Shown in pieces: positions 1 through 64,000 of a stretch of DNA of 64,000 bases. The position numbers and the translations under genes were made by a program. The notes beneath the pieces are model-generated. The model saw only the letters and a program-made list of their open reading frames with translations. It ran no database searches and was not told where the DNA came from. The stretch lies in contig OZ026515.1 in NCBI GenBank assembly GCA_964019695.1, forward strand, positions 139,187,549 to 139,251,548, written 5' to 3'. Numbering within the stretch: the stretch's first letter is position 1; every line of letters starts with the position of its first letter. The DNA is from Loripinus fragilis. Lineage: Eukaryota > Mollusca > Bivalvia > Lucinida > Lucinidae.

Positions 1-1130
1 AAGAAATGATTTGTAGGAGCGCTGTCCGATTAGCCTTCATTAAAATCAGGATAGTGTGACCTACACTGGCTACAGGTGTTGAGTGTCACTCGTCCTCAGC
101 ATGGTTGTCCTGCCCCTAATCACTGATACTGTAGAAATAAATCTCGTCAGAAAGTAGAATTTTGTGAAGCTGCAGTAACTAATAACTATTCCAATCCATA
201 CAGTTTTTAATAAGAACACCTTTAATTATTGTCGTCATGTTCTTGTTTTGTCCTTTAAAATCCGTGTTTCACTTTTCGAACAATTACAAAATTGATCACA
301 TATTTATTGTTTAAAGTTAAATCCACAAAGAAGGAACAAGTTAACAACACATTTCATAAAATATTATTGTGAACAACTATTGAAAATTATAATCCAATTC
401 ACTATCACATATTAATAATTTTCTATCCGTTTTATATGTAAATTCACCATCTTATAACAACTCAATGTGGTCGTCACATTTCCAATATCTTCATGAAGTT
501 ACAATCCAATTGGAGGATTTGCTTTCTGTAAGGTCTTTAAATACCCTGTGATGACGTAATGTCGTGTCCTATGGCCCTGAAACAAGAAGAAAAACTGACG
601 ATTTCTGCATGCCCAGATCATAAATAATTCCCGCCATTTTGGAAACAATTAGGGATATGTATGACCCACAACATGAGAAAACCTATCTGGTGTTGCATGC
701 GAAATATAAAGGTGCTGATCAGACTATACAGCTAAACAGTCTGATCAGCACCTTTGGTAGTATTCACTGTATTGAAAGTTCACTAGCTATACGTGTTCAA
801 TCCAAAAGTTCACAGATTGTAGCTAGTCTGTGTAGCTGAACAATCCGGCGTATCCCTTTTATTGTTACAGAGCCCGGAGACTATGTTTCTCTTTACAGGG
901 CTCAAAAATTACACGCCCACAATACTCTGTAATAATTTTGACATTCTGGAAGTATGTCCTTGACTTCTGCTGATTTCTGAAGCACATGCTTAAAATTATT
1001 ACAGTTGCACAATTGCTACCACGGCGGGCGACAGATCATGCTAGGGAAATTAGGAATCTGATTTACTGCACGTGTTATGATTTTAATCCAATACGGCACC
1101 AGACAAATGTTCCAAACACGCTCAGTTGGA
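1..1130. other. Left flank, no gene seen
   Basis: This AT-rich stretch shows no convincing coding region. The only open frames are under 70 codons and lack recognisable motifs. It contains the perfect hairpin at 708-755. The text around 660-700 (ACATGAGAAAACC) resembles the ends of hairpin MITEs that I associate with bivalves, so part of it may be a decayed MITE. Nothing else is supported. Confidence 0.6.
708..755. repeat. Perfect 18-bp inverted repeat (hairpin)
   Basis: The arm at 708-725 (AAAGGTGCTGATCAGACT) is exactly complementary to 738-755, leaving a 12-base loop. The core CTGATCAGACT recurs in other hairpins of this window (10,740-10,805 and 11,887-11,953), so this is probably the central stem of a related palindromic MITE. 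An open frame of 66 codons crosses it but is not gene-like. Confidence 0.9.
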
Positions 1131-1340
1131 CTCTTTGCCTACTAGTGACCACTAGTATCGTTTGCTGATCACCTTTGCAAGCTGTTTGGATCAGATTAGA
1201 CCAGACGATACGCCACGCCTGATCTGGATCGGACCTATTTGACATTGTTGGTTATTCCTGAAATAAATTTTGAAAAGCTTAATTTTGAAAAAAAATCAGC
1301 AGGCGACATAAAAAAACTTACCCAGCATTCAAAGGGTTAA
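1131..1340. mobile_element. piggyBac-like TTAA MITE, copy 1
   Basis: The left end CTCTTTGCCTACTAG and the right end CATTCAAAGGGTTAA form short terminal inverted repeats of the type TTAA-CYCTTTG. The right end is flanked by an intact TTAA; the left TTAA is eroded to TGGA. Copies of the same family lie at 48,619-48,836 and 57,361-57,700. TTAA duplication with CCCTTTG-like ends is a hallmark of piggyBac-derived non-autonomous elements. There is no coding capacity. The interior carries a partial palindrome built on CTGATCTGGATC. Confidence 0.7.
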
Positions 1341-1960
1341 CGTACTGTAATGGACCTTAAATGGCGACCTGTAACCTAACAATGCTACATGTGTTCAAAC
1401 TTTATTTAACCCCAAATAGTCGTCTGCAATCGTAAGCCCTCCATACCGTTTTCATAGAAGTGTTGATATGTTAATTTCATATCCAGTTTGCGATCAGATG
1501 CCTAACCGATTTGTTCCTACATTTCTTAATGGGACATTAGCAGACCGATGGTCGCGAATTCTGTCGCATGCTCTCTCTGGCCCAGATCAGACTACTTCTT
1601 TCTGACTAGGGGTCATGTGCTTCCGTGTTTAAATTAGCCCAGACCACATTTGAACATATGCAACCGGACGGCAACACTTTCTGGACAGAACTATTAGAAA
1701 GATCAGGGTTAAATGAATAAAACTGGTTCATTAAATCTTATGTACGATATTTAAATATGCTCATGGATATTTTCTATGAGTTATAACATAGTTTTTGTCC
1801 ATACCAAAAAGATATAGGGGATCAAGGAGGACATGTGTTCAGCAGCAAAGTCAATCTCTTTCATTGTACACTGTATATGACGCATATATTGCCCTTTAAC
1901 AGCATTTTTGTGTGTTTTACATATGTACTTTCATTCACACGTCCAATGTCATTCACGACT
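1341..1960. other. No gene seen
   Basis: No open frame or RNA-like structure stands out. A weak inverted pair around 1,580-1,612 (CCCAGATCAGACTA against TCTGACTAGGGG) again belongs to the GATCAGACT hairpin theme, suggesting a decayed MITE. Confidence 0.5.
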
Positions 1961-2144
1961 AAAGTCGTCCACTTAATGTCTGCTGATGTATTTTTGAAGT
2001 CTCTATGACAAAACATGTGGCGCCAGATCTGACTGCTCCATTATTGGACAGTCTGATCTCGATTCGTTCTGTTTGCATGTAAGTTAAGGCTACAATGTTG
2101 TTAAAAATTAATAGTTGCAGCAGACGACATCAGCAGACGACTTT
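1961..2144. mobile_element. MITE with AAAGTCGTC terminal inverted repeats
   Basis: The left end AAAGTCGTCCACTTAATGTC matches the reverse complement of the right end, which reads CAGCAGACGACTTT on the plus strand. The interior has a palindrome around CAGATCTGACTGCTCC and GGACAGTCTGATCTC. At about 184 bp with terminal inverted repeats and no coding capacity, it fits a miniature inverted-repeat transposable element. Target duplication is not clear, so the superfamily is unassigned. Confidence 0.6.
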
Positions 2145-3669
2145 TTTTCAGCTGATAGTAAACGGGGTAACAGACGGGCTCATTGGAAACCAGTGTAGAC
2201 GCAGATGAGATGCTGCATAACGCGCGACATTTCATGAAGATCTGCACTTCTTACTGGGATAAAACAACAACAACGAATAACAAAACAAAAAAACAAAACA
2301 ATGCAGTTTAGAAATTCAAACGTGACAGCTAAAACTATATACATTTGTACCTGACTGTATTGAATTAGGTTGAATATCCCGTCGTATAAAAAGCGGTTTG
2401 ACGGCTTTCGTGTTGTAACACACGAGAAAAATGACGTCGGAACAAAATGCCAATATTCACAGAATTTTAAAAAGCATTTCCAAGCACAAACACATTTTAA
2501 TTCCTTTTCACCGATTCTAAACGCTTTAACTGATCCAAGTGTACGTAAAATCAATTAAATAAACAACTTCGGATAACGTCGACCGAACGTCATAATCGAC
2601 CGACGTTACCCGAAGCATATGTACCCATGTGATAGAACGATTACCTTACATGTGTATGGCTTTTGTTCTTGTGCGTATAATATCCTTAGTATCCAATGAG
2701 TTTAATTTCTCTTTATGCTATCGTAAAAAGGTTATGGAGTTATCAGACTATATAACAAGTTTTTCTCTACTATAATCTTCTTAACGTCTATAAAACATTT
2801 TTATCAGTAAAAAGCTTTTATAAAGTCCAAATATCAGTAGGTATATCAATAACAGAACGTTCAAAATCAGCCGATACTGTAATGTTCAGACTGACAGACT
2901 TAAACAACCACCTAGCTAAAACGGTAGATCGTCTTAAATACACTTTGTTTCTCTCAACAATATATCATACTGGCACTCGTGTTAGAGTGAAATTAGAGAA
3001 AGTCAGTGTATTTACCTACAGTCTACAAACTCTACTACGTAGAGTAAAAGCAGACATATCCACAAATCATACTAAACGAACCAAAAATGAAATTAGTTAG
3101 GAAACGCACGTTTTGGACGCTAGTGTCTCCCTCGGATTGTGACTGATTTATGGATCGCACCCTGTTCAAATGAAATTGGTACTTTTTATATTCAATGTCA
3201 TTTATAAAAGAACATTCGCACCAAAAGATTGAACCTTCATCTATTTACATACTTTGCAATAAACACGAGAACACAACTATGCTCATATCAGCTGGCCCAG
3301 ATAAACTGTAGCTATATACTTGGCAGTGCCTGCTGCACAGTACTTCACAATTTATTGTTTACCTGACCATTTACAACAACAACAAAAAAATCAATAATCT
3401 TATACCCTGCCTTGACGGGACCGAATCGGTCCGATATGGCACAGACTGCTATAAGGTAGATCGGTATACACGCATGTTTTTGTTTACACTGTAAAATTTA
3501 GATCATTCTTGTATCTATTGTATCCTGCATCTTTTATATTTTTCCAAAATATACGCCAGTTCAAACAATGGAAATGTCAATTCTGCGTGGGTCTTGGGCA
3601 TACACCAGTTCAAACAATGGCAATGTTACATAGAGCGACGAAAAAGTCATCCGTAGCGCAGTCTTTGGT
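2145..3669. other. No gene seen; small repeats only
   Basis: Open frames here (for example 2,180-2,554 minus and 2,882-3,100 plus) have no recognisable domain and are probably chance. An imperfect inverted repeat with 14-bp arms lies at 2,568-2,614 (TTCGGATAACGTCG against CGACGTTACCCGAA). The phrase CCAGTTCAAACAATGG occurs twice, near 3,558 and 3,607, a short direct duplication just upstream of the mariner relic. Confidence 0.5.
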
Positions 3670-4640
3670 ATACAAATGGCGTTAGCGGTACAATGAAGGA
3701 GAGGAAATGATAATGAACGATGTTAGATGAGGCTGCCCTGTGTCAAAATCTAAAACAGGTGAGGTTAAGTTGGCTATGGATCGTCTGGATGTGGACCGGC
3801 ATGTAAGTATGCATGAGCTTTTCAATGAATTAGACAAGTGTTACGGGACAGTACACCAGATACTGAAAGATGAACTGAACATGACTAGAGTAAGTTCCTG
3901 TTGGGTTCCCTAGCTACTGAAAAATCATGGGATGGGTCGACGGGTCATGGATTCAAAGACATTTGAATCAGATAATCACAACTGATGAGACACGGCTCTT
4001 CTATTATGATCGTGAAACAAAGCAACAGTGGAGTCAGTGAAACTTGAGTGATTCACCCCCTCAAAAGTAGGCAAGAATGCCCAGGTCCATGGGAAAACAC
4101 GTGTTCATAGTGTTCTTTGACATAAAAGAAGTATTTTTGAGTCAAGGACAGTCAGTCAATTTAATGTATTATTGAAAGGTTTTTCGCCATTATCTCATGA
4201 GAGCATTAGCTAGGAGGCGACCTGGCGGAGGGTTCATTTTGCATCAGGGCAATGCTCCCACCCATGCATCATAGTAAGTGCAGACTACAATAAAAATTCA
4301 ACTTGATGTGGAAATTCTTACTCATCCACCATATTCACCAGATCTCAGGCCGTGTGATTTTGCGCTTTTCCCTGAATTGAAAGACGAGTTGAAAGGCAAT
4401 GATTTTAATGACTTAGATGATCTAAGATAGGAATCAACCAGAATCCTGTATTTTTATGCAGTGGAGGTGTTTGGTCAAGCATATCGTCAGTGGATCAAGA
4501 TACATTGCAAGTGCATTTTGTGTCTAAAGGTGCGTAATTTGAGAAAAACTGAAGTGACACGGTCATTTGTAATTTTGAAATGCGACACATCGTTGTACAT
4601 GGCAAGAGTCCATTACCTGTAAAGTACCCATTTGTTGATA
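3670..4640 (+). pseudogene. Decayed mariner-type (D,D34D) transposase
   Basis: Translating in shifting frames gives, in order, a helix-turn-helix-like block (TVHQILKDELNM, then RVSSCWVP), the first catalytic block (TTDETRLFYYDRETKQQ), a block with VFFDIKEVFLSQG, the second catalytic block in the degenerate form HQGNAPTH, and the third block HPPYSPDLRPCDF. These match the usual order and spacing of mariner transposases. Reading is broken by several stops and frame changes (for example a stop after WVP and another after QQWSQ). The second catalytic aspartate, normally in HxDNAPxH, is glycine here, so this copy is dead on two counts. I could not place its terminal repeats with confidence. Family assignment is strong; exact limits are approximate. 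Confidence 0.88.
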
Positions 4641-5165
4641 TTGTTCAATGGAATTTTGAATACAGTTCAAAGTAATATCGAACTATATACTTGTAAATTT
4701 TCATATGAATCCAACCATTTGTGTTATAACCTTTACGTTTGTGCACTTACTTCTGGTTAGCCCGCTTGTACATGTGCAGCATTATGTATATGCGACCTTC
4801 ACTTGCTACAAAATTCTGGGATGTCTAGAAAAATATTAAAAGTACGGAAGAGGGCAAAGATCAGGAATCGATCATACAAAGTATTAAGATGGAAAATTTA
4901 TACCACACCAATATTGGAATAGTACATGGATAGTTCCTGGTTCTTGGTGTTGAGGTGGTCTGGGTTCGCTGGGTACTGGTTCAGGCCAAGTGTTCAGACG
5001 AATACACTTGTTTCACTCCAAAACCTTAGATAGGTCCTGGATCAGCACAAATGCATTGTCTAAACAGGGTTTAAGTCTTTCAGACAATGTTTTTGATTGG
5101 TCTTACTCATTGAACCAGTGATGAGGTATGTGGAGTAGTGTATGAGTAGATGAGAGAAACTTGCG
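4641..5165. other. No gene seen; possible family A tail fragment
   Basis: Around 4,850-4,890 the text GCAAAGATCAGGAATCGAT matches the reverse-oriented tail of dispersed family A (compare 49,445-49,470). The rest shows no supported feature. Confidence 0.45.
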
Positions 5166-5283
5166 TCGAGGTTATAAAACTTGAGTACAGTCTCAGACTC
5201 AAACAGGAACACGTGTCCACAAGCAGCCAATCGTTGCGCTTTATTTTGAGTCTGAGAATGAACTCAAGTTTTATAACCGCGAG
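5166..5283. mobile_element. Palindromic MITE, family B copy 1
   Basis: GAGGTTATAAAACTTGAGTA on the left pairs with the reverse complement of the right end near 5,260-5,283 (AACTCAAGTTTTATAACCGC), and the middle contains ACACGTGTCCACAAGCAGCC. The right half, including CAGCCAATCGTTGCGCTTTA, is shared with the palindrome at 15,360-15,419. The 100-codon minus-strand frame across it is incidental. Confidence 0.75.
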
Positions 5284-6619
5284 GCCTGGACTCAAAGGAA
5301 CAACATAAACTGCAGCAACATATGAACATGTAAAGGAAATGCCACCATCTAAGATTGTAGCCAACATACAGCATGAATAGGAAGATGTATAATTTCCAAG
5401 TTTAACCAATTTAAGTCTAGCGTCTTTTTATGGGACATCAGCATTTAGTATAGTGCAGAAGAAGCAGATCAGACTGGAAGTGGATTCGCCCAACTGACAA
5501 GGGTGGGATATTCCATTAATCATAATTTGGTTAACTAACAAGTCATTCATCATGCACGAATAAGAACTAATCAAGCGATGCAAGCAGATTTTCATACTTC
5601 TTCAAGAAAAGACAAAAAGTAGAACATCTTAAAACTTGGAGTAAACACAATCACCACGCACAAAGATAGTAGCAACAAACGCAAACAAAACAGCACAACT
5701 AGACACATGCTTTAGAAAGGACAACGACAACTAGGGATCCTTAAATATATAATGGTGTTACAAAATACATACTTTTTAGTTGGGGTAAAGGTTTTCTAAA
5801 TTACAAGCAAATCACCAAATCAACATGAATAATTGTGATGAAACAAAGAACACACCGATAGTATTAATTTGAATGTACACACTGAGATCATTCAGTGCAC
5901 AGGTTTCATATTTTGTACACGTCCAGCAGCTGGCTATGCTCAAGGAACCATTATTCGTGTAACACCTCATATTGACCTTATACAAAGACTTGGCAGGCTC
6001 TAGTACAGAACTCAGCACGATAAAAGTGCCAAATGAACGAGCATAAATTACAATGGAAACCGTTAACAGAAATACCTATTGCAGGTATAAAACTGCGTTA
6101 CTGGACCCCCCCCCCTGCAAAGTGCACATTTAGGACCACATTAAATGGCATCGTGTCTGTTGTTTTCGATCTTTGCATTTCCTCTCTATTCCAGATTATG
6201 TAGAATTTCTAGCAGCTATATTGCAGTGTCAATGTGGTAGAACCTCTTTCGATAAATCGATAGTGATGATATGTTTTATATTCTGATCCTTTGTGTACTT
6301 TAAAGCAAGGTTTAAAGATAGTTGGCTGTTGTTGATGTTCATTGTTTGTTCTTGCTTCTATTATGTGTGTGGTTTTATAATATCGTTCTTTGAGTCCTTT
6401 TTAGAAATTCAGTTGAGGAAGTGGAGTTGATTGTATTTTGCTTTTATTTACAGTATGTGTACTTATTTGTCTGTGTGCATGGTACCATGGTTTGTAAGAT
6501 TTAGCGCTAGTAAAATGCATTTAAGGCTCTGGTGGCTTAGGCTGCTATGCGATCTAAAGCGGTGGTTCTATTGTTGTTGATCAATTGTTTAATGTACTTC
6601 CCATTGTTTGTGGGAGTTC
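5284..6619. other. No gene seen
   Basis: There are no credible coding regions. A run of nine or more cytosines lies near 6,101-6,113. The 68-codon minus-strand frame at 5,812-6,018 shows no motif. Confidence 0.5.
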
Positions 6620-6905
6620 TGTGTTTGTCTTTGTTTTGTTATGCATTACTTTGTGTCCATTCTAGTTTTGCGATCGTCTTGAAGAGAAAGAGAAAGCTGA
6701 ATCCAATTTGGTATCTTGGGTCAGGTGTGGTACTTGATTGTATCCTTTCCTGATCGTTACCATCTTTCTTACTTTGCTTTGCTATTATTGTCTTACAGGT
6801 GTGTTGTTGCTGTGGGTGTTCTGTTGCTCTTCATCACGATGCCTTAGGTTGGACTGCAGTGTGTGATTGTGGTATTTTCTGATTATACTTACTTTTTGAT
6901 TCGTA
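6620..6905 (+). repeat. Composite of dispersed families A and C
   Basis: Positions 6,630-6,700 (TCTAGTTTTGCGATCGTC and following) match family C at 54,385-54,430. Positions 6,708-6,790 (GGTCAGGTGTGGTACTTGAT) match the tail of family A at 62,960-63,015. Positions 6,845-6,900 again match the 3' end of family C (GTGATTGTGGTATTTTCTGA). The region therefore looks like nested or recombined SINE-like repeats. The 68-codon plus-strand frame at 6,547-6,753 falls inside it and is not a gene. Confidence 0.6.
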
Positions 6906-9044
6906 ATATGTGATAGTAAAATCCCATGGCCATACTTACTTGTTTAAACCCGCCCCTAAACGGTATTTTGACAAACAGTGAAGATCAAGATGAGCGTCTG
7001 CACGGTTTGCTAAGGCATAAAGCGATCTTCAGAAAAAAATGTATTTGAAAAGTATAACCTGTGACTTTATGGGACATTACATTGGTTCTAAAAGGGTTAA
7101 CCATGATGATTGCAAGTATGATTAAAATCATTTGGTTCTGGTTTTCCACTGTCTTATTAAGTAGACGCACAAAGTGAGGCAAACAATAGATGCCAGCCAT
7201 TTGGCCTTTTTGTTATTTACAATGTAGCGCTAAGAAATGAGCAGCCTCGTATATACGGTTTTGTAAAAAAGATATATAGATAAAGATTATTTAATGAGAT
7301 AAATATCATACACCAAAACATAAAGGTATTGGTAAAAATACATATTGAGGCATCAATCAGTTTCAAGCAGAAGTTTGCAACAAGATCCCAGGGATCCCTA
7401 CAGATATAGCAGTAAAATATCTTTTATCCTTTTATTTGTTATACTATTTGGGACCATCACCATAAGTATCCCGGCCATGAAGCATTTTCCACTCAGAGCA
7501 CCTGTCTGACACAAGCCTTGTCAGATCATTGAGGCGAGTCTCTTCGGCACTCTTTATATACAATAGATTCTGATGAAACCCAGGATTTGTATATAATAAA
7601 GAGCATCAAGAGTTTGTCAGCGTACCTATATGTCTTACAAAACGTTTGCACTAACAAGACGATAAAGAAGCTATAGCCAAGCTAGGGTCAGTTTTGGAAA
7701 TGACTAGTGTATTAGAATGACGCCCTTTTAGAGCGCATTCCATAAAACGTAGAATTCGTGATCTGTTCTTGGTATCAAGAGGAGTCAAAATGTTTCTGAC
7801 CTCTGATTTAAGTAGACCAGTTTGTCATTGTGAAAATATATACTTTTACAATAAACGCGTTAAAGCTGGATTAACGATTAACCATTCTCGACGTGACCTG
7901 GGCAAATAGTGTGGCGGTTAAGTGTTGGGTCCATGTTTTGTGGCGTGGTTCTTGGTGTCCAGTTTAGCTAGCATATGTTTAGTTACAGAATGTACTTTTA
8001 GAGATTTGATGAAACCTTTAATTTCGAAATGGATTTGTTCAAATGATAAGGGTGGGGAATTCCATTGTGCATAAATGGGTTTTAAAGGTGGCAAAAAGCT
8101 ACAAAGTAAGTAAGTGCAGCTCTTGCTGAGACACCGCTCTCTAAAATATATATACAATCTTTTTGTCAACTCATAGTATTTAATGTTAGAGACAATTCTG
8201 TAAACCGATCGTTTCCCAATCATTTTCCTTTGAAAAAAATACTACGGACTTTTCTGGCACACGAGCATTTTACTACGAAAATCAATGCGCATGCCTGGAG
8301 GCGGAGCCCGCCAAGTGCGACCTAGGGATTTGTCTGCCAGACGATATTGTCACTTTATTATCAAGAAATAGGCTATAAAACTGATAAATGGAAATAAAGA
8401 TATATTTTATGGGTCTTGCTTTTTAACTACTGTAGAAGAAGCTAGGTAATATAGATATTTATGTATTGTTATTGTCGGTCAATTATTATAGAATTTGCTC
8501 AGCGGGATAATCCGTTTATCAGTAATACAGGAGGATAGAAAAATAAAATGAAGTAAAATTAGGATCCCCAAGCTGAATTATTTCGATATTTCCTTTCATC
8601 TTACCGCTGGTTAATAGTCGTCGTTATCCTTAGAAATTCTCAAAAATTTCCGACCCACCTGAACGGACTGAAATATATAGGTGTATGTAGCTGGCGTTTG
8701 GGATGCCGATGCAATGGTTAAATCTTCTTTAATTAAAGAAAGCACCGATCGCTATCAAGATTCAATCTTGTAGAATGGTTTTATTTGTCAGATATTGCGT
8801 TTGTATTATATGTGCAAAATTAGCTCGATGAAACACCATGACGTCTCTCAAAACAAAATAAAACAAATCTGCAACAAGGGAAGCACACCTAGTACCCATA
8901 TACTCTAAACACCGTTAAACTATAGTTCTAAAGATAACTAAATGACCAACATGACCACAAAATACACTTTTTGAGAAGTAAAAAGGTGCGATTCTCATTA
9001 CAAGCAAAATTATGAGAGCCCTTTCTATTAAAAGTTTGTTCAAT
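6906..9044. other. No gene seen; one inverted repeat
   Basis: Open frames of up to 101 codons lack any recognisable motif. An inverted repeat CTCTTTATATACAA at 7,550-7,563 pairs with TTGTATATAATAAAGAG ending at 7,603, a small hairpin of about 54 bp. Nothing else is supported. Confidence 0.5.
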
Positions 9045-9171
9045 TTATTGGTCAGTTTTTCTTTGATTAGATTGGTCAGTTTTTCTTTGATTAGACTTGG
9101 TCATTTTTGTTTATTAAATTTGGTCAGTTTTTCTTTGATTAGATTTGGTCAGTTTTTTTTTCATTAGATTA
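9045..9171 (+). repeat. Short tandem array, about 25-bp unit, five copies
   Basis: The phrase TTGGTCAGTTTTTCTTTGAT recurs five times with minor changes and one diverged copy (TTGGTCATTTTTGTTTATTA). The period is 25-26 bp. It is non-coding and simple in composition. Confidence 0.85.
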
Positions 9172-10604
9172 TAAGGTAAGGTATTATAGCGAGTAGGGGA
9201 GTCATACGTAGACAAAACAGATGCACCTCTCCACTTTATTAGCGATGTCATTGTAAAAGTAGACATGGACATATATCTCAAAGTTAGGACCAAACAGAAA
9301 GTCTACAATTGGAGTGACAAGCAATTGACCAACAACAACAGAATCGCCGCATTAGATAGGATAGCAGACACAGCCCATATTCTGATAAAATGTGTTGAAG
9401 TAACAAGTATAAGCTTTTAAAAAAAGGCTGCCGTCTTTAACGCTCTAGTGCCCAAACATAGAACGCACTATCAGAACACAATTATATTCCACCCAGATAC
9501 TTGCTTTGGGAAGTCAAATAGAAAACAGGGTCTGAATTTGTGTTGAGGTCAAAGTTTGCCGAGATTGGCATATAGCATATATGCTACATTGGGCATTAAG
9601 TTTCATGACATGATTTTTAAAGGTGAATAACTCAAATTCCAATTATAATTTAAGGAAACATTTTAGGATGACAATTTGGTGTAGGAAAAAAATTATAAGA
9701 TTATATATATCATATTTATCTGAGAAGGTGAAGTCAATTTTTGATTTTTTAATGCCCAATGTATCATATATGATACTTTATCGTATTTTAATTTTGGCGA
9801 AATTGGGTGGATGATAAAACTCATTTCAGAGAAATAGCTTTAACTGAAATGATTTATTCTAGTTGCCTAACATCTTAACTGTCTTTCTAGCAGTTTAACT
9901 TAACTTTCAAGCCAATATCCTGGTCACGGCACCAAAAAAGAAGAATGTAGCATATATGATACACCAGGCACTCTAGGGTAAAGCACTTAACTAAAGAGGT
10001 TGTTGTCGTACAGGAGTCATTTGAAAGCAAAATGTCAGAGGAAATAGATGATCTATCAATGGCACATCCACCTCATCGCCATCTCTGCAAGCGGATATGT
10101 CGATGAGCTGGTCGTGTAACTGAAGTGCTGTGACTATCTCATGCAACACCACTTAGCCGGTGCTACCATACAGGTTGCAAATATAGTCAATTTTAATTGC
10201 CAGCTTCAAAGAGGACGGCAATAAGTGTCACATATTGTTTGATTCTTCTAAAAGTTAACCTGTTCCCCTCCTCTTCACCTTTACACAGTACAGTGCCATT
10301 CGTATGGCTCAAACATGCACTATAGAAGAAATCAAAGGTTTTGCTTTAAAGGTATATATATTCATGTATTTGTCCCTCTGGACTCGAGAAAACCTGTCTT
10401 CGGGGTTTACGAACAACACATGCGTAGACCAGCCTGCAGCCTGTTCAGCGCCATTGTTATTTGCTAATAAGAAAGTATTATATCTCAGTTTGCTTCAAAG
10501 AAGTTGCAATGCTCTAGATAGTCTCTGTAGCTCAGCAGGATGGTTTAAGGATGACCAGATCGGAGAAAACAAGTTTTCTCGCGACGAGACCCATCCAAAG
10601 ACAA
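9172..10604. other. No gene seen; inverted ATATATGCTACATTGGGCAT motif
   Basis: A phrase at about 9,577-9,600 (CATATATGCTACATTGGGCA) recurs inverted at about 9,750-9,775 (AATGCCCAATGTATCATATA). A third partial copy lies near 9,947-9,972 (GTAGCATATATGATACACCA). This suggests a decayed inverted-repeat element of about 200-400 bp. The 113-codon plus-strand frame at 10,304-10,645 runs into the next MITE and is not gene-like. Its stretch at 10,509-10,545 (CTCTGTAGCTCAGCAGGATG) resembles a tRNA A-box and recurs inverted near 63,620-63,660. Confidence 0.5.
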
Positions 10605-10845
10605 ATGAGCCGCGACATGTGATTTTCAACAGTGTGGCATTTTGACAATTGTAGACTCAGACGAGCCTGTGCAGCCTCCTTTTAAGCCTAGAAACTCCAT
10701 GATGGTCGGTCAGTAGATTAAAACTCATAGCATATTTAAGCGACAAGCAAAGGCTCTGATCAGACTGCGAGTATGCGCAGGCTGATCTGAGGCTTTGCTT
10801 GTCGCACATATTACATTGTTGGGAATCTTATGTCGCGGCTCAAAT
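10605..10845. mobile_element. MITE with GAGCCGCGACAT ends, copy 1
   Basis: The left end (ATGAGCCGCGACATGTGATT) is complementary to the right end (AATCTTATGTCGCGGCTCAA). A second block, CAACAGTGTG near the left and ACATTGTTGGG near the right, is also inverted. The interior contains a strong hairpin with arms of about 23 bp (10,740-10,762 and 10,783-10,805, starting GCGACAAGCAAAG). A shorter relative sits inside the giant element's loop at 36,112-36,290. It has no coding capacity. Confidence 0.85.
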
Positions 10846-11419
10846 ATTAGTTAGTGACATATCAGGTTGTGACAATCTGATAAATAACTTCAACGTTTGC
10901 ATGCTCTCTCGCAGGTTCAATCCCCTTTGAAAACCTTAAATGTTTTTTAACCAAAATTAGGTATCCATGCTCCTAAAAATCTCATTACGTTAAAGTATTA
11001 TATTTGCTTCCCTTGTGTATGGAATTTAGTTTTTGTCATGATATGGCTGTCCTACATCCCAACTTTGCAGTTAGAAATTCGGCTAAGTGATGATTTATCT
11101 CACGCTAATACCCCTTATCATAATCTTGTAAGATAGTGGTCATTATAATGACGTCATAGCTTGGCTAAGAGTGTCACCTAACAAAATTGGCTTTCTTCTG
11201 ATCTTCTTTCTTGTGGTTTTAGTTTCTGAGATGACAAACATGTGCTCCAGTTTGCTTGTGTTGGCGTACTTTAGCCTTACCATCCAACTACGCTCTGGAG
11301 CAAACCAATCGGGAAAGTCCGGCACAAGTCGAGAATCGAATCAAGCCTCCGGTGTACGTAAGGCGCATTTCGTGTAGCACTATGTACGAAAAAGCTCCAT
11401 TTTGTTAGCTGGAACTAGC
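10846..11419. other. No gene seen
   Basis: Two overlapping opposite-strand frames at 11,143-11,377 are short and without motif. GGTTCAATCCC near 10,915 resembles a tRNA B-box, but no A-box or fold lies at the right distance, so no tRNA is called. Confidence 0.45.
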
Positions 11420-11660
11420 GTAAGGAAATTATATCTGTAGCATGTGGGTTCAGGCCTATTTAAATCCATTTTTTCTGATTACCCGAAAGGTTTAATCAAC
11501 AGAATGAATGAAGTTTATGTTTTGCTGCAATCGCACTTGTTATTGTGTTGGCATGGTTTCTGTGACGTCAGCGTCACGTTATGTAACGTCAGCGTCACGT
11601 TATGAAAGAAGATCCTCGATGTACATCCGAGGTCTGATTCCACGGAATTGGACCGAGGCA
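11420..11660 (+). repeat. Dispersed repeat family D, copy 1
   Basis: This segment matches, in reverse complement, 57,830-58,130. Shared landmarks are TGTAGCATGTGGGTTCAG, TTTAAATCCATT, TCAACAGAATGAATGAAG and a duplicated CRE-like block TGTGACGTCAGCGTCACG. The 21-bp unit ACGTCAGCGTCACGTTATG is present twice (from 11,565 and 11,586). Family identity is unknown and no terminal structure was resolved. Confidence 0.7.
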
Positions 11661-11886
11661 GTTCCGATTGTGGAGTAAACCACATATGTATGACATTAAA
11701 AACCACATGACCAACAACGGATCTGTAGTTCTGATAGATAACCTTCTTAAAGCCTATCCCCAAGAACGTAAATCATTAATGATTTTCGTCAAAAAGTATG
11801 GAGAGCACACATCTTAAGATTAATATGAAAGTTTATTTTAACTCTTTGAGTGCCATAACCGAATAACTCTAACAGGAATAGCATGT

Positions 11887-11953
11887 GCAAACAATATAGT
11901 TCCAGATCAGACTGCTCCAAGAGGAGTAGTCTGATTAGGTACTATTTGTTTGC
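11887..11953. repeat. Hairpin MITE core (GATCAGACTGCTCC)
   Basis: The arm GCAAACAATATAGTTCCAGA... (11,887-11,918) is imperfectly complementary to 11,923-11,953 (ending ACTATTTGTTTGC), with a 4-base loop. It belongs to the same GATCAGACT palindrome theme as 708-755 and 10,740-10,805. Confidence 0.85.
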
Positions 11954-12311
11954 TTACTTTAGCAAATTATGTATTGATAACAAGGATGGACAGGTCTAGA
12001 TTATCAACTAGAAGATTTCCTTTTTAGAATCTCAGCACGTGAATGGTTAAGGTCTTGTCTCAAATATTGAAGTGTTTAGAAATAGATCAGTGATATATGA
12101 TACCTGCATGATCAATTGCATTAGGCCATACAAAATCAACTATTAAAAACCATTCTGGTTTAAACTATATTTTATTAGTATAATATATGGCAAGTATATA
12201 AAGCAACACAAACGCGCATAACAAAGCAACACTGCAAGATCCCAACAATACTATAATTCAACCTTGCAGATTTGGAATTAATCTCCAGAATATACCAAGA
12301 AACGCGCCGTC

Positions 12312-12405
12312 TGTCGAAAAGTACGTGAGTATGAACAGGAAATGCCATACACTGCAGACCAACATACGGTACCGTGCGACATTCCACGCAACCGCATAAA
12401 GTCGT
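12312..12405 (-). repeat. Family C 3' fragment
   Basis: Read on the minus strand this gives a GGTACCGTATG block, then TCTGCAGTGTATGGCATTTC and a CATACTCACGTACTTTT tail, the same order as the 3' half of family C at 54,480-54,545. Two overlapping minus-strand frames (84 and 66 codons) cover it and are not gene-like. Confidence 0.65.
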
Positions 12406-14077
12406 TGAAAATAAACTAAAAAACAACATAAACTAACCGCCACATTACTAACTACCACAAATTATCATGCTTACATACGACTGAACTGTTGTTCATTGCG
12501 CTATTTTCCAGCAAACTGTGATGTACAGTCGTGTTTGTGAATGCGGTGATGTTCTCTTAACCACTCGCAACCACTTCAGACAACTCAGACATGAACTGCT
12601 TAAGAGAGTCTCGACTTATGTCATCCGACAGCAACTGCTCATGTTTCTTATATGCTAGTACTGATCTACGAGATGAGCAAAGTGTAGAAATCTGTTCAAC
12701 GGTGCAATATTATATTCTAAAATCTAAACTTAGGTTGATCGATTGCAAATGTAAGCAGTTTGAAATGTTGGTTTCATCTAGAGCTATTTCATTTTTTGCC
12801 TGTCACGGTTCCACAAAACACTAATAATGCACATTGGATTTTAATGTACACTTTAGGTGTCAACTTTCATATCCCGTGTAGGGTAGTCAAGTTGCTGTCG
12901 TTATACTGTCGATTGGATTCTATTTATCGTCTTCCATCATATCACAAACGTCTTTTAGGTTTCCTTTATTTTAGAGCAGATAAGGTCACTGTTTTCGCGT
13001 TGCGTAATTCGACGTTTTCATTAACTTGTAAAATAACTACTGCATGGGGCACTTGAATGATAATTTTACAACATATGTCCCTGGCCTTATTATCATAAAC
13101 CTTGAGAAAGTGATAAGCGAATATGCTGACGAAGGACGTTGCAAACAGTCTTTGACTTTAAGTTTGGTTCACGGCAACCGCTTTTCGAATAATAATCCGT
13201 GAACAAAGTTGACACCCTTATGATTATCATATCAGCTATGCATTAGAGATGCCTTTGATCAATGTCAAGCACTGGATAAAAATGTGCATAAAACAAAGCA
13301 TTATGATAGATAGTAAAGCTAGAATTAGCCGCATCCTGTGACTGTTTACCACAGCTTAAAATTATAGTTTTTCAGTAAATATTTGTCCATACCACTCTTA
13401 AATCCCAAGGTGGCTACCATAGAATTAAAGATTGTGCTCAGAGTCGTCATCAAACAACAATGAGAGACGAATCTTTGGTCCCACATGGGAGGTAGTTTTC
13501 ATAAAAATATTAAAACTCTTAGCGCATCTATGAAAAAAACAACAACACAGGACCAAATATTACAGCAAATACAATTCCGTCTGATAACCCTTTAATTTTA
13601 AAATATTTATAGATCTCTCAACCTACTAAACAATGTCGCTTTATATAAACAGGCAGATATGTCTTGTTTCCCTATGCGGACGTTAAGTGGGTTCTGGCTG
13701 ATGCAAGGACAGGAGGCTGATAGCAGCTTAGAGAGGACGCTTCCGCTTACATAAGCTACCTTCAACATTCGCGTATCCTTACGGGTGGGGGGGGGGGCAG
13801 GGGGTCCGTCTACCCCCTGAAAAAAAGTTTTCTTAGCAATACTGGTCCCAAACCCCTGCAATTTCAGAAAACTAACAAGCCAGTATTCAATGTTAGGCTA
13901 TTATCGGCAAGCTTATATAATGCAGCATCGCTTAGATTCTCCCTCCCCTCATCAACTTAAAACACAAAAAATAAAGAAACAAAAAAACCTTGTCAAAGTT
14001 GGACCCCTTCTGACTATATTTCTGGGTCCGCGCATGTTAGATATCTAATGTGTCGTATTCTTCTTCACCTCTGTCAG
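12406..14077. other. No gene seen; G11 homopolymer
   Basis: Several frames of 77-98 codons show no domain signature. A run of 11 guanines lies at 13,787-13,797, followed by CAGGGGGTCC and its near-inverse TACCCCCTG, a short GC-rich hairpin near 13,787-13,820. No promoter or splice structure could be tied to a gene. Confidence 0.5.
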
Positions 14078-14250
14078 GCGGTCCTACATGGCTTAGGTCA
14101 CCTGCTGGGAAAGGGCTGACCTCTTGGCTCTCGTTTGGGATGTCTAATGGTGAAGTTGTCACTTTCTCATTGGTATCCTGGGTCAGGTGTGGTGCTTAAT
14201 TGTATCGATACCTGATCTTTGCCCTCTTACTTACTTTAATTCTGCCAATA
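14078..14250 (+). repeat. Dispersed repeat family A, copy 1 (3' part)
   Basis: Landmarks in order are GGTCACCTGCTGGGAAAGGG, CTGACCTCTTGGCTCTCG, GTTGTCACTTTCTCATTGG, GTCAGGTGTGGTGCTTAATT and a tail CTGATCTTTGCCCTCTTAC followed by TTACTTTAATTCTG. Fuller copies are at 62,745-63,020 (plus) and 49,440-49,735 (minus). The family has no evident protein and behaves like a SINE or other non-autonomous element. Confidence 0.8.
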
Positions 14251-14382
14251 GGATACGGGATCTTTGTTAATGTATCATGATGGTCAAGCAATGTTTAGAA
14301 ACTCCATAGCATCGCAATATTTCCTTATTATTCTCCACATGATGACATATGATGTTTTATACATAGGAATATTACTTTTATA

Positions 14383-14760
14383 ATTATTACAGTTATCAAA
14401 TTGGTTCTTGAATACACACTAATTATGGTTACCTGTATCAAATTAGTTCTAGACAACACAATAATTATATGTACCTGTATCAAAGCTGTTCTAGACAACA
14501 CAATAATTATAGTTACCTGTATCAAATTAGCCCTAAACAACACAATTATTATAGTTACCTGTATCAAATTAGTTCTAGACATCACAATAATTATAGTCAC
14601 CTGTATCAAATTAGTTCTAGACATCACAATAATTATAGTCACCTGTATCAAATTAGTTCTAGACAACACAATAATTATAGTCACCTGTATCAAGTTAGTT
14701 CTAGACAACACAATAATTATAGTCACCTGTATCAAGTTAGTTCTAGACAAACACAAGGAA
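14383..14760 (+). repeat. 42-bp minisatellite, about nine copies
   Basis: The unit contains TTCTAGACAACACAATAATT and TATAGTCACCTGTATCAA. The marker ACCTGTATCA recurs at about 14,431, 14,473, 14,515, 14,557, 14,599, 14,641, 14,683 and 14,725, an exact 42-bp spacing, preceded by one diverged copy. Because 42 is a multiple of three, several frames stay open on both strands (up to 145 codons on the minus strand). The resulting 14-residue repeats are by-products and not evidence of a protein. Confidence 0.95.
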
Positions 14761-15345
14761 TACATGACTAACCGTTAACCTTAAAACCATACCCTCACCT
14801 CCTAATGTCTTTCATCATCTTTGCTTTAACCACAAGATAGTATAATATAGCGTGTCATATCTTTGATTTGAGTTGGTGAATGCATACATTCTGTAAATTG
14901 GGCTTATGATTCATCATGTTCATGAGCTTTGCCTATAAGGAACTGTCGCTAAATTTTGTTTCAAATTGGCTTCTATGTGCACATATGTTTTCATGATACT
15001 TGGTCTCGATTGAAAACTCATTGGCATAAGTTTTCAGGATTTTGATGCTGACAAGTTCCATAAAAAGTCAATCTAAAAAATACTGTCTTAGGTAGGCTAT
15101 AAACTATAATACATGTAGCTTGTCTGATTTTTTTTCAGCTCAGTTTATCTAAATGCAAATGACCTTTTAACTTAAAATTATTAATATTCTGTTGGCATAC
15201 TATTATGATTTTCCAAATTTCATAAATTAATCACCCATGGGAAATGAATATTAACATTTTGACTATGATAGTAGTTCCACTTTATATAATAATAAGATGA
15301 GTCGTTATTAGCATGCTTCAGGAGGAATGGGCCCCTGAGTTCATT
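14761..15345. other. No gene seen
   Basis: AT-rich sequence without credible frames, RNA-like structure or repeats visible by eye. Confidence 0.5.
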
Positions 15346-15357
15346 TTCAAACTAAAA

Positions 15358-15421
15358 ATAAAGCAAAACGATTGGCTGCTTGTGAACACGTGTCCACAAG
15401 CAGCCAATCATTACGCTTTAT
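15358..15421. mobile_element. Palindromic MITE core, family B copy 2
   Basis: The sequence is nearly palindromic around CACGTG at 15,387-15,392. Arms of about 30 bp (AAAGCAAAACGATTGGCTGC... and ...CAGCCAATCATTACGCTTT) run from about 15,360 to 15,419. The right half is nearly identical to the right half of the copy at 5,166-5,283. Weaker complementarity extends outward. Confidence 0.85.
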
Positions 15422-16001
15422 TCTGAGTTTACGACTATACGATCTTGTCTGAATATCGGAACATGTAGTTCGATATTTGACTATTGTTACATGATTAACA
15501 TGTTGCTGTTTTAATTTCCCTAATTTCCTAAAAACGTGTATTTTCGGATAACCTGATTTTACCTGCAGGGATTTTAACCATTTTAGTTATTTCCCAAAGC
15601 TTGTATAGTATTGCTTATTCACCCTGAGTGGCAGCTTCAAGAAACTCATTTTCTCCAACATATGTGGTCTACTTTTTATTCGTTAGTTTTGAAATTTAAC
15701 ACATACAACCGGAACAGTATGAAAGAGGCCAACGTTATTTCACAAGCAGTAAAATTGAGGACCAAAAATCTTGAAAGGTTAATGGTCAATATTTGATAAA
15801 ACAAATATCCTTATTTTAGCAGATCTATGAGAGTACTAATCATTAAACAAATTTCCAAACTTTGGAGCCTGTTCATGAGAATTTGGTATTTATCGCAACT
15901 GCGAAAAGCCTCCCTTCAACACACACGTTGACGTATTCAGCGGGATTAGACGCCTAAATTTTTGTCTGAGTCTTTATCTACATCCATACTTTGTGTATGC
16001 T
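15422..16001. other. No gene seen
   Basis: The 61-codon frame at 15,611-15,796 has no motif. Nothing further is supported. Confidence 0.45.
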
Positions 16002-16061
16002 AGCAGCGAAGTCTCGGGTGAGTCTGCGCATTTGCGCAGACGCACCTGAGCCTTCGTTGCT
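16002..16061. repeat. Near-perfect hairpin with 29-bp arms
   Basis: Arms 16,002-16,030 and 16,033-16,061 (the second starting TGCGCAGACGCACCTGAGCC) are complementary with a handful of mismatches and only a 2-base loop. The right half plus its downstream flank (CCTTCGTTGCTTGACAATAC) resembles 56,868-56,905, so this is the core of a dispersed hairpin element. Confidence 0.85.
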
Positions 16062-17070
16062 TGACAATACGATAATTACCAAATGCTCAAGTGCTGGCTT
16101 ATTTTATGTTTTATCAGTATTTGCACTATTCTTAGATCAACTAACAATACTTGTTATATTGAAAATAATACCAGGGTATGAAAGAGGTGAAAATCTTCCG
16201 ATATACTAAACTTGTTAAACGATTAAACAAACAGTTGAAATCTAAACTGTATTCGAGTCATATAACAGTACAATTTTGGCTCGGGTATTTAAGCAATCGT
16301 GGAGCAAACAGCAAAAAGCGTAGCTTGACTGAATCACAATATGACCCCCCCCCCCATAATTTTGCTTTTAAATCCAGTGGCTTAGCCAGAACGCCGGAAA
16401 CGTAACGCGCATTAAAAAGGGAGGCTACTGGACCAAGCAGTGGTTCTCTTCAATTTCGTCCTTTTTCGAAATGGGAATATGCTCCCAGAGGAAGCGATGT
16501 TTTTCCATAAAGAGCAGTTCCTTATGGTATGGAAAATCACTTTTATCCCACATAAGGTGGCCTCCCTTGAATATAACTATTTTTATTACGAACGTGCGTA
16601 ACTGCGTCAATGAAATTGGTGCGACTAATCTAAGTATGACCTTGGCATCAAGGTCGCTAACCAGCAGGGGATGGACAGAAACATTTTACGAATATCTGTG
16701 AAATGTTGAGGACAAAAACCAGTTTACAAAGTATATGTTAATCTGGACATATGCGCAAGCCTTCTCAGAAAATGCGGATCGCGCTTGATATCTTAAGAAT
16801 CAGTTTCACCTTTTACAGAGGGACAGGCCTAAACATTTACCTTTATAAGAGATTTTGCTGCTCTGTGTGATGCAATAATCACAATGCATCCAATGACATG
16901 ATTATATACCTGCTAAGATCATTGATTACATAGGCGTGTTATTGTAATGTCATCTATGTTTATACACTTATAGTAAGCCACGTGAGTCATGCGATAATCT
17001 TAAAACATCTCTTTCATTTGGCTGCTTCAGCATGTCGGCAGTAATCCGTCTTACTCCGCCTTAATCTTAG
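16062..17070. other. No gene seen; left flank of the giant element
   Basis: A C10 run lies near 16,346-16,355. Overlapping frames on both strands at 16,425-16,701 share no recognisable domain. The last bases (GCCTTAATCTTAG, about 17,059-17,071) resemble GCCTAATCTTATC just outside the right end of the giant element near 48,600, a possible target-site duplication. Confidence 0.5.
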
Positions 17071-17700
17071 GCTTATACTTCATACTCCCGGTCCCGAAAT
17101 TCGCCAGCATGTAGCCTACATATATATTGATACTCCGTGCGCCTATCCTCTCTCCTACCCTTCTATAAGATATGCATGATCTTTCAACTCAGCTCAGCTT
17201 ACTCAACTCATCAAGCTGAGCAAAATAAGCATTTTCGCCCTTTTTCGGAGTGAAATTAACCATGCCACCGAGCTCAGGTTACTCAACTCATCCAGCTCAG
17301 CTTACAACTTATGCTACTTAACTTACCTAAGTTGAGTTGGATAAGTTGAACTGTAAGTCAGCGGTCAGTATATTTATAATATATATATATAACTATAACA
17401 AACATACATGTGATAGGTCCCTATATTCTAAGTTCTAAGTTGAGTAAGTTGCCATAGCTGTCTATTATAGCCGCTGAGTTCGGTAAGTTGGGTCTTTAAA
17501 CAATGATATGTATCCAGATGCTTCAATGGCTGAGCTAAGTTCGGTAAGTTATAATAGCTGCGCATATGTTAGGATGAGTTGGTGATATGTGTCCAGATAC
17601 TTCAATGGCTGAGCTAAGTTTGGTAAGTTATAATAGCTGCACATATGTTAGAATGAGTTGGTCATGAGTATAACATTGGACCATTATATGCAGCAAGATG
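17071..17700 (+). repeat. Left outer (terminal) domain
   Basis: The outermost part holds TACTTCATACTCCC at 17,076-17,089, then a pyrimidine-rich tract (17,150-17,166). From 17,188 the motif ACTCAACTCATC runs in the orientation of the right arm until a small palindrome AACTTACCTAAGTT at 17,320-17,333, after which orientation flips to GAGTTGG for the rest of the arm. A direct duplication of about 79 bp (CTTCAATGGCTGAGCTAAGT and flanks) follows at about 17,510-17,665. All of this reappears in reverse complement at 47,640-48,180. About 350-370 bp present at the right end (48,205-48,560) is missing here. Confidence 0.85.
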
Positions 17701-18904
17701 CAAGCTAAGTTCGATGAGTTGAGTAAGCTAAGCAAGCTGAGTTCGATAAGTTAAAAGATAAGTTCGATAAGTTGGATGAGTTGGGTAAGTTCGATGAGTT
17801 GGATAAGTTGAGAATGAGTTGGATGAGTTGAGCTGTTCGATGAGTTGGGTAAGTTGGATGAGTTGGATAAGTTGAGGATGAGTTTGATGAGTTCGCTAAG
17901 TTGGACTGTAAGTTCGATGAGTTGGCTAAGTTGGAATGTAAGTTCGATGAGTTGGCTAAGTTGGAATGTAAGTTCGATGAGTTGGATAAGTTGAGGATGA
18001 GTTCGATGAGTTGGATAAGTTGGACTGTAGATTCGATGAGTTGTCTAAGTTGAGGATGAGTTCGATGAGTTGGATAAGTTGTACTGAAAGTTCGATGAGT
18101 TGGCTAAGTTGGAATGTAAGTTCGATGAGTTGGATAAGTTGAGGATGAGTTCGATGAGTTGGATAAGTTGTACTGTAAGTTGGATGAGTTGGCTAAGTTG
18201 CACTGTAAGTTCGATAATTTGGCTAAGTTGAGGATAAGTTCGATGAGTTGGGTAAGTTGTACTGTAAGTTGGATGAGTTGGCTAAGTTGTACTGTAAGTT
18301 TGATGAGTTGGATAAGTTGTACTGTAATTCGATGAGTTGGCTAAGTTGAGGATGAGTTCGATGAGTTGGATAAGTTGGACGGTAAGTTGGATGAGTTGGA
18401 TAAGTTGAGGATGAGTTCGATGAGTTGGATAAGTTGTACTGTAAGTTGGATGAGTTGGATAAGTTGAGGATGAGCTCGATGAGTTGGCTAAGTTGTACTG
18501 TAAGTTAGATAAGTTGGCTAAGTTGAGGATGAGTTCGATGAGTTGGATAAGTTGTACTTTAAGTTGGATGAGTTGGCTAAGTTGTACTGTAAGTTCGATG
18601 AGTTGGCTAAGTTGAGGATGAGTTCGATGAGTTGGATAAGTTGTACTGTAAGTTGGATGAGTTGGCTAAGTTGTACTGTAAGTTCGATGAGTTGGCTAAG
18701 TTGAGGATGAGTTCGATAAGTTGGGTAAGTTGGAATATAAGTTCGATGAGTTGGCTAAGTTGGAATGTAAGTTCGATGAGTTTGGATAAGTTGTACTGTA
18801 AGTTCGATGAGTTGGCTAAGTTGAGGATGAGTTCGATGAGTTGGCTAAGTTGTACTGTAAGTTGGATGAGTTGGCTAAGTTGGAATGTAAGTTCGATGAG
18901 TTGG

Positions 18905-20860
18905 ATAAGTTGAGGATGAGTTGGATAAGTTGTACTGTAAGTTGGATGAGTTGGCTAAGTTGTACTATAAGTTCGATGAGTTGGCTAAGTTGAGGATGAG
19001 TTCGATAAGTTGGGTAAGTTGTACTGTAAGTTGGATGAGTTGGCTAAGTTGAGGATGAGTTCGATGAGTTGGATAAGTTGTACTTTAAGTTGGATGAGTT
19101 GGCTAAGTTGTACTGTAAGTTGGATGAGTTGGCTAAGTTGTACTGTAAGTTCGATGAGTTGGCTAAGTTGAGGATGAGTTCGATAAGTTGGGTAAGTTGT
19201 ACTGTAAGTTGGATGAGTTGGCTAAATTGTACTGTAAGTTCGATATGTTGGCTAAGTTGAGGATGAGTTCGATAAGTTGGGTAAGTTGGACTGTAAGTTC
19301 GATGAGTTAGATAAGTTGGAATGTAAGTTCGATAAGTTGGCTAAGTTGGAATGCAAGTTCGATGAGTTGGATAAGTTGTACTGTAAGTTCGATGAGTTGG
19401 CTAAGTTGAGGATGAGTTCGATGAGTTGGATAAGTTGTACTGTAAGTTGGATTAGTTGGCTAAGTTGTACTGTAAGTTCGATGAGTTGGCTAAGTTGAGG
19501 ATGAGTTCGATAAGTTGGGTAAGTTGGACTGTAAGTTCGATAAGTTGGCTAAGTTGGAATGTAAGTTGGATGAGTTGGCTAAGTTGTACCGTAAGTTCGA
19601 TGAGTTGGCTAAATTGTACAGTAAGTTGGATGAGTTGGCTAAGTTGTACTGTAAGTTCGATGAGGTGGCTAAGTTGAGGATGAGTTCGATAAGTTGGGTA
19701 AGTTGGAATGTAAGTTCGATGAGTTGGCTAAGTTGGAATGTAAGTTCGATGAGTTGGATAAGTTGTACTGTAAGTTCGATGAGTTGGCTAAGTTGAGGAT
19801 GAGTTCGATGAGTTGGCTAAGTTGTACTGTAAGTTGGATGAGTTGGCTAAGTTGGAATGTAAGTTCGATGAGTTGGATAAGTTGAGGATGAGTTGGATAA
19901 GTTGTACTGTAAGTTGGATGAGTTGGCTAAGTTGTACTATAAGTTCGATGAGTTGGCTAAGTTGAGGATGAGTTCGATAAGTTGGGTAAGTTGTACTGTA
20001 AGTTGGATGAGTTGGCTAAGTTGAGGATGAGTTCGATGAGTTGGATAAGTTGTACTTTAAGTTGGATGAGTTGGCTAAGTTGTACTGTAAGTTGGATGAG
20101 TTGGCTAAGTTGTACTGTAAGTTCGATGAGTTGGCTAAGTTGAGGATGAGTTCGATAAGTTGGGTAAGTTGTACTGTAAGTTGGATGAGTTGGCTAAATT
20201 GTACTGTAAGTTCGATATGTTGGCTAAGTTGAGGATGAGTTCGATAAGTTGGGTAAGTTGGACTGTAAGTTCGATGAGTTAGATAAGTTGGAATGTAAGT
20301 TCGATAAGTTGGCTAAGTTGGAATGCAAGTTCGATGAGTTGGATAAGTTGTACTGTAAGTTCGATGAGTTGGCTAAGTTGAGGATGAGTTCGATGAGTTG
20401 GATAAGTTGTACTGTAAGTTGGATTAGTTGGCTAAGTTGTACTGTAAGTTCGATGAGTTGGCTAAGTTGAGGATGAGTTCGATAAGTTGGGTAAGTTGGA
20501 CTGTAAGTTCGATAAGTTGGCTAAGTTGGAATGTAAGTTGGATGAGTTGGCTAAGTTGTACCGTAAGTTCGATGAGTTGGCTAAATTGTACAGTAAGTTG
20601 GATGAGTTGGCTAAGTTGTACTGTAAGTTCGATGAGGTGGCTAAGTTGAGGATGAGTTCGATAAGTTGAGTAAGTTGGAATGTAAGTTCGATGAGTTGGC
20701 TAAGTTGGAATGTAAGTTCGATGAGTTGGATAAGTTGTACTGTAAGTTCGATGAGTTGGCTAAGTTGAGGATGAGTTCGATGAGTTGGCTAAGTTGTACT
20801 GTAAGTTGGATGAGTTGGCTAAGTTGGAATGTAAGTTCGATGAGTTGGATAAGTTGAGGA
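18905..20860 (+). repeat. 972-bp higher-order duplication in the left arm
   Basis: Landmark variants repeat at a constant 972-bp offset: TGTACTATAAG (about 18,960 and 19,932), GTACCGTAAGTTCG (about 19,586 and 20,558) and the variant TTCGATATGTTGGC (about 19,240 and 20,212). The two copies are almost identical, with GGGTAAG against GAGTAAG near 19,694 and 20,666 as one visible difference. Recent unequal exchange or slippage is the likely origin. Confidence 0.9.
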
Positions 20861-23800
20861 TGAGTTGGATAAGTTGTACTGTAAGTTGGATGAGTTGGCT
20901 AAGTTGTACTGTAAGTTCGATGAGTTGGCTAAGTTGAGGATGAGTTCGATAAGTTGGGTAAGTTGTACTGTAAGTTGGATGAGTTGGCTAAGTTGAGGAT
21001 GAGTTCGATGAGTTGGATAAGTTGTACTTTAAGTTGGATGAGTTGGCTAAATTGTACAGTAAGTTGGATGAGTTGGCTAAGTTGTACTGTAAGTTCGATG
21101 AGGTGGCTAAGTAGAGGATGAGTTCGATAAGTTGGGTAAGTTGTACTGTAAGTTGGATGAGTTGGCTAAGTTGTACTGTAAGTTCGATGAGTTGGCTAAG
21201 TTGAGGATGAGTTCGATAAGTTGGGTAAGTTGGAATATAAGTTCGATGAGTTGGCTAAGTTGGAATGTAAGTTCGATGAGTTGGATAAGTTGTACCGAAG
21301 TTCGATGAGTTGGCTAAGTTGAGGATGAGTTCGATGAGTTGGCTAAGTTGTACTGTAAGTTGGATGAGTTGGCTAAGTTGTACTGTAAGTTGGATGAGTT
21401 GGCTAAGTTGTACTGTAAGTTGGATGAGTTGGATAAGTTGAGGATGAGTTGGATGAGTTGGCTAAGTTGTACTGTAAGTTGGATGAGTTGGCTAAGTTGT
21501 ACTGTAAGTTCGATGAGTTGGCTAAGTTGAGGATGAGTTCGATAAGTTGGGTAAGTTGTACTGTAAGTTGGATGAGTTGGCTAAGTTGTACTGTAAGTTC
21601 GATATGTTGGCTAAGTTGAGGATGAGTTCGATAAGTTGGGTAAGTTGGACTGTAAGTTCGATGAGTTAGATAAGTTGGAATGTAAGTTCGATAAGTTGGC
21701 TAAGTTGGAATGCAAGTTCGATGAGTTGGATAAGTTGTACTGTAAGTTCGATGAGTTGGCTAAGTTGAGGATGAGTTCGATGAGTTGGATAAGTTGTACT
21801 GTAAGTTGGATTAGTTGGCTAAGTTGTACTGTAAGTTCGATGAGTTGGCTAAGTTGAGGATGAGTTTGATAAGTTGGGTAAGTTGGACTGTAAGTTCGAT
21901 GAGTTAGATAAGTTGGAATGTAAGTTCGATAAGTTGGCTAAGTTGGAATGTAAGTTGGATGAGTTGGATAAGTTGTACTGTAAGTTCGATGAGTTGGCTA
22001 AGTTGAGGATGAGTTCGATGAGTTGGATAAGTTGTACTGTAAGTTGGATGAGTTGGCTTAGTTGTACTGTAAGTTCGATGAGTTGGCTAAGTTGAGGATG
22101 AGTTCGATAAGTTGGGAAAGTTGTACTGTAAGTTGGATGAGTTGGCTAAGTTGGAATGTAAGTTCGATGAGTTGGATAAGTTGTACTGTAAGTTCGATGA
22201 GTTGGCTAAGTTGAGGATGAGTTCGATGAGTTGGCTAAGTTGTACTGTAAGTTGGATGAGTTGGCTAAGTTGGAATGTAAGTTCGATGAGTTGGATAAGT
22301 TGAGGATGAGTTGGATAAGTTGTACTGTAAGTTGGATGAGTTGGCTAAGTTGTACTGTTTGTTCGATGAGTTGGCTAAGTTTAGGATGAGTTCGATAAGT
22401 TGGGTAAGTTGTACTATAAGTTCGATGAGTTAGATTAGTTGGAATGTAAGTTCGATGAGTTGGCTAAGTTGGAATGTAAGTTCGATGAGTTATATAAGTT
22501 GAGGATGAGTTCGATGAGTTGGCTAAGTTGTACTGTAAGTTGGATTAGTTGGCTAAGTTGCACTGTAAGTTCGATGAGTTGGCTAAGTTGAGGATGAGTT
22601 CGATGAGTTGGATAAGTTGTACTGTAAGTTGGATGAGTTGGGTAAGTTGTACTGTAAGTCGGATGAGTTGGCTAAGTTGAGGATGAGTTTGATGAGTTGG
22701 GTAAGTTGTACTGTAAGTTGGATGAGTTGGCTAAGTTGTACTGTAAGTTCGATGAGTTGGCTAAGTTGAGGATGAGTTCGATAAGTTGGGTAAGTTGTAC
22801 TGTAAGTTGGATGAGTTGGCTAAGTTGAGGATGAGTTCGATGAGTTGGATAAGTTGTACTGTAAGTTGGATGAGTTGGCTAAGTTGTACTGTAAGTTGGA
22901 TGAGTTGGCTAAGTTGTACTGTAAGTTCGATGAGTTGGCTAAGTTGAGGATGAGTTCGATGAGTGGCTAAGTTGTACTGTAAGTTGGATGAGTTGGCTAA
23001 GTTGTACTGTAAGTTCGATGAGTTGGCTAAGTTGAGGATGAGTTCGATAAGTTGGGTAAGTTGTACTGTAAGTTGGATGAGTTGGCTAAGTTGAGGATGA
23101 GTTCGATGAGTTGGATAAGTTGTACTGTAAGTTAGATGAGTTGGCTAAGTTGTACTGTAAGTTCGATGAGTTGGCTAAGTTGAGGATGAGTTCGATAAGT
23201 TGAGTAAGTTGGAATATAAGTTCGATGAGTTGGCTAAGTTGGAATGTAAGTTTGATGAGTTTGGATAAGTTGTACTGTAAGTTCGATGAGTTGGCTAAGT
23301 TGAGGATGAGTTCGATGAGTTGGCTAAGTTGTACTGTAAGTTGGATGAGTTGGCTAAGTCGGAATGTAAGTTCGATGAGTTGGATAAGTTGAGGATGAGT
23401 TGGATAAGTTGTACTGTAAGTTGGATGAGTTGGCTAAGTTGTACTGTAAGTTCGATGAGTTGGCTAAGTTGAGGATGAGTTCGATAAGTTGGGTAAGTTG
23501 TACTGTAAGTTGGATGAGTTGGCTAAGTTGAGGATGAGTTCGATGAGTTGGATAAGTTGTACTGTAAGTTGGATGAGTTGGCTAAGTTGTACTGTAAGTT
23601 GGATGAGTTGGCTAAGTTGAGGATGAGTTCGATGAGTTGGATAAGTTGTACTGTAAGTTGGATGAGTTGGCTAAGTTGTACCTTAAGTTCGATGAGTTGG
23701 CTAAGTTGAGGATGAGTTCGATAAGTTGGGTAAGTTGGAATATAAGTTCGATGAGTTGGCTAAGTTGGAATGTAAGTTCGATGAGTTGGATAAGTTGTAC

Positions 23801-25251
23801 TGTAAGTTCGATGAGTTGGCTAAGTTGAGGATGAGTTCGATGAGTTGGCTAAGTTGTACTGTATGTTGGATGAGTTGGCTAAGTTGGAATGTAAGTTCGA
23901 TGAGTTGGATAAGTTGAGGATGAGTTGGATAAGTTGTACTGTAAGTTGGATGAGTTGGCTAAGTTGTACTGTAAGTTGGATGAGTTGGCTAAGTTGAGGA
24001 TGAGTTCGATCAGTTGGGTAAGTTGTACTATAAGTTCGATGAGTTAGATAAGTTGGAATGTAAGTTCGATGAGTTGGCTAAGTTGGAATGTAAGTTCGAT
24101 GAGTTGGATAAGTTGAGGATGAGTTCGATGATTTTGCTAAGTTGTACTGTAAGTTGGATAAGTTGGCTAAGTTGCACTGTAAGTTCGATGAGTTGGCTAA
24201 GTTGAGGATGAGTTCGATGAGTTGGATAAGTTGTACTGTAAGTTGGATGAGTTGGCTAAGTTGTACTGTAAGTTCGATGAGTTGGCTAAGTTGAGGGTGA
24301 GTTTGATGAGTTGGGTAAGTTGTACTGTAAGTTGGATGAGTTGGCTAAGTTGAGGATGAGTTCGACAAGTTGGGTAAGTTGTACTGTAAGTTGGATGAGT
24401 TGGCTAAGTTGAGGATGAGTTCGATGAGTTGGATAAGTTGTACTGTAAGTTGGATGAGTTGGCTAAGTTGTACTGTAAGTTGGATGAGTTGGCTAAGTTG
24501 TACTGTAAGTTCGATGAGTTTGCTAAGTTGAGGATACATTCGATGAGTTGGCTAAGTTGTACTGTAAGTTGGATGAGTTGGCTAAGTTGTACTGTAAGTT
24601 CGATGAGTTGGCTAGGTTGAGGATGAGTTCGATAAGTTGGGTAAGTTGTACTGTAAGTTCGATGAGTTGGCTAAGTTGAGGATGAGTTCGATGAGTTGGA
24701 TAAGTTGTACTGTAAGTTAGATGAGTTGGCTAAGTTGTACTGTAAGTTCGATGAGTTGGCCTAGTTGAGGATGAGTTCGATAAGTTGAGTAAGTTGGAAT
24801 ATAAGTTCGATGAGTTGGCTAAGTTGGAATGTAAGTTCGATGAGTTTGGATAAGTTGAACTGTAAGTTCGATGAGTTGGCTAAGTTGAGGATGAGTTCGA
24901 TGAGTTGGCTAAGTTGTACTGTAAGTTGGATGAGTTGGCTAAGTCGGAATGTAAGTTCGATGAGTTGGATAAGTTGAGGATGAGTTCGATAAGTTGTACT
25001 GTAAGTTGGATGAGTTGGCTAAGTTGTACTGTAAGTTCGATGAGTTGGCTAAGTTGAGGATGAGTTCGATAAGTTGGGTAAGTTGTACTGTAAGTTGGAT
25101 GAGTTGGCTAAGTTGAGGATGAGTTCGATGAGTTGGATAAGTTTTACTTTAAGTTGGATGAGTTGGCTAAGTTGTACTGTAAGTTGGATGAGTTGGCTAA
25201 GTTGTACTGTAAGTTCGATGAGTTGGCTAAGTTGAGGATGAGTTCGATGAG

Positions 25252-28200
25252 TTGGATAAGTTGTACTGTAAGTTGGATGAGTTGGCTAAGTTGTACTGTA
25301 AGTTCGATGAGTTGGCTAAGTTGAGGATGAGTTCGATAAGTTGGGTAAGTTGGAATACAAGTTCGATGAGTTGGCTAAGTTGGAATGTAAGTTCGATGAG
25401 TTGGATTAGTTGTACTGTAAGTTCGATGAGTTGGCTAAGTTGAGGATGAGTTCGATGAGTTGGCTAAGTTGTACTGTAAGTTGGATGAGTTGGCTAAGTT
25501 GGAATGTAAGTTCGATGAGTTGGATAAGTTGAGGATGAGTTGGATAAGTTGTACTGTAAGTTGGATGAGTTGGCTAAGTTGTACTGTTAGTTCGATGAGA
25601 TGGCTAAGTTGAGGATGAGTTCGATAAGTTGGGTAAGTTGTACTGTAAGTTGGATGAGTTGGCTAAGTTGAGGATGAGTTCGATGAGTTGGATAAGTTGT
25701 ACTTTAAGTTGGATGAGTTGGCTCAGTTGTACTGTAAGTTGGATGAGTTGGCTAAGTTGTACTGTAAGTTCGATGAGTTGGCTAAGTTGAGGATGAGTTC
25801 GATAAGTTGGGTAAGTTGTACTGTAAGTAGGATGAGTTGGCTAAGTTGTACCGTAAGTTCGATGAGTTGGCTAAGTTGAGGATGAGTTCGATAAGTTGGG
25901 TAAGTTGGAATGTAAGTTCGATGAGTTGGCTAAGTTGGAATGTAAGTTCGATGAGTTGGATAAGTTGTACTGTAAGTTCGATGAGTTGGCTAAGTTGAGG
26001 ATGAGTTCGATGAGTTGGCTAAGTTGTACTGTAAGTTGGATGAGTTGGCTAAGTTGGAATGTAAGTTCGATGAGTTGGATAAGTTTAGGATGAGTTGGAT
26101 AAGTTGTACTGTAAGTTGGATGAGTTGGCTAAGTTGTACTGTAAGTTCGATGAGTTGGCTAAGTTGAGGATGAGTTCGATAAGTTGGGTAAGTTGTACTG
26201 TAAGTTGGATGAGTTGGCTAAGTTGAGGATGAGTTCGATGAGTTGGATAAGTTGTACTTTAAGTTGGATGAGTTGGCTAAGTTGTACTGTAAGTTGGATG
26301 AGTTGGCTAAGTTGTACTGTAAGTTCGATGAGTTGGCTAAGTTGAGGAAGAGTTCGATAAGTTGGCTAAGTTGTACTGTAAGTTCGATGAGTTGGCTAAG
26401 TTGTACTGTATGTTCGATGAGTTGGCTAAGTTGAGGATGAGTTCGATAAGTTGGGTAAGTTGGAATATATGTTCGATGAGTTGGCTAAGTTGGAATGTAA
26501 GTTCGATGAGTTGGCTAAGTTGAGGAATAGTTCGATGAGTTGGCTAAGTTGTACTGTAAGTTCGATGAGTTGGCTAAGTTGTACTGTAAGTTGGATGAGT
26601 TGGCTAAGTTGTACTGTAAGTTCGATGAGTTGGCTAAGTTGAGGATGAGTTCGATAAGTTGGGTAAGTTGTACTGTAAGTTGGATGAGTTGGCTAAGTTG
26701 TACTGTAAGTTCGATGAGTTGGCTAAGTTGAGGATGAGTTCGATAAGTTGGGTAAGTTGGAATATAAGTTCGATGAGTTGGCTAAGTTGAATGTAAGTTC
26801 GATGAGTTGGATAAGTTGTACTGTAAGTTCGATGAGGTGGCTAAGTTGAGGATGAGTTCGATGAGTTGGCTAAGTTGTACTGTAAGTTGGATTAGTTGGC
26901 TAAGTTGGAATGTAAGTTCGATGAGTTGGATAAGTTGAGGATGAGTTCGATAAGTTGTACTGTAAGTTGGATGAGTTGGCTAAGTTGTACTGTAAGTTCG
27001 ATGAGTTGGCTAAGTTGCGGATGAGTTTGATAAGTTGGGTAAGTCGTACTGTAAGTTGGATGAGTTGGCTAAGTTGTACTGTAAGTTCGATGAGTTGGCT
27101 AAGTTGAGGATGAGTTCGATAAGTTGGGTAAGTTGGAATATAAGTTCGATGAGTTGGCTAAGTTGGAATGTAAGTTCGATGAGTTGGATAAGTTGTACTG
27201 TAAGTTCGATGAGTTGGCTAAGTTGAGGATGAGTTCGATGAGTTGGCTAAGTTGTACTGTAAGTTGGATGAGTTGGCTAAGTTGTACTGTAAGTTGGATG
27301 AGTTGGCTAAGTTGTACTGTAAGTTCGATGAGTTGGCTAAGTTGAGGATGAGTTCGATAAATTGGGTAAGTTGTACTGTAAGTTGGATGAGTTGGCTAAG
27401 TTGTACTGTAAGTTCGATGAGTTGGCTAAGTTGAGGATGAGTTCGATAAGTTGGGTAAGTTGGAATATAAGTTCGATGAGTTGGCTAAGTTGGAATGTAA
27501 GTTCGATGAGTTGGATAGTTGTACTGTAAGTTCGATGAGTTGGCTAAGTTGAGGATGAGTTCGATGAGTTGGCTAAGTTGTACTGTAAGTTGGATGAGTT
27601 GGCTAAGTTGGAATGTAAGTTCGATGAGTTGGATAAGTTGAGGATGAGTTCGATAAGTTGTACTGTAAGTTGGATGAGTTGGCTAAGTTGTACTGTAAGT
27701 TCGATGAGTTGGCTAAGTTGAGGATGAGTTCGATAAGTTGGGTAAGTTGTACTGTAAGTTGGATGAGTTGGCTAAGTTGAGGATGAGTTCGATGAGTTGG
27801 ATAAGTTGGAATGTAAGTTCGATAAGTTGGCTTAGTTGGAATGTAAGTTCGATGAGTTGGATAAGTTGCACTGTAAGTTCGATGAGTTGGCTAAGTTGAG
27901 GATGAGTTCGATGAGTTGGCTAAGTTGTACTGTAAGTTGGATGAGTTGGCTAAGTTGGAATGTAAGTTCGATGAGTTGGATAAGTTGAGGATGAGTTGGA
28001 TAAGTTGTACTGTAAGTTGGATGAGTTGGCTAAGTTGTACTGTAAGTTCGATGAGTTGGCTAAGTTGAGGATGAGTTCGATAAGTTGGATAAGTTGTACT
28101 ATAAGTTCGATGAGTTAGATAAGTTGGAATGTAAGTTCGATGAGTTGGCTAAGTTGGAATGTAAGTACGATGAGTTGGATAAGTTGAGGATGAGTTCCAT

Positions 28201-31200
28201 GAGTTGGATAAGTTGGACAGTAAGTTGGATGAGTTGGATAAGTTGTACTGTAAGTTCGATGAGTTGGCCAAGTTAAGGATGAGTTCGATGAGTTGGATAA
28301 GTTGTACTGTAAGTTGGATGAGTTGGCTAAGTTGTACTGTAAGTTCGATGAGTTGGCTAAGTTGAGGATGAGTTCGATAAGTTGGGTAAGTTGGAATACA
28401 AGTTCGATGAGTTGGCTAAGTTGGAATGTAAGTTCGATGAGTTGGATTAGTTGTACTGTAAGTTCGATGAGTTGGCTAAGTTGAGGATGAGTTCGATGAG
28501 TTGGCTAAGTTGTACTGTAAGTTGGATGAGTTGGCTAAGTTGGAATGTAAGTTCGATGAGTTGGATAAGTTGAGGATGAGTTGGATAAGTTGTACTGTAA
28601 GTTGGATGAGTTGGCTAAGTTGTACTGTTAGTTCGATGAGATGGCTAAGTTGAGGATGAGTTCGATAAGTTGGGTAAGTTGTACTGTAAGTTGGATGAGT
28701 TGGCTAAGTTGAGGATGAGTTCGATGAGTTGGATAAGTTGTACTTTAAGTTGGATGAGTTGGCTCAGTTGTACTGTAAGTTGGATGAGTTGGCTAAGTTG
28801 TACTGTAAGTTCGATGAGTTGGCTAAGTTGAGGATGAGTTCGATAAGTTGGGTAAGTTGTACTGTAAGTAGGATGAGTTGGCTAAGTTGTACCGTAAGTT
28901 CGATGAGTTGGCTAAGTTGAGGATGAGTTCGATAAGTTGGGTAAGTTGGAATGTAAGTTCGATGAGTTGGCTAAGTTGGAATGTAAGTTCGATGAGTTGG
29001 ATAAGTTGTACTGTAAGTTCGATGAGTTGGCTAAGTTGAGGATGAGTTCGATGAGTTGGCTAAGTTGTACTGTAAGTTGGATGAGTTGGCTAAGTTGGAA
29101 TGTAAGTTCGATGAGTTGGATAAGTTTAGGATGAGTTGGATAAGTTGTACTGTAAGTTGGATGAGTTGGCTAAGTTGTACTGTAAGTTCGATGAGTTGGC
29201 TAAGTTGAGGATGAGTTCGATAAGTTGGGTAAGTTGTACTGTAAGTTGGATGAGTTGGCTAAGTTGAGGATGAGTTCGATGAGTTGGATAAGTTGTACTT
29301 TAAGTTGGATGAGTTGGCTAAGTTGTACTGTAAGTTGGATGAGTTGGCTAAGTTGTACTGTAAGTTCGATGAGTTGGCTAAGTTGAGGAAGAGTTCGATA
29401 AGTTGGCTAAGTTGTACTGTAAGTTCGATGAGTTGGCTAAGTTGTACTGTATGTTCGATGAGTTGGCTAAGTTGAGGATGAGTTCGATAAGTTGGGTAAG
29501 TTGGAATATATGTTCGATGAGTTGGCTAAGTTGGAATGTAAGTTCGATGAGTTATATAAGTTGTACTGTAAGTTCGATGAGTTGGCTAAGTTGAGGAATA
29601 GTTCGATGAGTTGGCTAAGTTGTACTGTAAGTTCGATGAGTTGGCTAAGTTGTACTGTAAGTTGGATGAGTTGGCTAAGTTGTACTGTAAGTTCGATGAG
29701 TTGGCTAAGTTGAGGATGAGTTCGATAAGTTGGGTAAGTTGTACTGTAAGTTGGATGAGTTGGCTAAGTTGTACTGTAAGTTCGATGAGTTGGCTAAGTT
29801 GAGGATGAGTTCGATAAGTTGGGTAAGTTGGAATATAAGTTCGATGAGTTGGCTAAGTTGAATGTAAGTTCGATGAGTTGGATAAGTTGTACTGTAAGTT
29901 CGATGAGGTGGCTAAGTTGAGGATGAGTTCGATGAGTTGGCTAAGTTGTACTGTAAGTTGGATTAGTTGGCTAAGTTGGAATGTAAGTTCGATGAGTTGG
30001 ATAAGTTGAGGATGAGTTCGATAAGTTGTACTGTAAGTTGGATGAGTTGGCTAAGTTGTACTGTAAGTTCGATGAGTTGGCTAAGTTGCGGATGAGTTTG
30101 ATAAGTTGGGTAAGTCGTACTGTAAGTTGGATGAGTTGGCTAAGTTGTACTGTAAGTTCGATGAGTTGGCTAAGTTGAGGATGAGTTCGATAAGTTGGGT
30201 AAGTTGGAATATAAGTTCGATGAGTTGGCTAAGTTGGAATGTAAGTTCGATGAGTTGGATAAGTTGTACTGTAAGTTCGATGAGTTGGCTAAGTTGAGGA
30301 TGAGTTCGATGAGTTGGCTAAGTTGTACTGTAAGTTGGATGAGTTGGCTAAGTTGTACTGTAAGTTGGATGAGTTGGCTAAGTTGTACTGTAAGTTCGAT
30401 GAGTTGGCTAAGTTGAGGATGAGTTCGATAAATTGGGTAAGTTGTACTGTAAGTTGGATGAGTTAACTAAGTCGTACTGTAAGTTCGATGAGTTGGCTAA
30501 GTTGAGGATGAGTTCGATAAGTTGGGTAAGTTGGAATATAAGTTCGATGAGTTGGCTAAGTTGGAATGTAAGTTCGATGAGTTGGATAGTTGTACTGTAA
30601 GTTCGATGAGTTGGCTAAGTTGAGGATGAGTTCGATGAGTTGGCTAAGTTGTACTGTAAGTTGGATGAGTTGGCTAAGTTGGAATGTAAGTTCGATGAGT
30701 TGGATAAGTTGAGGATGAGTTCGATAAGTTGTACTGTAAGTTGGATGAGTTGGCTAAGTTGTACTGTAAGTTCGATGAGTTGGCCAAGTTAAGGATGAGT
30801 TCGATGAGTTGGATAAGTTGTACTGTAAGTTGGATGAGTTGGCTAAGTTGTACTGTAAGTTCGATGAGTTGGCTAAGTTGAGGATGAGTTCGATAAGTTG
30901 GGTAAGTTGGAATACAAGTTCGATGAGTTGGCTAAGTTGGAATGTAAGTTCGATGAGTTGGATTAGTTGTACTGTAAGTTCGATGAGTTGGCTAAGTTGA
31001 GGATGAGTTCGATGAGTTGGCTAAGTTGTACTGTAAGTTGGATGAGTTGGCTAAGTTGGAATGTAAGTTCGATGAGTTGGATAAGTTGAGGATGAGTTGG
31101 ATAAGTTGTACTGTAAGTTGGATGAGTTGGCTAAGTTGTACTGTAAGTTCGATGAGTTGGCTAAGTTGAGGATGAGTTCGATAAGTTGGATAAGTTGTAC

Positions 31201-34200
31201 TATAAGTTCGATGAGTTAGATAAGTTGGAATGTAAGTTCGATGAGTTGGCTAAGTTGGAATGTAAGTACGATGAGTTGGATAAGTTGAGGATGAGTTCCA
31301 TGAGTTGGATAAGTTGGACAGTAAGTTGGATGAGTTGGATAAGTTGTACTGTAAGTTCGATGAGTTGGCCAAGTTAAGGATGAGTTCGATGAGTTGGATA
31401 AGTTGTACTGTAAGTTGGATGAGTTGGCTAAGTTGTACTGTAAGTTCGATGAGTTGGCTAAGTTGAGGATGAGTTCGATAAGTTGGGTAAGTTGGAATAC
31501 AAGTTCGATGAGTTGGCTAAGTTGGAATGTAAGTTCGATGAGTTGGATTAGTTGTACTGTAAGTTCGATGAGTTGGCTAAGTTGAGGATGAGTTCGATGA
31601 GTTGGCTAAGTTGTACTGTAAGTTGGATGAGTTGGCTAAGTTGGAATGTAAGTTCGATGAGTTGGATAAGTTGAGGATGAGTTGGATAAGTTGTACTGTA
31701 AGTTGGATGAGTTGGCTAAGTTGTACTGTTAGTTCGATGAGATGGCTAAGTTGAGGATGAGTTCGATAAGTTGGGTAAGTTGTACTGTAAGTTGGATGAG
31801 TTGGCTAAGTTGAGGATGAGTTCGATGAGTTGGATAAGTTGTACTTTAAGTTGGATGAGTTGGCTCAGTTGTACTGTAAGTTGGATGAGTTGGCTAAGTT
31901 GTACTGTAAGTTCGATGAGTTGGCTAAGTTGAGGATGAGTTCGATAAGTTGGGTAAGTTGTACTGTAAGTAGGATGAGTTGGCTAAGTTGTACCGTAAGT
32001 TCGATGAGTTGGCTAAGTTGAGGATGAGTTCGATAAGTTGGGTAAGTTGGAATGTAAGTTCGATGAGTTGGCTAAGTTGGAATGTAAGTTCGATGAGTTG
32101 GATAAGTTGTACTGTAAGTTCGATGAGTTGGCTAAGTTGAGGATGAGTTCGATGAGTTGGCTAAGTTGTACTGTAAGTTGGATGAGTTGGCTAAGTTGGA
32201 ATGTAAGTTCGATGAGTTGGATAAGTTTAGGATGAGTTGGATAAGTTGTACTGTAAGTTGGATGAGTTGGCTAAGTTGTACTGTAAGTTCGATGAGTTGG
32301 CTAAGTTGAGGATGAGTTCGATAAGTTGGGTAAGTTGTACTGTAAGTTGGATGAGTTGGCTAAGTTGAGGATGAGTTCGATGAGTTGGATAAGTTGTACT
32401 TTAAGTTGGATGAGTTGGCTAAGTTGTACTGTAAGTTGGATGAGTTGGCTAAGTTGTACTGTAAGTTCGATGAGTTGGCTAAGTTGAGGAAGAGTTCGAT
32501 AAGTTGGCTAAGTTGTACTGTAAGTTCGATGAGTTGGCTAAGTTGTACTGTATGTTCGATGAGTTGGCTAAGTTGAGGATGAGTTCGATAAGTTGGGTAA
32601 GTTGGAATATATGTTCGATGAGTTGGCTAAGTTGGAATGTAAGTTCGATGAGTTATATAAGTTGTACTGTAAGTTCGATGAGTTGGCTAAGTTGAGGAAT
32701 AGTTCGATGAGTTGGCTAAGTTGTACTGTAAGTTCGATGAGTTGGCTAAGTTGTACTGTAAGTTGGATGAGTTGGCTAAGTTGTACTGTAAGTTCGATGA
32801 GTTGGCTAAGTTGAGGATGAGTTCGATAAGTTGGGTAAGTTGTACTGTAAGTTGGATGAGTTGGCTAAGTTGTACTGTAAGTTCGATGAGTTGGCTAAGT
32901 TGAGGATGAGTTCGATAAGTTGGGTAAGTTGGAATATAAGTTCGATGAGTTGGCTAAGTTGAATGTAAGTTCGATGAGTTGGATAAGTTGTACTGTAAGT
33001 TCGATGAGGTGGCTAAGTTGAGGATGAGTTCGATGAGTTGGCTAAGTTGTACTGTAAGTTGGATTAGTTGGCTAAGTTGGAATGTAAGTTCGATGAGTTG
33101 GATAAGTTGAGGATGAGTTCGATAAGTTGTACTGTAAGTTGGATGAGTTGGCTAAGTTGTACTGTAAGTTCGATGAGTTGGCTAAGTTGCGGATGAGTTT
33201 GATAAGTTGGGTAAGTCGTACTGTAAGTTGGATGAGTTGGCTAAGTTGTACTGTAAGTTCGATGAGTTGGCTAAGTTGAGGATGAGTTCGATAAGTTGGG
33301 TAAGTTGGAATATAAGTTCGATGAGTTGGCTAAGTTGGAATGTAAGTTCGATGAGTTGGATAAGTTGTACTGTAAGTTCGATGAGTTGGCTAAGTTGAGG
33401 ATGAGTTCGATGAGTTGGCTAAGTTGTACTGTAAGTTGGATGAGTTGGCTAAGTTGTACTGTAAGTTGGATGAGTTGGCTAAGTTGTACTGTAAGTTCGA
33501 TGAGTTGGCTAAGTTGAGGATGAGTTCGATAAATTGGGTAAGTTGTACTGTAAGTTGGATGAGTTAACTAAGTCGTACTGTAAGTTCGATGAGTTGGCTA
33601 AGTTGAGGATGAGTTCGATAAGTTGGGTAAGTTGGAATATAAGTTCGATGAGTTGGCTAAGTTGGAATGTAAGTTCGATGAGTTGGATAGTTGTACTGTA
33701 AGTTCGATGAGTTGGCTAAGTTGAGGATGAGTTCGATGAGTTGGCTAAGTTGTACTGTAAGTTGGATGAGTTGGCTAAGTTGGAATGTAAGTTCGATGAG
33801 TTGGATAAGTTGAGGATGAGTTCGATAAGTTGTACTGTAAGTTGGATGAGTTGGCTAAGTTGTACTGTAAGTTCGATGAGTTGGCTAAGTTGAGGATGAG
33901 TTCGATAAGTTGGGTAAGTTGTACTGTAAGTTGGATGAGTTGGCTAAGTTGAGGATGAGTTCGATGAGTTGGATAAGTTGGAATGTAAGTTCGATAAGTT
34001 GGCTTAGTTGGAATGTAAGTTCGATGAGTTGGATAAGTTGCACTGTAAGTTCGATGAGTTGGCTAAGTTGAGGATGAGTTCGATGAGTTGGCTAAGTTGT
34101 ACTGTAAGTTGGATGAGTTGGCTAAGTTGGAATGTAAGTTCGATGAGTTGGATAAGTTGAGGATGAGTTGGATAAGTTGTACTGTAAGTTGGATGAGTTG

Positions 34201-34463
34201 GCTAAGTTGTACTGTAAGTTCGATGAGTTGGCTAAGTTGAGGATGAGTTCGATAAGTTGGATAAGTTGTACTATAAGTTCGATGAGTTAGATAAGTTGGA
34301 ATGTAAGTTCGATGAGTTGGCTAAGTTGGAATGTAAGTACGATGAGTTGGATAAGTTGAGGATGAGTTCCATGAGTTGGATAAGTTGGACAGTAAGTTGG
34401 ATGAGTTGGATAAGTTGTACTGTAAGTTCGATGAGTTGGCCAAGTTAAGGATGAGTTCGATGA
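25252..34463 (+). repeat. Triplicated 3.04-3.10-kb higher-order repeat
   Basis: Three consecutive copies start at 25,252, 28,293 and 31,394 (lengths about 3,041, 3,101 and 3,070 bp). Rare variants recur in each: GGCTCAGTTG, AGGAAGAGTTCG, ATATATGTTCG, AAGTCGTACTG and GAGTTCCATGAG. Copies differ by 30-bp unit gains or losses (for example near 26,500 against 29,560) and a few substitutions. A module from 30,809 to 31,393 is an extra partial copy of the start. This accounts for more than half of the left arm. Confidence 0.92.
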
Positions 34464-34745
34464 GTTGGATAAGTTGTACTGTAAGTTGGATGAGTTGGCT
34501 AAGTTGTACTGTAAGTTCGATGAGTTGGCTAAGTTGAGGATGAGTTCGATAAGTTGGATAAGTTGGACTATAATTTCGATGAGTTAGATAAGTTGGAATG
34601 TAAGTTCGATGAGTTGGCTAAGTTGGAATGTAAGTTCGATGAGTTGGATAAGTTGAGGATGAGTTCGATAAGTTGGGTAAGTTGAGGATGAGTTCGATGA
34701 GTTGGATAAGTTGTACTGTAAGTTGGATGAGTTGGCTAAGTTGTA

Positions 34746-36082
34746 TTGTGATTGGATTTACACTCAAAATGGTTATGTTGCGGAGGGTACAAGAAACCAA
34801 ACGACTTTGAATCATCGTTGGTACAGCGTGGCTATGACGCTGTATGCATGGTGGTTGATTCGTTTCGCTTCTTGCATCTTCTGGTCCGTTTGTATTGTGT
34901 TTGATGGTAGCACCCAGAATGGTTATGTTGCGGAGGGTACAAGAAACCAAACGACTTTGAATCATCGTGGGTACAGCGTGGCTCTGACGCTGAATGCATG
35001 GTGATTGAAGATTCGTTTCGCTTCTTGCATCTTCTGGTCCGTTTGTATTGTGTTTGATGGTAGCACCCAGAATGGTTATGTTGCGGAGGGTACAAGAAAG
35101 CAAACGACTTTGAATCATCGTGGGTACAGCGTGGCTCTGACGCTGTATGCATGGTGATTGAAGATTCGTTTCGCTTCGTGCATCCTGTGGTCCGTTTGTA
35201 ATGTGATTGGTGGTAGCACTCAGAATGGTTATGTTGCGGAGGGTACAAGAAACCAAACGACTTTGAATCATCGTGGTTACAGCGTGGCTCTGACGTTGTA
35301 TGCATGGTGATTGAAGATTCGTTTCGCTTCTTGCATCTTCTTGTCCGTTTGTATTGTGATTTGTGGTAACACTCATAATGGTTATGTTGCGGAAGGTACA
35401 AGAAACCAAACGACTTTGAATCATCGTGGGTACAGCGTGGCTCTGACGCTGTATGCATGGTGATTGAAGATTCGGAATGGTTCGATTTTTAGTGAATACA
35501 GCGTAGCTTTGACGCTCAACACATTTCGATTAAAGGTTATTTTTGAAGATTCGTTTCGCTTCTTGCATCTTCTGGTCCGTTTGTATTGTGTTTGATGGTA
35601 GCACCCAGAATGGTTATGTTGCGGAGGGTACAAGAAACCAAACGACTTTGAATCATCGTGGGTACAGCGTGGCTCTGACGCTGAATGCATGGTGATTGAA
35701 AATTCGTTTCGCTTCTTGCATCTTCTTGTCCGTTTGTATTGTGTTTGATGGTAGCACCCAGAATGGTTATGTTGCGGAGGGTACAAGAAACCAAACGACT
35801 TTGAATCATCGTGGGTACAGCTTGGCTCTGACGCTGTATGCATGGTGATAGAATATTTGTTTCGCTTCTTGCATCTTCTTGTCCGTTTGTATTGTGTTTG
35901 GTGGTAACATTCAGAAAGGTTATGTTGCGGAGGGTACAAGAAACCAAACGACTTTGAATCATCGTGGGTACAGCGTGGCTCTGGCGCTGAATGCATGGTG
36001 ATTGAAGATTCGGAATGGTTCGATTTTTAGTGAATACAGCGTAGCTTTGACGCTCAACACATTTCGATTAAAGGTTATTTTT
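34746..36082 (-). repeat. Eight tandem copies of a 153-bp repeat in the loop
   Basis: The marker AATGGTTATGTTGCGGAGGG starts at about 34,768, 34,918, 35,071, 35,224, 35,377, 35,609, 35,762 and 35,915, mostly 153 bp apart (first interval 150). A different segment of about 73-79 bp (GGTTCGATTTTTAGTG...) interrupts at 35,473-35,545 and closes the array at 36,012-36,082. Many copies carry a small hairpin TACAGCGT-loop-ACGCTGTA. Since 153 is 51 codons, two minus-strand frames stay open through successive copies (268, 208, 191 and 141 codons). They have basic, Cys/His-containing 51-residue repeats with no domain I recognise. Coding is possible but unsupported. Confidence 0.93.
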
Positions 36083-36111
36083 GCTTCTTGCATTTTATGA
36101 AAATTGTGTTG

Positions 36112-36290
36112 ATTTGAGCTGCGACAGGAGATTTCAACAATGTGGCATTTTGACTAAGAAAACCCAAATAATTTTCCTTCAGTAGTAAAACGTTCATGGA
36201 ATTAAGCGAATGTGCATATGCGCAGTCTGGTCTAGTCCTTTGTTTGTAGGATATAACACATTGTTGGAAATCTCATTTCACGCCTCATTT
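36112..36290. mobile_element. MITE with GAGCCGCGACAT-type ends, copy 2 (inside the loop)
   Basis: The left end ATTTGAGCTGCGACAGGAGA and the phrase TTTCAACAATGTGGCATTTT match copy 1 at 10,605-10,845. The right end, ACACATTGTTGGAAATCTCA then CGCCTCATTT, is the inverted partner. The centre keeps CATATGCGCAGTCTGGTCT. The ends are more decayed than in copy 1. Confidence 0.75.
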
Positions 36291-36485
36291 ATGATTGTGG
36301 CAATACCTTGGTTCATTTCCAAATTGTGAATGTGGCAACACCGAGAGTGGTGACTGTGTTTGTGAATTCGTCTAAGACATTCCCAAATTAAGAACAAACC
36401 AGTGACTCGATAAGCAAAAAACAAGTCAAATAAAACTGTAGGTTGTTAGCCATCTCCTGAGGTATTGGTTCTTTTGTTATTTCCT

Positions 36486-36520
36486 ACTATCGGCCCGCCA
36501 GGGGGTAGCGGGCCGATAGT
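36486..36520. repeat. Perfect GC-rich hairpin, 13-bp arms
   Basis: ACTATCGGCCCGC (36,486-36,498) is exactly complementary to GCGGGCCGATAGT (36,508-36,520) around a 9-base loop. In AT-rich surroundings this is the most stable short hairpin of the loop. It could be a MITE remnant or a functional structure; it has no T-run after it. Confidence 0.88.
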
Positions 36521-37190
36521 GCCCTGACAATAGATACTAGCTGGGTTTAAATATCTGATTCGAAATTTGTATGCGGAAAAAAGTATTAAAAGCTATGGCG
36601 CGACGACATAGTCTTTTTTATTTTTCACACTTCAAAAGAACCAAACATCTCATGGGCTGGCTCTTGTACATACATGTATATATTGTTTGAATGATCTATA
36701 ATGTCGTACAAATAAGGTTGATCTTAAACAGACTGCTGTTGGAGATAAAGTCTGTTTAGGTTTACATTATTTGTAGTTATAAAATCAGACTCCGATTTGG
36801 CCAAATTAGAATAAATTATGATAAATGCGTGATAATTTGTTTACGCTTGTATTTCTATATGGACACAAATAATACTTAACACCGTGTGGAGTCTGCGGAT
36901 GTATAAATTATCCAAAATTCTATACGAAAAAAACACAACAAAACGGCCTGCGAACGGTTGTAATGAAAACTTATGGAAATTTCAGTTCACTGTGATTTCT
37001 TTAAGTTTTCTTTATAACAAGACCTAGTCATACCTCCTCGTTTGGTGCAGGCTGGAAACTATGGGTTTGGTGAGCATTCCACGTCCATAGGCTAACATGA
37101 CAGGTCGACTGCAATAACTTGTTGGTATTTTTATCATTTTAATTTCCCAACACTGCTTAATTATCTAGCGTATCGCAGGAATAATAATTA
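36521..37190. other. Loop, unassigned sequence
   Basis: AT-rich, no credible open frame, no recognisable transposase and no repeat shared with the arms. This is part of the central loop of the giant element. Confidence 0.5.
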
Positions 37191-38210
37191 TCAACTCATT
37201 TTCTTCATACGAGTTACTTTATACCTATACAAACAAAGCAGTCTCGTCATAGGTCAAAATACAATGTGCGTTTCGGTAATTCAACTACTTGCAATGAGTC
37301 TTAAAATTGTGTTTCGGTAATTCACTCATAGTGCGTTTCGGTTTCAGATGGGTCATCTATATCTTCTTTCATAAGACAGCTACTTCTTGAAACGAGGATT
37401 TGTTTTATATACAAAATTAAGTAATAAAAATATAGAAATATGAAAATATATAAATAGCAATTTATTTATGTTCAACATCAGACCATAAAACAGTTTTTTT
37501 TAAAGTTATATTCTGTTCAGTTAAAGAACATGTACAATTATCTGAATAGCTATTTGAAACTGTCAGATATTGTACGTGGTCTCTCCTGTCAACAATCGTA
37601 TTGCAACTAATTATCATTATAAAAACTCATCATCATCATCATCATCATTCCTTTCAGATTATCTTATTTTTTACTTTTTCCATCTTCATCATGTTTAGTT
37701 TAATACCGTCTGACGCTAATGACCCACAAGGGTTGATGCGTCGTTAAGAAACAAAAAAAATAAACAAAAAACAAACAAACAAACAAACAAACAAACAAAA
37801 ACAACATAGGCCTACAGTTCCGTTTCGGTAATTAAAATGCTTTCAGTCATGACATTTATATCCGTTGACTTTTAATCTACAGGTGTTTTTTCCTTTTTTT
37901 TATATAATTTATTTTGATATTAGTTATTTTCTGTTAATCATACAAACAAAACAGTCTCAAATCGCAAGATAACGTTAATACAAAGTGCGTTTCGGTAATT
38001 CAACTACTTTCAACGGATCTCATTTACGCAACTGAATACGCTTTGGTAATTGAACGGTTTTCAACTTATCACCCATATCTTTTTCTTTAATTAGTACAGA
38101 TATAAAAAGCTTCTTCTTAAAACAAATGCACAATTATCTTATATATTAAAAAAAATCAAAACAATCTATGCTTATTTGACGCACAGTTGCATTTCGGTAA
38201 ATAAAGCTTT
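37190..38210 (+). repeat. Diverged repeats with TTTCGGTAATT motif
   Basis: The motif TTTCGGTAATT or a close variant occurs at 37,271, 37,312, 37,336, 37,823, 37,990, about 38,044 and 38,192. Larger blocks repeat at about 720 bp: CATACAAACAAA...CAGTCTC... then GTGCGTTTCGGTAATTCAAC near 37,225-37,290 and again near 37,940-38,005. Each block is followed by a CATATCTTC-type or ATATCTTTTTC tract and a stretch with CTTCTTGAAAC or CTTCTTAAAAC. It is an old, partly decayed direct duplication restricted to the loop. Confidence 0.75.
37626..37800 (+). repeat. CAT microsatellite and possible retroelement tail with (CAAA)n
   Basis: A short (CAT)n lies at about 37,627-37,647. At about 37,705-37,746 the phrase CGTCTGACGCTAATGACC and GGGTTGATGCGTCGTTAAG is followed by A-rich and CAAA repeats to 37,800. 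A conserved block running into a simple tail is how 3' ends of SINEs or RTE-like LINEs look, but I cannot name the family. Confidence 0.5.
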
Positions 38211-38249
38211 CCGTTATAGTGATATATTTTCTTTCTGTAATTAGTATTA

Positions 38250-38404
38250 AGGGAATATATCTTTCAAAAGCTCTTACTTGCATGAACTTTAGAGAAACCC
38301 ATTTGCATGAACATGATCTACAATAATTCGACTACAATATTTAGAAGTATTTTCGCCCAAAATGTACAAATTTCTAGCAGAAAAATATATATTTTCGATT
38401 TTGG
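38250..38404 (+). repeat. Dispersed repeat shared with 61,225-61,610
   Basis: Landmarks GCTCTTACTTGCATGAA, GCATGAACATGATCTACA, CGACTACAATATTTAGAAG and TATTTTCGCCCAAAATGTAC match the segment near 61,245-61,600 at many positions. It ends where the right minisatellite arm starts. Either a mobile repeat landed at the loop-arm border, or the giant element and the downstream locus share ancestry. Confidence 0.8.
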
Positions 38405-40857
38405 CTTATGAACTTAGCCAACTCATCCAACTTACACTACAACTTATCCATCTCATCGAACTCATCCTCAACTTAGCCAACTTATCCAACTTACAGTACA
38501 ACTTAGCCAACTCATCGAACTCATCCTCAACTTATCCAACTCATCCAATTTACAGTACAACTTATCCAACTCATCGAACTCATCCTCAACTTATCCAACT
38601 CATCCAACTTACCGTCCAAATTATCCAACTCATCGAACTCATCCTCAACTTAACCAACTCATCGAACTTACAGTACAACTTATCCAACTCATCCAACTTA
38701 CCGTCCAACTTATCCAACTCATCGAACTTATATTCCAACTTAGCCAACTCATCCAACTTACAGTACAACTTATCCAACTCATCGAACTCATCTTCAACTT
38801 AGCCAACTCATCAAACTTACAGTACAACTTAGCCAACTCATCGAACTCATCCTCAACTTATCCAACTCATCCAACTTACAGTACAACTTATCCAACTCAT
38901 CCTCAACTTATCCAACTCATCAGACTTACAGTACAACTTATCCAACTCATCGAACTCATCCTTAACTTATCCAACTCATCCAACTTACCGTCCAACTTAG
39001 CCAACTCATCCAACTTACAGTACAACTTACCCAACTTATCGAACTCATCCTCAACTTAGCCAACTCATCCAACTTACAGTACAACTTACCCAACTCATCG
39101 AACTCATCCTCAACTTAGCCAACTCATCCAACTTACAGTACAACTTATCCAACTCATCCAAGTTACAGTACAACTTATCCAACTCAACGAACTTACAGTA
39201 CAACTTAGCCAACTCATCCAACTTACAGTACAACTTACCCAACTCATCGAACTCATCCTCAACTTAGCCAACTCATCCAACTTACAGTACAACTTAGCCA
39301 ACTCATCCAACTTACAGTACAACTTATCCAACTCATCCTCAACTTATCCAACTCATCGAACTTACATTCCAACTTAGCCAACTCATCCAACTTACAGTAC
39401 AACTTAGCCAACTCATCGAACTCATCCTCAACTTAGCTAACTCATCGAACTTAGAGTACAACTTATCCAACTCATCGAACTTACATTCCAACTTAGTCAA
39501 CTCATCGAACTTACATTCCAACTTACCCATTTTATAGAACTCATCCTCAACTTAGCCAACTCATCGAACTTACAGTTTAACTTAGCCAACTCATCGAACT
39601 TACAGTACAACTTATCCAACTCATCCAAGTTACAGTACAACTTCTCCAACTCATCGAACTTACAGCACAACTTAGCCAACTCATCCAACTTACAGTACAA
39701 CATATCCAACTCATCGAACTCATCCTCAACTTATCCAACTCATCGAACTTACATTCCAACTTAGCCAACTCATCCAACTTACAGTACAACTTATCTAACT
39801 CATCCTCAACTTATCCAACTCATCGAACTTACATTCCAAAATAGCCAACTCATCCAACTTACAGTACAACTTATCTTACTCATCGAACTCATCCTCAACT
39901 TAGCCAACTCATCAAACTTACAGTACAACTTAGCCAACTCATCCTCAACTTATCAAACTCATCCAACTTACAGTACAACTTATCCAACTCATCGAACTCA
40001 TCCTAAACTTATCCAACTCATCCAACTTACCGTCCAACTTATCCAACTTATCGAACTCATCCTCAACTTAGCCAACTCATCGAACTTACAGTACAACTTA
40101 GCCAACTCATCCAACTTACAGTACAACTTATCCAACTCATCCAACTTACAGTACAACTTATCCAACTCATCGAACTCATCCTCAACTTAGCCAACTCATC
40201 CAACTTACAGTACAACTTACCCAACTTATCGAACTCATCCTCAACTTAGCCAACTCATCGAACTTACAGTACAACTTAGCCAACTCATCCAACTTACAGT
40301 ACAACTTATCGAACTCATCCTCAACTTATCCAACTCATCGAACTTACATTCCAACTTAGCCAACTCATCCAACTTACAGTACAACTTAGCCAACTCATCG
40401 AACTCATCCTCAACTTAGCCAACTCATCGAACTTACAGTACAACTATCCAACTCATCGAACTTACATTCCAACTTAGCCAACTCATCGAACTTATATTCC
40501 AACTTACCCAACTTATCGAACTCATCCTCAACTTAGCCAACTCATCGAACTTACAGTACAACTTAGCCAACTCATCCAACTTACAGTACAACTTACCCAA
40601 TTTATCGAACTCATCCTCAACTTAGCCAACTCATCGAACTTACAGTACAACTTAGCCAACTCATCCAACTTACAGTACAACTTAGCCAACTCATCCAACT
40701 TACAGTACAACTTAGCCAACTCATCGAACTCATCCTCAACTTAGCCAACTCATCGAACTTACAGTACAACTTATCCAACTCATCGAACCCATCCTCAACT
40801 TATCCAACTCATCCAACTTACCGTCCAACTTATCCAACTCATCGAACTCATCCTCAA

Positions 40858-43800
40858 CTTATCCAACTCATTGAACTTACAGTCCAACTTAGCCAACTCA
40901 TCGAACTTACATTCCAACTTATCTAACTCATCGATTTTACAGTACAACTTACCTAACTTATCGAACTCATCCTCAACTTAGCCAACTCATCGAACTTACA
41001 GTACAACTTAGCCAACTCATCCAACTTACAGTACAACTTATCCAACTCATCGAACTCATCCTCAACTTAGCCAACTCATCGAACTTACAGTACAACTTAG
41101 CCAACTCATCCAACTTACAGTACAACTTAGCCAACTCATCCAACTTACCATACAACTTATCCAACTCATCGAACTCATCCTCAACTTAGCCAACTCATCC
41201 AACTTACAGTACAACTTACCCAACTTATCGAACTCATCCTCAACTTAGCCAACTCATCGAACTTACAGTACAACTTAGTCAACTCATCCAACTTACAGTA
41301 CAACTTATCCAACTCATCCTCAACTTATCCAACTCATCGAACTCATCCTTAACTTAGCCAACTCATCCAACTTACAGTACAACTTAGCCAACTCATCCAA
41401 CGTAAAGTACAACTTATCCAACTCATCGAACTCATCCTCAACTTAGCCAACTCATCCAACTTACAGTACAACTTACCCAACTTATCGAACTCATCCTCAA
41501 CTTAGCCAACTCATCGAACTTACAGTACAACTTAGCCAACTCATCCAACTTACAGTACAACTTATCCAACTCATCCTCAACTTATCCAACTCATCGAACT
41601 CATCCTCAACTTAGCCAACTCATCCAAATTACAGTACAACTTAGCCAACTCATCGAACTCATCCTCAACTTAGCAAACTCATCTAACTTACCGTACAACT
41701 TATCCAATTCATCGAACTTACATTCCAACTTAGCCAACTCATCCAACTTACAGTCCAACTTACCCAACTTATCGAACTCATCCTCAACTTAGCCAACTCA
41801 TCAAACTTACATTACAACTTAGCCAACTCATCCAACTTACAGTACAACTTACCCAACTTATCGAACTCATCCTCAACTTAGCCAACTCATCGAACTTACA
41901 GTACAACTTAGCCAACTCATCCAACTTACAGTACAACTTAGCCAACTCATCCAACTTAAAGTACAACTTATCCAACTCATCGAACTCATCCTCAACTTAG
42001 CCAACTCATCGAACTTACAGTACAACTTACCCAACTTATCGAACTCATCCTCAACTTAGCCAACTCATCGAACTTACAGTACAACTTAGCCAACTCATCC
42101 AACTTACAGTACAACTTATCAAACTCATCCTCAACTTATCCAACTCATCGAACTTACATTCCAACTTAGCCAACTCATCCAACTAACAGTACAACTTAGC
42201 CAACTCATCGAACTCATCCTCAACTTAGCAAACTCATCGAACTTACATTCCAACTTATCCAACTCATCGAACTTACATTCCAACTTAGCCAACTCATCGA
42301 ACTTACATTCCAATTTACCCAACTTATCGAACTCATCCTCAACTTAGCCAACTCATCGAACTTACAGTACAACTTAGCCAACTCATCCAACTTACAGTAC
42401 AACTTATCCAACTCATCGAACTCATCCTCAACTTAGCCAACTCATCGAACTTACATTCCAACTTAGCCAACTCATCCAACTTACAGTACAACTTATCCAA
42501 CTCATCGAACTCATCCTCAACTTAGCCAACTTATCAAACTTACAGTACAACTTAGCCAACTCAACGAACTCATCCTCAACTTATCCAACTCATCCAACAT
42601 ACAGTACAACTTATCCAACTCATCGAACTCATCCTCAACTTATCCAACTCATCCAACTTACCGTCCAACTTATCCAACTCATCGAACTCATCCTCAACTT
42701 AGCCAACTCATCGAACTTACAGTACAACTTATCCAACTCATCAAACTTACAGTACAACTAAGCCAACTCATCCAACTTACAGTACAACTTATTCAACTCA
42801 TCGAACTTACAGTACAACTTAGCCAACTCATCGAACTTACAGTACAACTTACCCAACTTATCGAACTCATCCTCAACTTAGCCAACTCATCGAACTTACA
42901 GTACAACTTAGCTAACTCATCCAACTTACAGTACAACTTACCCAACTCATCCTCAACTTAGCCAACCCATCGAACTTACAGTACAACTTAGCCAACTCAT
43001 CCAACTTACAGTACAACTTATCCAACTCATCGAACTCATCCTAAACTTATCCAACTCATCCAACTTACCGTCCAACTTATCCAACTTATCGAACTCATCC
43101 TCAACTTAGCCAACTCATCGAACTTACAGTACAACTTAGCCAACTCATCCAACTTACAGTACAACTTATCCAACTCATCCAACTTACAGTACAACTTATC
43201 CGACTCATCGAACTCATCCTCAACTTAGCCAACTCATCCAACTTACAGTACAACTTACCCAACTCATCGAACTCATCCTCAACTTAGCCAACTCATCCAA
43301 CTTACAGTACAACTTAGCCAACTCATCCAACTTACAGTACAACTTATCCAACTCATCCTCAACTTATCCAACTCATCGAACTTACATTCCAACTGAGCCA
43401 ACTCATCCAACTTACAGTACAACTTAGCCAACTCATCGAACTCATCCTCAACTTAGCCAACTCATCGAACTTACAGTACAACTTATCCAACTCATCGAAC
43501 TTACATTCCAACTTAGCCAACTCATCCAACTTACAGTACAACTTATCCAACTCATCGAACTCATCCTCAACTTAGCCAACTCATCAAACTTACAGTACAA
43601 CTTAGCCAACTCATCGAACTCATCCTCAACTTATCCAACTCATCCAACTTACAGTACAACTTATCCAACTCATCGAACTCATCCTCAACTTATCCAACTC
43701 ATCCAACTTACCGTCCAACTTATCCAACTCATCGAACTCATCCTCAACTTATCCAACTCATTGAACTTACAGTCCAACTTAGCCAACTCATCGAACTTAC

Positions 43801-44640
43801 ATTCCAACTTATCTAACTCATCGATTTTACAGTACAACTTACCTAACTTATCGAACTCATCCTCAACTTAGCCAACTCATCGAACTTACAGTACAACTTA
43901 GCCAACTCATCCAACTTACAGTACAACTTATCCAACTCATCGAACTCATCCTCAACTTAGCCAACTCATCGAACTTACAGTACAACTTAGCCAACTCATC
44001 CAACTTACAGTACAACTTAGCCAACTCATCCAACTTACCATACAACTTATCCAACTCATCGAACTCATCCTCAACTTAGCCAACTCATCCAACTTACAGT
44101 ACAACTTACCCAACTTATCGAACTCATCCTCAACTTAGCCAACTCATCGAACTTACAGTACAACTTAGCCAACTCATCCAACTTACAGTACAACTTATCG
44201 AACTCATCCTCAACTTATCCAACTCATCGAACTCATCCTCAACTTAGCCAACTCATCCAACTTACAGTACAACTTAGCCAACTCATCCAACTTAAAGTAC
44301 AACTTATCCAACTCATCGAACTCATCCTCAACTTAGCCAACTCATCCAACTTACAGTACAACTTACCCAACTTATCGAACTCATCCTCAACTTAGCCAAC
44401 TCCTCGAACTTACAGTACAACTTAGCCAACTCATCCAACTTACAGTACAACTTATCCAACTCATCCTCAACTTATCCAACTCATCGAACTCATCCTCATC
44501 TTAGCCAACTCATCCATATACAGTACAACTTAGCCAACTCATCGAACTCATCCTCAACTTAGCAAACTCATCTAACTTACCGTACAACTTATCCAATTCA
44601 TCGAACTTACATTCCAACTTAGCCAACTCATCGAACTTAC
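40858..44640 (-). repeat. 2.89-kb higher-order duplication in the right arm
   Basis: Rare variants recur at a constant offset of about 2,890 bp: TCATTGAACTTACAGTCC (about 40,868 and 43,758), ATCGATTTTACAGTAC (about 40,931 and 43,821), CAACTTACCATACAAC (about 41,144 and 44,034) and ATCTAACTTACCGTAC (about 41,680 and 44,570). The copies contain a few substitutions and unit changes. Confidence 0.88.
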
Positions 44641-47050
44641 ATTCCAACTTACCCAACTTATCGAACTCATCCTCAACTTAGCCAACTCATCGAACTTACA
44701 TTCCAACTTAGCCAACTCATCCAACTTACAGTACAACTTATCCAACTCATCGAACTCATCCTCAACTTAGCCAACTCATCGAACTTACAGTACAACTTAT
44801 CCAACTCATCGAACTTACATTCCAACTTAGCCAACTTATCGAACTTACATTCCAACTTATCTAACTCATCGAACTTACAGTCCAACTTACCCAACTTATC
44901 GAACTCATCCTCAACTTAGCCAACTCATCGAACTTACATTACAACTTAGCCAACTCATCCAACTTACAGTACAACTTACCCAACTTATCGAACTCATCCT
45001 CAACTTAGCCAACTCATCGAACTAACAGTACAACTTAACCAACTCATCCAACTTACAGTACAACTTAGCCAACTCATCCAACTTACCATACAACTTATCC
45101 AACTCATCGAACTCATCCTCAACTTAGCCAACTCATCCAACTTACAGTACAACTTACCCAACTTATCGAACTCATCCTCAACTTATCCAACTCATCGAAC
45201 TTACAGTACAACTTAGCCAACTCATCCAACTTACAGTACAACTTATCCAACTCATCCTCAACTTATCCAACTCATCGAACTTACATTCCAACTTAGCCAA
45301 CTCATCCAACTTACAGTACAACTTAGCCAACTCATCGAACTCATCCTCAACTTAGCAAACTCAAATAATTTACAGTACAACTTATCCAACTCATCGAACT
45401 TACATTCCAACTTATCCAACTCATCCAACTTACCGTCCAACTTATCCAACTCATCGAACTCATCCTCAACTTAGCCAACTCATCAAACTTACAGTACAAC
45501 TTAGCCAACTCATCGAACTTACAGTACAAATTAGCCAACTCATCCAACTTACAGTACAACTTATCCAACTCATCCTCAACTTATCCAACTCATCGAAATT
45601 ACATTCCAACTTAGCCAACTCATCCAACTTACAGTACAACTTAGCCAACTCATCGAACTCATCCTCAACTTAGCAAACTCATCGAACTTACATTCCAACT
45701 TATCCAACTCATCGAACTTACATTCCAACTTAGCCAACTCATCGAACTTACATTCCAACTTACCCAACTTATCGAACTCATCCTCAACTTAGCCAACTCA
45801 TCGAACTTACAGTACAACTTAGCCAACTCATCCAACTTACAGTACAACTTATCCAATTCATCGAACTCATCCTCAACTTAGCCAACTCATCGAACTTACA
45901 TTCCAACTTAGCCAACTCATCCAACTTACAGTCCAACTTACCCAACTTATCGAACTCATCCTCAACTTAGCCAACTCATCAAACTTACATTACAACTTAG
46001 CCAACTCATCCAACTTACAGTACAACTTACCCAACTTATCGAACTCATCCTCAACTTAGCCAACTCATCGAACTTACAGTACAACTTAGCCAACTCATCC
46101 AACTTACAGTACAACTTAGCCAACTCATCCAACTTAAAGTACAACTTATCCAACTCATCGAACTCATCCTCAACTTAGCCAACTCATCGAACTTACAGTA
46201 CAACTTACCCAACTTATCGAACTCATCCTCAACTTAGCCAACTCATCGAACTAACAGTACAACTTAGCCAACTCATCCAACTTACAGTACAACTTATCAA
46301 ACTCATCCTCAACTTATCCAACTCATCGAACTTACATTCCAACTTAGCCAACTCATCCAACTAACAGTACAACTTAGCCAACTCATCGAACTCATCCTCA
46401 ACTTAGCAAACTCATCGAACTTACATTCCAACTTATCCAACTCATCGAACTTACATTCCAACTTAGCCAACTCATCGAACTTACATTCCAACTTACCCAA
46501 CTTATCGAACTCATCCTCAACTTAGCCAACTCATCGAACTTACAGTACAACTTAGCCAACTCATCCAACTTACAGTACAACTTATCCAACTCATCGAACT
46601 CATCCTCAACTTAGCCAACTCATCGAACTTACATTCCAACTTAGCCAACTCATCCAACTTACAGTACAACTTATCCAACTCATCGAACTCATCCTCAACT
46701 TAGCCAACTTATCAAACTTACAGTACAACTTAGCCAACTCAACGAACTCATCCTCAACTTATCCAACTCATCCAACATACAGTACAACTTATCCAACTCA
46801 TCGAACTCATCCTCAACTTATCCAACTCATCCAACTTACCGTCCAACTTATCTGACTCATCGAACTCATCCTCAACTTAGCCAACTCATCGAACTTACAG
46901 TACAACTTAACCAACTCATCAAACTTACAGTACAACTAAGCCAACTCATCCAACTTACAGTACAACTTATTCAACTCATCGAACTTACAGTACAACTTAG
47001 CCAACTCATCGAACTTACAGTACAACTTATCCAACTCATCGAACTCATCC
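41780..47050 (-). repeat. 4.18-kb-offset duplication in the right arm
   Basis: The blocks 41,784-42,900 and 45,962-47,070 align at a 4,178-bp offset. Shared rare variants include TCATCAAACTTACATTAC, CCAACTAACAGTACAAC, ATCCAACATACAGTAC and TTATTCAACTCATCG. This overlaps the 2.89-kb duplication, so at least two expansion events are recorded. Confidence 0.88.
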
Positions 47051-47574
47051 TCAACTTAGCCAACTCATCGAACTTACAGTACAACTTAGCTAACTCATCC
47101 AACTTACAGTACAACTTACCCAACTCATCCTCAACTTAGCCAACCCATCGAACTTACAGTACAACTTAGCCAACTCATCCAACTTACAGTACAACTTATC
47201 CAACTCATCGAACTCATCCTTAACTTAGCCAACTCATTGAACTTACAGTACAACTTATCCAACTCATCCAACTTACCGTCCAACTTATCCAACTCATCGA
47301 ACTCATCCTCAACTTATCCAACTCATCGAACTTACATTCCAACTTAGCCAACTCATCGAACTTACATTCAAACTTATCTAACTCATCGAACTTACAGTAC
47401 AACTTACCCAACTTATCGAACTCATCCTCAACTTATCTAACTCATCCAACTTACCCAACTCATCGAACAGCTCAACTCATCCAACTCATCGAACTCATTC
47501 TCAACTCATCCAACTCATCGAACTTATTCTCAACTTATCCAACTCATCGAACTTACCCAACTCATCCAACTTAT

Positions 47575-48598
47575 CTTTTAACTTATCGAACTCAGCTTGC
47601 TTAGCTTACTCAACTCATCGAACTTAGCTTGCATCTTGCTGCATATAATGGTCCAATGTTGTACTCATGACCAACTCATCCTAACATATGCGCAGCTATT
47701 ATAACTTACCGAACTTAGCTCAGCCATTGAAGCATCTGGACACATATCACCAACTCATCCTAACATATGCGCAGCTATTATAACTTACCGAACTTAGCTC
47801 AGCCATTGAAGCATCTGGATACATATCATTGTATAAAGACCCAACTTAGCGAACTCATCGGCTATAATGGACAGCTATGGCAACTTACTCAACTTAGAAC
47901 TTAGAATATAGGGACCTATCATATGTATGTTTGTTGTTTATAAATATACTGACCGCTGACTTATAGTTCAACTTATCCAACTCAACTTAGGTAAGTTAAG
48001 TAGCATAAGTTGTAAGCTGAGCTGGATGAGTTGAGTAAGCTGAGCTGAGTGGTATAGGTATCTTGTCCGGAAAAAGTGGCGAAAATTGCTTATTTTGCTC
48101 AGCTTGATGAGTTGAGTAAGCTGAGCTGAGTTGTAAGTCATATGAAAGAAATAAAAGGGGCGGAGGGAGGGTAGACACACAGTGTATCATAATATATACA
48201 TGTAGCTATTGTAACTCATCAAACTTAGCTCAGGGCTCTCTTGTAACATTGCCGTTGTTTAAAGGCCTAACTTACCGAACTCATCTGTTATAATGGACAG
48301 CTATGGCAACTTACTTAACTTAGAACTTAAAATCGGGACCTTTCATATGTATGTGATATCTCAATAGAATATATGTACAGTCTATTCATTTCAGTCATTT
48401 TTGTCCCGAAATTATTTGGTCTATAGAAATACATGGGGACTCCTGTGGGCTACGTACTTCATACTCCGTGTCCTGAAATTTACTGTCTACGTTTAATAGA
48501 TGAATATTGTGAAAATTATGCTGAGATACTTTGTGTCTTAGTATATTGCATAGGCATGCGCCTGGGACAGAATTCGGGACAGGGAGTATGAAGTACCT
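47575..48598 (-). repeat. Right outer (terminal) domain with duplicated module
   Basis: From 47,575 to 48,132 this is the reverse complement of 17,188-17,760, including the 79-bp direct duplication (units starting near 47,672 and 47,751), the orientation-switch palindrome AACTTAGGTAAGTT at 47,984-47,997 and the flipped TCATCAAGCTGAGC-type motifs. Beyond it, 48,205-48,355 is a second, diverged copy of the 47,820-47,930 module (GGACAGCTATGGCAACTTAC). The outermost 150 bp form their own inverted pair: GTACTTCATACTCCGTGTCC near 48,449 and GGACAGGGAGTATGAAGTAC ending at 48,596. Confidence 0.85.
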
Positions 48599-48618
48599 GC
48601 CTAATCTTATCACAGGTA

Positions 48619-48836
48619 TTAACCCTTTGAATGCTAGGTAATGTTATATGATAGTCGTATATAATTTTTCTCCAAGATAAACTTTTACAAAAAATCGTTC
48701 ATGAAATGCCAAGTAAATGTCAAACAGTTTCAATCCAGATCAGGCCCGACATAATGCCGGGCCTGATCTGGGTCCAAACTATTTGCAAATGGTGTCAGCA
48801 CACGACACAATTTGTCGCAAGCAGACAAAGAGTTAA
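48619..48836. mobile_element. piggyBac-like TTAA MITE, copy 2 (intact ends)
   Basis: TTAA at 48,619-48,622 followed by CCCTTTGAATGCTAGG, and GCAGACAAAGAG followed by TTAA at 48,833-48,836, give inverted ends with a perfect TTAA duplication. The centre is a palindrome, CCAGATCAGGCCCG against CGGGCCTGATCTGG (48,734-48,772). It sits only about 20 bp outside the giant element. The 120-codon frame starting inside it is not gene-like. Confidence 0.85.
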
Positions 48837-49439
48837 CCTTCAAAGCTTGATAGAACGTCTCCGGAGACGAAATGAACTCGAGCGAAAATGCCCCTTATCG
48901 CATAGACGACACGTGAATTCTCAATTTCTCATCCTACACCGGTCGCACACGCATGGCAGCGTTTCTCATGTAGCCCATCAAGCACGCGTTACGCTGTATT
49001 ATAATGCGACGTTCCCGCGAGACTGTCTTGAGGCAGGCGTAGTCCAGCTTTCTTCACTCAGAAGCTAGCTAGAATATTATAATGCTGCATGTAGACACAA
49101 GATAGGCGGCAATCGAAAACACTCTTAACAACAGTCTAACGCGGATCGAAAATCACTAGAAACAGTGTTTTCGATTGCCATAAAAACATAAAACACAAAT
49201 GACAACTGAAAACTCTGTTTCAAACGATTTTTTATTTACGCTCGTCGGTTGTATTAACGTTTTAGATTGCCACCTATCCAGTGATTTTTTGGACATCAAG
49301 TCGTCAAATTCAAGATTGGTCACAAAAAGGAAGTGATAATCATTTTCTGTCATATTTTGTTCGCAATTCTTACATATCCTTTCATTACGGGCTATGCTTT
49401 CAAAACGCCCACGCTCAATGACCATGTCATGAGAAGTAA
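48837..49439. other. No gene seen; inverted and direct repeats
   Basis: A perfect 16-bp inverted repeat, GGCAATCGAAAACACT at 49,108-49,123, pairs with 49,164-49,179. An 85-bp block at about 49,202-49,285 (GAAAACTCTGTTTCAAACGA) recurs in the same orientation at about 49,770-49,855, on the other side of the family A insertion. Frames of 104 codons (minus) show no recognised domain. Confidence 0.6.
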
Positions 49440-49735
49440 GTAAGGGTGCAAAGATCAGGAATCGATACAATCAAGCACCACACCCGACCCAGGTTACCAA
49501 AGGGAAAGTTATAAACTCACAGTCAGACACCACAAACGAGAGCCAATAGGCCAGCCCCCACCCCCAGCAGGTGACCACAAAGCACATATAAACGGACGCG
49601 CACAAAGACATGGCAAACACAAGACAGAACAAAAACATAAAAGATCCACAAAAGATGTACCGCCTTGTAACGGTCAGTAAAAATAGTTTACTGGAGAGCT
49701 TTAACCGTGAGTCGAACTATTTTCCAGGCTTAACA
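49440..49735 (-). repeat. Dispersed repeat family A, copy 2
   Basis: On the minus strand this reads from AGCTCTCCAGTAAACTA through CAAGGCGGTACATCTTTTGT, GTGGTCACCTGCTGGGGGTG and GTCGGGTGTGGTGCTTGATT to the tail TCCTGATCTTTGCACCCTTA. It aligns along its length with 62,745-63,020. It has no protein-coding capacity. Confidence 0.85.
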
Positions 49736-49954
49736 ACTTAATCCAGTAGCTAATCAATCAGGCGACTAATGGCAATCGAAAACTCTGTTTCTAACAATTT
49801 TTTGATCTTCGTTCGTCGATAGTATTAAAGTTTTCGAGTGCCGCATATCCGGTGTGATGTAGAAAGTGTAGCTAAATATTATTTCCGGAGAGAGAATACC
49901 AAAGGTGTTTAACAGGGTGAGTGGATGGGCAGTCTGGTCTCTGCCTTTCTGTTA
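49736..49954. other. Downstream half of the 85-bp direct duplication
   Basis: This holds GGCAATCGAAAACTCTGTTT at about 49,770, matching the block at 49,202-49,285. No gene is seen. Confidence 0.5.
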
Positions 49955-51267
49955 ACTACGAGGGTCATTTGGAAAGTTCTTAGCATGGCATCATAACTCC
50001 ACAATGCGTTGATAAAATGCTATTAAACTATACATTTTTGGAAACAAGAATTCAACGGCTACTAGATGGTTTAATTTTTGTAAAAAACGGACTCGACGTG
50101 CACGTGCAGCACATGCTCAAAATGAGAAGGGGTTTATATACTGGCGGAAATTTTAAGCAAAATACTTGGAAAAAAGCGAGGGAAAATTGGGGACCTTATT
50201 AGCGATCATGATTTGACTAATTAACGATTTGGTGCCAACTAATTTTTTTATTAAAATATATTATGTGATCACTGCTTGCACGACTACCACCTTTACATTC
50301 GGAAAATGTTGACTAATAGAGAAATGATAAACTTTAAAAAAATGGGACTTTTTTCGATTTTTCTTTATACTTTTACTATAAATTATGTCACTACAGGAGC
50401 AGGATAGATGCCTATTGAGTATGTTTTTTGCTTTATTTGTAGCGAACATTGCATAAAGATCATTTCGTCGCGCAAAAAGTGTGGCTTGTGTTGTTCTGTA
50501 TTCAAGAAAGTTATTCCTAGTAACACTACCCTTACTTTTCAATAAGTGGGTGGGGTAACTTAACCCCTCATATTTTGTCGATGGCATAAGAAATTCTCAT
50601 GGTCTTGCGTTAACCATCACAAAATTGATTGGTTTCTACTCTCAAGGTATTTTTATTTTTTTGTTTGCCACCGTTTTCAATAGAAATGAACCAGAACGTC
50701 AACTCATCGCTAAACTTACTCTACCCCATGGGAAGATTATAAGAGTTATCTTCCCTTTGTTCCGGTTTACAAAATTTATTTTGGTTTCAATACAAAGAAC
50801 ATAAAGTGTGCTTGACAAAAATACCAACGCATGGCATTTTTAAACTACTGTCGGTAAAATATTTTCAAAATATGATTTGCTGTCTGGACGGCTTTGGTAT
50901 TGCTATTCCGGTATTTAGTTATTAGAAACATCCAACTCGGTCATCAATTGTATAATAACTGTACCAGATTGTGGCCTACCAAATGGTGCAAAATTATTTA
51001 ATTTCATGAACTATTGTTAATGTTCTGCACACTTTTTAAAAGGTAAAATGTTATATTTTCCACTGAAATTCTGCGTTTTCCAGTATACAAACAGTACATG
51101 TATTCACAATAAATTTTTCGTGTCAGCATTATAATATTCTCATGAAATTTGTGTCATAACATAGAGGAAAGATGGATCTTTAAAATGATACCAAACATGA
51201 TAGGTTTTGTAAATCGGTTACGGAGATAAAAGACCATGCTAAGAACTTTCCAAATGCCCCTCGTAGT
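49955..51267. mobile_element. 1.31-kb element with 34-bp TIRs (Tc1/mariner-like ends)
   Basis: ACTACGAGGGTCATTTGGAA... at 49,955-49,988 is complementary to 51,234-51,267 with about one mismatch over 34 bp. Size and the TACGAGGG-type end fit the mariner group, where TA is duplicated at the target; the right flank has TA one base outside the end but the left is ambiguous. Inside, the longest frames (61 codons plus, 108 codons minus) show none of the catalytic blocks, so it is either a non-autonomous derivative with unrelated filler or too decayed to recognise. The element boundaries are strong. Confidence 0.82.
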
Positions 51268-51393
51268 TTAGTTCTCTCGCCCATATTTTTTTCTCTCTTT
51301 TTTGTTCTTCAAAAATGACCTAAATATAAAGTGAACCTTATATTTGATATATGCATAAACGCATAAGATTGTCGAACGGTAGTTTAGAATAAT
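51268..51393. other. Spacer between two transposons
   Basis: This is 126 bp of AT-rich sequence without features. Confidence 0.5.
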
Positions 51394-52382
51394 ATATACT
51401 CAACCAAAAAAGTTAAGGAAATCCCAGAAAACCGTGCAACATAAGAACACCAAAGCAAACAATTATTCAATTTTTATTTATTTGTTTAGATACATGTCAT
51501 CAGTTAAGAAAAATGTTACTTTAGTTTGCTAGCACCAATACCTTTGTTGTGGCACAATGTCAAGTAACCCAGGGGTCAGTCATTTTTCGCAAAAATGACT
51601 ACAGAGTATTCGCTCATAAACACATGAAAAAACATGTAAGTTTTCAAAACTTGAAATGCAATACCTTTAAATGTCACATGAGATTAACTTGATAGCCTTT
51701 AACATCACATTTCGAAGATGAGAATGCCTTCATCAGTAACGAGTGTGTCCCCAGTCAGTGACAAATTAGGACAAGCACCGGTTTTGCATACGATGAATAC
51801 TAGTGATTTGTTGCTGAGGGATCAGCATCATTATCTCCTGCACAACTGCATCGAGAGGGTTGGTTTTCTTGATGCCATTATTATGCGTCAGACCCTTTGT
51901 CTAAAACTGTTTTAGACATGTCTGATGAGTGGACTGACCCGTCAATACGCTTAACATTGTTTTTGCTGATTCTAGTGAGGTGTGTTCTGACATTGTCATC
52001 CAATGCCTGGTACTGTCACTGGTTTTCGCGAAAAAAAGGCAGGACAACAGACCTCAACACCTCATCCATGTGCACTTTACTGATCAAGTGTCCCTCTATA
52101 ACCAATAGATCTGTCGCACGAGGTTTAACATCTCCATCTCCCGAGGGACCTGGCGAAAGGTAATGTAAGAAAACCTGTTTTTGCAAAAAATGGAGTGAAG
52201 ACCAGTCAACTTTGACATTGATTTACTAAGCTGCTATGCATGCTACAGACCCAGTTAAAGCGTCTTTATAAAGAAAAATGGTCATGCTATACTATCATGA
52301 AATTCAAAAGTTATTAAATGTCTTAGATCTTTTGTCATAGCCCCTCAAACACAATTTCCTTAACTTTTTTTGTTGAGTATAT
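51394..52382 (-). mobile_element. Tc1-like element, about 0.99 kb
   Basis: Terminal inverted repeats ATATACTCAACCAAAAAAGT... (51,394-51,422) and its complement at 52,354-52,382 differ at about one position over 29 bp. Ends next to TA fit Tc1/mariner insertion. A decayed Tc1-like transposase lies inside on the minus strand. At under 1 kb the element is shorter than full Tc1 elements (usually 1.3-1.7 kb) and has probably lost its N-terminal half. Confidence 0.88.
51735..52125 (-). pseudogene. Tc1-like transposase remnant (C-terminal half)
   Basis: Reading the minus strand from 52,125 gives TDLLVIEGHLISKVHMDEVL then RSVVLPFFRENQ, which matches the Tc1 family pattern around the catalytic core. 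Next, after a stop, comes LDDNVRTHLTRI, corresponding to the usual QDNARPHTARV with the second catalytic aspartate kept. Then KRIDGSVHSSDMS corresponds to the xWPARSPDLN region of the third catalytic residue. Finally IPQQQI, RMQNRCLS and WGHTRY correspond to the conserved C-terminus. Stops and a frame change show it is non-functional. No DNA-binding half is visible. Confidence 0.85.
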
Positions 52383-53476
52383 GTATACAAAAGCTCGTCT
52401 CTTGTGCTTTAAGGGTTAATCTAATCTCGCTTAAGGCTTTGCCAACTATCCGTCTGTCTCGGAAGTAAAAAAAAACTGCAGGTATGATTCAACACTAATC
52501 GCAAAGCTAACTATCAAATGTGTACCACAGTCGTAGGATAAACATTTGGACAACAACTATTGTAGCTCTTAACTGAACCCTTAAGACCATCAGAATTGTG
52601 TGCTTATCACATCAGCGGCGAGCAGACAATGCTCAGGCGTTGACGATAAGAGCATACCATTGCTATATTTCACCTCCGAACCTCAGTTAATACATGTTTC
52701 TTAAAAATACATGATTTACTTTTGACCGTCTGGCCTGAGCAAAACGATATTGACACGTAAATGCATTTGGGATAAGGGATGAAAGGCTGTTTAAATGATC
52801 ATGCTTTTTAGAATCTAAACCAGGATAAAAAACAAGCAAAAACAACACCAAACAAATGACATTGGCACAAGCTTACTGATATCATTCATGGATTGACCTG
52901 CGTTTTAACATGCACCATTCCTCACCCACACCTAAACAAAAAAAAACAACAACTAAAAGTCCAAAACAAACCCAAAAATAAACAATAACAGCAACACAAG
53001 CAAACCCAGACAAACAAACAAAGCAAAACAACAAAGACAAAACCGAGTAAATCACAGACCAAGCTATGAAAGAGATAAGAACATTGATAAAAACAAATAA
53101 TATAATTGATAATACAATTCCTTTTTAGCGCGATGAAAAACTAGAAAGGACACACAAACTTATCACAAAGCACGGAATAAACAAACAAAAAAAAAACTTG
53201 TGGACAATGGGAGCAACACACACTATGAAATAATAACAGCAGGTGTACTTCAGAATGTCTTTGCGTCGGAAACGTTTTGAGCAGTAGATATTCCAGAAAC
53301 TACTGATGGAATTGTTAATCCTGAGATTATGGTGAATATTGAATATTGATAATGGTTAAGGCTGGCGTTTGGCATTTGGGCCAAGGCCATTCCTATTGGA
53401 ATACGTCAAAACTTACTATACAGAATACATTCACCTAAATTCACTGACTGCTCGAAGTCAATATGCATTAAGAAAT
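52383..53476. other. No gene seen; A/C-rich low complexity
   Basis: From about 52,820 to 53,190 the sequence is strongly A/C-biased (AACAAAAC-type simple text). No coding frame or RNA feature is supported. Confidence 0.6.
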
Positions 53477-53652
53477 AGTTATACCATGGGTTGTCCGCCT
53501 GTACGTGGAGATAATCCACGAGCTTTAGCGAGTGGATTATCTAAAGTACAGGTAGACAAACATGGTATAACTAATTTATACCACCTACATCAGTGTAGAC
53601 CTTGAACATCACGAGATATTTCGTGCTAAAGTTGGTAAGGGTGGTATAAATT
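53477..53652. repeat. Nested hairpin element
   Basis: AGTTATACCATGGGTTGTCC at 53,477 pairs with GTAGACAAACATGGTATAACT ending at 53,572 (pairing is imperfect inside). The apex contains CCACGAGCTTTAGCGAGTGG. An adjoining second inverted pair, TAATTTATACCACC (from 53,572) and GGTGGTATAAATTA (ending 53,652), extends the structure. This is a palindromic MITE without coding capacity. Confidence 0.8.
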
Positions 53653-54349
53653 ATAGTATTAATCGGATAGAGTAACAATTTCAATCGATTCAATTATACT
53701 CACAAGTATAAGCTTTTTTTAAAAAAAAAGCTTGCCATCTTTCAGCAATTAACTAAAATGGGTTTTGTCTACTGACTGAAAGTACAAAAAACATTTTGAA
53801 AGCGAAAGTTCATTAGCTGTTTTTGTTTGTTTTGTTACGTCCCAAGTCAACAGCTATGGTCATGGCGGGACGGACAGTACATGTAGCTGTTTGAAACGAA
53901 AGTGGTGATCTATTAAATGACACACACCACCTGCACGTAAAGAGAATGCAGTAATACATAGGGCCAGCATACGAGACTTTGGTACTTATCACATATGCAT
54001 AAACTCCCTTAAACGCTCATGCCATCGAATCCCTATAATGCAAGAGCTACCATGACTGAAGGATCAAAGGTCAACGATGACTATTGATGGTCACCTATAG
54101 GGCATTGTCTCATATGATTATAAATATCTAGTAAGTAAAATGACTTTGTCTTCAACAGTAATTCAAATAATCTTTTAAAAGGGCGTTCCCGAATAAACAA
54201 ATTCATTTCTCGTAAAGTAGATCACGGTCCGCCTAGGATCACTGGTTGATCACTCATTGTAGGTACACAATGACAGTGCTACATACGAAGACACAGGTTC
54301 ATCGACCCTTTTTTCAAGAGACGAATATAATTTATCATGTGTGGGTTTA
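53653..54349. other. No gene seen
   Basis: A TTTTTTTAAAAAAAAA palindrome lies near 53,717. The phrase GGGCATTGTCTCATATG near 54,100 resembles GGCATTGTCTCATTGGG near 54,664, hinting at related decayed repeats. Nothing else is supported. Confidence 0.45.
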
Positions 54350-54550
54350 GTGTTTGGCCCTTGTTTTGTAATGCTGTACTTGGTGTATATTCTAGTTTTG
54401 CAATCATTTCGCTGAGGAAGAGACAGCTGGTTGCTCAACTTTAATTGTGATATTCCTATGTTCTGTGTCTCCTCCTCGCGGTACCGTGGGCTAGTTTTCA
54501 GTTTGTGATTGTAACATTTCCTGGTCATACTCACATTATATAAGTATGAC
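54350..54550 (+). repeat. Dispersed repeat family C, copy 1
   Basis: In order: TCTAGTTTTGCAATCATTTC, GAGGAAGAGACAGCTGGTTG, TCTCCTCCTCGCGGTACCGT, GTTTGTGATTGTAACATTTC and CTGGTCATACTCAC. The reverse-complement copy at 60,856-61,050 matches throughout, and shorter copies lie at 6,620-6,905 and 12,312-12,405. Its tail (TCCTGATCATACTCACTTAC in the 60.9-kb copy) resembles the family A tail. The 100-codon minus frame is incidental. Confidence 0.8.
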
Positions 54551-55560
54551 AATCATTTTTACATTGACTCATCAAAGGGATGTTCCATGTTTACTGGCAC
54601 AAATATGTTTTATATATTGTTGGCAGTCTCGGTGAAAGGTCAAAATTCAATCTTTATCTATAGGCATTGTCTCATTGGGCTTAACCGATTTAGTAAGCAT
54701 ATTGGTTTTGACTTTAGTTTCAACAGAAACTAACATTCAAATTTTCATAAATGCATGAGAAAGCACACTTGACCTTGCCAAATTGTAGATCAATGTCAAG
54801 TTAAGATCATCATTTGGACAAACTTGGTAGGACCCACATTTCATCAGGTACATATCAAGTTACAAAGTCATAGGCCTATTAGTTCCAGCAAATAAGATTT
54901 CTGAAGGGTTTTCACGATTTCAGGGCATGAATTCCATCTTGGCCATGCACCCAGAACTATTTGTATAAATTGTCTTGCCTATACTTTAAAAAGTTTCCAA
55001 ATGAACTCTGAGTTTCATTGGTTTTGTGAGTTCTGCGAGAATTATGTTTTATTAAATTGATTGAAATCCAATATAAGCGACCTTTGCTGAAAGGTCAAGG
55101 AAATTATTTATAAATTTATCATTTGCTACATTATGCTAAACCTATCTAGGAAGTACAATTTACTTTGGCTTCAACAGCTTTTAACAACATACTTTTCAAA
55201 ATGTTCCCATTTAAATGCATCAGGATAAATTTGACATTCAAGGTCAACCGAGGGTTATCATACACATGCTCAAGTCTCCAATGCTCCATTCCAAGGTTTA
55301 AGATCACCGGACTTCTGGTTTGAAGAATATATTTGACGGCTTTTACCATAAATGGGCATGGGGTTATCTTAGTCATGTGACCTGGGCTATTTATATAAAC
55401 GCCCGTCCCCACTCAATGGAGACTTAACATGGAATTGATTGTGATTGGTCACTAAGATCTTTGAAAATAATGGCCTACGGGCGACGGACGGACAACAGAT
55501 GATGACTATACTATAAGCTCACCTTGAGAGCCTAACAGCTCAGGTGAGCTAGTAGCAGCC
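54551..55560. repeat. AAGGTCAA-rich dispersed element with 3' hairpin
   Basis: The block contains repeated AAGGTCAA or GGTCAAGG phrases (about 54,636, 55,091 and 55,240). It ends in GACGGACGGACAACAGATGA followed by a hairpin whose 9-bp arms AGCTCACCT (55,516-55,524) and AGGTGAGCT (55,542-55,550) are exact. I associate this 3' hairpin layout with abundant mollusc repeats, from memory and with low certainty. The 88-codon minus frame at 55,146-55,412 is not recognisable. Confidence 0.5.
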
Positions 55561-55581
55561 GTGGTTAGTAGTAGGAGTACT

Positions 55582-55597
55582 GTACTACTACTACTAT

Positions 55598-55664
<67 letters not shown>
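55582..55664 (+). repeat. (TAC)n microsatellite
   Basis: About 27 trinucleotide copies, with one TAT variant near the start. Its reverse complement makes an apparent poly-valine frame on the minus strand, which is an artefact. Confidence 0.97.
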
Positions 55665-55856
55665 GCCAGTCGGAAGCGCAATAACTCAGTGGTAGAGTGC
55701 TTGACTCGAGACCAAGAGGTTGCGCGTTCGAGCCTCACTGGCCCTTGAGCAAGACACATTAACCCTTGCTTAGTACTGGTTTAACCAAGGAAGATCCTTC
55801 CCGACATAATTGAAAAAATGTTGACTCAAACGTAAAGAATCAAATCAAACAAACTG

Positions 55857-55857
<1 letters not shown>
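55665..55857 (+). mobile_element. tRNA-derived SINE
   Basis: The head (55,665-55,742) folds partly like a tRNA. GCCAGT at 55,665 pairs with ACTGGC at its end, a D-stem ACTC/GAGT surrounds AGTGGTA, and an anticodon-like arm CTTG/CAAG follows. The A-box-like text is TAACTCAGTGG and the B-box-like text is GCGTTCGAGCC. The T-stem is poorly paired, so it is not a working tRNA gene. The body then reads CCTTGAGCAAGACACATTAA, a phrase typical of conserved SINE central domains in metazoans. Polymerase III transcription would run on the plus strand. Confidence 0.8.
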
Positions 55858-55910
<53 letters not shown>

Positions 55911-55911
55911 T
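55857..55911 (+). repeat. (GTA)n microsatellite
   Basis: About 18 copies, the exact reverse complement motif of the (TAC)n array on the other side of the SINE. Confidence 0.97.
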
Positions 55912-56265
55912 ATCCCTGTAACCTCTAGGTATTGACCTGTTTGGCAAACCTTCACTTTCTCAATAGCGGTCACGCCTCGAAGCTTTTCAACAAGGTACAC
56001 TACTATAATAATAACACTATCATATGTAAATGGTGAAGATGATAGCGGAGTGATATGGGAGTGATATGGAACTACGATGGCGTTTTAAATTGAGTGGTAG
56101 ATATAATTTCTGTTCTTTCAATTACATCAACGGCGTATCGCTTCTATCATGATGTATTGCTTTGAAAAACATGAAATTTAGACGAGTATCTTTTCGTTTT
56201 TCATCTTATCTAAGCAACAAAATTAATATTCGTGCCAGCTCACGAGACGTTGGCTCTTACTGTAA
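55912..56265. other. No gene seen
   Basis: This contains a small duplication GTGATATGG twice near 56,050-56,070. No coding frame is supported; the 61-codon frame at 56,162-56,347 runs into the next MITE. Confidence 0.45.
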
Positions 56266-56464
56266 ATTCGGAAGTTTTCGCGATAATTTTATTTTTGCGA
56301 ATAGCGTTAAACATATTTGCGACGTAAAAAATGCGTCCCTGGCATGATTTACCTATATCAGTAAATGACAGAGTGATTTCGCCATTTCGCGAGGATTTTA
56401 TTTTCCCAAAAATTCGCATATGCGAAGTTTCGCGAAAATAAAAGACTCGCGAAAAATTCCGAAC
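56266..56464. mobile_element. MITE with TTCGGAAnTTTTCGCGA ends
   Basis: ATTCGGAAGTTTTCGCGATA on the left is complementary to the right end GCGAAAAATTCCGAAC. The interior holds further palindromes rich in TTCGCGAA and ATTCGCATATGCGAA. It is about 200 bp with no coding capacity. Target duplication is not resolved. Confidence 0.8.
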
Positions 56465-57360
56465 CTACAATATAGCATATTCGCTAAAGCCGGCTTAAAG
56501 CGCCAAAACTGACGTACCTAGTGGAGCTAGAGGTCTAAAGTTTGGTCCGTGTCTTCATCTTTACTTGTATTTAGGGGGTAACTGTATTCAAAATTTTCAT
56601 TTGGGCAGGTATATCGTCGAATATTACCTCGGAAATTTAGTTTTACGGATACGCGTCCACTAGAATCACTTTTACTTAAAAAAGACATTGAAAACGTAGT
56701 ATGTTGCGCCAGCGTCCAGCGGCTGCCAGCTGCATAAAACCACTTGCCAGCCAATGAAAACCGACGTTACGTAATGACGTCGAGTTTGCGAAAGTATATC
56801 GCAGGATATGCGATCGCAAATTTATGAATTTATCCAATCGGACGTCGCGTTACATTTGCAAGTGCTCGTCTGAGCCTTTGTTACTATACAATGCGATAAC
56901 TTTAAAGTGTTGGCATTATACACTGAGATATATGTCACTTTTGAGTACCTTAGTTTTATGAGAATAACTAAGGAACGGACCATATTGCACATCAACGCTA
57001 TGTCATTGGTCTATGACACCTGGATGACATTGACTCAGACCAAAATTCAGACCTTTAGCCCCGTCCGAAACGTCAACATGGGTGTTTCATGGAGGCTTTT
57101 GCACATATGCGATAAGTTTCAAAATCTCATGTTCTGGCCAAGTAACAAGACAGTGACTTGTTCAATGAACTATGTCGTTTTGCCTCTATACTACCAATGC
57201 CATACGACTAGCAAGCAATCACGAGCGAACGAGCAGTGATTACTATGTGTTTTCTCAAGGACAAACAACAATCAGTTTGAAATGAGGCTGGGCGGACGTG
57301 TTACCGTTCCAAGATCAGTCACGTTACTGTCATTCGAAATCTATTAGAACATACTTAGCC
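56465..57360. other. No gene seen; hairpin-family fragment
   Basis: The text GTCTGAGCCTTTGTTACTAT at about 56,869-56,888 and the following ACAATGCGATAAC resemble the right half and flank of the hairpin at 16,002-16,061. Frames of 75 codons (minus) and 110 codons (plus) show no domain. Confidence 0.5.
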
Positions 57361-57700
57361 TTAACTCTTTGCCTACTAGTGTCTTCTGCTGATAACATAA
57401 GAGGCAAACAGTTCGGACCCAGATCAGGCCTGATAAAACGTTGGTTCTGATTGGGATCCTCTGAAGGTATTCCTGAAAGAAATTTTCAAAACAGTTTGGT
57501 GACGTCTTAACTTCTGCATGCTGGGTAATGTGTCACATGCTTTTGTTGGCTGATGATTATTTTTCAAAGCTCAACTTTTTCAACACAAAAACTTTCAGGA
57601 AGACTATCATAGTTTCATACAGTTTGGGTTAGACTGTCGAAGCTGTTTGCAAAGGTTATCAGCAGATGACAAAAGTCATCGCTAGCAAGGAAATGATATT
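57361..57700. mobile_element. piggyBac-like TTAA MITE, copies 3 and 4 (adjacent)
   Basis: TTAACTCTTTGCCTACTAGTG at 57,361 matches the left end of copy 1 (without its TTAA). A second TTAA at 57,507-57,510 starts TTAACTTCTGCATGCTGGGT, like the left end of copy 2. The block to about 57,700 carries GTTTGCAAAGGTTATCAGCA and GTCATCGCTAGCAAGGAAAT, like the right part of copy 2. The simplest reading is two copies in opposite orientation sharing a TTAA, both truncated or diverged. Confidence 0.65.
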
Positions 57701-57829
57701 TGCACACGTATAATCTGAGCTGAGCAGCAACCACAGAAAATAGAATCTTTCAGGACATTACTGTAGGTCTTGTATACTATATTTAAAGAATCCATCATGA
57801 GTGTGTGAGGGTGGGATAGAAAAATCCGT

Positions 57830-58130
57830 CCCGAGGATCACCGATTGGCATAAGTCTCGTGATGCCAGATATACGTTGAGGGTCTAATTTTATGACGTGA
57901 CGCTAACGTCACATAACTTTACGCTGACGTCACAGATACTATACCAAATACAATTATAAGTTCGATTCCAGCGAAACAAACGGTTACAACATTCCACAAG
58001 ATTCTATCTAAACTTTAGGTATTGTCAATAAAACACCGCTTGAAAAAAACATACCCTTCATTTGTTCTGTTGACAGAATAATGGATTTTAATACAGCTGA
58101 ACCCAAATGCTACAGAACTAATTTTCAGAA
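57830..58130 (-). repeat. Dispersed repeat family D, copy 2
   Basis: The reverse complement aligns with 11,420-11,660: TGTAGCATTTGGGTTCAG, TTAAAATCCATTATTCTG, TCAACAGAACAAATGAAG, then TGTGACGTCAGCGTAAAG and ACGTTAGCGTCACGTCAT. Both copies share two CRE-like TGACGTCA/ACGTCAGCG blocks. Confidence 0.75.
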
Positions 58131-58597
58131 CAAAATGCAGCCTTTATATACATGGTAATACAAACATCAGAGGCTTAATTGACGAATTTTTCCGATTTAA
58201 ATATAACAACCTTAACCAACTGCATTGCTCTGGTATATTTATTAAGAATGACCTTTATGCAATTTTTTTCGTAATTCAAAATGACATTAATGCACTGCGC
58301 ACGTTTTCATAAAAATTCGCATGGTAGGAACATATTGAGCCTAATTTCTTAATAGCGATCTCAGTGATAGAATACAGACGTCTGATTGTAAAAAATGCAA
58401 CATTTAGAAGTTTGGCAACCACTTGCAACAGTTGCATACAGGCGCAGCTAGACGTAAATATTGGCGAGACAGAAACTGGAATGAAACAAATGCATCGTTT
58501 GAGTAGTGCCATGGAATAATAGTACTTTTGCTTTCCACTAGACCTTTCAACTCTTTTCATTTTGATCGATTTTTCCGTAATATATACTAAATTTCGT
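58131..58597. other. No gene seen
   Basis: A 94-codon minus frame (58,276-58,560) has several cysteines but no pattern I recognise. It is bounded by repeats, and chance is the more likely explanation. Confidence 0.45.
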
Positions 58598-58955
58598 ATT
58601 TTACTAAGATAAAAACAACCTTAAGGGGCTCAAACACATGTATATTAGAATTTAGAAATTTCGACCTGCAGGTCGAAATCTCTAAACAATATACCTGTGT
58701 TTGAAATTTTGGATATATCATTTTTGGAAATATTGGACCCACTGTCATCTTCAGATATAATCAGTGACCAATTTTTTAAATTTTGCGGTCGTCTGGGCAT
58801 TTCGATGTGTCCCAACCTCGTTACATGTGGTTTAAATTTCTAAATTTTAATATACATGTGTTTGAGTCCCTTAAAATTGTTTGGTAGCAGGTCGAAATTT
58901 CTATATTTTAATATACGTCTGTTTGAGTCCCTTAAGATTGTTTTTATCTTAGCAA
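58598..58955. mobile_element. TIR element of about 360 bp with about 70-bp inverted ends
   Basis: TTACTAAGATAAAAACAACC at 58,601, followed by TTAAGGGGCTCAAACACATG and TAGAAATTTCGACCTGC, is complementary to the block ending near 58,955 (CAGGTCGAAATTTCTATATT, GTTTGAGTCCCTTAAGATTG, TTTTTATCTTAGCAAA). An additional internal copy of the end module (TACATGTGTTTGAGTCCCTT) lies near 58,852. The end modules are therefore repeated as well as inverted. Confidence 0.82.
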
Positions 58956-59274
58956 ACAGTGTAGACCCTGATGCGGTATGTCTTCACTGTTTGTCAAAGT
59001 ATATGTACCCGTTCACCGGTATCCAGAATTAAAAAGATTAAGAATAATGGAACATTCATCAATGCTAATACAAGAGTGTTTGGATAGTTCAACATGAAAG
59101 TTTAGGGTCACAGGCTATAATGTCTTAATTACATGTATACATAAATGTCTGTTCTCGTGGATTGTTTTGTATTAAACAATGTAGAACTGAAGAACTGCTG
59201 CATTCTTTCACCATAGTCTTCTTTTTGTCAAAAACACATTCATGTGTTGCCAGTTGAGACGGATTATAGGGATC
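58956..59274. other. No gene seen
   Basis: A short imperfect palindrome, AAACAGTGTAGACC to GTCTTCACTGTTTG (about 58,954-58,994), sits at the edge of the preceding element. Nothing else is supported. Confidence 0.45.
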
Positions 59275-59402
59275 AAACATGTTTTTCTATGCATTAACAT
59301 CTGCTGGAGACCGAGGGTGGTGTTGGAACCCGGGCCTGAAAGGCGAGGGTTTGACGACCCCGAGGGGTCTAGCAGATGTTAGTGTGTCAGAAAACTATGT
59401 TT
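59275..59402. mobile_element. Hairpin MITE with AAACAT.GTTTTTCT ends
   Basis: AAACATGTTTTTCTATGCAT and TTAACATCTGCTGGAGACC pair with GGGGTCTAGCAGATGTTAGT and the outer AGAAAACTATGTTT. The GC-rich centre contains GGCGAGGGTTTGACGACCCC. Total length is about 128 bp. Confidence 0.82.
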
Positions 59403-59440
59403 GTTCATTATTTAAGAAATAGATCAGCGTTGTATAATAA

Positions 59441-59533
59441 TTTACTGTTTGGAGGGCAGTTGTAAAGAAGAACAAATCACGAGCGCGCAGCGCGAGTGAT
59501 TTATCTTCAGACAACTGACCGACAAACAGTGAA
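59441..59533. mobile_element. Hairpin MITE with ACTGTTTG ends
   Basis: TTTACTGTTTGGAGGGCAGT pairs with AACTGACCGACAAACAGTGA. The apex is CAAATCACGAGCGCGC against GCGCGAGTGATTT, an almost continuous palindrome of about 93 bp. It lies only about 40 bp from the previous hairpin MITE. Confidence 0.82.
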
Positions 59534-60855
59534 TTTTTACTCAACAATTCACGCATTAGAGCTGATCGATTTCGATTCTAACACAAAATAAATTCAGCTT
59601 ATTTCATCTTTCCATCATTGCACTGAAGAACCCCCACCAATACTTAGACTACGTCGCATACGTTTACATGTATTTGTAACGTCTTTTAAGCGTAAATTTT
59701 CCAAATGACGTCAGCTAGCACGTACTTTCCTCGCGATTTAAAAACTGTGAATTATTGTTTGATTTATTACACTTTTTTAGCATTGGCTCTATAGGCAAGG
59801 TGTGTTAGAATATTGCATAAAGTGCATTTTGTCACTTGAAAACTTTGGAAAAACCCTTCGAAAAGATCATTTTTGTATTACTATAATGGCGCGCAAAAGC
59901 ATGCAGGATTCGTCGGTTTTGAAAACGCTTGTTCCAGAGTAAAGGACTACGTCATCCCAACGTCATTAAATAAGGTTCAATTTTATGCGCGTTACTGATG
60001 ATGACGTAAATACAGTGTTACATTTGCAATGATATGGGACAAGTACTTGCACTGAATACAAAGTACAGAGCAGCCTGTCTATGAAAGGTGTAACATGATA
60101 GATATTTGGCTGAACAATCTAATACCCCATCATTTCGGCGCCATATTTTGTTTTTAAATTATTAAACTTTCTCATGAAAATTAAAAGTAGAACAGTTCAA
60201 ACGTGTACTTTTGAATGACTTGCTCACACGGGGCTGATTCAGAAACATATTTGCCTGCGCTGGGCTCCTTTCCCAGGTGGCGGACTTGACAAGCAAAGGC
60301 ACTACTCCGTCGCCATAAGTCGTGCCTGTAGGCAAACAGTACGGCATCGCTGTGCAATCATTTTTACTATGATGCGGTAGTCATGACAGTAGTCCAGCCT
60401 GGGCCTTTTTCTTCTATTAATATGTGTTTGTAACAACAACCTCGCCTCAGTTTGTTTAGTCTACTTAAATCATGTTTCGCATAAGATCTGGCGTAAAAAG
60501 TCAACATGACTACATGATATATTCAAATATTGGTTTATCCAAAGTAATCTGTTTATTTTTAACAATTTACTTATCGGTAATATAAGGCTATCAAAAAGTG
60601 ATTACGTTCTAAGTGATTTCACTGAATGAAGTATAGTTAAAGTATATCTAATTTAAAGTGGTACTGTCGTGAAAGTCTCCCCATTTCAAATACTAGACAA
60701 TACTGATTAATAAAGATTCTGATTATAGGTATCCTTTTATGTAATTGGAATGTCCAGCTTATATCCACTTTTGATGGCAAAATTGAGTAGAAGCTGGCAT
60801 CCATGTTGATTATGTATATATATGTATGTAAACACGATAGGGGTGGATGCCAAAA
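59534..60855. other. No gene seen
   Basis: There is no convincing frame (61 codons minus at 60,162-60,347, no motif) and no RNA fold identified by eye. Confidence 0.5.
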
Positions 60856-61050
60856 AAGTAAGTGAGTATGATCAGGAAATACCAAAATCACAAACCGCAG
60901 ACAACCCCATGGCACCGCGAGGAAGAGCCACTCAATCATTACGAGACACCAGGAAGACAAATTAAGCAAAGCAACCAACTCTCTCTTCCTCATCAATATG
61001 ATTGCAATACTAGAATGGACATAAAGTCTTGTACAACAAACATAGAACAA
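60856..61050 (-). repeat. Dispersed repeat family C, copy 2
   Basis: On the minus strand: TCTAGTATTGCAATCATATT, GATGAGGAAGAGAGAGTTGG, TCCTCGCGGTGCCATGGGG, TGCGGTTTGTGATTTTGGTA, TTTCCTGATCATACTCACTT then ACTTTTTTGG. It aligns with 54,350-54,550. The overlapping 137-codon minus frame extends through it, has no recognisable domain and is best explained as repeat-derived. Confidence 0.82.
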
Positions 61051-61224
61051 TAACAGACTCCCACAATCGGAGTAACAAGTCTGTTATTGTCCCTGGGACT
61101 CAAAATTAGGTCAAAGGTCAACTAGGTGCAAAATAACAAGATAATAGTAAAATCACTCCTTTCTATGTCTTCTCCCGCCTTTATAGCTTCCATTAATTTC
61201 ACTGACACTGTCCAGGATGTACTA

Positions 61225-61610
61225 AAGGGGATATTACTCTCAAAGGCTCTTACTTGTATGAAATCTTTCCTGTATAAACAAAACTGGCTTTTTATCAAGG
61301 AGACAGATACCTTTGGCCATATTGTTGTTCGAACAATTATACATCTCACATAGATCACTTTACGCCCCAACATACAGCTTTTGAGCAATCCGCAGCAGGC
61401 TTACAGTCGTGTTTCAGTTACTTCCTGGTTTTATACCGTTTGCAATATTATGACACGCGGGGTGAACTTTTGAGAAAAATATTGCATGAACATGAACAAC
61501 AATTATCCGACTACAGTATATAGAAGTATTTTCGCCCAAATGTACAAATGTATGGCAGAACAAGTACATTTTTACATTTTTTGCTATTGAATTTTTAATG
61601 GTTAAAATCA
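61225..61610 (+). repeat. Dispersed repeat shared with the giant element's loop
   Basis: GGCTCTTACTTGTATGAAAT (about 61,245) and, after a 200-bp non-matching part, GCATGAACATGAACAACAAT, CGACTACAGTATATAGAAGT and ATTTTCGCCCAAATGTACAA (about 61,484-61,548) match 38,250-38,400. The extra 200 bp here is either an insertion or was deleted in the loop copy. Confidence 0.78.
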
Positions 61611-62744
61611 AAAATTGTAAAACATACATTTGGGTCAAATACATTTATATACACTTGCCCAATGTTCTAAGAGGTCACCTTAAAATCACCATGTATTTGT
61701 CCAATTAACACGGGCAATTGGTTCTTTATTAATTTTACATGAAACATCATGGAATGATTTTTTTGTATGACATCTCTCAATACAATATGTCAAAACATGA
61801 AATTAAAACTAGTTAAAAATGAGTAAAAATTTTATTAAAATTTTGGAATTGCTAGATGACCGCTTAGAAGTTTGTGTGGGTGTATAGGTGCTGCCCGTTT
61901 TAGTTTTCTACAGCTGTATTTTGCCTGGTTGTAAACCCACTCACAGTTTTTAGTAATAGTGTCTTCTTTCATTACGCAAAAGTGGATCAGACTGAAGACT
62001 CAATGATGACACTATGTTTTAGATTACTTGCACCTCATTGACACGCAATATGTCTTGCATAAACAGCTAACTGGCCCCATGCACACAAGTGTGATAGCTA
62101 GCAAGCACTTTCAAACAACTTCAAGTCAGTCTATACCTTCTTGTCACAAGTCAATAGTTCAGTTGGTTTATTATCTAAATCCCTTATTACATGGTCTGCT
62201 TGAAGCCATAGCATAGCTTGATAGTTTGCCCATGTGATGTATAACTCTAACGCATCTAGGTCACATTTCGCTTTCACAAAAAAAATATGACTGGCATTAT
62301 AATACCTCTGACATCATTTTCTCCAATCTCATACAACGAACATACAAAAGCCCAAGCATTATTGACGTTATCATCCCTTACTAATCCAGTAAGAAGATGG
62401 GTATACTTAATGAACACTTTCCATCATGTATTCCTGCCTTCGTAAGATAAAGGTAGCATGTATCGCATTCTATTAGCGCAGGAACGCCTAAATAATGTAA
62501 AACTAACTGGGATAGCTGTTCGGCAACATTTCTTGTATACCCCACTGCTGTTGCATCTCACGCATGTAATACTATCCTAATGTCCAGATCTTCATAGTCG
62601 TATGACATGTGGGACGCTTCATGTATATTCGAAGTAGCTCTTAGGGGATTTTCAATTCCTCCTGAAGTAACCATTTCTTAGTCTCAGGTAATTTGAGGGT
62701 TTTAGCTGTCAAAATTACAAACAATGTATCAGCCAAATTAGGGT
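61611..62744. other. No gene seen
   Basis: AT-rich sequence with only a 62-codon frame lacking motifs. No repeats are visible by eye. Confidence 0.5.
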
Positions 62745-63020
62745 TAAAACTAGTATAACCCCTCCAGTAAAATATGTTTACTGGCCGTTCCAAAGCGGTG
62801 CTTCTTTTGTGGATCATTTTTGTTATTTATGTTTCGTGTTTGCCATGCTTCCTTGTCTGTTCATTGTGGCCATGCGGTCACCTGCTAGGAAAGGGCTAAC
62901 CTCTTGGTTCTCTTTTGTGTGATTTTTTATTGTGGTTTTGTCACTTTCCCGAGTGGTGTCCTGGATCAGGTGTGGTACTTGATTGTATCGTTTCTCGATC
63001 TTTGCCTCCTTACTTACTTT
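62745..63020 (+). repeat. Dispersed repeat family A, copy 3 (fullest)
   Basis: It starts with CCCCTCCAGTAAAATATGTT and CCGTTCCAAAGCGGTGC, continues through GCGGTCACCTGCTAGGAAAG and GTGGTTTTGTCACTTTCCCG, then GATCAGGTGTGGTACTTGAT, and ends CTCGATCTTTGCCTCCTTAC followed by TTACTTTTATTCTC. It aligns along its length with the reverse complement of 49,440-49,735. Confidence 0.85.
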
Positions 63021-64000
63021 TATTCTCAGTCAGTACAATGAACTTGTCCTAAGCTTGTGGCAAAATCACAAATTTTAAACATATGAATTTTCCCACTTGG
63101 CATCACATTATAATAAGGCGAACACCAGGGTGGAGTTACATATCACGATTGCAAGCTATCATGCTTAGAGGAAAGTAGTTTGGTAACAATTGTCAGTTTC
63201 CTTGACTTCAGTGATTACAGTACATACCAAAGGGTCGCCCAATATTATGGAAAGCCGTAATGATACTCATTTGGTTTAAGTAAAACTCCTCGTAAATATA
63301 GTTGGGGTTTTTAACCAATACGCATTCCATGGTAACAAAACTGTTGTGTATAACAACTAATTTTATAGATGTATAACAACTAATTTTATGGAAGTAATCT
63401 ACTTTTTATCTAGAAAATACATGGTGGGCGTTTAAATATAGGTTGCGATATAAAAAGGCTGTAAATGGTTACCCTTTTATATTAGCAAATACGTATGCCA
63501 ATCTGACCTAGGTAACAGTCGTCACATCTATAAATCTTTTTTGATATTAGCACTACAATTTTATAATTGGGCCCCTTCGGGAGAAACACTGTCTAATAGA
63601 TAGTCTACGACCCGGTAAAGCTCAATCCAGCCTGCTAAGCTACATAGACTAGCTAAGCTATTGAAAAAATGCATGTAGCAAGTATAGCTATCACACTTTC
63701 TGGACAGCGAATACCAAATGGGCTGATCGCTGCGCAGTCTGATATGCGCTTTTGTTGTTCGCATGTAACGAAATGAGGTTTTCTCTCACCGAGGCACATG
63801 CAATCTCATGCAAGTAGGCCGAATTTTGCAACGTCACCGTAAGTCAATAATATAGTATTTGCTTATTTTGGTTGCGCAAATGAAAACTTTCGTTTATTTG
63901 GGTGTTGCTATCATCCCGTTAAAATGAAGAGGTATTGTTATTCCACTTCTAAGTATTAAATGATTTTAAATGACCAAAGTTGGGTGATGCACATACAATT
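63021..64000. other. Right edge of the window, no gene seen
   Basis: A 23-bp tandem duplication (GTATAACAACTAATTTTAT twice) lies at about 63,347-63,391. Around 63,600-63,665 the reverse complement of AGCCTGCTAAGCTACATAGA resembles the CTCTGTAGCTCAGCAGGATG segment at 10,515-10,535. CTGCGCAGTCTGATATGCGC near 63,730 is another fragment of the hairpin MITE theme. Confidence 0.5.

What the first reader, a model, noticed from the sequence alone, without database searches (positions are those of the whole stretch)
17071..48598. Giant Foldback-like element of about 31.5 kb with compound minisatellite arms
Two very long inverted arms (about 17.7 and 10.2 kb including end domains) made of the same 29/30-bp repeats flank a 3.66-kb loop, and the outermost non-array ends are also inverted copies of each other. 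Established knowledge: Drosophila FB elements have inverted termini of tandem repeats built from 10- and 11-bp sub-units that become more complex inward, around a variable loop. The same design is visible here at roughly ten times the usual scale and in a probable mollusc. Inference: this is a non-autonomous giant foldback transposon or its descendant.
Basis: partly seen in the sequence, partly recalled or inferred. Interest (0 to 1): 0.92.

Follow-up and report, generated by a model that had tools for sequence, protein, structure and literature searches.

The report
Giant palindromic minisatellite jumping element
This 31.5-kb stretch is one copy of a family of giant jumping DNA elements (11 to 48 kb end to end in the 15 copies measured, with probably several hundred copies in this 2-billion-base genome) built mostly from a 29/30-base repeat in two opposed arms; 13 of the 15 copies sit between exact 8-base duplications, and the family likely moves with an enzyme borrowed from another, still unknown element.

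Summary
The element is 17,070-48,601 (31,532 bp), with terminal inverted repeats starting GGC, flanked by the 8-bp direct repeat TAATCTTA. In the window's own genome (1.99 Gb) both outer ends are high-copy: 431 (left) and 402 (right) first-look candidates, of which the best 40 each were scored, giving 40 near full-length matches each at 98-100%. Left and right ends pair into 15 elements of 11.2-48.1 kb; 13 of 15 have exact 8-bp target duplications, two match at 7 of 8. TSDs from 52 sites lean to a palindromic CAWATTTG. Besides the window, 7 of the 15 were read whole: 86-97% minisatellite in two opposed arms; five have no loop, one keeps about 100 bp, one has 1.2 kb. The window's 3.67-kb loop is thus unusual in this sample. 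Two elements with different TSDs share one loop-less central junction, so the palindrome most simply moved whole. It works like, and structurally is, a non-autonomous foldback transposon, with arms up to about ten times those of published elements I read. No transposase was found; the superfamily is open. New variant of a known kind.

The parts
17062..17069 (.). 8-bp target-site duplication TAATCTTA, left
   Evidence: exact direct repeat with 48602-48609; an adjacent match of >=8 bp in 4 of 20,000 random site pairs, within +-5 bp in 16 of 4,000
17070..17098 (+). left terminal inverted repeat GGCTTATACTTCATACTCCCGGTCCCGAA
   Evidence: GGC start in 28 of 28 parsed left ends of other copies (30 fetched, 2 with variants in the search word)
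17070..17756 (+). left end domain (L type), non-array but already holding the array motif
   Evidence: 39 other near full-length matches at 98-99% in own genome; strict motif 5 in 687 bp, + strand only
17757..34743 (+). left arm: 29/30-bp minisatellite, 9+9+11/12-bp sub-units
   Evidence: 702 strict motifs
27870..33886 (+). recent 3,101-bp higher-order duplication in left arm (27870-30785 and 30971-33886; 1 mismatch in 2,916 bp)
27174..27808 (+). 635-bp block identical, inverted, to 40154-40788 in the right arm
   Evidence: longest in 60 unit-Markov nulls 230 bp
34744..38410 (.). central loop of this copy, no coding capacity found
34741..36012 (.). 153-bp tandem repeats in the loop (two arrays, 34741-35474 and 35543-36012)
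   Evidence: also on other contigs (P0001, P0005)
38411..47575 (-). right arm, same minisatellite inverted
   Evidence: 387 strict motifs
47576..48197 (-). right end domain, inner part, inverted homologue of the left end domain
   Evidence: 90.5% to 17120-17756
48198..48601 (-). right end domain, outer part (R type), absent from the left end
   Evidence: 39 other matches at 98-99% over at least 402 of 404 bases in own genome; terminal hairpin z -6.33
48455..48477 (+). extra internal copy of the terminal repeat (2 mismatches), inverted to the true end
48573..48601 (-). right terminal inverted repeat GGCAGGTACTTCATACTCCCTGTCCCGAA
   Evidence: GCC end in 29 of 29 parsed right ends (30 fetched, 1 with a variant in the search word)
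48602..48609 (.). 8-bp target-site duplication TAATCTTA, right

Best explanation
This is a copy of a multi-copy family of giant foldback DNA transposons whose ends (98-100% alike in the scored copies) sit between 8-bp target duplications (exact in 13 of 15), and it likely moves by cut-and-paste with a DDE-type transposase supplied in trans. SHOWN: fixed left (L) and right (R) ends beginning GGC; 8-bp duplications; unrelated flanks; opposed minisatellite arms of about 1.9-18 kb in the copies read; a loop that is absent, vestigial or different in other copies; one loop-less central junction shared by two elements at different sites. INFERRED: from that shared junction, that both arms travelled together; that the transposase binds the terminal repeats and probably the RAGTTSGRTR motif, which lies in the end domains and is multiplied to about 1,100 copies in this element's arms; that the array began as a duplication inside the end domain, grew by slippage and unequal exchange, and turns over faster than the ends; that loops are trimmed away at the palindrome centre by deletion.
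For: Ends high-copy in own genome: 431 and 402 candidates, best 40 of each scored, giving 40 matches each at 98-100% over at least 688 of 690 or 402 of 404 bases, the window included. 15 L-R elements: 13 exact 8-bp TSDs, 2 at 7 of 8. 52 insertion sites share a palindromic-leaning TSD: C at position 1 in 26, A at 2 in 33, A at 4 in 32, T at 5 in 30, T at 7 in 31, with T at -3 in 41 of 60 symmetrised flanks. Seven other L-R elements read whole have the same plan, 86-97% array. C11 and C5a share one loop-less junction, 65 of 67 bases, 32 of them an exact run across the switch, but have different TSDs (AATATATA, GTCTTTGG); no other pair of the seven loci whose switch could be compared shares 20 or more. 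C6 and C17c share a loop edge, 99.3% over 138 bp. Independent protein-database check: 12 of 13 end-bearing ORFs lose homology, to the codon, at the predicted TIR start; the best flank-to-flank match has E 0.084. Strict motif seeded in the end domains: 5 + 6 copies, all in array orientation, against 2 in about 32 kb of flanks.
Against: No transposase or autonomous partner was found, so 'in trans' and 'DDE' are inferred. Transposase binding to the motif is untested. The searches scored only the best 40 of about 400 candidates, so identity and completeness are biased to young, intact copies. Seven of the 15 L-R elements, the two longest (37 and 48 kb) among them, were not read inside and could hold nested insertions. 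One composite locus (C20, two L ends plus an internal R end) has no TSD. One other element, C17c, has a right arm of only about 1.9 kb, hardly longer than published foldbacks. The window's 635-bp inter-arm identity suggests exchange between arms, but in the other five elements compared the two arms share at most 134-306 bp, no more than arms of different elements (up to 347 bp), and within-element position tests are not significant (window 25, C17 160, C18 64, C6 140 of 200 rotations). Same-side arms of different elements keep their order clearly in only 3 of 11 pairs (at most 2 of 200); C18/C11 right arms gave 199 of 200.
Confidence: 0.9

Rival explanations
1. A host minisatellite that became a palindrome by inversion, with no transposition; ends are chance or segmental duplicates.
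For: Arms are typical minisatellite with recent higher-order duplications; satellites can disperse by recombination.
Against: Precise, conserved ends with exact 8-bp TSDs in 13 of 15 elements and unrelated flanks.
Confidence: 0.02
2. Assembly artefact: inverted collapse of array reads.
For: Exact blocks up to 2,915 bp within an arm and 635 bp between arms are hard for assemblers; array lengths may be off.
Against: The window's two end domains differ by about 10%; the same plan recurs at 7 other loci, each with an 8-bp TSD exact or at 7 of 8.
Confidence: 0.03
3. Rolling-circle (Helitron/Helentron) carriers of satellite arrays, as known in oysters.
For: Non-autonomous Helentrons carry satDNA-like arrays in Crassostrea gigas (PMC7492417, title and abstract start seen in the listing only).
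Against: This family has terminal inverted repeats and 8-bp target duplications; Helitrons are recalled to have neither.
Confidence: 0.01
4. Same transposon, but the arms are passive passengers: slippage and unequal exchange grow them, with no role in transposition.
For: Arms share only 6-27% of 60-mers between six elements compared while the scored ends are 98-100% alike; lengths vary widely.
Against: The strict array motif sits in the end domains in array orientation, and in Galileo repeats inside the long TIRs bind the transposase THAP domain (PMC3688188: abstract, passages and Discussion read).
Confidence: 0.45

Closest known systems
Drosophila Foldback (FB) elements
   Same: Long inverted arms of short tandem sub-units, variable or absent loop, no own transposase in most copies, short target duplications (FB details recalled)
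   Different: Arms up to 18 kb here; separate non-array end domains; 8-bp rather than the recalled 9-bp TSD; arrays do not reach the tips
Tetris of Drosophila virilis (PMC4079207, passages read)
   Same: Flanking domain, tandem-repeat outer domain, variable middle; non-autonomous; 8-9 bp TSDs in the complete copies; array repeat thought to derive from the flanking domain
   Different: Tetris TIRs reach 1,735 bp with ~220-bp repeats and three structurally complete copies; here 29/30-bp repeats, arms up to about tenfold longer, probably hundreds of copies
Galileo (P superfamily; PMC3688188 and PMC3573991, passages and one section read)
   Same: Long internally repetitive TIRs; repeats bind the transposase THAP domain; longest TIRs in non-autonomous copies
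   Different: Longest TIRs about 1,260 bp; 7-bp TSD; transposase known
Tm1 Mutator/Foldback of root-knot nematodes (PMC3169594, passages read)
   Same: Composite TIRs with ~14-bp tandem repeats and asymmetric terminal motifs; 8-10 bp TSDs
   Different: Some members encode a putative transposase; no minisatellite arms of this size in the passages read
MULEs with multiple TIRs in plants (PMC3310237, abstract and outline read)
   Same: Extra TIR copies, as in the R-type end here
   Different: No foldback minisatellite arms mentioned in the abstract
Ising TE of Drosophila (PMC6431247, passage read)
   Same: Very large unit moved with foldback elements
   Different: Composite: hundreds of kilobases of host DNA between foldback elements, not one element made of repeat arms

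Membership tests
Foldback transposons (structural class) | Long inverted arms built of tandem repeats | tested here: met
Foldback transposons (structural class) | Mobile: several loci with the same ends, unrelated flanks, target duplications | tested here: met
Foldback transposons (structural class) | Variable loop between the arms | tested here: met
   none in 5 of 7, about 100 bp in 1, 1.2 kb in 1, 3.67 kb in the window
   only the outer ~150 bp differs
Mutator superfamily | 8-11 bp TSD (recalled) and a MULE transposase | tested here: inconclusive
   8-bp TSD fits; no transposase in the window ORFs given to Pfam; no genome-wide transposase search was run
hAT superfamily | 8-bp TSD | tested here: met
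hAT superfamily | TSD pattern nTnnnnAn (recalled) | tested here: not met
   position 2 is A in 33 of 52, position 7 is T in 31 of 52
P superfamily | THAP/P transposase | not tested
   no partner element found; no transposase search of the genome was run
Helitron/Helentron | No TIR and no TSD (recalled) | tested here: not met
   both present

The most novel reading that the evidence does not exclude
The standing, mobile form of this family is a loop-less palindrome of nearly pure minisatellite, tens of kilobases long, that transposes whole; its body is a platform of roughly a thousand transposase-binding motifs that wins the borrowed enzyme from its own source, and so has spread to hundreds of copies and about 0.5% of the genome. 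That would make it the largest single-unit foldback transposon family described and a direct source of satellite DNA.
Probability: 0.4. Interest if true: 0.88.

Novelty: new variant of a known kind. Interest (0 to 1): 0.78.

Why it matters
The foldback arms whose lengths I saw in papers reach 1.3-1.7 kb; here palindromes of 11-32 kb were read whole with target duplications, and end-to-end spans go to 48 kb. That makes open questions testable: how a hairpin-prone palindrome tens of kilobases long survives replication and transposition, whether repeat arms pay for length by extra transposase binding (as proposed for Galileo), and how transposons seed minisatellite and satellite DNA. Ends about 1% apart beside arms that share little 60-mer content also give a rare clock for array turnover.

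Tried and rejected
Coding reading: the arrays and 153-bp repeats are open in several frames but this is periodicity; the 303-aa loop ORF hits DUF4694 (E 1.9e-9, above its cut-off) as a repeated short match, and its clear database relative P0001 is the same repeat on another contig, so I did not treat it as a gene. Pfam on six loop ORFs: nothing above cut-off. Viral collection scans for the TIR, array and loop repeat: 0; prokaryote contigs for the TIR: 0. TIR and array letters in paper text: one paper listed, on Brucella, not opened. General inter-arm gene conversion: suggested by the window's 635-bp block, not borne out in the other elements. The looser position test separated pairs poorly and was replaced. 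There 17 pairs were tested: 11 same-side (W/C17 0 and 2 of 200, C18/C6 right 0, the rest 5, 5, 8, 11, 16, 38, 52 and 199), 2 cross-side (8 and 18) and 4 within-element (25, 64, 140, 160); C17 was singled out because it shares most 60-mers with the window, so I do not claim general order conservation of the arms. Literature searches for a giant foldback: no listed title or abstract start describes foldback arms of this size; subscription papers and preprints are not held. The loop search in the own genome (window 36100-38280, and once 34760-36080) did not complete, and no transposase family search of the genome was made.
Full report
WHAT IS IN THE WINDOW. Two arrays of one minisatellite face each other: 17,757-34,743 and, inverted, 38,411-47,575, around 3,667 bp of other sequence. 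The unit is a 29- or 30-mer made of 9 + 9 + 11/12-bp sub-units, each starting AGTT. Outside each array lies a non-array end domain; the two are inverted copies, 90.5% over 639 columns, rising inward from 79% to 100%. The tips match over 29 bp, GGC(TTA/AGG)TACTTCATACTCCC(G/T)GTCCCGAA, at 17,070 and 48,601, and directly outside them stands the same 8-mer TAATCTTA. Random site pairs in the flanks give an adjacent direct repeat of 8 or more in 4 of 20,000, and within 5 bp of both points in 16 of 4,000. So the boundaries 17,070-48,601 were set from the window alone, before any copy was seen.

FIRST INDEPENDENT TEST. With the genome tool unreachable, I used the protein database as a DNA probe. A query made of four translated pieces of the end domains hit 13 predicted ORFs. 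Eight right-type ends (P0010-P0015, P0017, P0022) and four left-type ends (P0016, P0018, P0019, P0021) lose homology, to the codon, at the predicted tip and run on into other sequence; the best match between two flanks has E 0.084. The thirteenth, P0020, starts inside the element. Array or loop translations hit 8 other proteins beside the window's own P0002. Two of them, P0001 and P0005, carry the loop's 153-bp repeat; in P0004 the array follows a dispersed repeat that also lies at 60,829-61,038 (80%). All these are predicted ORFs from contigs whose species I was not shown.

THE OWN GENOME. At the genome answered: 1,987,113,829 bases, 685 contigs, window at C2:139187549-139251548. The left end gave 431 first-look candidates, of which 40 were scored: the window plus 39 near full-length matches at 98-99%; two further rows were partial. 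The right outer end gave 402 candidates, 40 scored: the window plus 39 at 98-99%, with 33 secondary partial rows. Eight left ends differ by 0.6% on average (0 to 1.0%) and their 1.5-kb flanks show no similarity. These are best-scoring copies, so this age is biased young.

PAIRED ELEMENTS. From the two lists I picked, by eye, every facing L-R pair within 50 kb (14 with the window); one more, C6, came from walking inward. These 15 measure 11,236 to 48,149 bp, mean 26.8 kb. Exact 8-bp duplications flank 13 of 15: the window, C11, C18, C6, C17 and 8 of the 10 further pairs. The other two, C232 and C9, match at 7 of 8. Seven of the 15 (C19, C232, C17b, C12, C5b, C1, C11b) are known only by their ends. 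A sixteenth locus, C20, is a composite with two L ends and an internal R end and has no duplication. If most candidates are elements of this mean size, the family fills about 10 Mb, 0.5% of the genome; that is an extrapolation.

TARGET SITES. Of the 80 scored ends I fetched 60-base stretches of 60 (30 left, 30 right, 10 pairs among them). Three did not hold the exact search word and were left out of the first count, which with the five elements above gives 52 sites: the duplicated 8-mer leans to CAWATTTG. With a looser word all 60 were placed, and the flanks add T at -3 on the symmetrised strand in 41 of 60. A weak palindromic target is what a symmetric DDE transposase complex would give (inference). 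Position 2 is mostly A and 7 mostly T, against the hAT pattern as I recall it.

ANATOMY OF OTHER COPIES. Seven further L-R elements were read whole: C11, C18, C6, C17, C9, C17c, C5a. All have L domain, arms, R domain; array fraction is 0.86-0.97. Five (C11, C18, C17, C9, C5a) switch from one arm to the other with a gap of 4-9 bp; C6 has 103 bp between; C17c has 1.2 kb of loop, a 0.5-kb interruption in one arm and a right arm of only about 1.9 kb. C6's remnant matches the left edge of C17c's loop, 99.3% over 138 bp including some array, which suggests that loops are lost from the centre. C11 and C5a share the same loop-less junction, 65 of 67 bases with a 32-base exact run across the switch, while their target duplications differ; in C11 that junction occurs twice. 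No other pair of the seven loci whose switch could be compared (C20 included, C17c not) shares 20 bases across it. A shared central scar at two sites most simply means that the palindrome travelled whole.

ARMS VERSUS ENDS. In six elements compared, arms share only 6-27% of their 60-mers between elements although the scored ends are 98-100% alike, so arrays turn over far faster. Order along the arm is kept between the window and C17 on the same side (0 and 2 of 200 rotations reach the observed value) and between C18 and C6 right arms (0), but not clearly in the other 8 of 11 same-side pairs, and not at all in C18/C11 right (199); cross-side pairs gave 8 and 18. The two arms of one element are no more alike by position than chance (window 25, C17 160, C18 64, C6 140 of 200). 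The window has one 635-bp block identical between its arms (nulls reach 230 bp), so inter-arm exchange probably happened here; in the other five elements the longest is 306 bp. The window's left arm also holds a fresh 3,101-bp duplication.

MECHANISM. Shown: unit ends, target duplication, loop variation, shared central junction, unequal conservation of ends and arms. Inferred: cut-and-paste by a transposase in trans; motif RAGTTSGRTR as a secondary binding site. The strict motif occurs 5 and 6 times in the two end domains, always in array orientation, 702 and 387 times in the arms and twice in about 32 kb of flanks; the looser core RAGTT is also enriched in the end domains but on both strands. 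In Galileo, repeats within long TIRs bind the transposase, and multiple sites were proposed to offset length (PMC3688188). In Tetris the array repeat is thought to have arisen from the flanking domain (PMC4079207). The same route is likely here. The right tip also carries an inverted second copy of the terminal repeat that folds strongly as DNA (z -6.33); the 404-bp domain that holds it is kept in the 39 other scored right ends, comparable with plant MULEs with multiple TIRs (PMC3310237 abstract).

PLACE AMONG KNOWN THINGS. By structure and mobility it is a foldback transposon. It differs in scale (arms up to 18 kb against about 1.26 kb in Galileo and 1.7 kb in Tetris), in separate asymmetric end domains and in being often loop-less. 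Superfamily is open: no transposase was found in the window ORFs tested and no transposase search of the genome was made.

Noticed in passing
48615-48837: A MITE-like repeat bounded by TTAA sits about 14 bp outside the element's right end; an inverted relative lies at 1130-1340 (73%).
   Followed up: no
14394-14756: Separate 42-bp tandem array (8.6 copies, 91% matches), not matching the element's repeats.
   Followed up: no
55583-55910: (TAC)n at 55583-55664 and (GTA)n at 55857-55910, inverted to each other, flank a tRNA-like match at 55675-55746 (Rfam 38.3 bits) that ARAGORN did not call.
   Followed up: partly
3455-3910: Two short ORFs that look like mariner-type transposase pieces (recalled resemblance; Pfam gave only HTH_58 at E 0.21 for one of them).
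   Followed up: no
36115-36290 in the loop: Dispersed repeat with relatives at 10606-10842 and in the C17c loop.
   Followed up: partly
L025-L027 (C20:4850054-4872766): Composite: L end, short array, internal R end in the same orientation, two arms, inverted L end; array also outside the left end; no target duplication.
   Followed up: partly
L009-L011 (C11 element): The arm-to-arm junction occurs twice, with inverted array segments between, as if a piece holding the palindrome centre was duplicated.
   Followed up: partly
P0014, P0017: Two insertions lie in what look like copies of one reverse-transcriptase gene (recalled resemblance, no Pfam hit); P0017 seems to read across the site where P0014 is interrupted, on a 7-residue overlap only.
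   Followed up: no
P0013: One insertion lies beside a PC4 coactivator domain (Pfam E 1.2e-10).
   Followed up: no
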